Below, one piece after another: positions 1 to 64,000 of a stretch of DNA of 64,000 nt; positions within the stretch are counted from its first letter, which is position 1; the number at the start of each line of letters is the position of its first letter. The position numbers were made by a program, and so were the translations under genes. Source of the DNA: Buxus sempervirens. Lineage: Eukaryota; Streptophyta; Magnoliopsida; Buxales; Buxaceae. Location: assembly GCA_947561395.2 (NCBI GenBank), contig OX387183.1, positions 27,888,853 to 27,952,852 of the forward strand. The letters are read 5' to 3'. Under the pieces are notes generated by a model. That model was not told the DNA's origin and ran no database searches. It saw only the letters and a list, made by a program, of their open reading frames with translations.

Positions 1-383
1 AGTCTCTGAAGTCTGGACAACTTGACAGCTGAGGTTCCTTCATGAGTGACCTCTAGGATGTCCCAAGCTTCCTTAGCGACTTCACATGAGGAAATTCTCC
101 TGAATTCCTCAACACTAACAGCACAAAATAAGGCATTCATTGCCTTGTTATTCCATCCACATTGATCAGATTCAGTTTTAGTCCACTGATCATGAGGTTT
201 GGAAATCACAACACCTACATCTGTTGTGATCACAGGTGGATGATAACCATTACAAACTGAGAGCCAGACACGCTCATCGATTGACTTCAGGTAAGCTCTC
301 ATTCTAGCTTTCCAGTAAGAATAATTGTTACCTTCAAATAAAGGAGGTCTAGAGGCAGATCCTCCTTCTTTTCCAAAATCCAT
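1..383 (-). CDS. gag: Copia gag N-terminal part, runs off window edge
   Basis: Read on the minus strand from the ATG at 383-381, the frame stays open to the window edge. It starts MDFGKEGGSASRPP and continues with a NNYSYWKARM motif, the usual opening of the gag/UBN2 region of SIRE-like Copia elements. The Copia gag at 16389 in this window opens the same way (KEGGSVSRPP, NYSYWKARM). The gag protein forms the cytoplasmic virus-like particle. A primer-binding site lies about 45 bases upstream, as expected for a 5' end. Only about 127 residues are visible, so the state of the rest is unknown. Confidence 0.85.
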   Translation of the reverse strand, partial: MDFGKEGGSASRPPLFEGNNYSYWKARMRAYLKSIDERVWLSVCNGYHPPVITTDVGVVISKPHDQWTKTESDQCGWNNKAMNALFCAVSVEEFRRISSCEVAKEAWDILEVTHEGTSAVKLSRLQR

Positions 384-428
384 GCTATAGATCTAGATCA
401 CACTATGTATATCAATTCAAAGTGAATA

Positions 429-441
429 GGCTCTGATACCA
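429..441 (-). other. Copia primer-binding site (initiator tRNA-Met type)
   Basis: The minus strand reads TGGTATCAGAGCC, the standard Copia primer-binding site complementary to the 3' end of initiator tRNA-Met. It lies 2 bases from the LTR edge at 444. It fixes 444 as the 3' edge of an LTR acting as the 5' LTR of the element to the left. Confidence 0.9.
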
Positions 442-443
442 CT

Positions 444-1476
444 TGAAAGAGTAGAGGACTACTCTTAAGGTCCACGATCTATAACAATTCAGAATTTAAC
501 AATTGCGGAAACAGTACACAAAGAATTATACGAGGAAACCTGGATCCAGATCCAGGAAAAACCTCGAGTCTATATGAGGCGACTAACCCTTCAAAATCCA
601 CTATTGAATGAGAAGACAATTACAAAGGAGAACATACTTAACCTTTACAATTTGACTCACTCAACAGCAATCCACAGTTCGAATCCACGAACTGCTATAC
701 AGCTTGAATCCACAAGCTGCAGAACACGATCAGTCCAGATCGCAAACAATCACTCTCCAGTGATCCACAGTTCGAATCCACGAACTGCAACACAGCTTGA
801 ATCCACAAGCTGCAGGACACGATCAATCCAGATCGCAGCAATCCTCTCAGAATCCACTGAGACGATCCAATGCAGTAGGAATCCACCTACGCATCAATCA
901 AGGTCGATCACCAGTCCAGGCGATCACACGATCGGATGAAGTTCTGAATTGAAGAAGAATCCTCTACCTTCAATTCCAGGTGATCTATCTCAGATCTCCC
1001 CCTCACTCAATCGCCGACTCTCTAAAGACGATTTGATCGAATCTCAAATCTCTCAAGATCCGAATTCAAAATGATCCAAAGGAAAAGTCACAATTAAAAA
1101 TTACAACTCGTCTATTTAAAGAATAAAACACAAATCGCGTCGAGCGCTGGTAGCGTCGTGAAGCGATCGAAGTAGACGGCTGGTAGCGAACTCATGTCCC
1201 GCTCAGAGTGAGTTGAATCTGTTAGACGCGCGCTGCTAGCGAGCTGCTAGCGGGAGAGTACGCGGCAGGTGCACGATCCTTGCTTTTGACACACGAAATT
1301 CCTTATGCGCTGCCAGCGGGGGTGGCAGCGGCGTGGTAGCAGTGTGGTGGCACCAACTCTTCTTCTTTACTGAATTTACTGAATTTCATTGTTTAATCTG
1401 CACACCTTGAAGCTTTATTAGAAACCTAATTTGTCAATCATTTGCCATAACAGGAGTGTGAGTTTTCACACTTACA
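444..1476 (-). mobile_element. Copia LTR shared by two internal regions
   Basis: A 1033-bp LTR in minus orientation; on the plus strand it runs from TGAAAGAG to CTTACA. Its left side abuts a primer-binding site and gag, so it is a 5' LTR for that element. Its right side abuts a polypurine tract and 3' internal sequence, so it is a 3' LTR for the next. One LTR between two internal regions is the pattern left by recombination between LTRs of neighbouring copies or sister chromatids. It contains the hairpin array at 675-890 and a GC-rich block at about 1130-1345 with repeated GCTGGTAGCG-like words. Its age cannot be judged because only one LTR is visible. Confidence 0.8.
675..890. repeat. Array of hairpins with constant AATCCA loop and changing stems
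   Basis: Eight inverted repeats. Arms CAGTTCG/CGAACTG at 675-694 and again at 768-787; CAGCTTG/CAAGCTG at 700-719 and 793-812; CGATC/GATCG at 727-742 and 820-835; TCTCAG/CTGAGA at 845-862; GTAGG/CCTAC at 875-890. The loop is AATCCA in seven and AGTCCA in one. Units 1-3 and 4-6 are copies by a 93-bp tandem duplication, so there are five independent stem sequences around one loop. Confidence 0.9.
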
Positions 1477-1491
1477 ATCTCCCCCTTGGCA
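1477..1491 (-). other. Copia polypurine tract
   Basis: The minus strand reads TGCCAAGGGGGAGAT directly before the LTR start TGTAAG. This is the purine tract that primes plus-strand DNA synthesis. The other Copia in this window has a near-identical tract (CAAAGGGGGAGAT) before its 3' LTR at 20360. Confidence 0.85.
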
Positions 1492-1665
1492 AATGCCTGA
1501 CAACAACCGTACATCAGATTTTAAAATCAACCTTAGTTAATGATGATATCCATTCAAGAAATTTAAAACTACACTGTTAACCAGAGACACAGTGATTTGG
1601 ATTAATCCAGAGTTTCATTCATTTACAACCAGATATACAGATAACAAAATCATTTACATTGTTCA

Positions 1666-1745
1666 AGAAAGACAGACAGCAAGAAAGAAGGACAGACAGA
1701 CATTAAGAAAGAAAGACAGACATTAAGAAAGAAAGACAGACATTA
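1666..1745. repeat. AAGAAAGACAGACA-type simple repeat
   Basis: Imperfect short tandem repeat of AAGAAAG and GACAGACA words, with the phrase GACAGACATTAAGAAAG repeated. It lies in the untranslated 3' region of the Copia copy. Confidence 0.8.
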
Positions 1746-1961
1746 TCTCCCCCTTACTTATCATTCCCTTATACAAAAAAAATTCAGGAGACAACACCCA
1801 GAACAGACCATAACAAAACAACCATCATATCCACAACAAGAATAACATCACCAAACATCAAGCAAACAACAGAATTCGAAACATCAGCAGCAGCAAGCAG
1901 CAAACACCAAGCATCAGCGCAAGCATCAGCACCCACCCAGCCAAACCATCAATCAGAACCA

Positions 1962-2309
1962 TCATCCAAATTTCTCCCCCTTTCTGGATGGTGGTTTGGG
2001 TTCCCAAGACCGTGAGTAGTGCTTGTAGGCATCTTGAGATTTGGAGTGCAGCCAGCAGAGCTTGTGATCCATCTCCAGCTGAGTCTTTCGAATGCATTCC
2101 AGAAAATGACCCGCTTCATTTTGCATACGTTGCTGAGCAGCAACATCCCTTTGAACTTCTCCACAAGTGAAATCAACATCCTTCAGCAATTGCCCCAGCT
2201 TCTCTTGGGTTTCGGATTTGAACATGCTCATCATGAACATGCTCATCATGAGCTTCTCCACCATAGCACCAAGGTCCGAAGAAAAGGAGGGTTGCTGTTG
2301 GAGGTTCAA
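1962..2309 (-). CDS. Post-pol coiled-coil open frame of SIRE-like Copia, partial
   Basis: An open stretch of 115 codons on the minus strand just upstream of the Copia 3' untranslated region. It is rich in Q, E, K and M, with a likely coiled-coil or helical character and an M-M-S-M-F repeat near residues 21-30. SIRE-type Copia elements carry an extra frame after pol, sometimes called envelope-like, and position and composition fit its C-terminal part. No transmembrane segment is evident here. The upstream part is cut by the junction near 2310, so the apparent start codon may be internal. Treated as a fossil fragment. Confidence 0.45.
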   Translation of the reverse strand: MNLQQQPSFSSDLGAMVEKLMMSMFMMSMFKSETQEKLGQLLKDVDFTCGEVQRDVAAQQRMQNEAGHFLECIRKTQLEMDHKLCWLHSKSQDAYKHYSRSWEPKPPSRKGEKFG

Positions 2310-2310
2310 G

Positions 2311-4498
2311 GGAAGGGAGGTCCAGCACTTTCATCTCAAGGAGGAGCCTCCACCCTACCCGAGAGCTTACGGAACCTCAGGTATTGTTCCCCGCCTACTT
2401 TTACTTAACATGTATCAAGATGGGAGTTATCTAAGAATGTTATCGGATTAGTTCTTTCTCCTTACTGTAACATGCGTGTTCTTATATTTTTGGTAACACG
2501 GAGGTCTCCGAGGGTAAGGGAGACCCCATGAGAAGATGGGAAGCTTGGCCATCCCACCTTAGGCCACCAAGGCCACTGTTCGGAGAGTTCTTTTGTGGAT
2601 CATTCAGTAAAGGGGAGTCTGTTCCATCGCTTCAAGCATGTCCCATGTACCCGTGTAAACCCCCCCGCCCCCTCTCTCTTTCCTTTCCCTGGAGGTTTAG
2701 TGACGCGAATATGGAGGTCTGGTCCAGGCGTAAGGGCAAGTCTGGTTTCTTGGTTACGTATGCAATCTCCGTTTTTTATTGTTTTTTTATTTTTTGCTAG
2801 ACTTGCCAACATGCTCCCCTAACCCCCTGCCACCTACTGTTTTCTTGTTGTGCGCTTGTTAGCATGCTTCCTTCACCCCCATTACCCCCTGTAGCTGTTA
2901 GTCTGTAGTTGTTTCTATATAATGGTCGGCTTGGTTCTTTGGTAAAGAGATTTGGAGTTGTGCCATGAAATAGATTAGATTAATTTCAGAGCATGTTTAA
3001 AGGTCTTCTAGGAGTCTGAGGAACACCGGGGGAGGTGTTACAGAGCTCGAAAACCCAGCCAGTCATGCAGTTTTCCAAAAAAACAGAGACAGAGGGGTGT
3101 TTAGCGAGCTCGCGCGAGGCTCGCGCTCAGCGCTTTTCACACTCGGTTCACACCTTGCTCGCGCCCGGCGCGCGGGTGCCCCTTTTTTGTTGATTTCCGG
3201 TTCCGCTCGGCTCACGCTGACCTCGCGCCTAGCGCCTAAGGTCAGCACACCCTCTTAATGAGCCAATCTCCCTTGATAAGTGTCAGTGTTTTGTATTTTC
3301 TTTGTGATGTATATTCTATGATTTTTACTGGATATGAGTGGCATTTTCAAACCGAACCGAATGAACCAATAGCGTTTCCGGGCCAACATGGGACTTAGAC
3401 CCCCTGTCCAATTTGAGTTCCAGTGGGCCTTCCAACGGGGCCCACCAAGCCCAATAAACATAATGGAATGCATGCATGTGACTTAATCAAGATAAATAAA
3501 TTAACTAATCAATCGGGGTGGGCCAAACCCAATGCGGCCCACCCGAACGGTTTCCGGGCCAACATGGGACTTAGACCCCCTGTCCAATTTGAGTTCCAGT
3601 GGGCCTTCCAACGGGGCCCACCAAGCCCAATAAACATAATGGAATGCATGCATGTGACTTAATCAAGATAAATAAATTAACTAATCAATCGGGGTGGGCC
3701 AAACCCAATGCGGCCCACCCGAACTTGTTGATGAATTGAAGTATGAAATGTGTGGTTTGGCCGAGACCAAGGGCAAGGGCCTATCGGCCCACCAAAGCCC
3801 ACCAACCGAACCAAGGCAAGGTGCAAACCCTAACTTCATGTAACTTGGGCCTTCAAGCCCAAATCAGGACTACGGGCCCCAAGCCCAATGTCAAACCCAT
3901 CTTCTGGCGAACTTAATAAGATAAATCTAAAGCACTTTTGGCAACCATCATGGGGGCCCATCCAGGGACCCGCAAACCAATGCGGGCCCACCTTTTGCAT
4001 GGAAATCACTTGAGCTTCAAATCTAAACCTTAATAAAAAATCAATTCACCTAACCTAAAGCCCAAAGGGCCTCCTAGGCTAGACAGAGGCCCACAAGGGT
4101 ACATGGGCTTGACTAGGCCCACCAAGGACACCGTGGGCCTTCCAACGGGGCCCATCCAACCAGACTCAGATTACCTAATTAATCAAGATAAAAGCAATTA
4201 AAGGGACCTACACCATTCAGGTGGTCCCACCAGACTTAACCGAGTTACATGAAGGATTAGGAATCGGGTGAGAAAAAGTGAGCTGACTCAAATGATAAAC
4301 CTAAGGGACCCGTCACCCGACGGAATGGACCGAGGTGTCTACGGACTTCCCCAGACCACAATCGAGACCCTACTTAGAATCTCAAAGCCGCAGACCAGAG
4401 CCTTAATATACAAGATTAGGCACCCAAGTGTCCGCCTGTACCCCATTAGGCCGTGGTGACTCCGAATTTTCCCGTGCTGAGTTCCCAACGCACGCACA
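2311..4498 (+). mobile_element. Tat-type Ty3 LTR, plus strand, lacking its 5' part
   Basis: Similar in order and sequence to the complete plus-strand LTR at 24619-27420. Shared landmarks are the CTCAGGTAT segment (2372 against about 25567), a GC-rich block of GCGAGCTCGCGCGAGG type (3098-3235), GGGCCTTCCAACGGGGCCC words, GTGTCTACGGACTTCCCC, and the final segment with GGTGACTCC followed by GCACGCACA. About 900 bp of the 5' end is absent. The edge at 4498 is set by the CA end. It adjoins Copia sequence on the left and a family L LTR on the right. Confidence 0.75.
3374..3725. repeat. 176-bp tandem duplication inside the LTR
   Basis: The block starting GTTTCCGGGCCAACATGGG at 3374 recurs at 3550 almost unchanged, down to GCGGCCCACCCGAAC. 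The two copies are nearly identical, so the duplication is recent relative to the LTR. Confidence 0.9.
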
Positions 4499-6517
4499 CT
4501 AAGTATTTCCCACTAGACACAACTCACAGTCAAAACCTAGCTTGAATAACTCAAAGATACAATATTCAGTGATAAACCTCGTACCAATAATCACAACCAT
4601 GTCTCAAGTGCTGTGTCCAGCAATAATTTCCAAAACCATGATGTCCAACCAAAAGATGTTCAAAATAACCATTAAACAGTTCTTAAACAGTGTTCCAGAT
4701 CATTTAATAAGAAAAGTACGAGAATATACACAAATTCTAAATAAAAGGTTCAGATTTGAGTCGTGTTAGTGTGGGCATACTTAGTTTATCTTTCTAATTC
4801 AATATTCATGTTATTCTTTATTTCTTACAAAGTTTACTCCAAATCCTACACTTTGGTTCATCCTAAAATCTTTACTTTTAAACCCTTTATTTACCAACTA
4901 ATACCCTAAATCTCTAAAACCTTTAGGTTATGCTATTGACTCTTTCTAGAAGTTAATTTTAGGTCTATTATGACTTGTTAGACTAGGTTTCATACCTAGA
5001 ATCCTAATGAAAATGGTTTGAGTGCATAGGTTTACCTTAACTAGTCTACTTTGATTCTTATTACATTCATTATCCCAAATAATTACCCTTTTATCCGAAT
5101 TTTATTATGTCACTTCCTACATCTCAAATTACCCTATTTATAGGTGTTACAACATTATATTTCTAGAAAAATCATTAGAAATTGAATCTTGGCACAAATC
5201 CAAAGTTTTGAAATTTCTGACAGTTGGTCGCTCGGACGACTTCTCTAGTGGTTAAGTTTCAGGTTCTGTTATTTTTCAAAGGCCTATTGCCTGAGGTAAC
5301 GCTCGAGCGGTGTATCGAGCGCTCCAGCTATAACACTGTTTTTCTTTAATTTACGGAAAGTTTCGAACTTTCTATACATACTACTAACTTGATTTGATTC
5401 TAAACATCTGATTTCCATCCTAAACTAGTTCTAAGCCAATCCTAAATTAATCCCATCATCTTTTTACTTATCTTGAGTTTCTTTTGAAGTTTAAATTCAC
5501 CATGATAATCCTTTTCTTGATTTCTAAACGAAAGATAAAACATCAAAACGATTCTTTTTAAACAACTAAGCTTTTCCCATGAAATCCAACTTCAAAAACA
5601 ATACGATCAAACATCAAAAATCACAAGAAAACATGCAATTCCTCCAGTCTCAAGGGTTTGCTACTTGCCTTTTGATGAACCCAGATTTTTCAGAAACTTC
5701 GTCTGTGCCAGTTTTTGGAGCTCTACCGCACCCCTTTAGACTTCACCAATTAAAATCTCCACCGTTCAGTTTGAATTATTCCATGAGTAGAACAAAATCA
5801 TAAAATTTCAGCCCATTCCAACGGTTGGATATTCCTAGCTTGCCGTTCGAAGTTGGCTGGTCGGTCATCTCTGCAACTTCTCTTCTTTCTAATTCCTCCT
5901 TTCTTTTTTCTCCTCTCCTTCTATTTTTTTTGGCTCCTATCATTTATGCACGAATTTCCCTCTCCTTTTAACTTATTTTCAAAACCTAAAACACTCTTTA
6001 AACCTCTCTTTTATAGCCTCACTAATAGACCTATTCTAATTAGGTTTAGCTTATTCTAGTATACTAAGTGTATTCCCTCTTCTACCCTTCTCCTTAATTT
6101 AACTCATTTAACTCTCTTTTAAGGAATCTTGTAATTAATTTTCGTGCTTAATACTATTCTTAATTTTAAATTGTAATTAGACTTTTATTATTCACTCAAA
6201 ATACCTAAATTTTAGACCCTAAATTATATAATTACCATTAGGCCCTTTTTCCACCCTTTAAGCCTTAATTTCATTATTTTACATCCAACTAAGCTAAGAT
6301 TTTGTCTAGTTGAATTTGTTGACTTAATAACTAATTATCTTATTTTCTTTCATGAATTTAACAAATTAAAATGACCAAATTACCCTTCCTCTTTAAATTC
6401 CTATTTTAACCTTTATATCTCTCTTTAATTCTCCTACCATTATCTTTCTTAGTATTTCCTCCATAATTTATTCCTTAATTATTTATTTTATTTTTAGGAA
6501 AATCCAGGGTTTTCCAA
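4499..6517 (-). mobile_element. Family L LTR piece (copy A), minus strand
   Basis: On the minus strand it starts near GGAAAACCCTGG (6517), close to the family L start TGTAAAACCC. It has a TATA-like TATAAAAG at 6015-6008 and a segment, GACCGACCAGCCAAC to CCAACCGTTGGAATGGGC (about 5880-5810), that matches copy B on the other strand at 33722-33786. A GC-rich palindromic block with CGCTCGAGCG lies at 5225-5335. The 3' end is cut by the Tat-type LTR at 4498. No coding region. The span 4499-5200 and 6020-6500 is AT-rich LTR sequence with nothing else recognisable. Confidence 0.65.
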
Positions 6518-7447
6518 GGCTACTCTTGAAAATGGACAATGCAACCAAAGGTGTTCCATTGATTTTGTGTTGTTATTACAGAAACAACATGTATCTGGAA
6601 AGTACTTCAACCGCGTTGTGGGAAGAGCTCCATTCAAAATTTTCCATAAAAATAGAATTCAAGCAGGGCATTTAAGGTGCCAGTTTTTTAACGAAATTCT
6701 GTGATTATTGCCCATAGCATCACCTAGCAAAAGCCTATATGCCGATGCCATCGAGAAATGACCTCTAACAGTTAAACGCCATACCAATTGATCCTTTTGG
6801 ATCGTTGAAGACATAGGAGTAGAGATAATTTTGCAAACAATATCAGGATTCCAAAGTTTAGAGAGAAGATTGATATCCCATTGACTAGTATATGAATTAA
6901 GGAGTTGACTTACTTGTTCAACTTGAAAATTAACATTATGAGGCTGTAGCTGTGGAACTTATTCACCTGTGTGAAGCCATATATCTTTAAAGACCTTGAC
7001 TTTCATTCCTGTTACCAAAATCCATCCACACCCCTTCTGTACAAGTGTCTTCAACTGCTGTAATTGTCTCCATGCAAAGGAGTGAGATGGTTTAGCTACT
7101 GCATCCATGAAAGAACTCCCCGGGTAATATATGATTTTCATCAATTCCATCAAAGGACTTTTCTGTTCTGATACTAAGTGCCACACAGATTTCATCAACA
7201 AAGCTTTATTCATGAGATCAAACCTCTTGATATTTAAGCCTCCACTCCACCAAGGACATGTTATTCAATCCCAACAAAGTGTTGCAACTCCTCTCGAAAT
7301 ATTATCCAACTTGCTCAAGTAGCTTGTGGAAGCATGAAACATCACATAAAATTATTGGGCTGAGCACTTAGAACAGATTGAATTGGAGTTAATCAACCCA
7401 TCTAGGATAGTAAACAGGATTTCCAACTGGCCAGCCGAGCAGAAACT
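6518..7447 (-). pseudogene. LINE (L1-type) 3' part: RT end and zinc-binding RT domain
   Basis: On the minus strand the text matches the C-terminal half of plant L1-type ORF2. From 7440 downward come a WKS-LLS-like stretch, LIQSVLSAQPNNFM, and then a clear block at 7213-6959 beginning MNKALLMKSVWHLV with SSFMDAVAKPSHSFAWRQL and a VKVFKDIWL motif. Farther on (about 6900-6530) is the zf-RVT domain with CCFCNNN and EHLWLHCPFSR. Several frame changes and stops interrupt it between 7440 and 7213, and there is one before the zf-RVT part, so it is dead. ORF1 and most of the RT are not here; the plus-strand LTR beginning at 7448 interrupts it. Confidence 0.8.
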
Positions 7448-7929
7448 GTAAAACCCTGACCCTGATTTTATCTAAATTATTAAGTTTAATTACTTACAGT
7501 GAGATTATTAGACTAATTAAGCACTTGTAATATGAAGATGAGGTGGATGTTGTTATGCCTGAGAATTGGGGAAAACAAATTGAAGTATGTTGAAGGTTCT
7601 ATTAAAGTAAGCTTAATTAAGGTTATGTTTAAATTTCAATTGGCTAAGATATCCTCCAATTAGTTCTAGTGAATTGTAAATCAAATTCTAAAAAATTGAA
7701 CTTAAATGTAAAAATTAGCCTTGACGTACGAACTTTGAATCACACGTTGAGATAAATGCTACAGAAACCATTTGATAAAGGTTTAACGCCCGAACATCAA
7801 ACCTTAATGTTCACGCGTCCAGTACAAGATTTCCAGATTTATTGTTTTGTGTCCAAATTCGAATTTCAACACTTCTGGACCTTTTTAAAATCTTCATTAA
7901 AACCAACTTGGGCCAAGAATACCTAGGGC

Positions 7930-8316
7930 AAACCCCCAAGTATATCTAAAGTACACCTATGTATTACCCAATATATCCCCCAAGTATTCTTAAGGTACAC
8001 CCATTTATTTCCTAAAGTACACCTATATATTACCCAAGGTACACCCCCAATTATACCTAAGGTACCCCCTAATATACCTAAGGTACACTCCTTATCTTAC
8101 CTAAGGTACCCCATTATATAACTAAGGCACACCCCTTATATTAACTGAGGTACATCCCTTGTATTACCTGAAGGTACAACCCTCTTATAATTAAGGTACA
8201 CCCCTTCTATAACTAAGGTATCCCTTAGAATAACTAAGGTAAACTCCTTGAAACACCAAGGTACCCCCTCAAATAACACTAAGGTACCCCCTCATAACAC
8301 TAAGGTACCCCCTTGA
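7930..8316. repeat. Degenerate AAGGTAC(A/C)CCC tandem array
   Basis: About 15-20 loosely periodic units (roughly 20-30 bp) with the core AAGGTACNCCC. The array is interrupted by the solo LTR at 8317 and ends after it with a perfect inverted repeat at 10660-10683 (arms AACCCTTAGG/CCTAAGGGTT, loop TACC). Inside the array, arms CCTTAG/CTAAGG (8223-8239) and CCTTG/CAAGG (about 8246-8260) also pair. Confidence 0.75.
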
Positions 8317-10653
8317 TGTAACGCCCCGGATCCGAGTCACATGAAAAACTCGTAACTCGTATCCAGAGGTTATTATAATTAACAGGATCGCACTACCAGA
8401 GTAAAAAAAACATGAAACTAAATAATTCTATGCAATAGAGTGCGCTAAACAATCCCAAAGTAAAACTCACATGACCAAATTTCACTACCCGCAATTATCG
8501 GCTCTCCATACGTATCTGAAAAAAACAACAGAAATAAAAGAGTGAGATACGAATATCTCAGCGAGTATCACATGCATGCATAAATACACATCTGCAAATT
8601 TAAAACTTCTATGATCGAATAATCAGACGAGAAAACAAGGAATAACCGGTGAAGTCTGTGTACCCTTTTCTTTTATATTGTTGACCCCAGGGTATGGGAA
8701 ACCATCTAACTATAAGCAATTAACATCGGTAATGCCTTGGTCGACAAAACCCAGATCAGTTCCAGAAAGCATTATTGTTATAATCCATGCTTCAACAAGA
8801 CAAATTCCACTAAGTATCCTATGGTAATCCAACTGATAAGTAAACAACAAATCCACATGGTCAATGTCATACAAATATTTGATTGGGTAATCAACATGCC
8901 AGAGCGACCTCCACACCTCCATGTACACAGTTCCAGCCTACTCAGGGTTTCGGATACTCTGAAATGACGGCCTACTCAGGGTTTCGTCATCCAATGCCGG
9001 CCTACTCAGGGTTTCGACATTGACAACCAGGCCTACTCAGGGTTTCTGGCTGCTCTACACCAGTCGTGGCAACACTCCATGGCCATGCCATTACTCCAAT
9101 AAAATAAAAGCATCACATTACTAAGCTTAGACATCTGGATCCAGGACAAGCTAGACCAAAACAGTAAAACATCGTATAATCACAATTCCAATATCAAGGT
9201 AAAACTATTCATTCCACATCATGTAAAACCCATCACAGTTCATCACTTGTCCCTCTGGACCAAGCAGTATCTCAAGTACTTTCAGCATTTTCTCATTTTC
9301 GTAACACATGCCATTCGGAAACAAAACTCAATTCATTCATACCAAGGAAATCCTTACAATACATTTAAAGTTTCCAAACAAGTGAAACCAGAATAGAATC
9401 CTCAATCAAAACAATGTATAAAACAGAGTGAATGTAACTAGTAACTCTTAGTGGTTTGGCATCCGGCACAACACTCATAAATAACCTAAATCCAACTTGG
9501 AAGCTTTTAAGAAGTTAACTAAATTTTCCTCTAATATTTTCATAGGCAAATTAGATCTCAAAGTTCCCAAACAAGTGAATAGTGAAGTGGTTTAACCCTT
9601 AAAACACCCAATTACTCTTGGCTAAATCAGATTTCCATTTCAGTAAGTATAATAGGGTAGGCACTCACTTCCTGAAGTGGGCGTCGGGTGAACGTCGGTC
9701 GGCGGTAAGAAAAATAGGGTAAAAGGTAGCTTCCGCCCACTCGACGCTAAGTGAGCGCGAGATAGGCGCGAGCTGAGCGCCAGGTTCGCGCGAGCTGAGC
9801 GGCAGGTTTTCGAGTGCACGCGAGCTGAGCGTCGGGTTCGCGCGAGCTCGGCGGTAAGTCAAATTTAACGGGGCGTCTAGCTAAGAGGTGAGCGCAAGTG
9901 GGCGCTAGGTTCGCGGATACCCCCTGCGATTTTCAGTTCTCTGTAAATTCGAGATCTATATCTCTGGCTGGTTTGTTTCAGTCTGTTATTGCTCCAATAC
10001 CCTCCTAGTACTCCCAGAAGACTTCCCAACCATATTTGGATTTAATCTAAACACTTTTAATTTCAAGATAAAATTCAATCTCCGACTCTGTTTCATGTCA
10101 TTCCAGAAAACCAGAAGAACACCAGAAAACTCATACATCACTTAAAATACAAACCATGCATAAGAATAAGCTCACGAAAACATCAAACACAAAACCCAGT
10201 TGTAAATCAGTGCTACTCACCTTAGTATCGAAGACCTTCTTCAACTTCCGGCCATCCTAGGGATTTGACTGCGAGACCTAACCCGCCGGACTGCCGCCCT
10301 AACTTTCTCCCGAGCAGCAATTTTTCCCAAATCCCCGAAAACTTATAGGAGCTTCCTATTTATAGACATCGCAAATATTTGACCTAATTTCCCTTTTTAT
10401 TCCTCGAACCCCTGTTCTACCCTTTATTAGTATAGGGTTTTCCCCGGATCTTAACTATTTACCCAATTTTTATTTATTTCCGGGTCCGAATGTAACCTAT
10501 TTATAGTTCCGCTTAAATTTCTTTAACACTAATGAACCACAAATTTCCTAGCAATAAATTCTTTCTTTTTATTTATTTATTTATTTTGACTTTTAATTTA
10601 TTTTATTCTATTATTTTTATTATTATTATTTTTCTCAAAACTGGGGTTTTACA
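8317..10653 (-). mobile_element. Solo LTR of family L, minus strand, TSD CTTGA
   Basis: Plus strand runs TGTAACGCCCCGGATCC to GGGGTTTTACA, flanked by CTTGA at 8312-8316 and 10654-10658. A complete 2337-bp LTR with perfect target duplications and no internal region is a solo LTR. TATA-like TATAAATAGG on the minus strand at 10364-10355. GC-rich block with repeated GCGCGAGCTGAGCG at 9680-9930; hairpin array at 8929-9049. Confidence 0.92.
8929..9049. repeat. Hairpin array with constant CCTACTCAGGGTTT core
   Basis: Four copies of the core GCCTACTCAGGGTTT, each flanked by arms complementary to each other but different between units: AGTTCC/GGATACT with one bulge (8929-8957), ATGAC/GTCAT (8964-8990), CAATGCCG/CGACATTG with one mismatch (8992-9022), CCAG/CTGG (9027-9049). 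Confidence 0.85.
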
Positions 10654-10736
10654 CTTGATAACCCTTAGGTACCCCTAAGGGTTTAGTGGAATAAAAAACT
10701 TGTTGAGAGACAACTTTGATAAACAAAAGAAAGGCA

Positions 10737-10744
10737 TATAAAAG
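10737..10744 (+). promoter_or_regulatory. TATA-box-like site of D1
   Basis: TATAAAAG on the plus strand in LTR copy D1. The start region downstream is interrupted by the LTR inserted at 10821; beyond it (31300-31360) is a GAAGAAGAAGG-rich leader-like stretch. Confidence 0.5.
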
Positions 10745-11473
10745 GATGCTCTAGCTTAATGTTTTAAGTGTTTTTGAACACATCTTCTCGTGTTCTACAT
10801 ATATACTGAGAGAAAGAGAGTGTAACGCCCCGGATCCAGGTTTATTTAAGAATTATAAACCCAAACCCTGAACGTTAGAAAAGGCCCAGTATACTAGACC
10901 AGACATAAATAAATTCATGTTCATGATCAGAGTGCAACAATAATGACAAAATCCTCAAATAATTGTGGAATGAAAAGTACTATCATCCAAAATAATAACC
11001 ATCAAAATTCAAGTCTGGTCAGGGTCAACTAAAAGTATAATCCCAATACATCCGACAAAATAGTAATTCAAATCAAATAAGAGTCATGGCTCCCTGAACC
11101 TACATAGGTAAATAAAAATCCTCCTCCTGATAATCAGAATAGCCCCCCTATGTATCTAACCCAGTTGCGTTCTCTCCCGGAGTATCTTAAAACAAATTCA
11201 ATAAAAATGATAATGTGAGAAACAACACCTTAGTAAGTATTCATGCAAAAATACAAATTTTTAACATTTCGAAATATGCAAGTGAGTAATCAAGCTAACC
11301 AAGATAGATACAAACACAGTGAAATATAAACTAATGCAAACATATGATTAGTCTTGCAATACTCATGAAATAGGAAACCAGAGATAGATCAATAGACTAT
11401 GCCAATATGTTACCTAACTGACTTATAAGCGGACCAGCCGATACCAGACAAGCTATTCAACGCTAGGCGGGAG

Positions 11474-11564
11474 TACTCAACCGATACCGGAGTAAGTTAG
11501 CATGTACAATCCAACCGGTACCGGAGTGGATAACGTAGCAATCGACCGATACCGAAGCGGTATC
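11474..11564. repeat. Hairpin array with ACCGATACCG core
   Basis: Copies of a core like ACCGATACCGG with differing complementary arms: TACTC/GAGTA (11474-11494), ATCCA/TGGAT (11509-11531), and GATACCG/CGGTATC around AAG (11548-11564). It lies 650-740 bp from the LTR edge at 10821, the same relative place as the 8929-9049 array in the sister LTR starting at 8317. Confidence 0.75.
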
Positions 11565-14500
11565 ATCATAAACATGATGGAGTGCCTATGACATAGAATT
11601 CAAACCACTCTAGAAAACATTTCACTCACTAGCTACTCCATGGATCCATATAAGAGTTAAGCCCACTCAACAGTAGCAAACCAAAACTAGGTAGTAGAAA
11701 TACATCACAAATCTGCATACACGAAATAAACAGTATAGGCATACGCCAAGTTACATATGTGATCTAAATCCACATATGTGGAGACAAATACATGTCCAAA
11801 TTCATGGTTTCAATAGGCAAATATGATCTAGGTATAAATTAAATCATTCAATGCTCAAAACATGTTTAAATAGTCCAAATATAGGTGTAGGAACTCTTAA
11901 AATCAAGTTTCATTTAAAAGAAAAGAGTTTGGAACGATAAACTTGTATAAAAGCCATTTCAGTAAAACGTACCCAAAATCTTTATAAAAATTTGTTTTAA
12001 TCAACGGCCAGTGCAAACAATCTCTAAACACTCTAATCTTATTGGTACATGAGTTGGAAATCAATAAAAACAATTTTACATTGAAAAACTAGGCTAATTT
12101 CAAAATATCAGCATTTGCTATCAATGGCGCTTGTGTAGGCGTCCATTACAAACAGGTTTTGAAAAGGTTCTTAGAGGGTTGGTCGCTCAAGAGGGCACTT
12201 GAGCGATGAATGTGCGCGTGTCCAGAAACTCCACACTTCAGGGTGCACGGATTTGTGTGCCTCCGGACAGGTAAAACGGGAAGGTTGGAGTCGCCACTGC
12301 CTGATGAGATGCAGGTAGACACCTAGGTGCCTAAGTTTGTCCAGTAGTCTAGTCTGCGGCTAGAGATTCTAAGCAAGGTCTCGGTTACGGTCCGGGGAAG
12401 TCCGTAAACACCCTGGTCCGCCCCGTCGATTGACGGGTCCCATAGGTTTTCTGGTTCGAGTCAACTTGGTTTTCACTCACCCGATTCCTAATCTAGCATA
12501 TGCAATTTGGTTAAGTCTGGCGGAACCACCTGAATGGTGTGGGTCCCTTTATTTGATTTTATCTTGTTTAATTAAGTGAACTTGGTCTAATCGGGTGGGC
12601 CTCATAGGAAGGTCCACGGACTCCTTGGTGGGCTTGGTCAAGCCCACATGTCCCTTGGTGGGCCTCAGTCTAGCCTGAGAGGCCCTTTGGGCTTTGGTTG
12701 AGTGAGTTGATTTTATTTAATGTTTAAGTTTGGAGATTAAGTGATTCTCATGCAAAGCGGGCCTAGATTGGTTTGCGGACCCCTAGGTGGGCTGTACAAT
12801 GGTAACCAAGTGATTTAGGTTTATCTTTGATTAATTCTCCAATTTGGGCTAGACATTGAACTACAAAAAAGGTGGCTTTTAGTGGCAGCTGTTAGTGGCG
12901 TTTAAACTTAAATTGCCTCTAATAGTGATTAGAAAATGCGGAGTCTTTTAAGAGGTGGTTTTAACAACACTCATGTTTTTTTTTTAAAGAAAACCCACTA
13001 AGGCAGGAATAACCTTAGTGGCACTCCAGCGGTGGGAGGAGGGTTGAGGCAAACCCTGACCTGTAGATTAATTTTAACAACACTCATGTAAGAAATGCCG
13101 AGACAAGGGTTTCATTTGCAGCGTTTAGGGTGAAAACACCGGTGAAAACATCCTAAAAAACGCCGCAAAATCTCTTTGAAGCGCTATCTTTTCGCGCGTT
13201 TGATAAACACGAACGATGCGGTTGCGGAAAACTGGTTTCTCAGCATTTTCTAATCTCCTATCTTCAAACGTCGGCAGCGATCAGATTCTTCACCTGTTTG
13301 ATTGCACAAGACATATTTCATCTCCAATCTTTAATATCTGGCAGCGGCATCCGCCAACAACAATCGCAAACTAGCCGATAATCTTCTCTTTCACTCGCTA
13401 TCATACACATTCAATAACACACAACTTAGGAATCTATTTTACCCAATTTCTAGGGTTCCAAATTGAAATTTCTTTCTCAATCTTTCAAGTTAGTAAATTT
13501 CTAGGCAGTAAAGGTTAATGCGGCATGGGTTGGGACTTTCGATTGTTAGCCTGATCTAGTGTTTGGTGTGAGGCCACGCCAATGATGAACTTAATCCATT
13601 TGTTGTATATGTAATTGTGCAATTAGAGCAATACCTGTGAATGGCAAAATCCAAACAATACTGTGGTCGTTGCAGATGTCTGAAATCATAGAACATTAGA
13701 GAATGGGTTAAGGCGTAGGCAAAGTCGTTCTTTTAAGGTGATTCATGCTCTTGTCGTAGTCATGACCAAGCCTCGTACCGTCTTAACTGGAAAAAATATT
13801 CTTCTAAATCATAGGAAAATGGAAGGATGAAGATTTTGGGCTGCTAAACCACTTGAGGGTGGCAACACTGTAATCCTGGGGTGGGCTGAAGCCTTTCCAT
13901 TTGTAGGTGTATATACTGAACATTATAACCTTTTGCCTAAGAGTTGGGATTTCTAATACACATTCCTTTTGAAGATTATTCACCAAGGTCTCATCAAGAC
14001 ATAAATGTCTGCAATCTGGCGACTTAATCTTCTTTGGAAACTTCTGATTTTTTTCCATACCCAATTTGCAGAATTAAATTTCCCAATTCATACATATAGA
14101 ATATTCATGATCGCCAACCACAAAAGGCAATTTATGATCTATGTCACCAAATAGATTTTGATTTTCGTCCTTACTCTGTTTTTTTTGTGATTAGATTCAA
14201 GTATTTGTCTACTAGTATTTTAGATGAATTATTTAATTGCATAGATCATAAATTGTACAGAAAAAACCAACACGGTTTTGGTTAGTGCTAATGACATAAC
14301 CATCAGTTTAAATTTTTCTTCAAGATTCCAAAGGCAAATTTCTCTCATTCACTCCAGAGTTTCTAGTCACCAAAAGCCTGCATCAAGGAAGTTCCAAGCA
14401 TCAAGTTTGGAGTCCCTAACAAGAGCTTCAAGTCTTCAAGTTCTAGCAATAGATTTGCTTGCCAGGTATTGCTTTCTTTGAGTGGTAAGTTTGATCATCC

Positions 14501-15469
14501 ATCTACAAGTTTTAACATGTAGCTTTGTTCTGAAATGTTAAATAAATGAGGACATTCTTGCATTGCACATATGGTCTATTAGTTTCCATTGTGTTATCAA
14601 CATTAGTGATGTGGTGAGGAAGGCTTAAAGTTGGTTTATTGACTTCCAAGTCCAGGGCGAAGTTTTAAATATTATGGAGTTTGGAATATGATCTTCAATA
14701 AGAAAATAAATTTGTCAAAAAAAAAGGGGCTGCTGTTCTCCCCACTTGATTCCATAATGTACAAATTCAGGACACATAAGACAGTAACCATTAGAGTTGT
14801 ACAAATGAGGTATCCATGAGCACGATTGTCCATGTTCTTTTTGCCATTCACTTAAGGCTTAGGACCATCTGTTTCTGTGTTGGATGATAACCTTAATGCT
14901 ATGCATCATTCCACATCAACTCATTTTACATCTTATACTATCCTGATTATTCCCTACATGCTTGCATATACCTGCAGCCATGTTTATGTTCATATCTCAT
15001 TGCATGTGAGTTGCTATTGAATACTCATGACCATGCTTGCACTCATACATGTTGATTGTATCTTGTGATCTAATTTCACATGGGTCGTTCCACACACTCA
15101 CATGCCATCATCGCACCACCCACTTATTTACTGTTTAAGCTTGTTTAGGATCTTGAACGCTTGCATACACCCACTTATTGTCCCTTCAGATGCTTGTGCA
15201 GAGCAGTACATGTTCTCATTTTTTTTTACCTACTGTTTGCTGCACACTAAAACCCAGAGTCTCCTTGATAATTTCCTATGTGCCATGTTGCTGTGAATGA
15301 TAGAGCAAACACACAAGGGTCAACAATTTTCCTGAAACTAGATATTTCAATTTATTTCTTCTCTACTGCTTGATGCAATTGCTGAATTTGCTTGTATTCC
15401 AATTGTTTCATTTGGTTGCATTCTTGTGAACAACTTGGGTTTATTGCATTTGTTTTCTTCATTGGGTTG

Positions 15470-16328
15470 TGTTAAAGTATATTGGCATTTGATGACGTGG
15501 AAGCATTTGATGACATGGAATTTTTAAATCTGTATTTTTCTAGTTGTCATTATCTAGTTGTCATGGTTTGTTAATAGAGATTTGAATTAACTTTTATCTC
15601 CTAGAGATTTGATATGCATCTCTTAGAATCTTATCTTTTAGAATCTTATCTCTTAAAGATTTGATATGCATCCCTTAGGATTAACTTGAATTCTGATTTC
15701 TCAGATTTGACATGCATCTCTTAGAATCTGATATGCCTTATCTAATTAAGAGATTATCTTTCCAGATTGAAAATTTCGAATCTGGAAAAACAGTTAAGAG
15801 AATATCTTATCTGTTCCTTATCTCAGTTGTAACAAAGTTACAACAAGTTAACTGTTTTGTTGAGTGATGTTTCAGGTTATAAATACTGATGTGAGTTTGA
15901 CAGAAAACTCAACTCCTTGAGCATTAAACAAATTTATCAGAAGTATTTGAAGCTCATCATTCTTCGGGAGAAGAACTTGAAGCCTTTGGGAGAAGGCAAC
16001 TTATGATTGAAGGGAGTTCAATCATGGATGCATAAGTCGAGGGGGAGCCTTGCTGCACACAGAAGATTGAAGGGAGTTCAATCTTGTCTAAGTCGAGGGG
16101 AGCTCGCTGAACAACACACTGAAGAGTCTTCTACACATTGGCGACGAAAAAGAGGGAGTCTTTTGTATGTGTAAGTCCTCATTGGTGTATGTAAGATTTT
16201 GTTTAACTTTAGTGGATTGTTCATCATCTGGACGTGGTCCCGAGGATTAGGTTAATACCGAACCTCGTTAAAACATCTCCTGTGTTCATGTGTTACAATA
16301 AAGTAGTTTAACACTAACAGATCTAACA
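15470..16328 (+). repeat. Copia 5' LTR
   Basis: TGTTAAAGTATATTGG to CAGATCTAACA, 859 bp. Contains repeated TTGATATGCATC/CTTAGAATCT words and an inverted repeat with arms GTTGTAAC/GTTACAAC. Longer than its partner because of the local duplication around 16010-16110. Confidence 0.95.
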
Positions 16329-16330
16329 AT

Positions 16331-16342
16331 TGGTATCGGAGC
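16331..16342 (+). other. Copia primer-binding site
   Basis: TGGTATCGGAGC two bases after the 5' LTR, complementary to the initiator tRNA-Met 3' end. Confidence 0.92.
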
Positions 16343-16388
16343 GGGTCACTAATTTTATTTTGGTGAGATTTTTGGGAAAAGATCTGTT

Positions 16389-17738
16389 GTGCAGGAAATG
16401 GCTGCTATGAAGGAAGGAGGCTCAGTTTCACGTCCACCACTGTTGGATGGAACAAACTACTCTTATTGGAAAGCTAGAATGAAAGCCTTCATTAAAGCTA
16501 TTGATAAACGGGCTTGGCGTGCAATATTGACTGAATGGACTCCTCCCACCATAACTGATGATGAAAGGAATGTCATCCCCAAACCAGAGGAAACATGGAC
16601 TGTTGCAGAAGATCGGTTGGCGAATGAAAATTCAAAAGCACTGAATGCTATTTTCAATGGAGTTGATGCAAATCAATTCAAGTTAATTTCTACATGTGAA
16701 TTTGCTAAGAAGGCATGGGATGTCTTACAGACTGCTCATGAAGGCACCAATGTTGTCAAGCAATCAAAGCTTCAGATGTTGGTTTCTAGATTTGAAGATC
16801 TGAGGATGCATGAGGATGAACAGATTGCTGATTTCAACTCTAAGATATGTGATATAGCCAATGAAGCCTTTCTTCTTGGAGAAAAGTATTCTGACTCAAA
16901 ACTTGTAAGAAAAACTCTAAGGTCATTACCTGAGAGATTTTCATATAAATTCACTGCCATTGAGGAAGCTCATGATGTAAGTAACATGAGGCTGGATGAG
17001 CTGATGGGGTCTTTACAAACTTTCGAGATGAACCTAAAGCAAAGAAAGAAGGAAAAAAGCATTGCCTTCCAAGCTGAATTGAATTCCTAAACCAAAGAAG
17101 GTGAGTCTGACGACACTGATGAATTGAATGATTCCCTTGCTTTACTAACAAAAAATCTTGGAAAGTTTTTGAGAAAAATGAATAGGAGGGATTCATCTAC
17201 CAGATCTGGCAAATTCAATAATGCTTGTAAAGCCAAGTCAGATGCTCATCCTACTGAAGAGAAGAAGAAAAACAAAGAAATACAATGCCGTGAGTGTGAG
17301 GGTTTTGGACATATTCAGTCTGAATGTGCAAATACCCTAAAGAAGAAAGGGAAGTCATTGAACATCAACTGGAGTGACGCTGAATCTGATGATAGTCAAG
17401 AAGATGATGACCACATTAGTAATCACATTGCATTCACAACCAGAGAGCAAGAACAACTTGCTGTTCACAAAGGAAAAATGGTAGTTTCTGATTCTAGCAG
17501 CGATGATGATGATGATTTGAGTACTGAAACCATTCAAGAAATGTACAAGAAAATGTATGAGAAGTGGATCTGGGTTTGTGAAATGAACAAATCCTTGGAA
17601 GCTCAAGTTGTCGAACTCCTTAAAGAAAAGGAGAGCTTGAAAAAGACTGCAATCAACCTTGAAGATCTTCTTGATAAAAAGGAGCAGAAAGTGCAGGACC
17701 TCAGAATTGAGTTAGAAAGAACTCAAAAGAATATTTAG
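16389..17738 (+). pseudogene. gag: Copia gag region
   Basis: The gag region begins at the ATG at 16389 (context KEGGSVSRPPLLDG) and includes the UBN2-type capsid segment, with LVRKTLRSLPERF about 175-190 codons in. A CCHC knuckle, CRECEGFGHIQSEC, lies near 17287-17330, followed by an acidic, serine-rich stretch and a coiled-coil-like tail near 17530-17730. Gag would build the particle and the knuckle would bind RNA. The region is interrupted, so I treat it as a fossil. Two kinds of knuckle (this one and the one at about 17938) is a common feature of SIRE-like gag. Confidence 0.85.
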
Positions 17739-18643
17739 ATGCTAAACTCAAGTACTGGGAAACTCAATCATGTATTGTCTCTTGGAAAGGTTCATGGTGA
17801 TCATCATGGAATTGGCTTTACGGGGGAGAACTCTTCCTCAAAAATGACTTTTGTGAGGTCATCTTCAACATCAGAACCACACATGATGTTTGGTAAGAAA
17901 ACTAAACCCTCATATCAGCCAAAGAAATTTGTTCCTATTTGTCATTTTTGTAGCTTTCCTGGCCATATTCGTCCTAGATGCTTCAAATACTTGAATGCTA
18001 TTAGGAAAGGAATGAGTGTTAACATTTCAGGAAGGCTATCCAAAAGGAACGAGTATCAATCTGCTGGTATTAAAAAGGTTTGGGTAAGAAAGTCATCATT
18101 CGCTCAAATGCTTTGTTTCTTATACTTCTTTGACTTGCTACTGACTCATGGTATTTTGATAGTGGCTGTTCTAGGCATATGACAGGGAACAAAGACATTC
18201 TTGCAGATTATCAGAGTACTTTGTTAGGACAAGTTACTTTTGGTGATGGTGTCAAAGGACGAGTTCTTGGTAAAGGAAACTTAGATATAGAAGGATTTCC
18301 CAGGCTAAAGAACATACTACATGTGGAAGGGCTAAAGGCCAACTTGATAAGCATTAGTCAACTCTGTGATCAAAACTTGTTTGTTCGGTTCACAAAGAAC
18401 AAATGCTTTGTTGTTAATGAAGCTGAAACATGTGTTTTAAAGGGTTACAGATCTACTGATAATTCTTATATTTTATCACAACCACACACTTGTCATAAAC
18501 TTTCATTAGATAAAACTGAATTATGGCATGAAAAACTTGGACATTTGAACTACAAAAATCTGATCAAGATTGTCAATACAGGTATTGTTCGAGGAGTACC
18601 AATGCTGGATCAAAAACAGGTTGGAATATGTGGACCATATTAG
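17739..18643 (+). pseudogene. Copia gag end, protease and GAG-pre-integrase region
   Basis: A second zinc knuckle, CHFCSFPGHIRPRC, is at about 17938-17980. It is followed by protease-like text (SGCSRHMTGNKDIL spans about 18160-18200) and by a pre-integrase segment with LISISQLCDQNL and LWHEKLGHLNYKNL (about 18335-18565). These are typical of the Copia pol start. The order matches an intact element up to here. It is broken, and the integrase core does not follow in full. Confidence 0.8.
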
Positions 18644-20359
18644 ATTGGAAAACAGCAGAAATCTGTTCATAAACCATTACAACAGGTGTCTACAACAAGG
18701 ATACTTGAGTTACTTCACATGGATCTTATGGGTCCAATGCAGGTAACAAGTATATCTGGAAAAAGATCACTCTAAGGAGGATGTTATAACAAGTCTCTTG
18801 AAGGATGCTGAAGATTACAGCAGGGAGGAGGAAGTTTTTCCTCATGAATCTTCTGATACAGAAGTTACTGTTGCAACTGATATAGCAACAGACACTGCAA
18901 CAGGGAGTAATTCTGCACCTGACTCTAATACAGGACCCACAGATTCTGAATCTGGTTCTTTTGATGTTGCAGATCCAACTATTCGAGAACCTTCATCCCA
19001 CATTCAGAAGAATCATCCTATAGACTCAATCATTGGAAATCTTGGTGATGGTATTCGTACAAGAGGTCGACCAAAGGTAAACTACCAAGACATGGTCAGG
19101 TATGTTTGTTATACATCATCTCTTGAACTTAAAAGTGTTAAAGAAGCCCTTCTTGATGATTTCTAGATTAATGCTATGCAAGAAGAACTGGAACAATTTG
19201 TAAAAATGATGTTTGGTGGGAGAACTAAATTATTTTTGATTTCCAAATCAAGCTCTTGATGCAATAAAGTTTGAATCCTTGAGGAAGACCTGAGGTTTGT
19301 GCATGATGTAGATACTCAGAATAGGATTAGATTTCAGATTGACAATGTTTCATATTTCCAATAGTTAATTTTTAATTCTCTAAATCTGAATTTCTGAGTT
19401 TTGATATATATTGATCTTGATTTTCAAGCCAATCAAATAGTGCACAACAGCATATATTTTTCTGATCTGAATGTCTAATTAAAGTACAACTTGTGATCAG
19501 TTCATTTTGAACAACATCTGGATTTGACTTGTGGTACAAAAATTGTAAGTTCGGAAAAAGCTACCTACACTTTGTGTGAAGCTATCCTTGAGTAATCTGG
19601 GCCTATGTATCACAAATATGTAGAGGAAGATCTACCATAAGAAAAAAGCTGCCTTAGTGCCAGAGTGAAAGCTACTGAAAAAAAAAACAAAAAAAAAACA
19701 AAAAAAAGGGGAAAAGAAAGAAAGAAAGAAAATGGGGCCATTATTGAATCCACATGTTTGTTTCAAGATGCCTTGCTTTCTACTGTTGGAAATATCAAAG
19801 AGATAAAACCCAGAAAGATTGCCACACACACACTATTGGTTTCAATTTCTGCTCAGTATATATCTCAATCTTAGTATACTTCAGATATAGTATTAAATGT
19901 TGACTTTTGGGAAGTTGAAGTATTGACTGTTCTGACATCATGATCTTGTTTTTAGTGTGTTACAGCATGTGCTTTGTTGTCTTCACTCTTCTTTTGTCAG
20001 GTATTTCTAACTACCTTTTGAATTGGCTTGGTCTTTTGCTATATCCGAGGTTTTTGAGTGTTACACTTGCTTCTTATTGGGCTGTCTTTCTTGATAATGT
20101 GCTACTCATGATTCAGCAACCAAATTTGCTGCTCTAGAGATTGCTGTTCCTCTAGCATCTGAGTTTGTTGTTGCTCCAGCTTCTTCATCTTCCCAGCTTG
20201 GTAGATTTCTTCAGCATGAATTGTGTATGTGTTTTTGATTGTCTTTGGCATTTTGTGTGCCAAAATAGGGGGAGAAAATGACACATAGAACTGTTTTGTT
20301 TAGACAGTTTAAAAATTCTGCTGTTTGTTATTTTGTCCACAAATGCCAAAGGGGGAGAT
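18644..20359 (+). pseudogene. Copia remnants of integrase start, hinge and 3' region
   Basis: Short pieces remain. LLHMDLMGPMQ (about 18710-18740) is the beginning of the integrase core. An acidic S/T-rich hinge (18798-19020) leads into RGRPKVNYQDMVRYVC-like text that normally precedes RT. Everything of RT and RNase H is absent. From about 19200 to 20359 the sequence is 3' region with poorly defined content: a poly-A-rich patch at 19678-19715 and CAGCAACAA/TTGTTGTTGCTCC-type text near 20100-20210 that may derive from the glutamine-rich post-pol frame. Ends with the polypurine tract at 20347-20359. Confidence 0.6.
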
Positions 20360-21163
20360 TGTTAAAGTATATTGGCATTTGATGACGTGGAAGCATTTGA
20401 TGACATGGAATTTTTAAATCTGTATTTTTCTAGTTGTCATTATCTAGTTGTCATGGTTTGTTAATAGAGATTTGAATTAACTTTTATCTCCTAGAGATTT
20501 GATATGCATCTCTTAGAATCTTATCTTTTAGAATCTTATCTCTTAAATATTTGATATGCATCCCTTAGGATTAACTTGAATTCTGATTTCTCAGATTTGA
20601 CATGCATCTCTTAGAATCTGATATGCCTTATCTAATTAAGAGATTATCTTTCCAGATTGAAAATTTCGAATCTGGAAAAACAGTTAAGAGAATATCTTAT
20701 CTGTTCCTTATCTCAGTTGTAACAAAGTTACAACAAGTTAACTGTTTTGTTGAGTGATGTTTCAGGTTATAAATACTGATGTGAGTTTGACAGAAAACTC
20801 AACTCCTTGAGCATTAAACAAATTTATCAAAAGTATTTGAAGCTCATCATTCTTCGGGAGAAGAACTTGAAGCCTTCGGGAGAAGGCAACTTATGATTGA
20901 AGGGAGTTCAATCATGGATGCATAAGTCGAGGGGGAGCTTGCTGAACAACACACTGAAGAGTCTTCTACACATTGGCGACGAAAAAGAGGGAGTCTTTTG
21001 TATGTGTAAGTCCACATTGGTGTATGTAAGATTTTGTTTAACTTTAGTGGATTGTTCATCATCTGGACGTGGTCCCGAGGATTAGGTTAATACCGAACCT
21101 CGTTAAAATGTCTCCTGTGTTCATGTGTTACAATACAGTAGTTTAACACTAACAGATCTAACA
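20360..21163 (+). repeat. Copia 3' LTR
   Basis: 804 bp, TGTTAAAGTATATTGG to CAGATCTAACA, nearly identical to the 5' LTR apart from the extra 55 bp there. Confidence 0.95.
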
Positions 21164-21660
21164 GGTTGGTTAATATTTGATTAATGGACATGTTTATGCC
21201 TCTTTGCTACTGCAGTCGCAATCCATCCCGACAAGATAACCCATTTTTCCTCATGGAAAACCCATTTTTGTGATAGAAAACATACGAACCTCAAGATACT
21301 TCTACATGACAGCATGTCATAGCAGCAGCAAAAAATAAAATTTGCATATGATTTCATCTCGTTTTGGTTTGCCTTCTGCTTTAACTGGTGTAGATTTAAA
21401 TTGTTCGAATTTGGGACAGCAATTTGCTTGCCTTGTGAAATCCGTTATTAATTACATTCTAATTGCAAGAACAACTCATGCACCTGCACTCTGATAAGGT
21501 TTTAAAATCTTTTCACAACACCATTAGATCAATGAAAGCTGATTACGTATACATTTTAACTGCAGCATGAGAGTGATCTTCGCTTATTTATGCTGGTGAT
21601 TATATATTGCTATTTATTTGTTTACATACACTTAATGTTGATTTTATGGAACAATATGCA

Positions 21661-21900
21661 GGTTATAGAGAACGGTGGTTCTGACTTACACGCTTCTCAA
21701 ACTCAACCTTCAGATAAATAAGCGAAGATGGAAGTAGTTGATGGTCTTTGTCTTGGATGTTTTTTGACCTTTTTCCTTTAAATCTGTAGTGGGACATGTA
21801 ATACATTTATGTTCTTTATTAGATTTATTTTGTACTTCAAATTTTATTTTGTTATCATATTAAACTTGTTGAAAGCTACAATCAATGAAATAAAAGATTT
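21661..21900 (+). other. Gene-like last exon inside the CACTA element
   Basis: After an acceptor-like ATATGCAG at 21654-21661 there is a short open stretch reading VIENGGSDLHASQTQPSDK and a stop (about 21662-21720). An AATAAAAG polyadenylation-like signal lies near 21887. This fits the 3' end of a transposon-borne or captured gene on the plus strand. I do not recognise the protein. Upstream exons cannot be assigned with confidence; 14278-14481 (ending CTTGCCAGGTATTG, donor-like) is a candidate. Confidence 0.35.
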
Positions 21901-22820
21901 AGTTATGTTCTTTAGAATTATATTCTAAATCACAGGTTCTACAGGCATCAAAAATCAATTAGCAGAATTATATTCTGATTACAGGTTCCACAGGCATCAA
22001 AAATCGATTACCGGAATTGTATTTTGATTTACAGGCTTGATTTTTGCGGCTTTTGTTGGAAAATGCTGCTAAAAAGTTAATCCTATTTTTAGCGGCGTTT
22101 GTATGACGCCACTAATAGTATAATTTGAACCGGTAATAGTATAATTTGAACCGACAACATTGGTTCCTTTCCTAGACCGCCCATGTTTTAGCGACACTTC
22201 TATACCACCGCTAAAATAATTAGAACAGGGGCATTTGTCCATAAAACGCCACTAATAAACAGCGGCACTTCACATAAACGCCACTACAAGTGCCGCTAAT
22301 TCAATTAACGACACTGGTATCAAAGGCATTTGACAAAACGCTGCTAATACTTTAGCTGCGTTTTTTGAGCTTTTAGCGGCACTTTGTGGCCGCCGCTAAA
22401 AGCATGATTTTTGGTAGTGTTGGGCTTGGGGCCCGCAGTCCAGACTTAAACTTGCAAGCCCAAGTTTCTTGAAGTTAGGGTTTGAACCCTTCCTTGTTTG
22501 GTTAGTGGACTTGGCGGGCCCGATACACCCTAGCCCGTGGTCTCGGCCAAACCATTCTAAATAAACCGTCATGCTACAAATCGGGCTTTTGAGTGGGCCG
22601 TATTGGGTTTGGCCCACTTGGTTCAGTCAATTTGCTTAAGTTGCTTGTTTATGTTCCATTGCGTCTGTTAGGCTTGGTGGGCCCCGTTGAAAGGCCCATA
22701 GTAGATCCAGTTAAACCACATTGGTTTAGGTCCCATCCCTATTGGCTTGTTAGGTTTAGTTAGAAATATCATTGAAATGACATGAAAGCAAGCAAAGCAA
22801 GAAAAAACGGTTACAACCAT

Positions 22821-22965
22821 GTAGCCGACCTGACTGGTCGGCTACAAACAAAAATCAGTGTAGCTGACCTATTTGGTCGGCTACATACAGAAAACAGTGT
22901 AGCCGACCAGGAAGGTCGACTACACATAGGTGCTAGCTGATCCGACCTGTGCTGTCGAATCAGCT
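22821..22965. repeat. Three 10-5-10 hairpins at 39-bp spacing plus one 12-7-12 hairpin (old LTR)
   Basis: Arms GTAGCCGACC/GGTCGGCTAC at 22821-22845, GTAGCTGACC/GGTCGGCTAC at 22860-22884, GTAGCCGACC/GGTCGACTAC at 22899-22923. Starts are exactly 39 bp apart and the loops are 5 nt but differ. They are followed by arms AGCTGATCCGAC/GTCGAATCAGCT with a 7-nt loop at 22935-22965. Confidence 0.9.
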
Positions 22966-24586
22966 CCCAGTATGGTTTTTTTGGGTTTTCTTGAGGGGGT
23001 CATGCTCTTGGGCTCATCAGGAGTGTACTAAGGCTTTGTGGGCCTCTGGGAGGGCCCACATTGGTTCAGGAAAGGGGGTGCACCCCACTTTGGCCTCTTT
23101 TGAAGGATTTTTCTACAAAGAGAAGGGGAGAAGGCATGGGTGGTTGCCTTCTCCCACTTGAACCACATGTGACAGCTAAACAGGGACCAAGGAGTCCCTG
23201 TTTTGGTTTCTAAATCCACAAAAAAACATCAAATGACCTAGACTCATAGGAATCAAACAAAACAATTGCTTGGGACATACTTTATGCTATGACATGTACA
23301 TGCATGTTTTCCTATGCATTACACATAAGGACTGAGATACTTGGGGCTCACATTTATGCTAGAGGGAGGCTAATACAGATAAGAAGTATCTTAACACATC
23401 TCTAAGGTGGGGGAACTCAAGCTTGCATGCAAAGATAGTCAAGTGACAAGGCATATCATGTAAGCACAAAATAAAAAAATAGAAAACATGATGTAGCAAG
23501 ACAGGGACAGCAGCTGTTATGGGGGGTTATTCATGCTAGGAAGGTATGGGAATTGTGGAGGAAGTTGGGGGAGGGGCAGCCTTCATGCATGGTGCTTAAT
23601 GGGCGAACATAGGACCTAAGAGGGGCATGGAGCATGCTGGGACAGCAAGGTGTTTAGGGGACAAAGATCACATTAATAACCTACAAACAGTAGCCCATTA
23701 CCAAGCATAACATCACCCAAGTGAGGGGACTATGGGGTAATGGAGCATGCTGGACAGCAAACGACCAGGGAGTGGAGGGGCATATGAATGGCTCAAAACA
23801 GCAAGTGATAAAAGGGGCTGGGGGGAACATGGCCATGGGGATTTACATATGCACATACATTCAAGGCATTAACATGAAGACATACACACACATTCATGTT
23901 AGTATGCTTCAAAGCATGTAAGAGGGAGGGCACACAACCACCAAAAACATCCAGGAATGTAATAAAAAGTGAGAGAAGAGAGAGATCATAAGAAGGGAAA
24001 ATGGGGGGTTATTCAAGGATACATTAGACTAAGAAGAATGGGAAGGAACATGCTCCTCCTTTGAATAAAAGAAATGGCACAAAAATAGTGACCTAAGAGA
24101 CTTAGTAGTGTTTAGAAATCCTCTCATTCTCCCATGGAACCATACATGTGGTTCCTTTTACCTTGGAGACTTCCATACTATGGAAACGAAGGAAACAACA
24201 TGTGAAAACTAAGCATGAGGACAGATTTATGCTAAGGAGAAACAAAACTCTTTAAACACTTTAAAAAAGCCTTCATTTTCAACATGTGCAATAAAACATG
24301 GCAAGAAAACCATACCTTGGGGTTTTACAACCCTTTTGGGGTGTGTAGGCTCCTCCTTGAAGCAAAGCAATGGCTGGAAGCGCTCCTCCAAGCTCCAACA
24401 GCAGGTCCTCCTTCTTTTGTTTGGGTGAGAATGAAGAAGAAGAGAGAAAAAAGAGGGGTAGAATAGTCTTAGAATGGTGTTTGGGTCGTATAAGGGCAAA
24501 GAGAGATGGAAGAGAAGGGATTCGAACCAGTTGGGGAGGGGTGAAATAGGGGTAAGGTCAGAAACCTCTGGCCAGGGGGTTGCTGG

Positions 24587-24596
24587 CCTATTTATA
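24587..24596 (-). promoter_or_regulatory. TATA-box-like site of the old Tat-type LTR
   Basis: TATAAATAGG on the minus strand, about 2.8 kb inside the split LTR by coordinates but only about 0.8 kb from its transcription-side edge once the opposing LTR is removed. The same word occurs in the family L solo LTR at 10364-10355. Confidence 0.55.
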
Positions 24597-25310
24597 AGCA
24601 ACATTTTGTGTATCCGACTGTAAGCACCTTATTTTTGCACCCCTGGAATTGCTGAAAATGAAAACCCTGGCAGAAAGTCAAACCCCGAGGGGACAAAAAG
24701 TTGACTTTTTGATTAAGTGATATTTAGAGGCCTTGCTTTATATCATTGGATAGAGAATCTCGACACGATTCCAACGCAACTGAGTTTGCAGGAATCGGAG
24801 TTCGGATGAAGGTTCTGCGGGCAGTCAAACTTGAGCGGAGCCAAAAGTTGACTTTCTGCCAAAATCCGATCCAGAGGCCTACCCCTAGGTCATGGGATAG
24901 AGGGTTTCGATACGATTCTAATGAAACTAAGTTTGCCCAGATCGGAGTCCGGATGAAGAAAATATGAGCTGATGAAATTCCCGAGCAGCAAAACCGGCAA
25001 TCTGCGCACGTGGCAAAAAGCTGCATACGTGGCGAGTTGCGCAGGAAAATATCTCAGGGATCAAATCCGTAAATATCCAAACATTCAAAATATCCCAGGG
25101 ACCAATCTGAAAGTATCTGAAAATATCTGAATAAAATAATATTAAACCTAAATATCCCAGGGACCATATCCTAATTTTCAGATTTTTAAAACAAACGGGC
25201 GGCCGCATTAATGGATTTTTAATCATTTGGTCGCTCAAGCGGACGTGGCGAGCGGCGTGCGCACACCTTGAGCTGGGCGCCAAAGTGAGCGGCACCCCTT
25301 TTTCCTCTCC

Positions 25311-25317
25311 TATAAAT
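25311..25317 (+). promoter_or_regulatory. TATA-box-like site of the solo LTR
   Basis: TATAAAT in a CCTCTCCTATAAATGC context about 690 bp into the LTR. The same-family partial LTR at 2311 begins downstream of the equivalent position. Confidence 0.5.
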
Positions 25318-26242
25318 GCTGCACGAGAGGTCGCGCAAAAGGGTTCGGACTTTTGGAGGTTGGAAAATTTTTGGTTCGAGAATTTTGGGGTTCGAAAACT
25401 CTGGTTGGGGGATTGTTTTGGAGAAGAGCTTGCTCTTGGTTGGTCTCGGCACTGGTTTCTTCTCGGCTTCCTCTTCTTCTTCACTCCTCTTGGTCACCCC
25501 ATCTCGTGGTTTCCAGCTGCTGTCCAGCGTAGGAGGTGTCTTCACCCTACACCGGTGCTCAAGCCCTCTCAGGTATCATCCTCGGCACTTTCTTTTTATA
25601 TATATATATACAAAAACAAATGCATGATGCCATGTTTAGGAAGTTAAGTCTCTTCCCTGCTCATATTCGATGTTCGTTTTCAAGGGAGTGTGTTCCCTGT
25701 TAAGTCAGTCTCATGTACCCTGTAAACCCCCCTCCTCATTCCCTTCTTCGGATGTTAGTGTGCATGCTTGAAGGGCCAGTCTGTGGATGAAAGTGCATGT
25801 AATGTCTGCATGTTGTTTTCTTTGTTTTTATTGTGATAATCGGGTTTGGTTTCTTTTTTAGTGTTATGGAGTTGTGTCTTTAATCAGTTAGATTAATTCC
25901 AATGCATGCGTGAGTATCTTCTGGGGGGTGGTCGAAGCCCTGGGAGGGCTTACAGAGCCAAAAAAAACAGTCACAGAGCTTAAAAATCAGCTAAAAAATG
26001 GAGTTTGAAAAAACCCGAGAGCATCGAGTGTCCGCCGAGCTCGCGCGAAGCTCGCGCGAGGCTCGCGCGAGGCTCGCGCGAACCTCGCGCCCACTTCTTT
26101 TTTTTTTGTGTTTTTTCGCTGTTTTCGGTCAGCCCATTTCGCGCCGACCTCGCGCCTACTACCTGAGGTCGGAGCCTACCCCTAAAACATGCCGAATTGA
26201 TATATTTTTGAAAATTTCCAAAAATGCCCTTTACTGTACCGC

Positions 26243-26366
26243 GGGGGGCTTCGCCCCCCCACCCCCTTTGTTCGCTGCGCATCCAACTAATTCCTTGGTG
26301 CGGGGGAGGTACCCCACCCCGTGGGCTCCGCTTCGCTCCGCCCACAAGGCCCCCGGGTACCTCCCC
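26243..26366. repeat. GC-rich compound hairpins
   Basis: Arms GGGGGG/CCCCCC around CTTCG (26243-26259). A larger stem has outer arms GGGGAGGTACC/GGTACCTCCCC (26303-26313, 26356-26366) and inner arms GTGGGC/GCCCAC (26321-26326, 26340-26345). Far more GC-rich than the surroundings and not seen in the other LTR copies. Confidence 0.75.
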
Positions 26367-28505
26367 TTGGACCCAGCACAATGAGCCATTTGCTTTTCTG
26401 ACAGAGTGTCCATCTTGTGTTTTTTCTATGATTATTGCTAGATGTGAATGCCATTTCCGAACCGGATAAACCAATAGGGTTTCCGGGTCACCCGGAAACC
26501 CAACATGGGACTTGGACCCTTGGTCCAACTTGGTTTCCAGTGGGCCTTCCAACGGGGCCCACCAAGCCCGACCAATCCATTTTGCTTAACTAAGATAAAT
26601 AAAAGATTTGAGTGGGCCAAACCACTTGAGGCCCACCCAAGCCCTAATTGGGCCATGCATGATTAAAGTAGCATGTGGTTTGGCCGAGACCACGGGCAGG
26701 GCCTATCGGGCCCACTAAGCCCATGAACCCAACCAACTTAGGGTTTCAGAACCCTAAACTTAGGAAATCTTGGGCTTTCAAGCCCAAGCCTGGGTAAAGG
26801 GCCCCAAGCCCAATACCTGGCCCATTTTGGTATAATTAATCAAGATAATCAAAATCACTTGGCAAACCACTGTGGGGCCCACTCAAGGGCCCACAAAGCA
26901 ATCCCGGCCCACTTTTGGCATGAAATCCACTTAACTAATCCAACTTGAACTCCAAAAGAAAATCAATTCAAATTGAACCAAAGTCCAAAGGGCCACACTC
27001 GGTCCACCAAGGGATACCGTGGGCCTTCCAACGGGGCCCACCCCACCAGGCCCATATCATCTTAATTAAAAAGATAAAATCAAGTAAAGGGACCCACACC
27101 ACTTTGGCGGTCCCGCCAAACTTAATCAAAATTGCATGATGGAATAGGAATCGGGTGAGGGAGAGACCAAAGTTGACTCAAACCAAGGAAACTTATGGGA
27201 CCCGTCACTTGACGGGGTGGACCGGGGTGTCTACGGACTTCCCCCGACCGCAACTGAGAACCTACTTAGAATCTCAAGCCGCAGACCAAGCCTTAGTAGA
27301 AGAACTTAGGCACCTAGGTGTCTGCCTGCACCCCATCAGGTAGTGGCGACTCCAAACTAATCCTGAGGCACGCATCGTTTCGCGTGCGCCTCGCCGTGCG
27401 ACCGAAATCGGGTGCGCACACCAACCATGGAGGTCGGATACACTATATGTCCTTTGTATCCAATATAAAATGTTGGATACAAACACAATTATTCCAAAAT
27501 TTTAATTCTGTCAGGGAATCCGTGGGAGGATCTAACAAGCAAATCTTTTGTATCCAAAAATATATTTCGGATATAAAGAAAAACATGTATATCCGACCAT
27601 ATATGTCGGATACAAAAAGGTGAATTTTTTATATTTACAAATTTACCCCTGGATTTGACCGATTTGACCAATTTGACACTTGAGATAATTGCAGATAGCC
27701 CCATGGATATTTACAGTTTAATCCCTGAGATATTTTTAGTATTTTGGATATTTACAGATTTGCCCCTGAGATTATCTTCTGCACTTTTGCCACGTAAGCA
27801 GTTTTCGACATTGCTGCCTTAGAACTTTAACTGCTCATATCTTCTTCATCCGGACTCCGATTCTGGCAAACTCAGTTGCGTTAGAGCCGTATCAGAGTCC
27901 TCTATTCATTGGGGTAGAGTTAAGCAGCTGATTTGGGGTTTAGCGAAAAGTCAATTTCTGCTCCCCTCAAGTTTGATCGGCCTGTAAATCCTTCATCCGG
28001 ACTCCGATTTCAGCAAACTCAGTTGCGTTGGAACCATGTCGGGATTCTCTATCCACTAAGATAAAGCAAGGTGGTCAATTATCATTTGATCAAAAAGTCA
28101 ACTTTCTCCCCTTAGGGTTTGACTTTCCAACTAGGATTTGCATTTCCGGCACTTCCGGAAGGCGCAAAAATGAGGTGCTTACAACGATTAGGCGTTCGGT
28201 TTATCTAAAACAGTCAACTCTCAAGTTTCAGAAACTAAAAAAAAGACACAGGCAGGGCGCCTCGAATGGCGCTCGAGCTGCGACGAGCATTCGCCCTTTA
28301 CAATTGGTGCCTGGTGTGACACTCGAGCGTCATCGCAGGCATTCGTTATATTTTCCAGTTTTTTAGAATTCACGAATTTTCTAGTTTCAGACTTGTTTTT
28401 TCCGAACTTTTAACATCTCAAATCACTTCTAAATCTTGGGTTTTCATCTTTAAAACACTCTAAACTATTCCAGATGATCAAATACATTAAACTACATATT
28501 TACAC

Positions 28506-28879
28506 ATCAAATCATTCACAAACAACTAGAAAATTCTTGTTTAAACATGTTCTTCGATAAACTAAAGTAAATCTGTTTATGTAAGTTGTAAGGGACTACT
28601 TGCCTCTCTTCTTAGGTTAGATCCTTCTCCAAACAGTCCAAAAATCAACCTCTTGTAACTCCCACAAACACAGCAACTCCTTTATTGTTTGAATCAAATC
28701 ATTCACAAACAACTAGAAAATTCTCGTTTAAACATGTTCTTCGATAAACCAAAGTAAATCTGTTTATGTAAGTTGTAAGGGACTACTTGCTTCTCTTCTT
28801 AGGATAGATCCTTCTCCAAACAGTCTGAAAATCAACCTCTTGTAACTCCCACAAACACAGCAACTCCTTTATTGTTTGA
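28506..28879. repeat. 187-bp tandem duplication
   Basis: ATCAAATCATTCACAAAC starts at 28506 and 28693; the two copies differ at only a few positions. It lies inside the family L LTR 10821-31290. Confidence 0.9.
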
Positions 28880-29052
28880 ATCAAAGAATATATTTTTCAG
28901 AACTTCATAAACTCAAAACCAAACATAAGGAATATGGTTTGGTTCATTCCTCTTACCTTAAACTCACACGAAATCACTCCTCCTTCTTCTCCTTTTGATC
29001 TGAGCAAAAAGTGCACTAAAATAAGATTTGGGAAAGTTCACGTATGGATGAG

Positions 29053-30845
29053 TGTAGACACCACAAATTGCACTACAAAATGAGAAAATAATTGAAAATA
29101 TTAATTGGGATTTAAAACAGGTCAAAAAAGCATGAAATTCCATTATTTAAGCAATGCCCGTAATGTACCTACGGACTGGTTGCGCCCGAATTTTATATAC
29201 AGGCACGCAGCGCCCGTAATAATAATGTGGACACCACTTGCCCGTGATATATTTACGGGCGCAAGAGATTTGTACGAATTTGATCCTTGCTCGATTTTGG
29301 AGCCTTATCTTCACTCCAATATCTCCTTAGATAAGCGAATTATCTCTTTTAGTCGTTCGAATTATCCTTGTTGGTCATGGATGGGCATTATCCTTATTTT
29401 CAATCCAATTTGGTGGATCATGGTATATCCTTCTGGACCAGCCTTACCCCTGGGTTTGCCTATAAATAGAGGTGAGATCCTTAAGCAAGGGGCACGAAAA
29501 TTTGAAGTCTAAGGAGCTCCAAGTGAATAGAGGAATCCCTGCTGCTCTGCTTGCTCAATCCAGGTAAGTCCCTTTTCCCTTTTATTTTCTATCTTCAATT
29601 CTAGAAGTAATAGGATCTTCTCCATTGCTGTAGAATAAGGCCTCCTTTTATTTGTATTCCTAAACCTGCCTCCAAGTACCTCAAGAATCCTCTCTAGCCG
29701 TAAAAGGTGAAGAGAGAGCTAGGGGAAAGGGGAACAGGTGGATTCCTAGAATAGAACCCCATAATCTGTTTTTCTCCTTTTTTATAGAATAAGGCCTTTG
29801 ATTGTGTTTGTATACCCAAACCTATCTCTAAGTACCTCAAGAATCTTCTCTAGCCGTAAAACATGAAGAGAGAGCTAGGGTAAAAGAGAACAGGTGGATC
29901 TGTATGGTAGACTCCCATGTGCTCTAATCTGTGAGATACGGCTGCTTTGAATATCCTGTTCATGTTTTAATGGGTTTTACGTTAAATCTGAATGAATCAT
30001 ATGAATCCATGATGTTTATAGCACGAGATCCCCACTTTTTTCTATAATTTGGATTTTTCACATCTTTGCACCTACAGCACTGTTTTCGTGATTTTTGGGA
30101 TATTAGGCTAAGATCCTGGATCTATCATGATTTATATGATAGATCTAGATTCAGAAGCCTGAAAGTAACTTCTAGGGTTTCATGAAGTGGTTTTTGAGTC
30201 CTTTTTTATTTTTGAAAGAAGACCCTACGGTCTAAGTTCTCCCCTTTTAACGTGGGTATTTTTGGTTTTTATTTATTGATCTAATGTGAAATATGGTCTA
30301 TATCTATGTCCTGGACTATTCAAGTTCAATTCTATAATATTTTATAAAAATCATATTTTTCTAGATTTCTAGAATTTAACTTGAAGCCAGATTTTTTTAG
30401 TTTTCACTTTAGATTGGTTTTATTTGATTTTATCTTAATTTTATTTTAATCATGAAACCCTAGGAATGGTATGATCATATTTGAAAGTTCTGAATCAATC
30501 AGGCTATTCGTATGAAAAAACCATACACTTTTGTCTTTTTTGTGATTTTTCATGATTTTTGTAGCAAGCCCTTTTTCCTTTGAAAGACATGAACAATGCC
30601 TGGCAACCACCTTGTGTGGATGAATAGGGGTGCCTAACACCTTCCCCTATTCATAACTTAATCCCGTTATCCATCTCTGGTTGTTTTTTTAATAGGGTTA
30701 TTTTTACCCTAAATTTGCCTTTTTGTGCTTATTTGAGATTTTGGTGTCCATTCACACCTATACAGAATGGTGGCGACTCTTTGTTTTTAATCAATCCCGT
30801 GTGATGATTAGGAAGTCATTAAATTGATTTTTCTCATGTCTCACA
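29053..30845 (+). mobile_element. Solo LTR with internal PBS-like sequence, TSD ATGAG
   Basis: Starts TGTAGACACC and ends GTCTCACA, 1793 bp, flanked by ATGAG at 29048-29052 and 30846-30850. TATAAATAGA at 29461-29470. About 80 bp before its end it contains CTATACA, a short gap and TGGCGACTC, which looks like an LTR end plus a tRNA-Arg-type primer-binding site lying inside the LTR. Two related blocks near 29640-29720 and 29785-29880 (AGAATAAGGCC, CTCTAGCCGTAAAA, GAGAGAGCTAGGG) form an imperfect direct repeat. A Tat-like Ty3 origin is inferred from this end structure. Confidence 0.85.
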
Positions 30846-32754
30846 ATGAGGAGCTGTGCGGCTGTTTAAGCTTCTAATTTTTTTCTTTCTTTTTATATTT
30901 TTGTCCAACACTACTAATTAACCTTAATAACCTTCCTTTTTTACTTTCTTACCTTTCAAACCAATATACTAACTCTCAATAAATGTTGGTCTTGGTCGAC
31001 CTCACCCTTCTCTAGTGGGATTCGACCACTTTTATGAAGAATTTTAATTCTGTTATATTTCTTTTAAATAATAGTGTATGGTTATTTAAATAAAACTATC
31101 TATAAAAATTATTATTCTTATTATCTCGAAACTAAAATACTAACTCACCTTACATTTAATTCTCCAAGTTCTGGGTCACCTTACAGTTCTTCGGGTTGAA
31201 CCAATTCCTCATCCCCTGAATTATTAATAACATTTATTAATTTATTTATTTTGTCACAATTATTTTATTAATAAAATGTAGGATTTTACAAAGAGAGTGT
31301 AGAGGACTTGCAAGTTTGGTGAAGAAGAAGAAGGAGAAGGAGGAAGATTGAAGAGAAGTTGTGCTTCTCCATTAAACAAGTAGCAAACCCTTCCAACTAA
31401 AATGAGTTTACTAAATTTTCGTATTCCTCTCTCCTAGGTTTGGTTGAGCTGAAAATTAACTTGCATGTTGGTTTTTGCTTCTAAAATTTGTAGGGTTTTG
31501 GTTGTATAACACATCTGTTTGGTTTTTATTGATTTGTTATGGATTTCCAGCCTACATTGATTACATTTTAGTTTTGGGTTTGAGTTTGATATGTTGAATG
31601 AGGTCTCATGTGTTTAGATTTGTGTTCATATGTATTTGAGATGAACTTTTGTTGTAGAAGGTGTTTTGAAGTATGTTGGGATGTTTTATGATCATCCCAC
31701 TTAGTGTTGGGAAGGTTAGAAATGGTTTGTATGAGTTTGGTGCTGAAAAATAGCCAAAAAAGTTTCAAAACCCGAATTGGCGATTAATCCTGAGTTAGAA
31801 CACCCAAAAACAGTCACAGCGATTAATCATGGACCTAATTGCCAGGGGTGACTAATCGTGGGGGCTAATCATGAGCCTTGATTTTCCCAGTCCTTCACCC
31901 TTTGTTACACCTTTGATTTTCCAAACAACCTAAACCTCCTACACATCCCTTATTACATGAAAGACATTTAATGTCATGTGTATTTTATGTTTCCATTTAC
32001 TAAAGTCTTTACATGTAAATAAGGTTTTACCCCCATTCGAAACCACTAAAAATACGCCAAAGACCTAATTCCTTACCAATAAAATGTTAACTTTCTAGTT
32101 CATGCCTAAAACTCTTGCTTTGCCCGATTTTCATCAAAAACCACTTTTTGAGTTTGATACCCAAATGAAGTATTCAGAAGTCCATAAAATTACAAAAAAT
32201 TTGTTAACCTTTCATTAGACTACGATCAAAATTTGAGCTCAAAACTCCCGGTAGATTTGTCTACAACAATCATATACCTAAAAAGTCAATGTTTTTAACC
32301 AAACTTAGAATATTTTTCAAGGTCGAAAATTTTTTATTTCCGAATCCATTGATTTTTGGTATGGTGATTTTATTGGGAATTCTAAAACTATTCCACTCAT
32401 CAAATATGTATTTTGTAGATTTTATAACATTCGTTTTGTTTGATTTGGATCCATGAAAATGTGGTTGAGATCTCTTATGTAATTTGATAAGGCACTTAGC
32501 CTTGATTTGATTGGCAGTGAATTGGTAATCTCAATTAGTCTTGGTTGAATCGTAGTGGATGGGGAATTCCACTCGGCCCTGGATTGTATTTTGTGGACTT
32601 CATGGTGTATGTGTTTTACTTTGATTTGGCTTTGGATGTGAAGTGATTATTGATTTCTTTTACACATGTGAGTATTGATTTGATTTGATAAAGGTATGGT
32701 AAGCTCTCTTATGTGATTTAACCAGGCACCTGGCCTAGGGTTTGATTGGCAGTG

Positions 32755-32866
32755 AATGAGTAATCTCATTGGATAGTGAATGAGTAATCTCACTTAGTAG
32801 TGGATAAGTAGTCCCACTTGGCAGTGAATGAGTAATTTCATTTGGTAGTGATTGTGTAGTCTCACT
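32755..32866. repeat. GAGTAATCTCA-type hairpin minisatellite in D1
   Basis: Units of about 20-25 bp (GGCAGTGAATGAGTAATCTC type) with paired arms that change between units: AATGAG/CTCATT (32755-32770), AGTGA/TCACT (32775-32794), AGTGG/CCACT (32799-32818), AATGA/TCATT (32827-32842), AGTGA/TCACT (32847-32866). Confidence 0.75.
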
Positions 32867-33567
32867 TGGCAGTGAATGAGTAATCTCTCTTGGTTTGTAC
32901 ATTGAGGCATTGGTTCTAGTAAATGATACGAATGGTTTGTTTTGAATTATGAGTCCTACAAAGATATGCTTGTAGTAAATGATTGGGTTTATCGGACTAA
33001 TTCTATGTTTATCTGATTGAGATGCTCTGGCTTAAGATTATACCTTATATTTGAGAATATGACCATGATGTCATAAAAATTGCATAAACTGCTTCTATTC
33101 ATGAGTTCTGTATTTTATATCAGTGAATGTTATCATGATGTTATAAGAATTGCATAAACTGTTTCAATTCATGCATGTTTGTTATTTGCTAGGACTTTAA
33201 GTCTCATCGTGTTTTGTTTTATTGGATTTGTTTTCAAATCCGCTGTGTGAGCACAATATTGGGGTAAAGCCAGATGGAGAGCCTGTGTATAGACTTGAGG
33301 ACTACTAGTACCCATAATAGGGTTCTCCATGTGTTGCCAATTTTTGTTTTTTTTTTTAGAATTGTAAATGGGAATGTAATAACTCTCTTATGGATTATGA
33401 CCTTACTATGGGATTTACATATTAGAGAGATATTTTGAGCGCTTAGTTACCTTTTTGTTATGCACAAGTATCACCTCTTTGAAATTATTATATACGTGAC
33501 TTTTGTTAGATGGAAATTTTTATTCCATGCTTCTTATACTTATTTGCACTCTGATGATTAGAGTGTT

Positions 33568-33577
33568 TATAAAAAGG
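33568..33577 (+). promoter_or_regulatory. TATA-box-like site of copy B
   Basis: TATAAAAAGG on the plus strand, followed by a purine-rich leader (33640-33720) similar in character to that of D1 and, in reverse, of copy A. Confidence 0.5.
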
Positions 33578-33710
33578 AAGGTTTAGGGAAGGTTTAGGGT
33601 TTTGAGCAAGTCAAAAATAAGGAGAAATAAGAGGGGAATTCATGCTTGGGCTTGGAGAAAAATAAGAGAAAGAAGAGAAAAGAGAAAAGGAGGAGATTCT
33701 ATGAAGAAAG

Positions 33711-34105
33711 AGGAGTTACAGAGATGGCCGACCAGCCAACGTTGAACAACGATCTACAGAGATCCAACCGTTGGAATGGGCTGAAATTTGGAGTTTATGA
33801 TCTACACATGAGAGAATTCAATCTAAACGGTGGAGATTGGATTTGGAGGAGTCTAAGGTGGTGCGAACTAACCCAGAAAATTGGTGGAAAATCAGATTTT
33901 AAAGAAAAAAGAGTTGCAGAGATGACTGACTAGCCAACTTCGAATGACGAGCTAGAAAGATCCAATTGTTGGAATAGGCTGAAATTTTAGGGTTTTGATC
34001 TACTCATGGAGTACTTCAAACTGGAATGTGGTGATTTGAATTGGAGAAGTCTAGAGGGGTGCTATCGAAATCATAAAATGGGCACAGAAGGAGTTTTCGA
34101 CAAAT
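33711..34105. repeat. 198-bp imperfect tandem duplication in copy B
   Basis: GAGATGGCCGACCAGCCAAC at 33721 recurs as GAGATGACTGACTAGCCAAC at 33919, each followed by similar text through CTACNCATGGAG and GGTGATTTG. Copy A has only one such block. Confidence 0.8.
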
Positions 34106-36246
34106 CTGGATTCATCAAAAAGGCAAGTAGAAAACCCTTGAAACTAGAGATAATGCATGTTTTCTTGTGATTTAGATGTTTATTTGTGGTATTATTCGAG
34201 TTGGATTTCATTGGAAAAGATTGATGATTATAAAGTTTTGATTTGGTGATGTTAATCTCTATTTAAGAATTAAGAAAAGGGTTGCTCATGGGTGGTTTAA
34301 TTTAGAAAGAAATCTTAAATAAATTTTAATCACTAAGATTAGATTAGGATTGTCTTAGAAGTATTTTAGAATGAAATTTAGACGTTTTGAAACAATTTAA
34401 AAACAATAGAAATTTGAGAAGTTTCAGAAATTCTAAAAAACCCCAAAAACTGAGTTTTGGGTAGAGCGCCCGAAATACTGCTCGAGCACCTTGTTTGTAT
34501 ACTTTAAAACAAAACATGAAAATCAGTCGCCCGAATGCCCGCTGAAGCCCAACCATGGGCTACCTGCCTGTGTATTTAAAATAGAACCTGAAAACCTAGC
34601 GGCCAGGGCAGTCGCTCGAGTGCCTCTTTGACTGACCAATGTCAGAAATTTCAGATTTTGGGATTTGTGCCCAAATTTAATTTTTAATGATTTTTCTGTA
34701 AATTCTAAAGTTGTAACACCTGTAACTAGGTTAATTTGAGATGTAGGAAGTGGCGGAATTAAATTTGAATTAAAGAATAGTAATTTGAGACGATTATTGT
34801 AAATATGAAACTTTTGGAGATATTTTTAGTAGAAAGAGGTCTTAACCTATTTGGACCTGATTTTGGGTAGTTTTACCTATTCATAAACTTCACCACAGAC
34901 CTGAATTTACCTCTGGAAGGGTTAAATATCAAAGTTAATAAATTTTGACACCTTAGGTTCTTTAAAGGGTAAAACTTTGGGTATTCTTTAGCAAATGTCT
35001 AGAATAAAAATCAATTAGGGGATGAATTTTTGGGAATCATAAAATACTGATCTAGCAAATTATCTTACACTTTCCCGTGGGTAAATTAAGAGTGTTCATA
35101 TTATTAAATTACTATTTAGAAAACTAATGAGTGATTTGGGAATGTTTAACTATAATATTGTGTTTACAAGGCTTAGATTGTGTCTACTATTTATTTCCAA
35201 ATGTGATCCATTTCTTATCATTTGATGTTATATCTCTAGACATTTGCATATGGTTATATTAATGAATTGACAGAATTATTGAAGACCTCCGTGTACCTCA
35301 AGGATGCCCCATGTATCTTGGGATGAAGTATTGAAGACCTTCGTGTACCTCGGGGATGCCTCATGTATCTTAGGATGATATGATTTTGGTTAATTTTTCT
35401 CTCTCCTGTATCTTAAGATGAGCTGGTTATTGAGGATTTTAGAACTTATAGTATTATTAAGTTATTATGAGTTTTTGGTTGTGAGTTGTGTCTAGCAGGC
35501 TTAGCTCTTACATGGATCTATAGAGTAGCTAGTAAATGAAATTGTTTTCTGGAGTTCTTATTCTGTGTCATAGGCACTCCATTATCTCAAGGATGGTACC
35601 GCTCCTAGATAGGTCGGTCGCTATGTTACCCACTCTTGAATAGGTTGGGCCGTACATGCTAACCCATTTTGGTTCTTGGTTATTGGTTGTTTGTGGGTTC
35701 TTCCGTTGGCGTTGAATAGCCAGACTGCAGAGCGGCTGGTCCACTTGTAATTCAGTAAGGTAACATATTGGCACATGTCTATAGAACTTTGTTTACGATT
35801 CCATTAGTCCTGTGATGTCATAAGGTGGTATGCTGTTTGCCTTGATTTCTCTATATTATCGTTTTTCTTGTTGATGTTGTTGGTTTAATCGTACACCTCA
35901 TGACTTATTTTATATAAACATGGACTGATTTCATGCATGCACCTTGCTAATTGTTGAGATTTATTCTCACTTCGGTTTCTCCCATTTTTCAGGAATTCTT
36001 GGAGAGGACGACAGCATTGGGCTAGTATGTAAAGGGGTAGTCAGTTTAGTTGTAAATTAGTTTCCTGAGATTAAGAACATTGTAATTGTTAAAGTTTATT
36101 TGTTATTGGATATTATTTCTTGTTTCTGCATAAACTCTAATGATGAAATTAATGAAGGTTTAAATTGATTCAAAATTTTTAGTTGTTTTCGTTACTTACC
36201 ATAACACCTTGGATTTTGGGAAATGGATCCGAAACCGAGGGCGATA

Positions 36247-38146
36247 CAGGATATATTGGACCTAATTTTGGATGATAGAAATAAGTTTTAGAAAAATAGA
36301 TATGAAATTCGGAATTCTGTCAAATATTGAGATTTGGTGAATTTACACGAGCGCTAGACACACCGCTTGAGCGCCCATGTTGAGCACTAGTTATATTTTG
36401 CTTAGTTTCTAGACCGCTAGATAGGCTGCTTGAGCAATCTGTTGAACGCCCATTGAACAAGTTAATTTGTGAGACTGCTTGACACCAAGGGTGAACAATC
36501 TGTTGAGCGCCAACCCAGTTTTCTTATTTTTGGGAAATTAATCTATATTTTGATTATAAAATGATTTTTAGACAAATCCAAAACATGTACAAATAAGATT
36601 TGGGTGTTTAGAAATTGTTTTTGGAAGCCAAATAATTTTATAAAAATTATACAAGATTTTGGGTACGTTCTACTAAAATAGGTCATGTTTGGGTTCCAAG
36701 AGGAAATTTGATCTCAAACTTGATTTTTGTTTGTGAATTGATTGGCTTCTACACTTGTAAAAGTATGTTTTAAAGATGTTTAAAGCTCTAGAACAATAAG
36801 AAAATGTTTTCTACAAATTCTGGGTAGATTGAGCATATTTCATAAATTTTGACAGTTTTGTGTAATATTGGTTTTCCTCCATGAGGAAGGGTATTTCTCT
36901 TATTCTTGAAGATACCTCAACTAGATGATGGCACGTGAGCTATTATCGGCCATGTTGTAAGTCAATTAATGGCGAATACATGAGTCATTATTGGTCGTGT
37001 CTTTAGCCAATTATTGACATTGATACTAACCATGAGGCCCATGTTTATTGATATTTTGCCATGAGAGGCAGTAAGCATAAATTTATTTCCATGAGGAAAT
37101 GTTTTGCCAAGAGGGCATTATTGACTTATATTTTACCATTAGGGCTATGAATCATGAATTCTTTTCCATGAGGGCATTACGCTTATATTTTGATCATGAG
37201 GACTCATGTTTTGATTTGAATTGTGTCTTGACGGGTATAGCTTGTTATAGATCCATATTTTAGCTAGTAGTGAAGTCTGTCTATCTTTGTTTGGATTAAG
37301 TCTAGTTCCTTTATGAATTTCCTCTATGATGGAGAGGCCTTCCATGAGGGATGAACTGTAACAACTCCACTTTCACCGTGAGGATGAGGTCTACTATATT
37401 TCTACTATGAGGGTGATGATAAGGACAGATATGTTGCAGTTTATTCTTAGACTGGATTATTGAGACTAGGTCTTGACCTTTCAAAATGGTCATATTTCAC
37501 GAGTCCTGTGATGTTACAATTATTTGGTTTGGATTGATTCTCATGAAGAGATTGACTGTATGGTTTGGATTTGATTTGTTTTGGAAAATATTCATTAAAT
37601 GATTATTGTTTATGGATTTTGATTAGCCGGATTTATTGTTGAATTCTTACACCTCATGAAAAGTATTTTGATAGCAATATGTGGACTGTTTTTATTCATG
37701 CATGTTGCTATTACTAAGATTTTATTTTTCACCCCATGTTTTTAATGTTTTGTTTTCAGATATGCTTTGAGAGAACGAACAGTGGGGATTCTTGAGGGTA
37801 TAGTTGATTGGTTTAGAATAATGCCCTGTGACTTGTGAAATTACTATTTTTGTATAATTATTGGTTATTTGTTTAGGTTGACTTTTAGTTCAAATTGAAG
37901 GATTGCCATTATGATAGTGAGTTGAGATTTGTAGTTGAATTTTCATATTCAAATTAATGTATATACAATTGAGAGTTATTTTGAAGTCTTTTGCTGTTAT
38001 TGAAATATTAGAAAGTTGTTTAAAATTTGGTATACTCCGATATGAATTCATTGTAAATTCTAGATTTTTATTTTGTTTCGAGCCATATAGATAATACTTT
38101 GGGTTTAGATTATTTATGAGGAATATATGCAGATCCGGAGTGCTAC
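36247..38146 (+). mobile_element. Family L LTR piece (copy C), plus strand
   Basis: Ends AGATCCGGAGTGCTACA at 38146, another variant of the family end. Layout is as in copies A, B and D1: a CGAGCGC block (36350-36520), then a minisatellite with CCATGAGG cores (36890-37460), then an AT-rich tail. The 5' part with the TATA box is missing. No coding content. Confidence 0.55.
37057..37117. repeat. CATGAGG-core hairpins in copy C
   Basis: Arms TGCC/GGCA around ATGAGA (37057-37070), ATTTCC/GGAAAT around ATGA (37085-37100), TGCC/GGCA around AAGAG (37105-37117). Further CCATGAGG words without good arms continue to about 37460. Confidence 0.6.
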
Positions 38147-38623
38147 ACCATACCATATGCCAAGTGGAGTTCCCCATCCACTATCAAATCAACTGAGGCT
38201 TAATGAAATTCCTCATCTACCGCCAATAAAACCATCGACTAAGAGCCTTGTCAAATCACATAAGAGTTTTTAACCTCACTTTCATAAATCCAAATCAAGC
38301 AAAACTAATGCTATAAAATCCCCAAAATGCATATTTGATGAGTAGGATTGTCTTAAGCTTTCCAATAAAGTCACCATACCAAAAATCAATGAATTTCGAG
38401 ACAAAAAGTTTTTGACGTTGAAATTTTTTTTAAGTCTGGTTAAAAACGTTGACTTTTTGAGTATATGATTTTTATAGACAAATTTATTAGGAGTTTTGGG
38501 CTCAAATTTTTATCGTATTCTAATAAAATATAGACAAATTTTTGTAATTATTAGCTTCTGGATCACTTGTTTAGATATCAAACTCAAGAAGTGGTTTTTC
38601 ATGAAAATCGAGCAAAACTAGTG
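38147..38623 (-). mobile_element. Family L LTR piece (copy D2), minus strand
   Basis: Reverse complement resembles D1 at about 32130-32560 (for example CCAAAAATCAATG and GTTGACTTTTTGAG-type text). It is cut on the left by copy C and on the right by the giant Tat/Ogre element, whose insertion point is 38623/38624. Confidence 0.65.
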
Positions 38624-39673
38624 TGCGCGCGTGGGAAACGCGGCACGGGGGTAATTCGGAGTCGCCACCGCCTGATGGGGTGCAGGCGGACACCTGGGTG
38701 CCTAATCTTGTCTATTAAGGCTTGGGTCTGCGGCTTTTGAGATTCTAAGTCGGGATCTCGGTTGCGGTCTGGGGAAGTCCGTAGACACCCCAGTCCACCC
38801 CGTCGGTTGACGGGTCCCGTGGGTTCCCTGGTTTGAGTCAGCTCTCTTGCTTGGTTCTCACCCGATTCCTAATCCAGCAGGTATTTAAGTTAGGCCTTGG
38901 CGGGACCACCTGATTGGTGTGAGTCCCTTTAGTTGATTTTATCTTTGCTTAACTTAAATTGTCTGAGTCTGATTGGGTGGGCCCCGTTGGAGGGCCCACG
39001 GTGTCCTTGGCGGGCTTGGGTAAGCCCATGTGCCCATGTGGGCCTCTGTCTAAGCCTAGGAGGCCCTGTGGGCTTTGGTTAAGTGTGTTGGTTTTATTTA
39101 GTTTGTTCAAGTTGGATACTTAAGTGATTTCCATGCAAGAAGCCAGCCGGCATTGATTTGCGGGCCCCTGGGTGGGCCCCCATGTTGGTTGCCAAAGTGT
39201 CTTTAATTTATCTTATTTAAATTCATCCAGGTGGGTTGGATGTTGGGCTTGGGGCCCGTAGTCCAGATTTTAGGCTTGAAAGCCCATTGCTTCGAAGTTG
39301 GGGTTTGCACCCTTCCTTGGTTCGGTTAGCGGGCTTTGGTGGGCCCGACAGGCCCTAGCCCGTGGTCTCGGCCAAACCATGCAATTCATATGTCCATTAC
39401 ACATTACAGGGCACGGGTGGGCCGCATTGGGTTTGGCCCGCCCGGTTCAAATGGCTCATTTTACTTAAGTTGTTTAATTAGCATGCTTTGGGGTTCATTG
39501 GGCTTGGTGGGCCCCGTTGGAAGGCCCACGGGTATTCCGAGTTGGACCGGCGGTCCATGTTCCAAGTTGGGTTTCCGGGTGACCCGGAAACCCTGTTGGT
39601 TCAGTGGTTTTTTGGTTCAAATCGCTCCAAATTTCGGCAAGGCATCAAAACATGCAAAAAACCACAATTCTGG

Positions 39674-39742
39674 GTGTATCCGGCCTTAGTGGCCGGATAC
39701 ACATGGGCCCTAGGTGATCCGGCCTGAGTTGCCGGATCACCT
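39674..39742. repeat. Two hairpins in the LTR, homologous to the old LTR array
   Basis: Arms GTGTATCCGGCC/GGCCGGATACAC with a 5-nt loop (39674-39702) and AGGTGATCCGGC/GCCGGATCACCT with a 7-nt loop (39712-39742). These are the counterparts of the hairpins at 22821-22845 and 22935-22965. The same pair is at 59431-59459 and 59469-59499 in the right LTR. Confidence 0.9.
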
Positions 39743-41730
39743 CAAAATTGCCTTTTGCGGGCTTTGGCCATTGGGGTGGCTTCCAGGGGTTTCCTAAGGC
39801 CTTTCTAAGGTTTGGTGGGCCCCTGGGAGGGCCCACACTAGCTCAGGTTTGGGGGAGAAGCCTCATTTGGCTTTTCTTTTTGTGTCTCTTAGCTAGGCAA
39901 GGGAGCTAGCCATGGTGCATGGGCCTGCCACTCCACTTCTTTCCAGCAACGGGTAACAACGAGGTAGGGGTCTTAGCACCCCCCACCTAGGTATTTTAAA
40001 GTCACTAACTACATGTCCAAGCGGTAAACCACATCTGAACTTCATGCCTAACTATTCTAACATATACATACATGCTTTACATTGATAAGGTAGCAACAAT
40101 GAAGTGGGGACAGCAACTAGAAAAGACTAAGCATGCTACTGGAATGTACATGGAGATTAACCTAATACAGGCACCTAGAGCAGCAGCTCTCAAGGGAAAT
40201 TAAACATGCCAAAAGGGAGGTGGGAGCCTCATGAAAAGTAGGAGGGAGAGACCTTCATGCATAGCTGTGATGGTCTAGTGCAAGGGAGGATCCTAGGCTG
40301 CCTAAGCCTGCAGGGACAGCAACAAACAATGAGGGCTTGCTGCTGTCTCCAGCAGCAGCCCTCTTGGACCATGCTAAGGGGGCTATGGGGTAATGGGAGG
40401 CATGCTTGGACACTAAAAAAAACAGCAAATTACTAAAGGCAAAAGGGGGGCATACCAATCAGTGGCATGCTTCATTTTAGTTAAAAAACAACTGCTGTGC
40501 ATGGGGATAAAAGGGGACTGTTGGTGGTTAGTAAGCATGCTGGACAGCATGTTACTGCAGGGAATTGGAGTCATTCGAATGATCTAAAAACAGCAGGTGG
40601 TAAAGGGGCTCGGGGGAGCATGCATGTTGGCACCATATGACAACAAAACAAGGGGAACATGGGGGAAAGGAAATACTGTTGATAATAATAAAAAAATCAG
40701 TAGCATGTTAAGGATTGTGGGGGGTAAAGGAGCATGCCTACATGTGCGAGAACAGCAGGTTACAAGTGGTACGGCCAGTGGCAATATACCAAAGAAATCA
40801 GTAAAAAAAAATGAAAAAAAGAGAAGGAACAAGAAGGGAAATGGGTGGAGGGGCTGCTGCTGTTCCCAGCAGCAGCTCACTTGGACACTCAATGGGGGGT
40901 CACCAGGTGAGGGGGGGCATGCTTACTAACCATTAAAGCCACAACACGCATACGGCAAGCAACCAAGGAGGTACAACCAGCCAAATACCCACAAAAAGTA
41001 GTGAAATTGGAGCTAAAGCATGACAAACAGAAAATCAAACTTTAGAAAGGAAATGGGGGGTCACTTAGGGGTACATGGGATGAAGTAGGAGAGAAACAAG
41101 TGCCTCTAATAGTTGCTGGAAATAAAGCACAAAACAGCAACATATTAAGATTGAAAGTGTGCCAAAATGAAGCCCTCATGCTTGCATGGAACCACACATG
41201 GATCTCTCACCTTTGGTGGTTTCATGCCATGGAGAGAAACGTCAAATGCATGCATAATAAGACAAGGAAATGACCCCATGCCAAGAAAGAAAATTAGATG
41301 CATGCTTAATATGACAAGGAAATCATCCCATGCCAAGAAGAGAGACAAGAGTAAGCAAGTTAGAGAAAAAAAATCCAGATTTAATATATGAGGAACTCCA
41401 CATGATATGGAACCTTACCTGGAGGTTCTAGGCTCTTTAGTGGAGGTGGAGACACTCCCTTGAGGATGGACAGCAGCTGGTAAGTCCTCCCACAGCAGCA
41501 GCAGCAAGCAACCTCTCCTCCTTGGCACTTGGTGGGTGAGAGATGAGGAGGAAGGAGGAGGAGAAGGGGTGGGGCTGCCTTGGGGTGGTGGTGGGAAGGT
41601 GGTGGAGCCAAAGGGGTGCTGGGGAGGGAGGATTCGGGTGAGTAATAGAGGGGCAAGGAGGTCTACAAGCAATGAAACCAACCAACCATTGGAAAGGGGG
41701 CTGCTGTCCCCTTTTATAAAAAAACTTAAT

Positions 41731-41977
41731 GTATCCGGACTTGGAGTCCGGATACACTATATATCATGTGTATCCGGACTTGGAGTCCGGATACACTAAG
41801 CTTCCTTTGTATCCGGACTTGGAGTCCGGATACAAAACATAATAATTGGCAAAATTGAATTCCGCCGCGAATTTGTCGGAGAATCGACGCGAATCTCGCC
41901 GAGCAAATCTTCGTATCCGGCCTTGGAGTCCGGATATACATACGGGTATGTGTATCCGGTATATTTGACCGGATACA
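41731..41977. repeat. 10-5-10 hairpins at 39-bp spacing (young LTR)
   Basis: Three identical units, arms GTATCCGGAC/GTCCGGATAC with loop TTGGA, start at 41731, 41770 and 41809. A diverged unit lies at 41913-41937, and one with arms TGTATCCGGT/ACCGGATACA at 41951-41977. Just upstream of the TATA-like site on the element strand. Repeated at 61488-61734 in the right LTR. Confidence 0.92.
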
Positions 41978-42558
41978 AATCGAAAAATTACGGATTTGCC
42001 CTTCGACTTGACCGATTCGACCGATTCGACCGATTTGACACTTTTGGATATCTACGGATTGCCCCGCACGAATTTTTGTTTAGTCCTTGAGATTTTTGGA
42101 TATTCAAGATTTAGTCCCCGAGATATTTTGCTGCGTTGGCAGCCACGTGTGCAGTTCCTGCGCCACGTGTGCAGTTTCCGGCTTTTGCAGCCCAGAAAAT
42201 TCGACAGCTCATATCTCTTTCATCTGATCTCTGATTTGAGCAAACTCAATTGCGTTGAACTCGTATCGGAGCCCTCTATTCAATGACATAGGGTTAAGCA
42301 CTTGGCACGGGGTTCGAGGAAAAGTCAACTTTCGGCTCATCCTCAAGTTTGACTGCCCGTAGAACCCTCATCCGGACTCCGATTCCAGCAAACTCAGTTG
42401 CGTTGGAACCATGTCGAGATTCTCTATCCATTGGGATAAAGCAAGGTGGCCAAGTTTTATCTGATTAAAAGGTCAACTTTTCACCCCTTAGGGTTTGACT
42501 TTCTGCCCAGGGTTTGTATTTTTGGTTTTTCTGGGAGCGCAAAAATGAGGTGCTTACA

Positions 42559-42574
42559 GCTGCCCCTCTTTGCC
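42559..42574 (-). other. Polypurine tract of the giant element
   Basis: GGCAAAGAGGGGCAGC on the minus strand, ending right at the LTR start TGTAAG. A second copy lies at 62316-62331 beside the right LTR. Confidence 0.88.
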
Positions 42575-44797
42575 GGAGTCACCTTGCGGATGAACGGCAA
42601 AGAGAAAAAGAATCTCGTTTTTGCGCCTGGCATTTCTGTCGACATGGTCGACGAGCTTCGTCCTTTGAAGTTTTCATTTTGAGAGGGAAGCGGCCAATGA
42701 TGTGGCGTCACTTCCTAGCTTCAGAGTTTCCTCACCCTTTGCTTTTCGGGTTTTTGTAGGGCAACTCTTCAGCATTTAACTTAAGTTTGAAAGAGATTAG
42801 ATTGGACTTGAGCTCGCCAACCTGCTTCGACGTCGATGCCAGATACTTGACAATATTCTTTTCTTCTTGTTTGTTCCATTAAAGCTTTTAAGTGACTCCA
42901 AACTTTTGATCCATTTTGTGTCTTTTACTTGAAGCTTGCTTACATTTTTTTTTTTTTTTTTTTTGGGATTTGGTGGCCAAAGGTTGGGTTAAGATGTGGA
43001 CCGAATGGAGAAAGGAGGAAGGAAGAGTGGAGGAGGAGCTGCTGTTGGTGAGGAGGTGCTTCCAGCGCTGTCCAATGCCTCAAGGGAGTCCACGCACCTG
43101 CTCTACTCTATTTACAAAAGTGTGAAATCAAAATTACAAAAGGGGCCATCTTGCCCGATGATATCTTTATTTATGCTCATTCTTCTTCATGTCTTGTCAT
43201 TCCTTCTTTGGCAGTGCTTTCTGGTTGGCTTTCCCTTTGGTTGAGGCTCCCTAGCTTGGAGTGACTGTTGCTGGGGATTGGGAAGGAATCTTTTTTTTCT
43301 TATCGCCTCTTCTTTCGGGTCGAGTCTTGTTAGTGACAAGCGTGGGAGTTCCCCGGGGAAGGATGCTCCGCTGGGGGTAAGTGGGGATTCCTCACGCTGT
43401 CATTTTCCTTCATAAGGCCTTCTCCCTCTGCTTGGGTGCGAATTCTTCATGTTCGTTCAAGCTCTTGTTGAGTGCGAGAGGCTCCATCAAGGATTGAAAT
43501 GAGCTTGTTTTGTCCTCTTTCCGCTCTTCTTCGCAAAGCCGGCCTCTTCAGACTGGGCAAGGCTTGAGAAGTTTACATCATCAGGCATCACCGGGGATGT
43601 AAGGGTGTCATCCCTTGCTTGCTGAAGGCCTTCCACTGGGGATTTTGGAGGTTATTATTCTCCGTTTACTGAAAGAACTCCGCTGGGGATTTTGGAGAAA
43701 ATGTCCGTCATTCCCCTTCCGTTGTACCTGTAAAGGTAGGACAAGCAACATGTTAGTTGTGAAATAGCTAGAGAATGCAAAACACTTCTCTTATTCTCTT
43801 TTTGCTCCAAGCCTTTTGCCCATTGCAGCTGGAACTGGCCTTTGTCAAGGTTCAGAGATTATCAACTCAGGTTAGTAGCCCAACGTGGAGCTCAAAACAG
43901 TTAAGCAGAACAATTATAGAGAAAACAGGTGTGTCAGTGTGTGCCTGTGTTTGCAATATCGAAGAAATTTCCCAAGGTCAGAAGGGACTTGGAGTGCTTG
44001 GTATTTTCAGAAGCATTGTCATCACAGGCCACTGTGGAGTCTTTGACTCGGGCGCACCCTGCCGGTTCGGACCCCTCAGATCTTGTGCAATTTCCTCAGT
44101 TTACTGTCTGCCACTGTCACTGCTCTTGTCTGTATCTCGCTCTGCTTAATCCAGATGCGACCAGTTCTTCTCTCTTCTTCTCTCTCTTTTTTTTTTCTTT
44201 TTTTTTTTTTTTTTTTGTTTTTGTTTTTTGATTGACTAACCACACAACGCCCTTTTTTCGGGTTTTCGCCGTGTCCAGCCTTTTTAGGAAACTCTGAATT
44301 CCGTCATTGCTGATGAACGCAGACCTAACTGTTTGCCTTGATCATTCCTTTCAAGATCCGAGAGGTCTTAGAGATAGGACGAAACGTAGGCCGGGTCTCG
44401 GTTATGAAAGAAGGGATAGATGGCTCAAAAAGCTTAATTGTTTGGGTTTGCAAAGTGTGCTACTTTTATTATTGGTGGGACTTACATCCTGTCTTATTTG
44501 TATCTCTATATTTTTGGCGGGGCAAATATTTCCCCATTTTCTGTGTTTCTTTCTCTTTTCTTTCTTTTTCCATTGCATTTTCTCTTCTTTTTGAGGTTTT
44601 TTCTAGGCAAGACTGCCCTGTTTCTTTTTGCTTTGCCAGGAATGCCCCATTTGATGTGTAGAACACTTGCAATGGGTTGAAAGAATTTTAAGGCTCAAAA
44701 TTGTTTAACTAGGGGAGATTTTTAAGGTATTTGGAAGGATTTACAGTCTAAAGGAGAGTCAAGGATGGCCTCTCTTCATTTCCCAATCAGAATGATC
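42575..44797 (-). other. 3' untranslated internal region of the giant element
   Basis: About 2.2 kb between the end of gag-pol and the polypurine tract, with no convincing frame. Contains T-runs (about 42946-42964, 44188-44216) and repeated CTGGGGATTTTGGAG words (43635-43700). A long non-coding 3' region is usual in Tat/Ogre elements. Repeated almost exactly at 62332-64000. Confidence 0.75.
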
Positions 44798-47700
44798 TTA
44801 GGCATAGTACAGTTTGACTGCGTCTGCATTTATCGGCTCAGGAAAAATTGCCCCGTCCATTTCTTGTAGGATGATTGCTCCTCGGGACAGAACCTTGTGG
44901 ACTACGAATGGCCCTTCGTAGTTTGGCTTGAATTTCCCTCTGTTGTCCTCTTGATGAGGAAAAATTCTCTTTAGTACCAGATCTCCCACTTTGAACTGTC
45001 GTGGCTTCACTTTCTTGTTGTAGGCTCGCGCCACTCTCTGTTGATAGAGTTGGCCATGGCACAAAGCCTTGATCCTCTTTTCATCCAATAATTGCAACTG
45101 GTCAAATCTGGATTCTTCCCATTCGACGTCACTGATTTCAGCTTCCTTCAGAATTCTGAGTGATGGAATCTGTGCTTCCACGGGGAGGACTGCTTCCATT
45201 CCGTATACCGGGGAGAACGGGGTTGCCCCGGTCGATGTCCTAATCGATGTCCGATAGGCGTGCAGTGCATATGGCAGCTTCTCATGCCAGTCTCTGTAGG
45301 TAACCACCATTTTCTCGAGTATCCTCTTCAGATTCTTGTTGGCAGCCTCTACTGCCCCATTCATCTTGGGCCGGTATGCCGTGGAGTTTAGATGTCTGAT
45401 CTTCAGATCTTCACACATCTTTTCCATGTCCTTATTATTCAGATTCTTGGCATTATCAGTGATGATTGCTTCTGGAACTCCGTAGCGACAGACTATGTTG
45501 TTTTTGATAAACTTGAGCACATGAGACTTCTTGACATTCACGAAGGACATGGCCTCTACCCACTTGGTAAAGTAGTCAATTGCCACTAAGATGAACCGAT
45601 GCCCGTTTGAAGCCGTTGGATGAACTTGGCCTATCATGTCAATTCCCCAGATGGCAAACGGCCAAGGTGATGTCATGGAGTACAGTGTGTTTGGCGGCGC
45701 GTGCATATTGTCGGCATAAATCTGGCACAGCTGACATTTTCTGACATGAGCGTAGCAGTCTGCCTCCATGGTCATCCAGTAATAGGCCATCCTTAGAATC
45801 TTCCTTGCTAGCATATGCCCATTCATGTGTGCGCCGCACAACCCTCCATGGACTTCCTCAATCAATTTTTGCGCCTCGGCTTCCCCGACACATAGCAGTA
45901 GGGAATCGTTGTATGATTTCTTGTACAGCCTACCTCCACTGTAGAAGTATTGCCCTGCCAACCTCTGTATAGTTCGCTTCTCTGCAGCTGAGGCACCTTC
46001 TGGCAAAATTCTGTTCCTTATGTACCTTTCGATGTCCGCGTACCAAGGCTCTTCTTTGGGTGTGCTTTTCTCGATACTGAAGCAGTAAACCGGGTAGCGT
46101 CGAATTTCTATCTCCAATGGTTGCACCCAAGCATCATTCGTGATGGTGGCCATTGATGCCAGTGTGGCTAGTGCATCTGCAAATCGGTTCCCATCTCGTG
46201 GCATGTAGTCGAATGTTACGCTTTCAAATTCCTCTTCTAATTCCTTGACCAGTTCTTGGTAGGGCACCAACTTTACGTCTCTGGTCTTCCAGTCTCCCAT
46301 CACTTGATAGATGATAAGACTTGAATCACCAAATACTTTTAGCTCTTGTATATGCATCTCGATTGCCACTCGCAAGCCTAACACACATGCTTCATATTCG
46401 GCCATGTTGCTAGTGCAATCAAACAGAAGTTTTGCTGCTATCGGGTGATGGACACCGTCTGGGGAGATTAGCACTGCTCCGATCCCTTTTCCATTTACAT
46501 TGACTGCCCCATCAAAGAACATCTGCCACTTGGTTTCTTCTGTATCATCTGCAGATTCTGTACACATCACATCTTCGTCTGGGAAGTGAGTCAGAAGCGG
46601 TTGGTAGTCAGGTAGTGGATGTTCTGCCAAGTGATCCGCCACAGCTTGCCCTTTTATTGCCTTCCTAGTTGTGTAGACAATGTCATACTCAGATAAAAGG
46701 ACTTGCCATCTGGCAACCCTACCAGTGGAGATCGGCTTCTCAAAGATGTACTTCAATGGATCCAGATTGGAGATTAGTAGGACTGTGTGACTAAGCAGAT
46801 AGTGTCGGAGCTTCTGAGCTGCCCAGACTAGGGCACAACACGTCTTTTCAAGCACTGTGTATCTGACTTCGATGTTGGTAAATTTCTTGCTTAGGTAGTA
46901 GATTGCTTGTTCTTTCCGTCCTTTCTCATCGTGTTGTCCTAACACACATCCTACTGCCGTCTCTGAGACTGTCAGATACATGATCAAGGGTCGCCCTGGG
47001 ACAGGCGGGACCAATGTCGGCGGACTCATCAGGTAGGCCTTGATCTTATCAAACGCTACTTGACAGTCGTCATTCCAAACCACAGGGTTGTTCTTTTTTA
47101 GCAGCTTGAATATAGGCTCACACACAGGAGTCATCTGTGCAATGAACCTGCTGATATACTGCAATCTGCCCAGGAACCCTCTCACTTCCTTTTCTGTAGA
47201 TGGGGGAGGCATCTCCAGAATTGCCTTTGCTTTGACGGGGTCGACCTCAATGCCACGCTTGCCTACTATGAAGCCGAGCAACTTTCCTGAAGTGACTCCA
47301 AATACACATTTGTTTGGGTTGAGCCGGAGCTTGTGCTCTCTGAGTCTGTCGAACATCTTTCCAAGGTTCACCAAGTGGTCTTCTTCTTCCTTAGACTTTG
47401 CTATCATGTCATCCACATACACTTCCATTTCCTTGTGTATCATGTCGTGAAATAACAGAGTCATTGCACGCTGATATGTAGCACCCGCATTTTTCAGTCC
47501 GAATGGCATTACGCGGTAACAGTAAGTGCCCCAGTGCGTGATAAAGGATGTTTTCTCCATATCCTCAGGTGCCATTCTTATCTGGTTGTAACCAGAGAAA
47601 CCGTCCATAAAAGAGAACATCGAATGCGTTGCTGTATTGTCCACCAGTACATCAATGTGCGGCAATGGGAAGTCGTCCTTCGGACTTGCTCTATTCAGAT

Positions 47701-50700
47701 CTCTATAGTCGACACACATCCTGACCTTCCCGTCTTTCTTGGGAACTGGCACGATGTTGGCCAACCATTCCGGGTAATGAGTTACTTGCAAGAATCCGGC
47801 ATCCAACTGCTTGGTGACCTCTTCCTTGATCTTCAGGGCCCACTCCGGCTTCGTGCGCCTTAGCTTCTGTTTCACAGGTACGGCCTCAGACTTTGTTGGT
47901 AACTGATGCACAACCAAGTCCATGTCTAACCCGGGCATATCCTCGTATGACCATGCAAACACGTCAGAATAAGATTTAAGAAAATCAAACATCTGTTTTC
48001 TCAATAATGGTGACAGCTTTTTACCAATTTGGAGAATCCTTGGTTGTGCTATTTCACCTATGTCAATTGACTCTGTTTCCTCAATGTTGGCCTGGAGACC
48101 CTTCTCGTGCCTTTCCAATGCGAGTTGGATTTCGAGCGGGGTCTCCCATGATTCATCGTCGTCCTCATGCTCGAAAGGCTCACAGGGGACGATGTTTGAA
48201 TCTTCTTGCTGCGATGGGCGAGTGCCCCAATCTGACGTGTCGAGTTCTTGCTCGTTTTCAGGATTGGGCACTGGCTCATGCATTTCATTTATTATTGCCA
48301 TCTGGACTGGCTTTTCCATTTCCTCTTGTTCTTTTTGTTCAAGTATGGCAATCTTATTACCAATCCCGTGCCCCAGATCTTCCAGGTGTGCGTCGGGATT
48401 GACACTAAGATTGCGATGCTCAAGTTGCTTATTTTTGTTATTTTCTTTTTCAAACAGATGCAAGTAGTAGGAAGCATTGAGATATTCATTAAAAATTTCA
48501 GCAGTAGCTACAACAGAAATCTCAGAGGTGACAGAAACCCCCTTTGGGATAGCAGCTTTGCTGATTGCAAAAGGCGTGGCGCTCCAGTTCTTCAGTGATG
48601 CCTCGGCTTCCTTGTTGATAGCGATCGTCTTCTCTGGCTCTCCTACCACCACCATGTTGGCGCTCTCGTCAGAAGAAATGTAGATAGGATCCTGTGCTGC
48701 GCCTCCTACCGGCTTGTTCTGGCTTCTCTCTGATCGGGGGCCAGACTCTGACGATACCCTTACCCATGATCCACTGAGGGCGATTGCTATTGGTATCTCA
48801 TCCTCGGGTGGCGCATATGCAATGGTGACTTCGTTGGCTGGGTCAACTCTAGGGGGTGCAAACATTATGGGTATTCCAGTTGGTATCCCAGGCACCGTAG
48901 AAGAGTAAGCTGGTGGTGCCCATTTGCCGTAAGCTGCATGGTACACCTCTTCCGGTACTGGCCCTAGCACTTGGGGCATGCTACGGAACATGCGGTTCAA
49001 GCCATCGCGAGTTCCAGGGTGTGGGACATAGGGGCGTGGAGGAGGCGACCTTGGCCTGCGGGTTGGCGCTCCTGAGCTGTCTCGCCCTTCCATCATGCAG
49101 ACATACATGATCGGACCTTCTTCTTTGGATTCCTCAATGGGAGCAGGTGACGGCGCTTCCATCACAATTGCAGAGTTGATCGGGACCCCATCAGGGATGA
49201 ATTGCTCATCTGGTGGGGCGAAGGCCATGGTAACTTCGTCAACTGAGTCCAAGGCGACCAGTGCTGGCAGGCCATCTGGCGACCCCTCAGGAGCCAATAG
49301 GTCTACCTCTACTGCATCTCCAATCGTTTCCATAGATGGTGGCTCTTCCCAGAGCATCTGAGCCAGTCCCTGCAAGTAGTCTTCTTCCATGGCAGGGGTA
49401 TCCAGAAACTCATCTCCCCACCCTTGGGGGACTATGTTCTCGATAGCCTGGGCCGCTTCACGCTCCATGTTAGAGAAGCGGTGGTACAAGTTCTCGTGCA
49501 CGCATATGGGCCAGTGGGGGTCTCTCCCTTCAATTCTGGCTCTTTTCCTCTCAGCACGGTTCCCAAGGAGTCGGGAGTAGTCTTCTGGCTGCGGCTTGAA
49601 CCCCAGTCCAAACCCAGCAGTCTGCTCATAAGGTTTGATGGCTACCCTGATGCCTTGCTTGTACTTGCCCAGTCCATCACCGGCTCTGAGACCCCAGTCC
49701 GCGCAGTCAGCGGCACTAAACATGTTCTTTCTTTGCCTCTTCGAGAGTCGTCGCCCCCTTTTAGACTCAGGGATATTATTCACCTGCACCATCTCCACAG
49801 CTTGGAAATTGAGGGTGGTGGGCAACTCATAGTCCACATAGGGTACCCCAACCCTTTCGAACTCTCGATGATCCTCAGCGTGTACTGTTATAAGTTCGTT
49901 GCCTGATACGAACCGGACCATCCTGTGCAGTGTGGAAGATACTGCTCCTGCCTGATGCAGCCAAGGCCTCCCGATCAGCAGATTAAATGAGGCGTTGATA
50001 TCCATGAGTTCAAACTCCATGGTAAAGGGCCTATCTGCTATTATGATCACCAAAGTGACCTCTCCCAGTGAGTCTCTTCTGGCATTGTCGAAGCCCCTGA
50101 CATTGTGAGCGCTTGGCTTGATCATCGAAGGATTCAATTGCAGGCTATGGAAGGTCCTCATTGGACATATATTCAGTGCCGATCCATTGTCGATCATGGC
50201 CCGCTTTACAACGACATCTACACATTTCACCGTTATATAGAGTGGCTCAGTATGGTCGCAACCCTCAGGCGGCAGATCTGCTGCAGAGAAGGAGATGGCC
50301 TGGGGTGCCATGATCACTGACACCACTTCCCCTAGCTGCTCAGGATCAATGCTTGCTGGTACGTGTGCGTCCCCCAGGACCTTCATTAACACTGCCCTGT
50401 GCTTTTCTGAATCAATCAGAAGTCGCATTATGGAGATTTGGGCGGGCACCTTGTTCAACTGCTGGAGGAGGTCGTACTCTGGAGTGAACACACTATGGTG
50501 CAAATCTGTGACTTCTTCTTCTGTGGCCCTTCCCTTTCTTTTGAGGGTCGGTGGCAATTCTGTGACCATGTCCTTCCCTTTTTCTTTCCTTTTTGCTTCT
50601 GCTTCTGCTCCCTCCTCTGGTGCGGGTGGGGGGTCGGTGTTTATGTATCGACCGGATCGGGTGATCCGATCGATTTCTGCTTCAATGGTGGTGGTGGTGG

Positions 50701-53194
50701 CTTGATGGTAGAAAGATGGGGTGGGGTAAGGTGGGGATACCATGTTGTACGAGGGTGGTTCCAGGTTGAGTTGTGAAAGGTTAAGGGTGGGTGGTTCAAA
50801 TGAAAGGAAGAAGGGGTCTTGTGGAGGCGAGTCCATGATGTCGTGGATGTTGAGGGTTAAAGGGCTAGGGAGAGGGGTGGGGTAGAAAAACTCTTGGTCT
50901 GTGGGTGGGTGGAAATGCACCAGAGGAAGGCCTGTAGGGGAGTCACCGCCATCTCCTTCGATGACGTTCACTGTCTCACTCTTTTCTGCTGACGTGTCAT
51001 CGGAGTCTGCGTCAGCAGACTCGTCCGAGCTCTCGTACGGATTCGGCAAGTTCTCGAGTTCGGGAGTGGATGGTGGTTCCTCTTCTGCTGCGGCATGAGG
51101 GGGAGCGAACCACTCAAGCATGTTGTATGGGAGGGGGGCAGGATTAGACTCAAGTGATGACGAGTCGGTAGAGTATGCCAGATATGGGTGTGGCCCCGAT
51201 GTCGCGGACATGCCCTCTGGCGGCCATCCGGTGGATAACTGGGGTGGCACCCTTGAACTACCTACTGAAGCGTCCGAGATCTGCGGCCTATCCCTGATCT
51301 GGAGCCCACTGGAGCTGCCCACTCCTTCCCTGCGTGGGGGGGATGGGGAATCACTGATCCATCCACATTGTATCGGGTTCCAAGGTCCCGTGACTTCCTC
51401 ACTGCTCTGAGGTTCATCCTCAATCGTGCAGACATGGACGTCTGTCTTCTCATTAATTGCCCTTGCTGCCGAGGGGGTTCCTATTTGCGGCTGTACCCTC
51501 ACTGTCTGCCCTGGCCGTCCGATAAGTATGGAAGGGTTAAGCTGCCCGGTGCCTTGATCACTGCTCACTTGATTTGCCGTCCTACTAGTGGAGGCCTTTG
51601 AGTGATCTGGGAGAGGATTGGTAGTTACTCCGGCTGCTGGAGTCTGGGCAGGTGGCGCTGGAGGGTCGACCGTGATGCGCTTACTATCAATCAGGTCTTG
51701 GATATCGTGCCTCAAATCCCAGCACCGATTGGTGTGGTGCCCTGGAGCACCAGAGTGGTACTCGCACCGCTCTGCAGCGTTATAGCTTCTGGCGTTGACC
51801 AAACGAGGGTTCGGGGGTTTGACTTGCACGTACCCCTTCTTTAGCAAAGTAGGCAGCAACTCTGCCGGCGCATACGGGAGTGGAGTGAAAACCCGCTTCA
51901 TTCTGGCCTCCATCTCTTCCCTTGTTCTTCTTACCCCTTGGTAAGCAGCTTGTCCGGTTCCTTGGGGTGCCACTGCCTCCGGTCCTTGGGAGAAATGGTG
52001 GGGTTGTGTGGGGTATACATAATTCACTGCCTGTTGTTCTGACCTCCTAGGCTCTTGCCCTTGGTTTCTGCTGGCTTGCCCTGACACTGGCCTCCTTGGT
52101 GCGGCACTCTGCCCACTGCCATCTATCTTTCCGGCCCTTACTGCGTCTTCAATCCGATCTGCAGTCAAGATCAGGTCATTGAAGTTCGATGTACTCTGCC
52201 CCAGCAGCAGAGTGAAGAAAGGTTGGCCCAATGACGCAATAAACAATGACGTCATCTCTTGTTCTAGCAACGGCGGCTGTACTAATGCTGCCAATTCCTT
52301 CCAGCGCTTGGCGTATTCTCTTACTGACTCTTGGCTCTTCTTTGCCAGCCTCTGCAATTCTGCCCTCGTCTGCACTATCTGACTGTTCAGGCGGTACTGC
52401 TGGATGAAGACTGCTGCCAGGTCATTCCATGTCTTGATCTTAGCCTTGTCTAGACTCAGGAACCAAGAGTAAGCGGCCCCGGCTAGTGACTTCTGGAAGA
52501 ACTGCACCATAATCCGCTCTTCCTTGGCATACTGGCACATGTCACCAGAATAGGACCTCAGATGGTTCAGGGGGCACCCGGTGCCGTCGAACTGGTCCAA
52601 CTCAGGGCATTTGAACTTAGCCGGGAGTTGGATATCTGAAAAGAAACAGAGGCTTTCCAGAGTAGCCTCGCTCTGCACTGTGCTAGGTTGGAGTTGTTTG
52701 AGCTGCTCCTTCAGGGCAGCCATTTCCGTTCTATTCTCCTCCCTTACCGCTGTCAGCTTCTCCTCAAACTGCATTTCCTGGGTTCTGTACCAGTCCTCAT
52801 CACCCTGTCCCAGATGGATAGGCAGAAACTGATCTGGTTGGGGAACATGGAATGGCACCGCCGGTGGTGGTGGTGGTGCTAGGGGAGGGGGGTTCGCTGG
52901 ACGCGGCGGTGGCGCCACTTCTGCCTGTGGTGGGAATGGGGGCTGCGGCTGCTGGGCAACTGGTGCTGCCGGTGGGGCCTGCCTCAATTCCCTCAGTTCT
53001 GTCATCAGTTCCTGGATGATGGAACCCATACTGTCCATCCTTTGCTGCATCTTATTGACCACTTGGGCATGACTGGACTCTGCCGGGTGTTGCCCTGGTG
53101 GCGTCTGCTCTCCTTGCTGTTCCATATCGAGTCTTCTCCTCGATCTTAACAGGTACGGACTTCTGAAAGCAATTTTTGGTACCTGAGGGGACAA
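44798..53194 (-). CDS. gag-pol: Gag-pol polyprotein of Tat/Ogre-type Ty3 element
   Basis: One uninterrupted frame of 2798 codons; it looks whole. Domains by residue: retrotransposon gag about 192-356 (CPELDQFDG, QFFQKSLAGAAYSWF); a C-H-H-C motif CEYHSGAPGHHTNRC about 477-491; proline- and acid-rich linker; aspartic protease with IDNGSALN, catalytic D about 1002; G-patch-like segment about 1160-1200 (AGDGLGKYKQG, GFGLGF); RT about 1797-1975 with YVDD about 1926; RNase H about 2065-2190; second RNase H about 2224-2348 (FFDGAVN, GDSSLI, FADALA); integrase with HHCC finger about 2447-2490 and D,D,E core (GIDMIG, TDNAKN, E about 2614). No chromodomain is seen at the C terminus. Products would form the particle, copy RNA to DNA and integrate it. 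Dual RNase H marks the Tat clade. Some Ogre elements split gag-pro from pol by an intron; here both are in one frame. Confidence 0.95.
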   Translation of the reverse strand: MSPQVPKIAFRSPYLLRSRRRLDMEQQGEQTPPGQHPAESSHAQVVNKMQQRMDSMGSIIQELMTELRELRQAPPAAPVAQQPQPPFPPQAEVAPPPRPANPPPLAPPPPPAVPFHVPQPDQFLPIHLGQGDEDWYRTQEMQFEEKLTAVREENRTEMAALKEQLKQLQPSTVQSEATLESLCFFSDIQLPAKFKCPELDQFDGTGCPLNHLRSYSGDMCQYAKEERIMVQFFQKSLAGAAYSWFLSLDKAKIKTWNDLAAVFIQQYRLNSQIVQTRAELQRLAKKSQESVREYAKRWKELAALVQPPLLEQEMTSLFIASLGQPFFTLLLGQSTSNFNDLILTADRIEDAVRAGKIDGSGQSAAPRRPVSGQASRNQGQEPRRSEQQAVNYVYPTQPHHFSQGPEAVAPQGTGQAAYQGVRRTREEMEARMKRVFTPLPYAPAELLPTLLKKGYVQVKPPNPRLVNARSYNAAERCEYHSGAPGHHTNRCWDLRHDIQDLIDSKRITVDPPAPPAQTPAAGVTTNPLPDHSKASTSRTANQVSSDQGTGQLNPSILIGRPGQTVRVQPQIGTPSAARAINEKTDVHVCTIEDEPQSSEEVTGPWNPIQCGWISDSPSPPRREGVGSSSGLQIRDRPQISDASVGSSRVPPQLSTGWPPEGMSATSGPHPYLAYSTDSSSLESNPAPLPYNMLEWFAPPHAAAEEEPPSTPELENLPNPYESSDESADADSDDTSAEKSETVNVIEGDGGDSPTGLPLVHFHPPTDQEFFYPTPLPSPLTLNIHDIMDSPPQDPFFLSFEPPTLNLSQLNLEPPSYNMVSPPYPTPSFYHQATTTTIEAEIDRITRSGRYINTDPPPAPEEGAEAEAKRKEKGKDMVTELPPTLKRKGRATEEEVTDLHHSVFTPEYDLLQQLNKVPAQISIMRLLIDSEKHRAVLMKVLGDAHVPASIDPEQLGEVVSVIMAPQAISFSAADLPPEGCDHTEPLYITVKCVDVVVKRAMIDNGSALNICPMRTFHSLQLNPSMIKPSAHNVRGFDNARRDSLGEVTLVIIIADRPFTMEFELMDINASFNLLIGRPWLHQAGAVSSTLHRMVRFVSGNELITVHAEDHREFERVGVPYVDYELPTTLNFQAVEMVQVNNIPESKRGRRLSKRQRKNMFSAADCADWGLRAGDGLGKYKQGIRVAIKPYEQTAGFGLGFKPQPEDYSRLLGNRAERKRARIEGRDPHWPICVHENLYHRFSNMEREAAQAIENIVPQGWGDEFLDTPAMEEDYLQGLAQMLWEEPPSMETIGDAVEVDLLAPEGSPDGLPALVALDSVDEVTMAFAPPDEQFIPDGVPINSAIVMEAPSPAPIEESKEEGPIMYVCMMEGRDSSGAPTRRPRSPPPRPYVPHPGTRDGLNRMFRSMPQVLGPVPEEVYHAAYGKWAPPAYSSTVPGIPTGIPIMFAPPRVDPANEVTIAYAPPEDEIPIAIALSGSWVRVSSESGPRSERSQNKPVGGAAQDPIYISSDESANMVVVGEPEKTIAINKEAEASLKNWSATPFAISKAAIPKGVSVTSEISVVATAEIFNEYLNASYYLHLFEKENNKNKQLEHRNLSVNPDAHLEDLGHGIGNKIAILEQKEQEEMEKPVQMAIINEMHEPVPNPENEQELDTSDWGTRPSQQEDSNIVPCEPFEHEDDDESWETPLEIQLALERHEKGLQANIEETESIDIGEIAQPRILQIGKKLSPLLRKQMFDFLKSYSDVFAWSYEDMPGLDMDLVVHQLPTKSEAVPVKQKLRRTKPEWALKIKEEVTKQLDAGFLQVTHYPEWLANIVPVPKKDGKVRMCVDYRDLNRASPKDDFPLPHIDVLVDNTATHSMFSFMDGFSGYNQIRMAPEDMEKTSFITHWGTYCYRVMPFGLKNAGATYQRAMTLLFHDMIHKEMEVYVDDMIAKSKEEEDHLVNLGKMFDRLREHKLRLNPNKCVFGVTSGKLLGFIVGKRGIEVDPVKAKAILEMPPPSTEKEVRGFLGRLQYISRFIAQMTPVCEPIFKLLKKNNPVVWNDDCQVAFDKIKAYLMSPPTLVPPVPGRPLIMYLTVSETAVGCVLGQHDEKGRKEQAIYYLSKKFTNIEVRYTVLEKTCCALVWAAQKLRHYLLSHTVLLISNLDPLKYIFEKPISTGRVARWQVLLSEYDIVYTTRKAIKGQAVADHLAEHPLPDYQPLLTHFPDEDVMCTESADDTEETKWQMFFDGAVNVNGKGIGAVLISPDGVHHPIAAKLLFDCTSNMAEYEACVLGLRVAIEMHIQELKVFGDSSLIIYQVMGDWKTRDVKLVPYQELVKELEEEFESVTFDYMPRDGNRFADALATLASMATITNDAWVQPLEIEIRRYPVYCFSIEKSTPKEEPWYADIERYIRNRILPEGASAAEKRTIQRLAGQYFYSGGRLYKKSYNDSLLLCVGEAEAQKLIEEVHGGLCGAHMNGHMLARKILRMAYYWMTMEADCYAHVRKCQLCQIYADNMHAPPNTLYSMTSPWPFAIWGIDMIGQVHPTASNGHRFILVAIDYFTKWVEAMSFVNVKKSHVLKFIKNNIVCRYGVPEAIITDNAKNLNNKDMEKMCEDLKIRHLNSTAYRPKMNGAVEAANKNLKRILEKMVVTYRDWHEKLPYALHAYRTSIRTSTGATPFSPVYGMEAVLPVEAQIPSLRILKEAEISDVEWEESRFDQLQLLDEKRIKALCHGQLYQQRVARAYNKKVKPRQFKVGDLVLKRIFPHQEDNRGKFKPNYEGPFVVHKVLSRGAIILQEMDGAIFPEPINADAVKLYYA

Positions 53195-53304
53195 TTCGCA
53201 GGCATTAGTGCAATATTACACAAATTGATTACACAATTTTATCTGATTGAATTTATTCATTTATTTATTTACTTTTTGTTTTATGATATGATTTGACTAA
53301 CTGG
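53195..53304 (-). other. Short leader between gag start and the 58-bp repeats
   Basis: AT-rich, with TTTATTTATTTA-type text near 53262; nothing else recognisable. Confidence 0.5.
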
Positions 53305-53800
53305 TCTATTTTAGCTTCCCTAAGGCAACAAGGGAAGAGAACCTGGTTTCGAATCAAATGATCTATTTTAGTTACCCGTAGGTAACAAGGAAAGAGAACC
53401 TTAAGGAATTTAGAAGACTGATCTATTTTGGCTATCCTAAGACGACCGGGGAAGAGAACCCTAATGATCGAATCTATTTTAGCTACCCGCAGGTAACTGG
53501 GAGAGAGAACCCTACTTTTTTTTGGAAGCTGATCTATTTCAACCGCTCAGAAGCGACTGGGAAAGAGAACCCTATTTTTTTGGAAGCTGATCTATTTCAA
53601 CCGCTCAGAAGCGACTGGGAAAGAGAACCCTATTTTTTTCGAAAGCTGATCTATTTTAGCCGCTCGGAAGCGACTGGGAAAGAGAACCCTATTTTCTGAA
53701 AGCTGATCTATTTTAGTCACTTGGAAGTGACTGGGAAAGAGAACCCGGTCGAACTAATCTATTTTAGCTGTTTAGGCAAGGAAAGAGAACCTTCAATTTA
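53305..53800. repeat. Nine 58-bp repeats, each with a small changing hairpin
   Basis: CTATTTT/CTATTTC starts at 53306, 53363, 53423, 53474, 53534, 53592, 53651, 53708 and 53759; each unit ends in GGGAAAGAGAACC or a variant. In the middle of most units is a short inverted repeat with a 4-nt loop and unit-specific arms: GTTACC/GGTAAC, TACC/GGTA, CGCT/AGCG (three units), AGTCACTT/AAGTGACT with a 2-nt loop. It lies just upstream of gag on the element strand. Confidence 0.85.
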
Positions 53801-53895
53801 AGGGGTTTTGCTTGAGCTCAGAATCACAGGGTTGGACCAAACAAGGTCCCAGAAAGGCGACTGAAGAACAGCACTCAGGGTTGCCTTAACCAAAT

Positions 53896-55089
53896 CCTGA
53901 CTCACTCGTCGGGGGTCTCGGCGATACAAAGATTCAGCTAGTAGTACCCGGACGCTCCGCAGCCAATATCCGATTCACTCACCGGCGGCTTTGGTGTCAC
54001 TAAAAGGGGTAGGCTATGCCAGGACGCTCCTCCACCAATATCCGACTCATCCGTCGACGGCTTCGGTGCCCTAAGAATTCGGCTAGTAGTACCCGGACGC
54101 TCCGCAGCCAATATCCGATTCAATCACCGGCGGCTTTGGTGTCACTGAAAGGGGTAGGCTATGCCAGGACGCTCCTTCACCAATATCCGACTCATCCGTC
54201 GGCGGCTTCGGTGCCCTAAGAATTCGGCTAGTAGTACCCGGACGCTCCGCAGCCAATATCCGATTCACTCACCGGCGGCTTTGGTGTCACTGAAAGGGGT
54301 AGGCAATGCCAGGACGCTCCTCCACCAATATCCGACTCATCCGTCGGCGGCTTCGGTGCCCTAAGAATTCGGCTAGTAGTACCCGGACGCTCCGCAGCCA
54401 ATATCCGATTCAATCACCGGCGGCTTTGGTGTCACTGAAAGGGGTAGGCTATGTCAGGACGCTCCTTCACCAATATCCGACTCATCCGTCGGCGGCTTCG
54501 GTGCCCTAAGAATTCGGCTAGTAGTACCCGGACGCTCCGCAGCCAATATCCGATTCACTCACCGGCGGCTTTGGTGTCACTGAAAGGGGTAGGCAATGCC
54601 AGGACGCTCCTCCACCAATATCCGACTCATCCGTCGGCGGCTTCGGTGCCCTAAGAATTCGGCTAGTAGTACCCGGACGCTCCGCAGCCAATATCCGATT
54701 CAATCACCGGCGGCTTTGGTGTCACTGAAAGGGGTAGGCTATGTCAGGACGCTCCTTCACCAATATCCGACTCATCCGTCGGCGGCTTCGGTGCCCTAAG
54801 AATTCGGCTAGTAGTACCCGGACGCTCCGCAGCCAATATCCGATTCACTCACCGGCGGCTTTGGTGTCACTGAAAGGGGTAGGCTATGCCAGGACGCTCC
54901 TCCACCAATATCCGACTCATCCGTCGGCGGCTTCGGTGCCCTAAGAATTCGGCTAGTAGTACCCGGACGCTTCGCAGCCAATATCCGATTCAATCACCGG
55001 CGGCTTTGGTGTCACTGAAAGGGGTGGGCTATGCCAGGACGCTCCTCCACCAATATCCGACTCATCCGTCGGCGGCTTCGGTGCCCTAC
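53896..55089. repeat. 145-bp satellite, eight units, with 72-bp halves and 290-bp alternation
   Basis: Units start every 145 bp. Each unit is two diverged halves, one with CCAATATCCGATTCA and GGCGGCTTTGGTGTCACT, one with CCAATATCCGACTCATCC and GGCGGCTTCGGTGCCCT. Variants alternate along the array (GATTCACTC/GATTCAATC; CTCCTCC/CTCCTTC), giving a 290-bp higher-order period. A more diverged half-unit precedes it at 53896-53940. Both strands show short open frames only because the array lacks stops in some frames. Confidence 0.93.
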
Positions 55090-55433
55090 AGGTTTGACCG
55101 TATGATCTTGAAAAGATGCAGACGGGTGTGATCTGAGCTCAAAGTCTCGGGTGTTTTTTAAACACTTGCCGGGTTTGGCGATCTCAATGAGAGAGATGCA
55201 ATCAAAGGAAATTAGGTGGTCGCAGCGAATAAGCACATTGCAATTATCTGGAGAGAGGTGGTCTGTCGGAGACCGATTTGCCCTATTGGAGGGAATTAAT
55301 TATTTTATCTCTTGTTCTTATTAAGTTTGCACAATATGTAGCAAAGTAGAAATAAATTCATGCTTTAATCAAAAGGCGCCGTCACGGCACAAAGTACATC
55401 ATCATTCATGGCAAAATACAACAAAGCCAAAGT
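55090..55433 (-). other. Spacer between satellite and extra frame
   Basis: About 340 bp with no repeat and no frame beyond about 75 codons; nothing recognisable. Confidence 0.5.
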
Positions 55434-56375
55434 CTAGCTAGGTTGGTCATCATCATAGTGGGAGGACACGTCCTGCCTCCTCAAGGCTCGCAGAAGCTTG
55501 TTCCGCAGACGTCGGTCCTCCTCAGCGCGCTTGCGCACTAATTCCATTGCGTGTTGCAAGGCCGTATTGGCCTGCCTGCTCTCCCGTTCCGAATCCACAT
55601 AAGCTGAATGGATACGGGAGTGAGTCTCTTGCAGTTCGGCCACCCTGTCCCTATATGTGTTAGGGGGCGGAACTGGAATGTCGCCTGATGCGACAGACTG
55701 AAGAGGTGGGGGGCCGTTGTGGCCGAACTCCCGAGCTATCCACTGCTCGTAGTCTCGAAAACGTGATTCGATGAAGACGTCTTCTCGATATACACACATT
55801 GTCTTCCATTCCACCAGCAGTTGGGTCCTTAATCCCTTGGTGAGTGGACCAATCAAATTGCCCAAGTCGTCCTTGACCGGGATTCCCTGCGGTTTCCCAA
55901 ACTGTCTCAGAACTCGAATCGGATAGTATGGCACGGCATGGGTAAGGCCTATCAAGGCAAGTCCCTCTCTTTTCTTGAAAGCTATGATGGGGGTGTAGGG
56001 GATGTTGTAGGTACCCCACCATCTAATGTCTGTTTCTCCCTTCAGGTAGAGAAAGTGGTTAAACCAATCCTCACGAGCGGGTAGGTCTGGTTCAATCTCT
56101 CTTTGAGCCAACCAATGGATGTTATCGCCGGTTGCCTTGTAATATGCACTGACTGGTGATGACACCATCAGGTGGTCTTGCAGCCAAAGGTGGAGGAGGG
56201 GAGCGCACCCTTGAAACCTCCGAGTTCCGTTTTTGGACAAAGTCAGGGAATGGAACAATTGAGCTAGGATCAGTGGCATGATTCGGTACCCTGCCCTGAG
56301 TTGATCCACAATTTCCATGAGGGCCAAATTAATGGTGTCTCCCCCAGTTGGAAAGAAGATTTGTGACAGAACCAC
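55434..56375 (-). CDS. Extra 5' frame of the Tat/Ogre element, plant mobile domain C-terminal part
   Basis: 313 codons on the minus strand. The first two-thirds have the tryptophan-rich, hydrophobic pattern of the plant mobile domain (PMD, aminotransferase-like family): CAPLLHLWLQDHL, WFNHFLYL, WWGTYNIPYTP, YYPIRVLRQFG. From about residue 235 the protein turns into an arginine- and glutamate-rich helix, likely coiled coil, with an acidic end. PMD proteins occur in host genes (MAIN/MAIL type) and in plant transposons; Ogre-type elements carry an extra frame before gag. The role in the element is unknown. The adjacent frame at 56409-56915 carries the domain start; whether they are linked by splicing or the region is broken cannot be told. 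Confidence 0.75.
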   Translation of the reverse strand: MVLSQIFFPTGGDTINLALMEIVDQLRAGYRIMPLILAQLFHSLTLSKNGTRRFQGCAPLLHLWLQDHLMVSSPVSAYYKATGDNIHWLAQREIEPDLPAREDWFNHFLYLKGETDIRWWGTYNIPYTPIIAFKKREGLALIGLTHAVPYYPIRVLRQFGKPQGIPVKDDLGNLIGPLTKGLRTQLLVEWKTMCVYREDVFIESRFRDYEQWIAREFGHNGPPPLQSVASGDIPVPPPNTYRDRVAELQETHSRIHSAYVDSERESRQANTALQHAMELVRKRAEEDRRLRNKLLRALRRQDVSSHYDDDQPS

Positions 56376-56408
56376 AAGGGTGAAGGTGTCAAACCAAGCC
56401 CGGGGTCT

Positions 56409-56915
56409 TTACTGCTTTTTGTTTCTCATTTTCTCAGCTAGGAATGTTTTAGAGACCCGAGTAAATGATTTGTCACCTCCTAAGGTCTGAAATTCTCCCC
56501 TTGAGAGGCCAAAGAAAACACAAGCTTCATTCTTGTGACTTTCTTTGAGACTTGGCCTGGCGGGTTCTCCTAAGTCACGAAATCGGAGGAACAGGTCAAG
56601 TTCCTCAATTGTGGGAGTCAACTCATTGACCCCGAATCGAAACACTGAAAGCTGGGGATCCCAGAAAAGCAGGGCTGCTTGGATCATATCCCAGTTAATC
56701 GGCACATTTAACAGGGACAAAGTCTGTCCCATGTGGTATTTGTGCTCCCATTCAATCTGCTCACTCCCTTGGAGCTGCCTTGTCCAAGAACGGATCCAGG
56801 GGGTATCCCAGGCACACTTCTCTATCCTAGGGAAACGGGTTCTCTCAGATGAGGATGAAGATGCCATGCCAACTATCCGATCAAAATTCCGAGTCAAATT
56901 AAGGTTCCACACCAA
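56409..56915 (-). CDS. Extra 5' frame of the Tat/Ogre element, plant mobile domain N-terminal part
   Basis: 168 codons on the minus strand, upstream of the 313-codon frame in element order. A serine-rich start leads to WDTPWIRSWTRQLQG, an amphipathic stretch, and FWDPQLSVFRFGVNELTPTIEELDLFL, the signature PMD pattern (F-R-F, E-x-T-P-T-x-E-E). The start codon could be at 56915 or at a later Met. It lies about 1.5 kb inside the right LTR, the expected place for the extra frame of Ogre-type elements. Considered part of the element, not a host gene. Confidence 0.75.
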   Translation of the reverse strand: MVWNLNLTRNFDRIVGMASSSSSERTRFPRIEKCAWDTPWIRSWTRQLQGSEQIEWEHKYHMGQTLSLLNVPINWDMIQAALLFWDPQLSVFRFGVNELTPTIEELDLFLRFRDLGEPARPSLKESHKNEACVFFGLSRGEFQTLGGDKSFTRVSKTFLAEKMRNKKQ

Positions 56916-58385
56916 GACCCTAAGTTAGTCCTAAGACATGCATAATTTTAAGCAAAAGAGATAACCACTAGCAGTTCTATCATGCTTCACCAAAATGAGT
57001 AAAAACAAAACAGTGCGGAATTTAACTCAGGCACACATGGTGTGTGGTCCTAGGGGTTGGCGCCAGTTAAGGCGCGACTCCTAGACATACTTGTGTAGAA
57101 GAGCACATTCAAGTCCCGATCAGTCCTTCTGTCTTTCATCTGTTCTTTCATCTGCTTTCGGTGTCGGACCCTAGCGAAATTACAACTTGCCATCGAGGGC
57201 GAATTTTTACAAGATGTTTACAAAAGCTGCAAAGAATTCATCCTTAAGGCTGTTGGGAGCCAAAAGGGAGGATACAAATTGCTTTCAAAGTGGGTAGGCT
57301 AAAAATCCCTAAATCTAGGGTTTAGTACCCTGGCATGCTTTCATCTGTCTGTCTGATCTGGCCGGCTTTCGTCTGCTCTAAAAGACCAATCTGGACTTAA
57401 AGTGCTCCCAGCGAACTCTAATGGGTCAAGACCCATAGCATACAGGACTCCATGCATGGATCTGGGGTGGTTCCCCTGATCATGGTTAGGTGAGTTTCCT
57501 AAGCCAGGGCCGAGGTAGCCCAGCAGCTGGGGTTTACTCAATTTGATGCAAGAAACGGGGGTTGCTGCCCCTGATGGACTCTGAATTTTATTCCAATTTT
57601 ATTCATCATTCACATCCTACTCACCCTCTCATGCTCAACGCAAGGTTCATTCAGAAACGTTAGGTGGGGGAGGATACCCAGCCCGAGACATAAGCCTACA
57701 AGGGTCTGGACCAGTACTGGATCCTCGCGTGCCACGGCAAGAAACCAGTGGTGCTAATGGACTCCAGAAAACTGGGGGGATGGGTTTACCCTGCTTTCCC
57801 CGGCAAGCCACGGGAGCGTAGGTGCTAATACCATCCCAAAGATCAGTTCATAGTAAGAAGAAGGGTAGGCTGCTAGAGAGGTCTAAGTTTTGGTAAAGAA
57901 GTAGCAATATCCGATTCACTCATCTATCAAAGGTCGGATCATTCACGCATCCTCCCTCGTGCGTGTCACCCCACGCAGTTTCATCACACAAAAATGCGGG
58001 AATTTAAAATTTACATCTATGCCATCATCCATCCACGGTGTGGTGGTGTGCCCGTGTGTGCAGTTGGGCTGCGTGCTGTGCCTATATGGGTGAGTTTTGT
58101 CTGGATTTAGGTGATAAAGGAATCCCTACTGCCTCGTATAGTAAGGTGCAGAATTGGCACGTTTTACGATGTCCTGGGAGAATCCCCAGGTAAGTGGAGG
58201 GTCACAGGGGACCTCTTAAATTCCACTTGCCTTAGGCAATTATCGCGTCCTTGTGGCAGGACTCCCCAGAATACGTAGCTACGTGTATTCTACACCTTGC
58301 TATATAGGGTAGCAAGAGTTCCTAAATATCCACTAATTCCCTCTTAAGCTGACTCGGTCTAAGCAGGGTCATACTGGGCTGAGTT
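56916..58385 (-). other. 5' leader of the giant element
   Basis: About 1.5 kb between the primer-binding site and the extra frame. No convincing frame. Contains CTTTCATCTG words (57136-57165, 57340-57350) and, at 57905-57922, CAATATCCGATTCACTCA, an exact piece of the 145-bp satellite unit. GC content is higher than in the family L LTRs. Confidence 0.65.
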
Positions 58386-58404
58386 GTCCCCAGTGGAGTC
58401 GCCA
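58386..58404 (-). other. Primer-binding site of the giant element
   Basis: Minus strand TGGCGACTCCACTGGGGAC, five bases after the LTR end. Ogre elements are described as using tRNA-Arg, and this is of that kind; I could not verify the tRNA match. Confidence 0.75.
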
Positions 58405-58409
58405 GGCTA

Positions 58410-61400
58410 TGCGCGCGTGGGAAACGCGGCACGGGGGTAATTCGGAGTCGCCACCGCCTGATGGGGTGCAGGCGGACACCTGGGTGCCTAATCTTGTCTA
58501 TTAAGGCTTGGGTCTGCGACTTTTGAGATTCTAAGTCGGGATCTCGGTTGCGGTCTGGGGAAGTCCGTAGACACCCCAGTCCACCCCGTCGGTTGACGGG
58601 TCCCGTGGGTTCCCTGGTTTGAGTCAGCTCTCTTGCTTGGTTCTCACCCGATTCCTAATCCAGCAGGTATTTAAGTTAGGCCTTGGCGGGACCACCTGAT
58701 TGGTGTGAGTCCCTTTAGTTGATTTTATCTTTGCTTAACTTAAATTGTCTGAGTCTGATTGGATGGGCCCCGTTGGGTAAGCCCATGTGCCCATGTGGGC
58801 CTCTGTCTAAGCCTAGGAGGCCCTGTGGGCTTTGGTTAAGTGTGTTGGTTTTATTTAGTTTGTTCAAGTTGGATACTTAAGTGATTTCCATGCAAGAAGC
58901 CAGCCGGCATTGATTTGCGGGCCCCTGGGTGGGCCCCCATGTTGGTTGCCAAAGTGTCTTTAATTTATCTTATTTAAATTCATCCAGGTGGGTTGGATGT
59001 TGGGCTTGGGGCCCGTAGTCCAGATTTTAGGCTTGAAAGCCCATTGCTTCGAAGTTGGGGTTTGCACCCTTCCTTGGTTCGGTTAGCGGGCTTTGGTGGG
59101 CCCGACAGGCCCTAGCCCGTGGTCTCGGCCAAACCATGCAATTCATATGTCCATTACACATTACAGGGCACGGGTGGGCCGCATTGGGTTTGGCCCGCCC
59201 GGTTCAAATGGCTCATTTTACTTAAGTTGTTTAATTAGCATGCTTTGGGGTTCATTGGGCTTGGTGGGCCCCGTTGGAAGGCCCACGGGTATTCCGAGTT
59301 GGACCGGCGGTCCATGTTCCAAGTTGGGTTTCCGGGTGACCCGGAAACCCTGTTGGTTCAGTGGTTTTTTGGTTCAAATCGCTCCAAATTTCGGCAAGGC
59401 ATCAAAACATGCAAAAAACCACAATTCTGGGTGTATCCGGCCTTAGTGGCCGGATACACATGGGCCCTAGGTGATCCGGCCTGAGTTGCCGGATCACCTC
59501 AAAATTGCCTTTTGCGGGCTTTGGCCATTGGGGTGGCTTCCAGGGGTTTCCTAAGGCCTTTCTAAGGTTTGGTGGGCCCCTGGGAGGGCCCACACTAGCT
59601 CAGGTTTGGGGGAGAAGCCTCATTTGGCTTTTCTTTTTGTGTCTCTTAGCTAGGCAAGGGAGCTAGCCATGGTGCATGGGCCTGCCACTCCACTTCTTTC
59701 CAGCAACGGGTAACAACGAGGTAGGGGTCTTAGCACCCCCCACCTAGGTATTTTAAAGTCACTAACTACATGTCCAAGCGGTAAACCACATCTGAACTTC
59801 ATGCCTAACTATTCTAACATATACATACATGCTTTACATTGATAAGGTAGCAACAATGAAGTGGGGACAGCAACTAGAAAAGACTAAGCATGCTACTGGA
59901 ATGTACATGGAGATTAACCTAATACAGGCACCTAGAGCAGCAGCTCTCAAGGGAAATTAAACATGCCAAAAGGGAGGTGGGAGCCTCATGAAAAGTAGGA
60001 GGGAGAGACCTTCATGCATAGCTGTGATGGTCTAGTGCAAGGGAGGATCCTAGGCTGCCTAAGCCTGCAGGGACAGCAACAAACAATGAGGGCTTGCTGC
60101 TGTCTCCAGCAGCAGCCCTCTTGGACCATGCTAAGGGGGCTATGGGGTAATGGGAGGCATGCTTGGACACTAAAAAAAACAGCAAATTACTAAAGGCAAA
60201 AGGGGGGCATACCAATCAGTGGCATGCTTCATTTTAGTTAAAAAACAACTGCTGTGCATGGGGATAAAAGGGGACTGTTGGTGGTTAGTAAGCATGCTGG
60301 ACAGCATGTTACTGCAGGGAATTGGAGTCATTCGAATGATCTAAAAACAGCAGGTGGTAAAGGGGCTCGGGGGAGCATGCATGTTGGCACCATATGACAA
60401 CAAAACAAGGGGAACACGGGGGAAAGGAAATACTGTTGATAATAATAAAAAAATCAGTAGCATGTTAAGGATTGTGGGGGGTAAAGGAGCATGCCTACAT
60501 GTGCGAGAACAGCAGGTTACAAGTGGTACGGCCAGTGGCAATATACCAAAGAAATCAGTAAAAAAAAATGAAAAAAAGAGAAGGAACAAGAAGGGAAATG
60601 GGTGGAGGGGCTGCTGCTGTTCCCAGCAGCAGCTCACTTGGACACTCAATGGGGGGTCACCAGGTGAGGGGGGGCATGCTTACTAACCATTAAAGCCACA
60701 ACACGCATACGGCAAGCAACCAAGGAGGTACAACCAGCCAAATACCCACAAAAAGTAGTGAAATTGGAGCTAAAGCATGACAAACAGAAAATCAAACTTT
60801 AGAAAGGAAATGGGGGGTCACTTAGGGGTACATGGGATGAAGTAGGAGAGAAACAAGTGCCTCTAATAGTTGCTGGAAATAAAGCACAAAACAGCAACAT
60901 ATTAAGATTGAAAGTGTGCCAAAATGAAGCCCTCATGCTTGCATGGAACCACACATGGATCTCTCACCTTTGGTGGTTTCATGCCATGGAGAGAAACGTC
61001 AAATGCATGCATAATAAGACAAGGAAATGACCCCATGCCAAGAAAGAAAATTAGATGCATGCTTAATATGACAAGGAAATCATCCCATGCCAAGAAGAGA
61101 GACAAGAGTAAGCAAGTTAGAGAAAAAAAATCCAGATTTAATATATGAGGAACTCCACATGATATGGAACCTTACCTGGAGGTTCTAGGCTCTTTAGTGG
61201 AGGTGGAGACACTCCCTTGAGGATGGACAGCAGCTGGTAAGTCCTCCCACAGCAGCAGCAGCAAGCAACCTCTCCTCCTTGGCACTTGGTGGGTGAGAGA
61301 TGAGGAGGAAGGAGGAGGAGAAGGGGTGGGGCTGCCTTGGGGTGGTGGTGGGAAGGTGGTGGAGCCAAAGGGGTGCTGGGGAGGGAGGATTCGGGTGAGT

Positions 61401-62315
61401 AATAGAGGGGCAAGGAGGTCTACAAGCAATGAAACCAACCAACCATTGGAAAGGGGGCTGCTGTCCCCTTTTATAAAAAAACTTAATGTATCCGGACTTG
61501 GAGTCCGGATACACTATATATCATGTGTATCCGGACTTGGAGTCCGGATACACTAAGCTTCCTTTGTATCCGGACTTGGAGTCCGGATACAAAACATAAT
61601 AATTGGCAAAATTGAATTCCGCCGCGAATTTGTCGGAGAATCGACGCGAATCTCGCCGAGCAAATCTTCGTATCCGGCCTTGGAGTCCGGATATACATAC
61701 GGGTATGTGTATCCGGTATATTTGACCGGATACAAATCGAAAAATTACGGATTTGCCCTTCGACTTGACCGATTCGACCGATTCGACCGATTTGACACTT
61801 TTGGATATCTACGGATTGCCCCGCACGAATTTTTGTTTAGTCCTTGAGATTTTTGGATATTCAAGATTTAGTCCCCGAGATATTTTGCTGCGTTGGCAGC
61901 CACGTGTGCAGTTCCTGCGCCACGTGTGCAGTTTCCGGCTTTTGCAGCCCGGAAACTTCGACAGCTCATATCTCTTTCATCTGATCTCTGATTTGAGCAA
62001 ACTCAATTGCGTTGAACTCGTATCGGAGCCCTCTATTCAATGACATAGGGTTAAGCACTTGGCACGGGGTTCGAGGAAAAGTCAACTTTCGGCTCATCCT
62101 CAAGTTTGACTGCCCGTAGAACCCTCATCCGGACTCCGATTCCAGCAAACTCAGTTGCGTTGGAACCATGTCGAGATTCTCTATCCATTGGGATAAAGCA
62201 AGGTGGCCAAGTTTTATCTGATTAAAAGGTCAACTTTTCACCCCTTAGGGTTTGACTTTCTGCCCAGGGTTTGTATTTTTGGTTTTTCTGGGAGCGCAAA
62301 AATGAGGTGCTTACA
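58410..62315 (-). repeat. Right LTR of the giant element, shared with the next tandem unit
   Basis: 3906 bp, matching the left LTR at an offset of 19786 and then 19757 after a 29-bp difference near 58773. Primer-binding site on one side and polypurine tract on the other, so it serves as 5' LTR of the unit to the left and 3' LTR of the unit to the right. TATA-like site at 61475-61468 on the minus strand. Confidence 0.93.
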
Positions 62316-64000
62316 GCTGCCCCTCTTTGCCGGAGTCACCTTGCGGATGAACGGCAAAGAGAAAAAGAATCTCGTTTTTGCGCCTGGCATTTCTGTCGAC
62401 ATGGTCGACGAGCTTCGTCCTTTGAAGTTTTCATTTTGAGAGGGAAGCGGCCAATGATGTGGCGTCACTTCCTAGCTTCAGAGTTTCCTCACCCTTTGCT
62501 TTTCGGGTTTTTGTAGGGCAACTCTTCAGCATTTAACTTAAGTTTGAAAGAGATTAGATTGGACTTGAGCTCGCCAACCTGCTTCGACGTCGATGCCAGA
62601 TACTTGACAATATTCTTTTCTTCTTGTTTGTTCCATTAAAGCTTTTAAGTGACTCCAAACTTTTGATCCATTTTGTGTCTTTTACTTGAAGCTTGCTTAC
62701 ATTTTTTTTTTTTTTTTTTTTGGGATTTGGTGGCCAAAGGTTGGGTTAAGATGTGGACCGAATGGAGAAAGGAGGAAGGAAGAGTGGAGGAGGAGCTGCT
62801 GTTGGTGAGGAGGTGCTTCCAGCGCTGTCCAATGCCTCAAGGGAGTCCACGCACCTGCTCTACTCTATTTACAAAAGTGTGAAATCAAAATTACAAAAGG
62901 GGCCATCTTGCCCGATGATATCTTTATTTATGCTCATTCTTCTTCATGTCTTGTCATTCCTTCTTTGGCAGTGCTTTCTGGTTGGCTTTCCCTTTGGTTG
63001 AGGCTCCCTAGCTTGGAGTGACTGTTGCTGGGGATTGGGAAGGAATCTTTTTTTTCTTATCGCCTCTTCTTTCGGGTCGAGTCTTGTTAGTGACAAGCGT
63101 GGGAGTTCCCCGGGGAAGGATGCTCCGCTGGGGGTAAGTGGGGATTCCTCACGCTGTCATTTTCCTTCATAAGGCCTTCTCCCTCTGCTTGGGTGCGAAT
63201 TCTTCATGTTCGTTCAAGCTCTTGTTGAGTGCGAGAGGCTCCATCAAGGATTGAAATGAGCTTGTTTTGTCCTCTTTCCGCTCTTCTTCGCAAAGCCGGC
63301 CTCTTCAGACTGGGCAAGGCTTGAGAAGTTTACATCATCAGGCATCACCGGGGATGTAAGGGTGTCATCCCTTGCTTGCTGAAGGCCTTCCACTGGGGAT
63401 TTTGGAGGTTATTATTCTCCGTTTACTGAAAGAACTCCGCTGGGGATTTTGGAGAAAATGTCCGTCATTCCCCTTCCGTTGTACCTGTAAAGGTAGGACA
63501 AGCAACATGTTAGTTGTGAAATAGCTAGAGAATGCAAAACACTTCTCTTATTCTCTTTTTGCTCCAAGCCTTTTGCCCATTGCAGCTGGAACTGGCCTTT
63601 GTCAAGGTTCAGAGATTATCAACTCAGGTTAGTAGCCCAACGTGGAGCTCAAAACAGTTAAGCAGAACAATTATAGAGAAAACAGGTGTGTCAGTGTGTG
63701 CCTGTGTTTGCAATATCGAAGAAATTTCCCAAGGTCAGAAGGGACTTGGAGTGCTTGGTATTTTCAGAAGCATTGTCATCACAGGCCACTGTGGAGTCTT
63801 TGACTCGGGCGCACCCTGCCGGTTCGGACCCCTCAGATCTTGTGCAATTTCCTCAGTTTACTGTCTGCCACTGTCACTGCTCTTGTCTGTATCTCGCTCT
63901 GCTTAATCCAGATGCGACCAGTTCTTCTCTCTTCTTCTCTCTCTTTTTTTTTTCTTTTTTTTTTTTTTTTTGTTTTTGTTTTTTGATTGACTAACCACAC
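62316..64000 (-). mobile_element. 3' internal region of a second, tandem giant element (runs off edge)
   Basis: Nearly base-for-base the same as 42559-44243, beginning with the polypurine tract. gag-pol of this second unit would lie beyond the window. A small difference in T-run length near 63945-63970 is visible. Confidence 0.9.

Follow-up and report, generated by a model that had tools for sequence, protein, structure and literature searches.

Hairpin arrays with kept loops and free stems in LTR retrotransposons of Buxus sempervirens as candidate leader RNA elements

Short hairpins are strung together at several places in the LTR retrotransposons of Buxus sempervirens, and this locus raises the question of whether the arrays share one design and of what keeps their arms paired. 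We examined a window of 64,000 nt from one genome (contig OX387183.1, 27,888,853-27,952,852). A preliminary description had reported seven arrays in unrelated LTR families, each with a kept core or a fixed geometry and with arms that change in pairs from unit to unit, and had offered selection on the fold or template switching as the cause. We found kept cores with paired arm changes beyond controls for the array of a Copia-type element (Copia-1), for that of a second such element (Copia-2), for array A of family L and for family L arrays A, B and E pooled, but not for arrays D and C of that family. Copia-1, which reads on the minus strand, has the following features.

3-392, minus strand: gag, Pfam domain PF14223.
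430-441, minus strand: PBS TGGTATCAGAGC, 0 mismatches.
444..1476, minus (sense) strand: LTR, the single one of this element within the window, 3' end set by the PBS, 5' end (TG) putative.
675..744, minus strand: three hairpins (loops 737-732, 712-707 and 687-682), tandem copies of those at 830-775.
747..766, minus strand: hairpin, stem ATCAC with loop TGGAGA or, equally, stem ATCACT with tetraloop GGAG.
768..787, minus strand: hairpin, stem CAGTTCG, loop TGGATT.
793..812, minus strand: hairpin, stem CAGCTTG, loop TGGATT.
818..837, minus strand: hairpin, stem CGATC, loop TGGATT.
844..863, minus strand: hairpin, stem TCTCAG, loop TGGATT.
873..892, minus strand: hairpin, stem GTAGG, loop TGGATT, the predicted fold adding outer pairs beyond a bulge.
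906..925, minus strand: hairpin, stem GATCGCC (7 pairs, one internal G.U), loop TGGACT (918-913).
1113..1120, minus strand: TATA-like box TTTAAATA, putative promoter from a pattern scan, offset 355 from 1474.

Loop sites were minus-strand matches to TGG[AG]NT or TGGAGA within 500-1085 (n = 13). Nine of them are closed by 5 or more uninterrupted Watson-Crick pairs, one more by 7 pairs that include one internal G.U, and three are not hairpins. The array reported at 675-890 is borne out and widens to 675-925: when arms were permuted among 10 units, with repeated arms collapsed and the three non-hairpins included, only 14 of 1,000,000 permutations paired equally well. A covariation test against a shuffled null had been proposed earlier, and here it gave 0.93 as against 0.26 in shuffled and at most 0.18 in slid units; by one measure within this test, the number of pairs changed on both sides, the observed 7 were reached in 131 of 500 shuffles. 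The seven distinct units have a stem identity of 0.26 and an outer-flank identity of 0.27, and their stems still pair. TGGAYT sites carry a stem of at least 4 pairs at 8 of 11 sites in the leader versus 1 of 95 elsewhere, and when hairpins were chosen for their structure before any loop word was considered (5 or more pairs, loops of 3-8), array units made up 9 of the 14 listed for 446-1085. Part of the array stems from a tandem duplication (657-757 and 750-848, 89% identical) in which three hairpins have unchanged stems and the fourth is without its fold. The sense strand of the leader folds beyond shuffles (z -6.1), and the antisense strand is equally far beyond its own (z -7.0). The first mismatch past the stems is G.U in 7 of 9 cases (4 of 6 when collapsed, P 0.04), where composition predicts 0.26; G.U set against A.C alone stands at 7 to 0, or 4 to 0 collapsed, and is not significant (P 0.14 and 0.32). 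A protein search with the plus-strand frame over the array found 0 matching proteins. Upstream of the TATA-like box, at about 1155-1318, lie five CGCTNSCAGC boxes.

The second Copia-type element of the window, Copia-2, was absent from the preliminary description.

15470..16328, plus strand: 5' LTR (TGTTA...TAACA), paired with the LTR at 20360-21163 (92%).
15878..15885, plus strand: TATA-like box TATAAATA.
15960..16164, plus strand: leader array with 7 GGGAG sites (15966, 15988, 16012, 16043, 16072, 16098 and 16154).
16331, plus strand: PBS-like TGGTATCGGAGC, 1 mismatch.
17286..17327, plus strand: CCHC zinc-knuckle motif CRECEGFGHIQSEC in the translated Gag frame, not flagged by Pfam.
20850..20999, plus strand: array copy in the 3' LTR with 5 GGGAG sites, without a 55-bp stretch that carries two units.

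In the 5' array, five of the seven GGGAG sites have at least 4 contiguous Watson-Crick pairs, and the stems of the remaining two include one U.G or G.U. Across both leaders of this element, 9 of 12 GGGAG sites have a stem of 4 pairs or more versus 0 of 133 elsewhere (11 of 12 versus 2 of 133 when one wobble is allowed). Stem identity among six distinct units is 0.20, five of the seven leader hairpins listed by structure first have the array loop, and the leaders fold mildly beyond shuffles (z -1.9 and -2.3). For arm permutation the best register was taken for each unit, and the counts were the same when swapped arms could also choose. Loop identities between Copia array units were 0.87 and 1.00, values that are partly circular because the loop word was the criterion for picking units.

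Both arrays sit between the TATA-like box and the PBS. The two LTRs gave no match to each other (E 1e-5, at least 60 bases), yet both gags belong to PF14223 and are 51% identical, so that the word "unrelated" calls for caution. The NC part of Copia-1 falls outside the window, and the CCHC motif was read in Copia-2 only. A protein search returned 346 gag relatives, and all organism-named ones among the 120 matches listed are plants; no relatives of the Copia gag were found in viral_contigs, genome_contigs or plasmids. When the second Gag piece was compared with PDB, a single match came up (E 0.2). Fifteen of the 120 listed relatives, together with Copia-1 and Copia-2, made up a gag alignment of 17 rows, which served scans only. 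No Rfam family matched the window at gathering score. When both strands of the window were scanned for loop words shared by different stems, the Copia-1 and Copia-2 leaders took the top two ranks, one loop word being carried by 7 and 5 distinct stems respectively; in 20 shuffled windows there were 6 clusters, each of at most 4 stems. Further clusters with 4 stems lie at 26622-26816, at 30136-30448 and in the array D region.

Family L is known here without a coding part, and its Ty3 label is that of the preliminary description. Its arrays are as follows.

8317..10653, minus strand: solo LTR A, TSD CTTGA, sense taken from two TATA-like boxes (~10358-10365 and ~10499-10506).
8930..9052, minus strand: array A, four hairpins, outer stem variable, AAACCCTGAGTAGGC constant (inner CCT/AGG, loop GAGT).
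11475..11562, minus strand: array B, inner stem CCG/CGG or TCG/CGG in its three hairpins, loop GTAT/GTAC, in a family L LTR starting at 10821 (plus strand).
32516..32890, plus strand: array D, seven units AGTGA-ATGAGTAATC-TCACT, arms near constant.
35597..35650, plus strand: array E, absent from the preliminary description, two hairpins with inner stem CCT/AGG or CTT/AGG, in a further family L copy, where it is the homologue of B.

The claim for array A (8929-9049) holds, with 94% of cells paired and a covariation of 0.574 versus 0.21 shuffled (1 of 500 shuffles). Array B, reported at 11474-11564, alone has too few units to judge (3 units, 1/6 permutations), and the design emerges when it is pooled with A and E: 24 of 500,000 arm swaps pair as well, or 1,759 of 500,000 when swaps are restricted within arrays. 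These pooled units were counted by script, MAFFT having misplaced a gap in A4. Between B and E, paired changes occur in both outer and inner stems, and each of these two arrays has one A.C on the presumed sense strand. Array D, reported at 32755-32866, has one paired change in 7 units, which is not significant (71,173 of 500,000 swaps). Array C, reported at 37057-37117 with CATGAG as its core, is at chance, stems of at least 4 pairs being found at 2 of 8 CATGAG sites inside versus 3 of 52 elsewhere.

The remaining two places are in Tat elements, whose Pfam gene order is Ty3-type.

22821..22965, minus strand: old Tat palindromes, arms GTAGCCGACC mostly constant, loop variable.
41712-41719, minus strand: TATA-like box TTATAAAA of young Tat.
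41731..41977, minus strand: young Tat palindromes, arms GTATCCGG constant (one arm class), identical in the other LTR near 61488, ending directly upstream (sense) of the TATA-like box.

Hairpins are present in both, but the variable-arm design is not, although one old unit (about 22935-22965) has differing arms that still pair. One design in seven places is ruled out by array C at chance, by the near-constant D arms and by the mostly constant Tat arms. The young palindromes, with constant arms just upstream of a TATA-like box, resemble the RM boxes described for Sireviruses; Tat is not a Sirevirus, because its reverse transcriptase precedes its integrase.

The preliminary description had also stated that it knew of no named element type with this property. 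Arrays of many symmetrical repeats have in fact been described in plant Copia LTRs, as the Sirevirus RM boxes, but in that account these have constant arms, a CGG-CCG core (with one exception in the table) and a position upstream of the TATA box (PMC2829016). Copia-1 shares the trait of many symmetrical repeats through its five CGCTNSCAGC boxes. The leader arrays differ in both arms and position: their stems are just 0.20-0.26 identical in the two Copias, and in Copia-1, Copia-2 and A the TATA-like box precedes the array. For the Copia arrays, the statement that they are not ordinary minisatellites was borne out: these copy the whole unit, which the Copia arrays do only in the duplicated block 657-848. 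Chance or an ordinary minisatellite suits array C and largely array D; for Copia-1, Copia-2 and A+B+E, which exceed permutation and shuffle controls, it is hardly credible.

Loop words are tied to stems, and the stems covary. In Copia-1, Copia-2 and A a TATA-like box stands ahead of the array, which is therefore probably part of the leader RNA. We consider it about an even chance (roughly 0.5) that the Copia-1, Copia-2 and family L arrays are leader RNA elements that offer one loop repeatedly to a protein, with Gag the favoured partner. What we infer from these observations is where transcription starts, that selection acts on the RNA, that a protein binds the loops, that this protein is Gag and that packaging is the role. 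The arrays would belong to the transcribed LTR leader (R-U5), as a string of short hairpins, mostly at a 21-33 nt spacing in the Copias, each presenting one loop: UGGAYU in Copia-1, GGGAG in Copia-2 and, in family L, an inner hairpin of 3 bp capped by a GNRU-like tetraloop. Selection would act on the loop letters and on pairing itself rather than on the stem letters, so that stems would drift in compensated pairs while units come and go by tandem duplication and deletion. Their likely use would be multivalent binding of a protein to the loops, possibly by the CCHC knuckle of Gag, and would serve to package the RNA selectively or to assemble particles.

This reading has a close parallel in HIV-1, where the NC zinc knuckles bind exposed guanosines of the GGAG (SL3) and GGUG (SL2) loops (PMC7599994). 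The Copia arrays are likewise several short hairpins at a probable leader position, with exposed guanosines in the predicted UGGAYU and GGGAG loops; GGGAG contains GGAG, one Copia-1 unit can form a GGAG tetraloop, and the Copia-2 Gag frame has its CCHC motif. Family L loops are not G-rich and fit exposed guanosines less well. Unlike the retroviral HIV-1 leader, the arrays belong to Copia elements and repeat one loop over 7 to 10 units on sequence-unrelated stems. According to the same source, HIV-1 packaging was little affected when the GGAG loop was replaced. The packaging signals of MS2-type ssRNA viruses are also described as many stem-loops that share a short motif while their sequences vary, but they lie scattered through the genome and go together with icosahedral capsids (PMC6281560), whereas here the array is tight and within an LTR leader; the signals proposed for STNV-1 were reported to have no discernible role in vivo (PMC6475782). 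In Ty1, another Copia-type element, leader RNA structures are linked to dimerisation and packaging in a model that uses kissing loops (PMC5454406). The Copia-1 and Copia-2 loops are not mutually complementary, and kissing between like loops was ruled out, the complements of TGGATT, TGGACT and GGGAG being absent from the respective leaders.

Other readings of the same arrays deserve weight. They could be leader RNA arrays that serve translation or host factors, by slowing scanning or by binding a host protein to GGA-type loops; the structural evidence and the position upstream of gag agree with this as well, but a plain scanning block needs no constant loop and no result singles out a host protein, and we think it unlikely. 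Mutation without selection is likewise improbable in our judgement: tandem duplication and template switching during reverse transcription (quasipalindrome correction) would copy arm to arm and leave useless hairpins. Units do duplicate (the 657-848 block) and drop out (the 55-bp loss between the Copia-2 LTRs), and the window holds 341 inverted repeats versus 183-202 in 6 shuffles. Such a process leaves unexplained why stems occur at 8/11 and 9/12 leader sites versus 1/95 and 0/133 elsewhere; distinct-unit stems are so dissimilar despite a fixed loop word, and three of the duplicated Copia-1 hairpins show no stem change, though a fourth lost its fold. Because loop words occupy stems here and almost never elsewhere, we favour selection on the fold over template switching.

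Less likely again are DNA-level elements, either LTR cruciforms or binding sites with a conserved centre, with a role in transcription or silencing comparable to that of the Sirevirus palindromes. The majority of stems consist of Watson-Crick pairs, so that either strand could form them; in the Copia-1 leader, sense and antisense both fold beyond shuffles, and small RNAs are reported to map in excess to Sirevirus palindrome clusters of maize (PMC10760457, citing Bousios 2016). No dimer could read the arms, however, because they share no sequence, and in Copia-1, Copia-2 and A the array follows the TATA-like box, whereas the described boxes precede it. The choice of RNA over DNA rests mainly on position, because the antisense strand folds too, G.U against A.C is not significant, and arrays B and E hold an A.C.

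The reading as leader RNA elements that offer a repeated loop has consequences for these families. We suggest only tentatively that Copia and, if the family L label is right, Ty3 elements separately reached a periodic leader array, with a lineage-specific fixed loop on free stems, as a multivalent packaging code co-evolving with Gag. To our knowledge, the choice of RNA for packaging by plant LTR retrotransposons has been little studied. An array with a kept loop and free stems gives every base of a candidate motif; on this reading, changes to the loop should have an effect and swaps of stems should have none. Such arrays might also help to compare highly divergent LTR leaders, where little else aligns.

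The Copia element at the start of the window (Copia-1) has minus as its sense strand, because its PBS lies on that strand and the frame adjoining the PBS is a Copia gag (PF14223). Its features are as follows.

Features of Copia-1
444-1476, minus strand, LTR
430-441, minus strand, PBS, TGGTATCAGAGC
1113-1120, minus strand, TATA-like box
about 1155-1318, minus strand, five CGCTNSCAGC boxes in U3, upstream of the TATA-like box

Given the TATA-like box, and with an inferred transcription start, the hairpin array of this LTR probably lies within the leader. The AATCCA core of the preliminary description reads on the sense strand as a hexaloop, UGGAUU, and the leader RNA is predicted to fold into successive hairpins, their loops reading UGGAYU (z -6.1) and spaced 21-33 nt apart; the antisense strand likewise folds beyond its own shuffles (z -7.0). 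Matches to TGG[AG]NT or TGGAGA in 500-1085 were taken as sites (n = 13). In nine of them the stem has 5 or more uninterrupted Watson-Crick pairs; a tenth has a 7-pair stem that includes one internal G.U, and the remaining three are non-hairpins. When arms were permuted among all 13 units none of 300,000 permutations paired as well, and 14 of 1,000,000 did so once repeated arms had been collapsed to give 10 units, with the non-hairpins kept. Covariation was 0.932, compared with 0.261 in shuffled and at most 0.176 in slid alignments (13 rows, 11 of them distinct); changes on both sides were seen at all seven positions, a count that taken alone is matched by 131 of 500 shuffles. Among 7 distinct units, identity was 0.26 in inner stems, 0.27 in outer flanks and 0.87 in loops, the last value being partly a product of site choice. 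Selection by structure only (446-1085; stems of at least 5, loops of 3-8) returned 14 hairpins, 9 of which are array units, and TGGAYT was closed by a stem of 4 or more pairs at 8/11 occurrences in this leader vs 1/95 elsewhere in the window. Three of the hairpins are copies, the product of a duplication of about 93 bp; every stem base was kept in these three, and in a fourth the fold was lost. G.U beside the stems exceeded expectation from composition (7/9, P 0.002; collapsed, 4/6, P 0.04), and G.U against A.C taken alone gave no significance.

A scan for hairpins with shared loops flagged a further array, absent from the preliminary description, at 16010-16152 in a second Copia element (Copia-2).

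Features of Copia-2
15470-16328 and 20360-21163, plus strand, LTRs, a 92% identical pair
15878, plus strand, TATAAATA
16331, plus strand, PBS-like site with one mismatch
15960-16164 and 20850-20999, plus strand, leader arrays with loop GGGAG

The gag of Copia-2 (PF14223) shows 51% identity to that of Copia-1 over 129 residues, and a self-comparison of the window (E 1e-5, at least 60 bases) found no match between the LTRs of Copia-1 and those of Copia-2. A candidate CCHC motif, CRECEGFGHIQSEC, read from the translation at 17286-17327 in the Gag frame, was unflagged by Pfam. Of the seven GGGAG sites in the 5' leader, five lie at the tip of a stem with 4 or more uninterrupted Watson-Crick pairs (the loop being GGGA or GGGAG), and one wobble is needed for pairing at the remaining two. 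Over both LTR copies the strict test was passed by 9/12 sites vs 0/133 elsewhere, and with one wobble permitted by 11/12 vs 2/133. When leader hairpins were chosen by structure first, 5/7 carried the array loop, and arm permutations in free register equalled the observed pairing in 4/5,040 (four pairs) and 2/5,040 (five pairs with wobble). The 3' LTR is without 55 bp that hold two units. Two stem substitutions separate the LTRs: the first changes U.G to C-G, and the second, at the deletion junction, changes C-G to U.G with a 6-nt loop, this unit failing the strict test (4- and 5-nt loops).

In a broader two-strand scan, limited to loop sizes that do not include array A of family L (described below), the Copia-1 and Copia-2 leaders headed the ranking, having 7 and 5 distinct stems respectively. 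Twenty shuffled windows gave six clusters in total, none of more than 4 stems. In the real window there is also a cluster of 4 distinct stems in the region of array D (family L, 32516-32890), as well as the following two, which may be due to chance since the shuffled windows yielded six such clusters.

26622-26816 and 30136-30448, minus strand, clusters of 4 distinct stems with a common loop word (TTGG, AAAT)

The window contains 341 perfect inverted repeats (arms of 6 or more), vs 183-202 in 6 shuffles, and 244 mirror repeats. Rfam had no match within the window, and a gag-based search of viral contigs, genome contigs and plasmids found no relative.

Among family L LTRs, array A (8930-9052) lies in a solo LTR (8317-10653; TSD CTTGA), inserted at the following site.

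7935-8322, degenerate tandem array of ~23 bp, CTAAGGTACCCCC-like

Family L is putatively of Ty3 type, an assignment taken from the preliminary description. Two minus-strand TATA-like boxes suggest that minus is the sense strand of A. On that strand the fold consists of four clean units, each with a variable outer stem around a constant AAACCCTGAGTAGGC, an inner CCU/AGG stem and a GAGU loop; the antisense fold is less regular. Covariation in A was 0.574 vs 0.212. Array B (11475-11562) has three units in a related LTR, roughly as far from the LTR end as A is from its own, and its plus-strand homologue E (35597-35650), an addition to the arrays originally listed, has two. Paired changes between B and E are U-A to C-G in an outer stem and, twice, G-C to U-A in the inner stem. 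With A, B and E pooled, outer positions paired in 40/45 cases, a value reached by 24 of 500,000 shuffles, or by 1,759 of 500,000 when shuffling was only within each array.

The preliminary description had proposed one undescribed design at seven places, a short constant core between arms that vary among units and yet remain complementary. Covariation and permutation bear this out for Copia-1, for A, and for A, B and E together. It does not extend to D, whose 7 units have near-constant arms and show a single paired change (not significant), to array C of family L (37057-37117), in which pairing is no more than chance, or to the two Tat arrays, in which the reverse was seen. The young Tat array (41731-41977) has constant arms, GTATCCGG, shows no difference between the two LTRs over 311 nt, and adjoins at its end, in the sense direction, a downstream TTATAAAA at 41712-41719. 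In the old array (22821-22965) the arms are mostly constant and the loops variable, with one unit whose arms differ yet pair.

44798-53215, minus strand, long Tat frame, 2805 aa

Reverse transcriptase precedes integrase in the two pieces of this frame that were tested, the Ty3-type order. Beside it a 145-bp unit is present eight times in tandem (53932-55088), and in old Tat-like LTR sequence a 176-bp unit occurs twice in tandem with 100% match (3374-3724). As described in PMC2829016, Sirevirus RM boxes have the same build and placement as the young Tat array. The U3 boxes of Copia-1 also resemble RM boxes, and thus both kinds occur in one LTR, boxes with constant arms before the TATA-like box and hairpins with a constant loop after it. 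The CpG observed/expected ratio in that box region is 1.15.

Template switching alone could be proposed as the source of the arrays, but it would not tie the loop word to the stem; a DNA-binding dimer reading them would be expected to keep the arms, and these vary in Copia-1 and A. The loop sequences rule out kissing between like loops. That RNA, and not DNA, is the selected form we infer mainly from position. In the portions of the literature searched, which took in few subscription journals, constant-loop, variable-stem leader arrays were not recognised as described.

A constant loop on stems that need only to pair is the trace that would be expected from a loop-reading partner. Against a reading by Gag count the little effect of loop replacement in HIV-1 (PMC7599994), the failure in vivo of the STNV-1 signals (PMC6475782), and the family L loops, which are not G-rich. 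Gag may still be put forward as the first candidate partner for the leader-array loops, because HIV-1 NC recognises exposed guanosines in GGAG and GGUG loops (PMC7599994), and because the packaging-signal model (PMC6281560) is founded on multiple stem-loops with a common motif.
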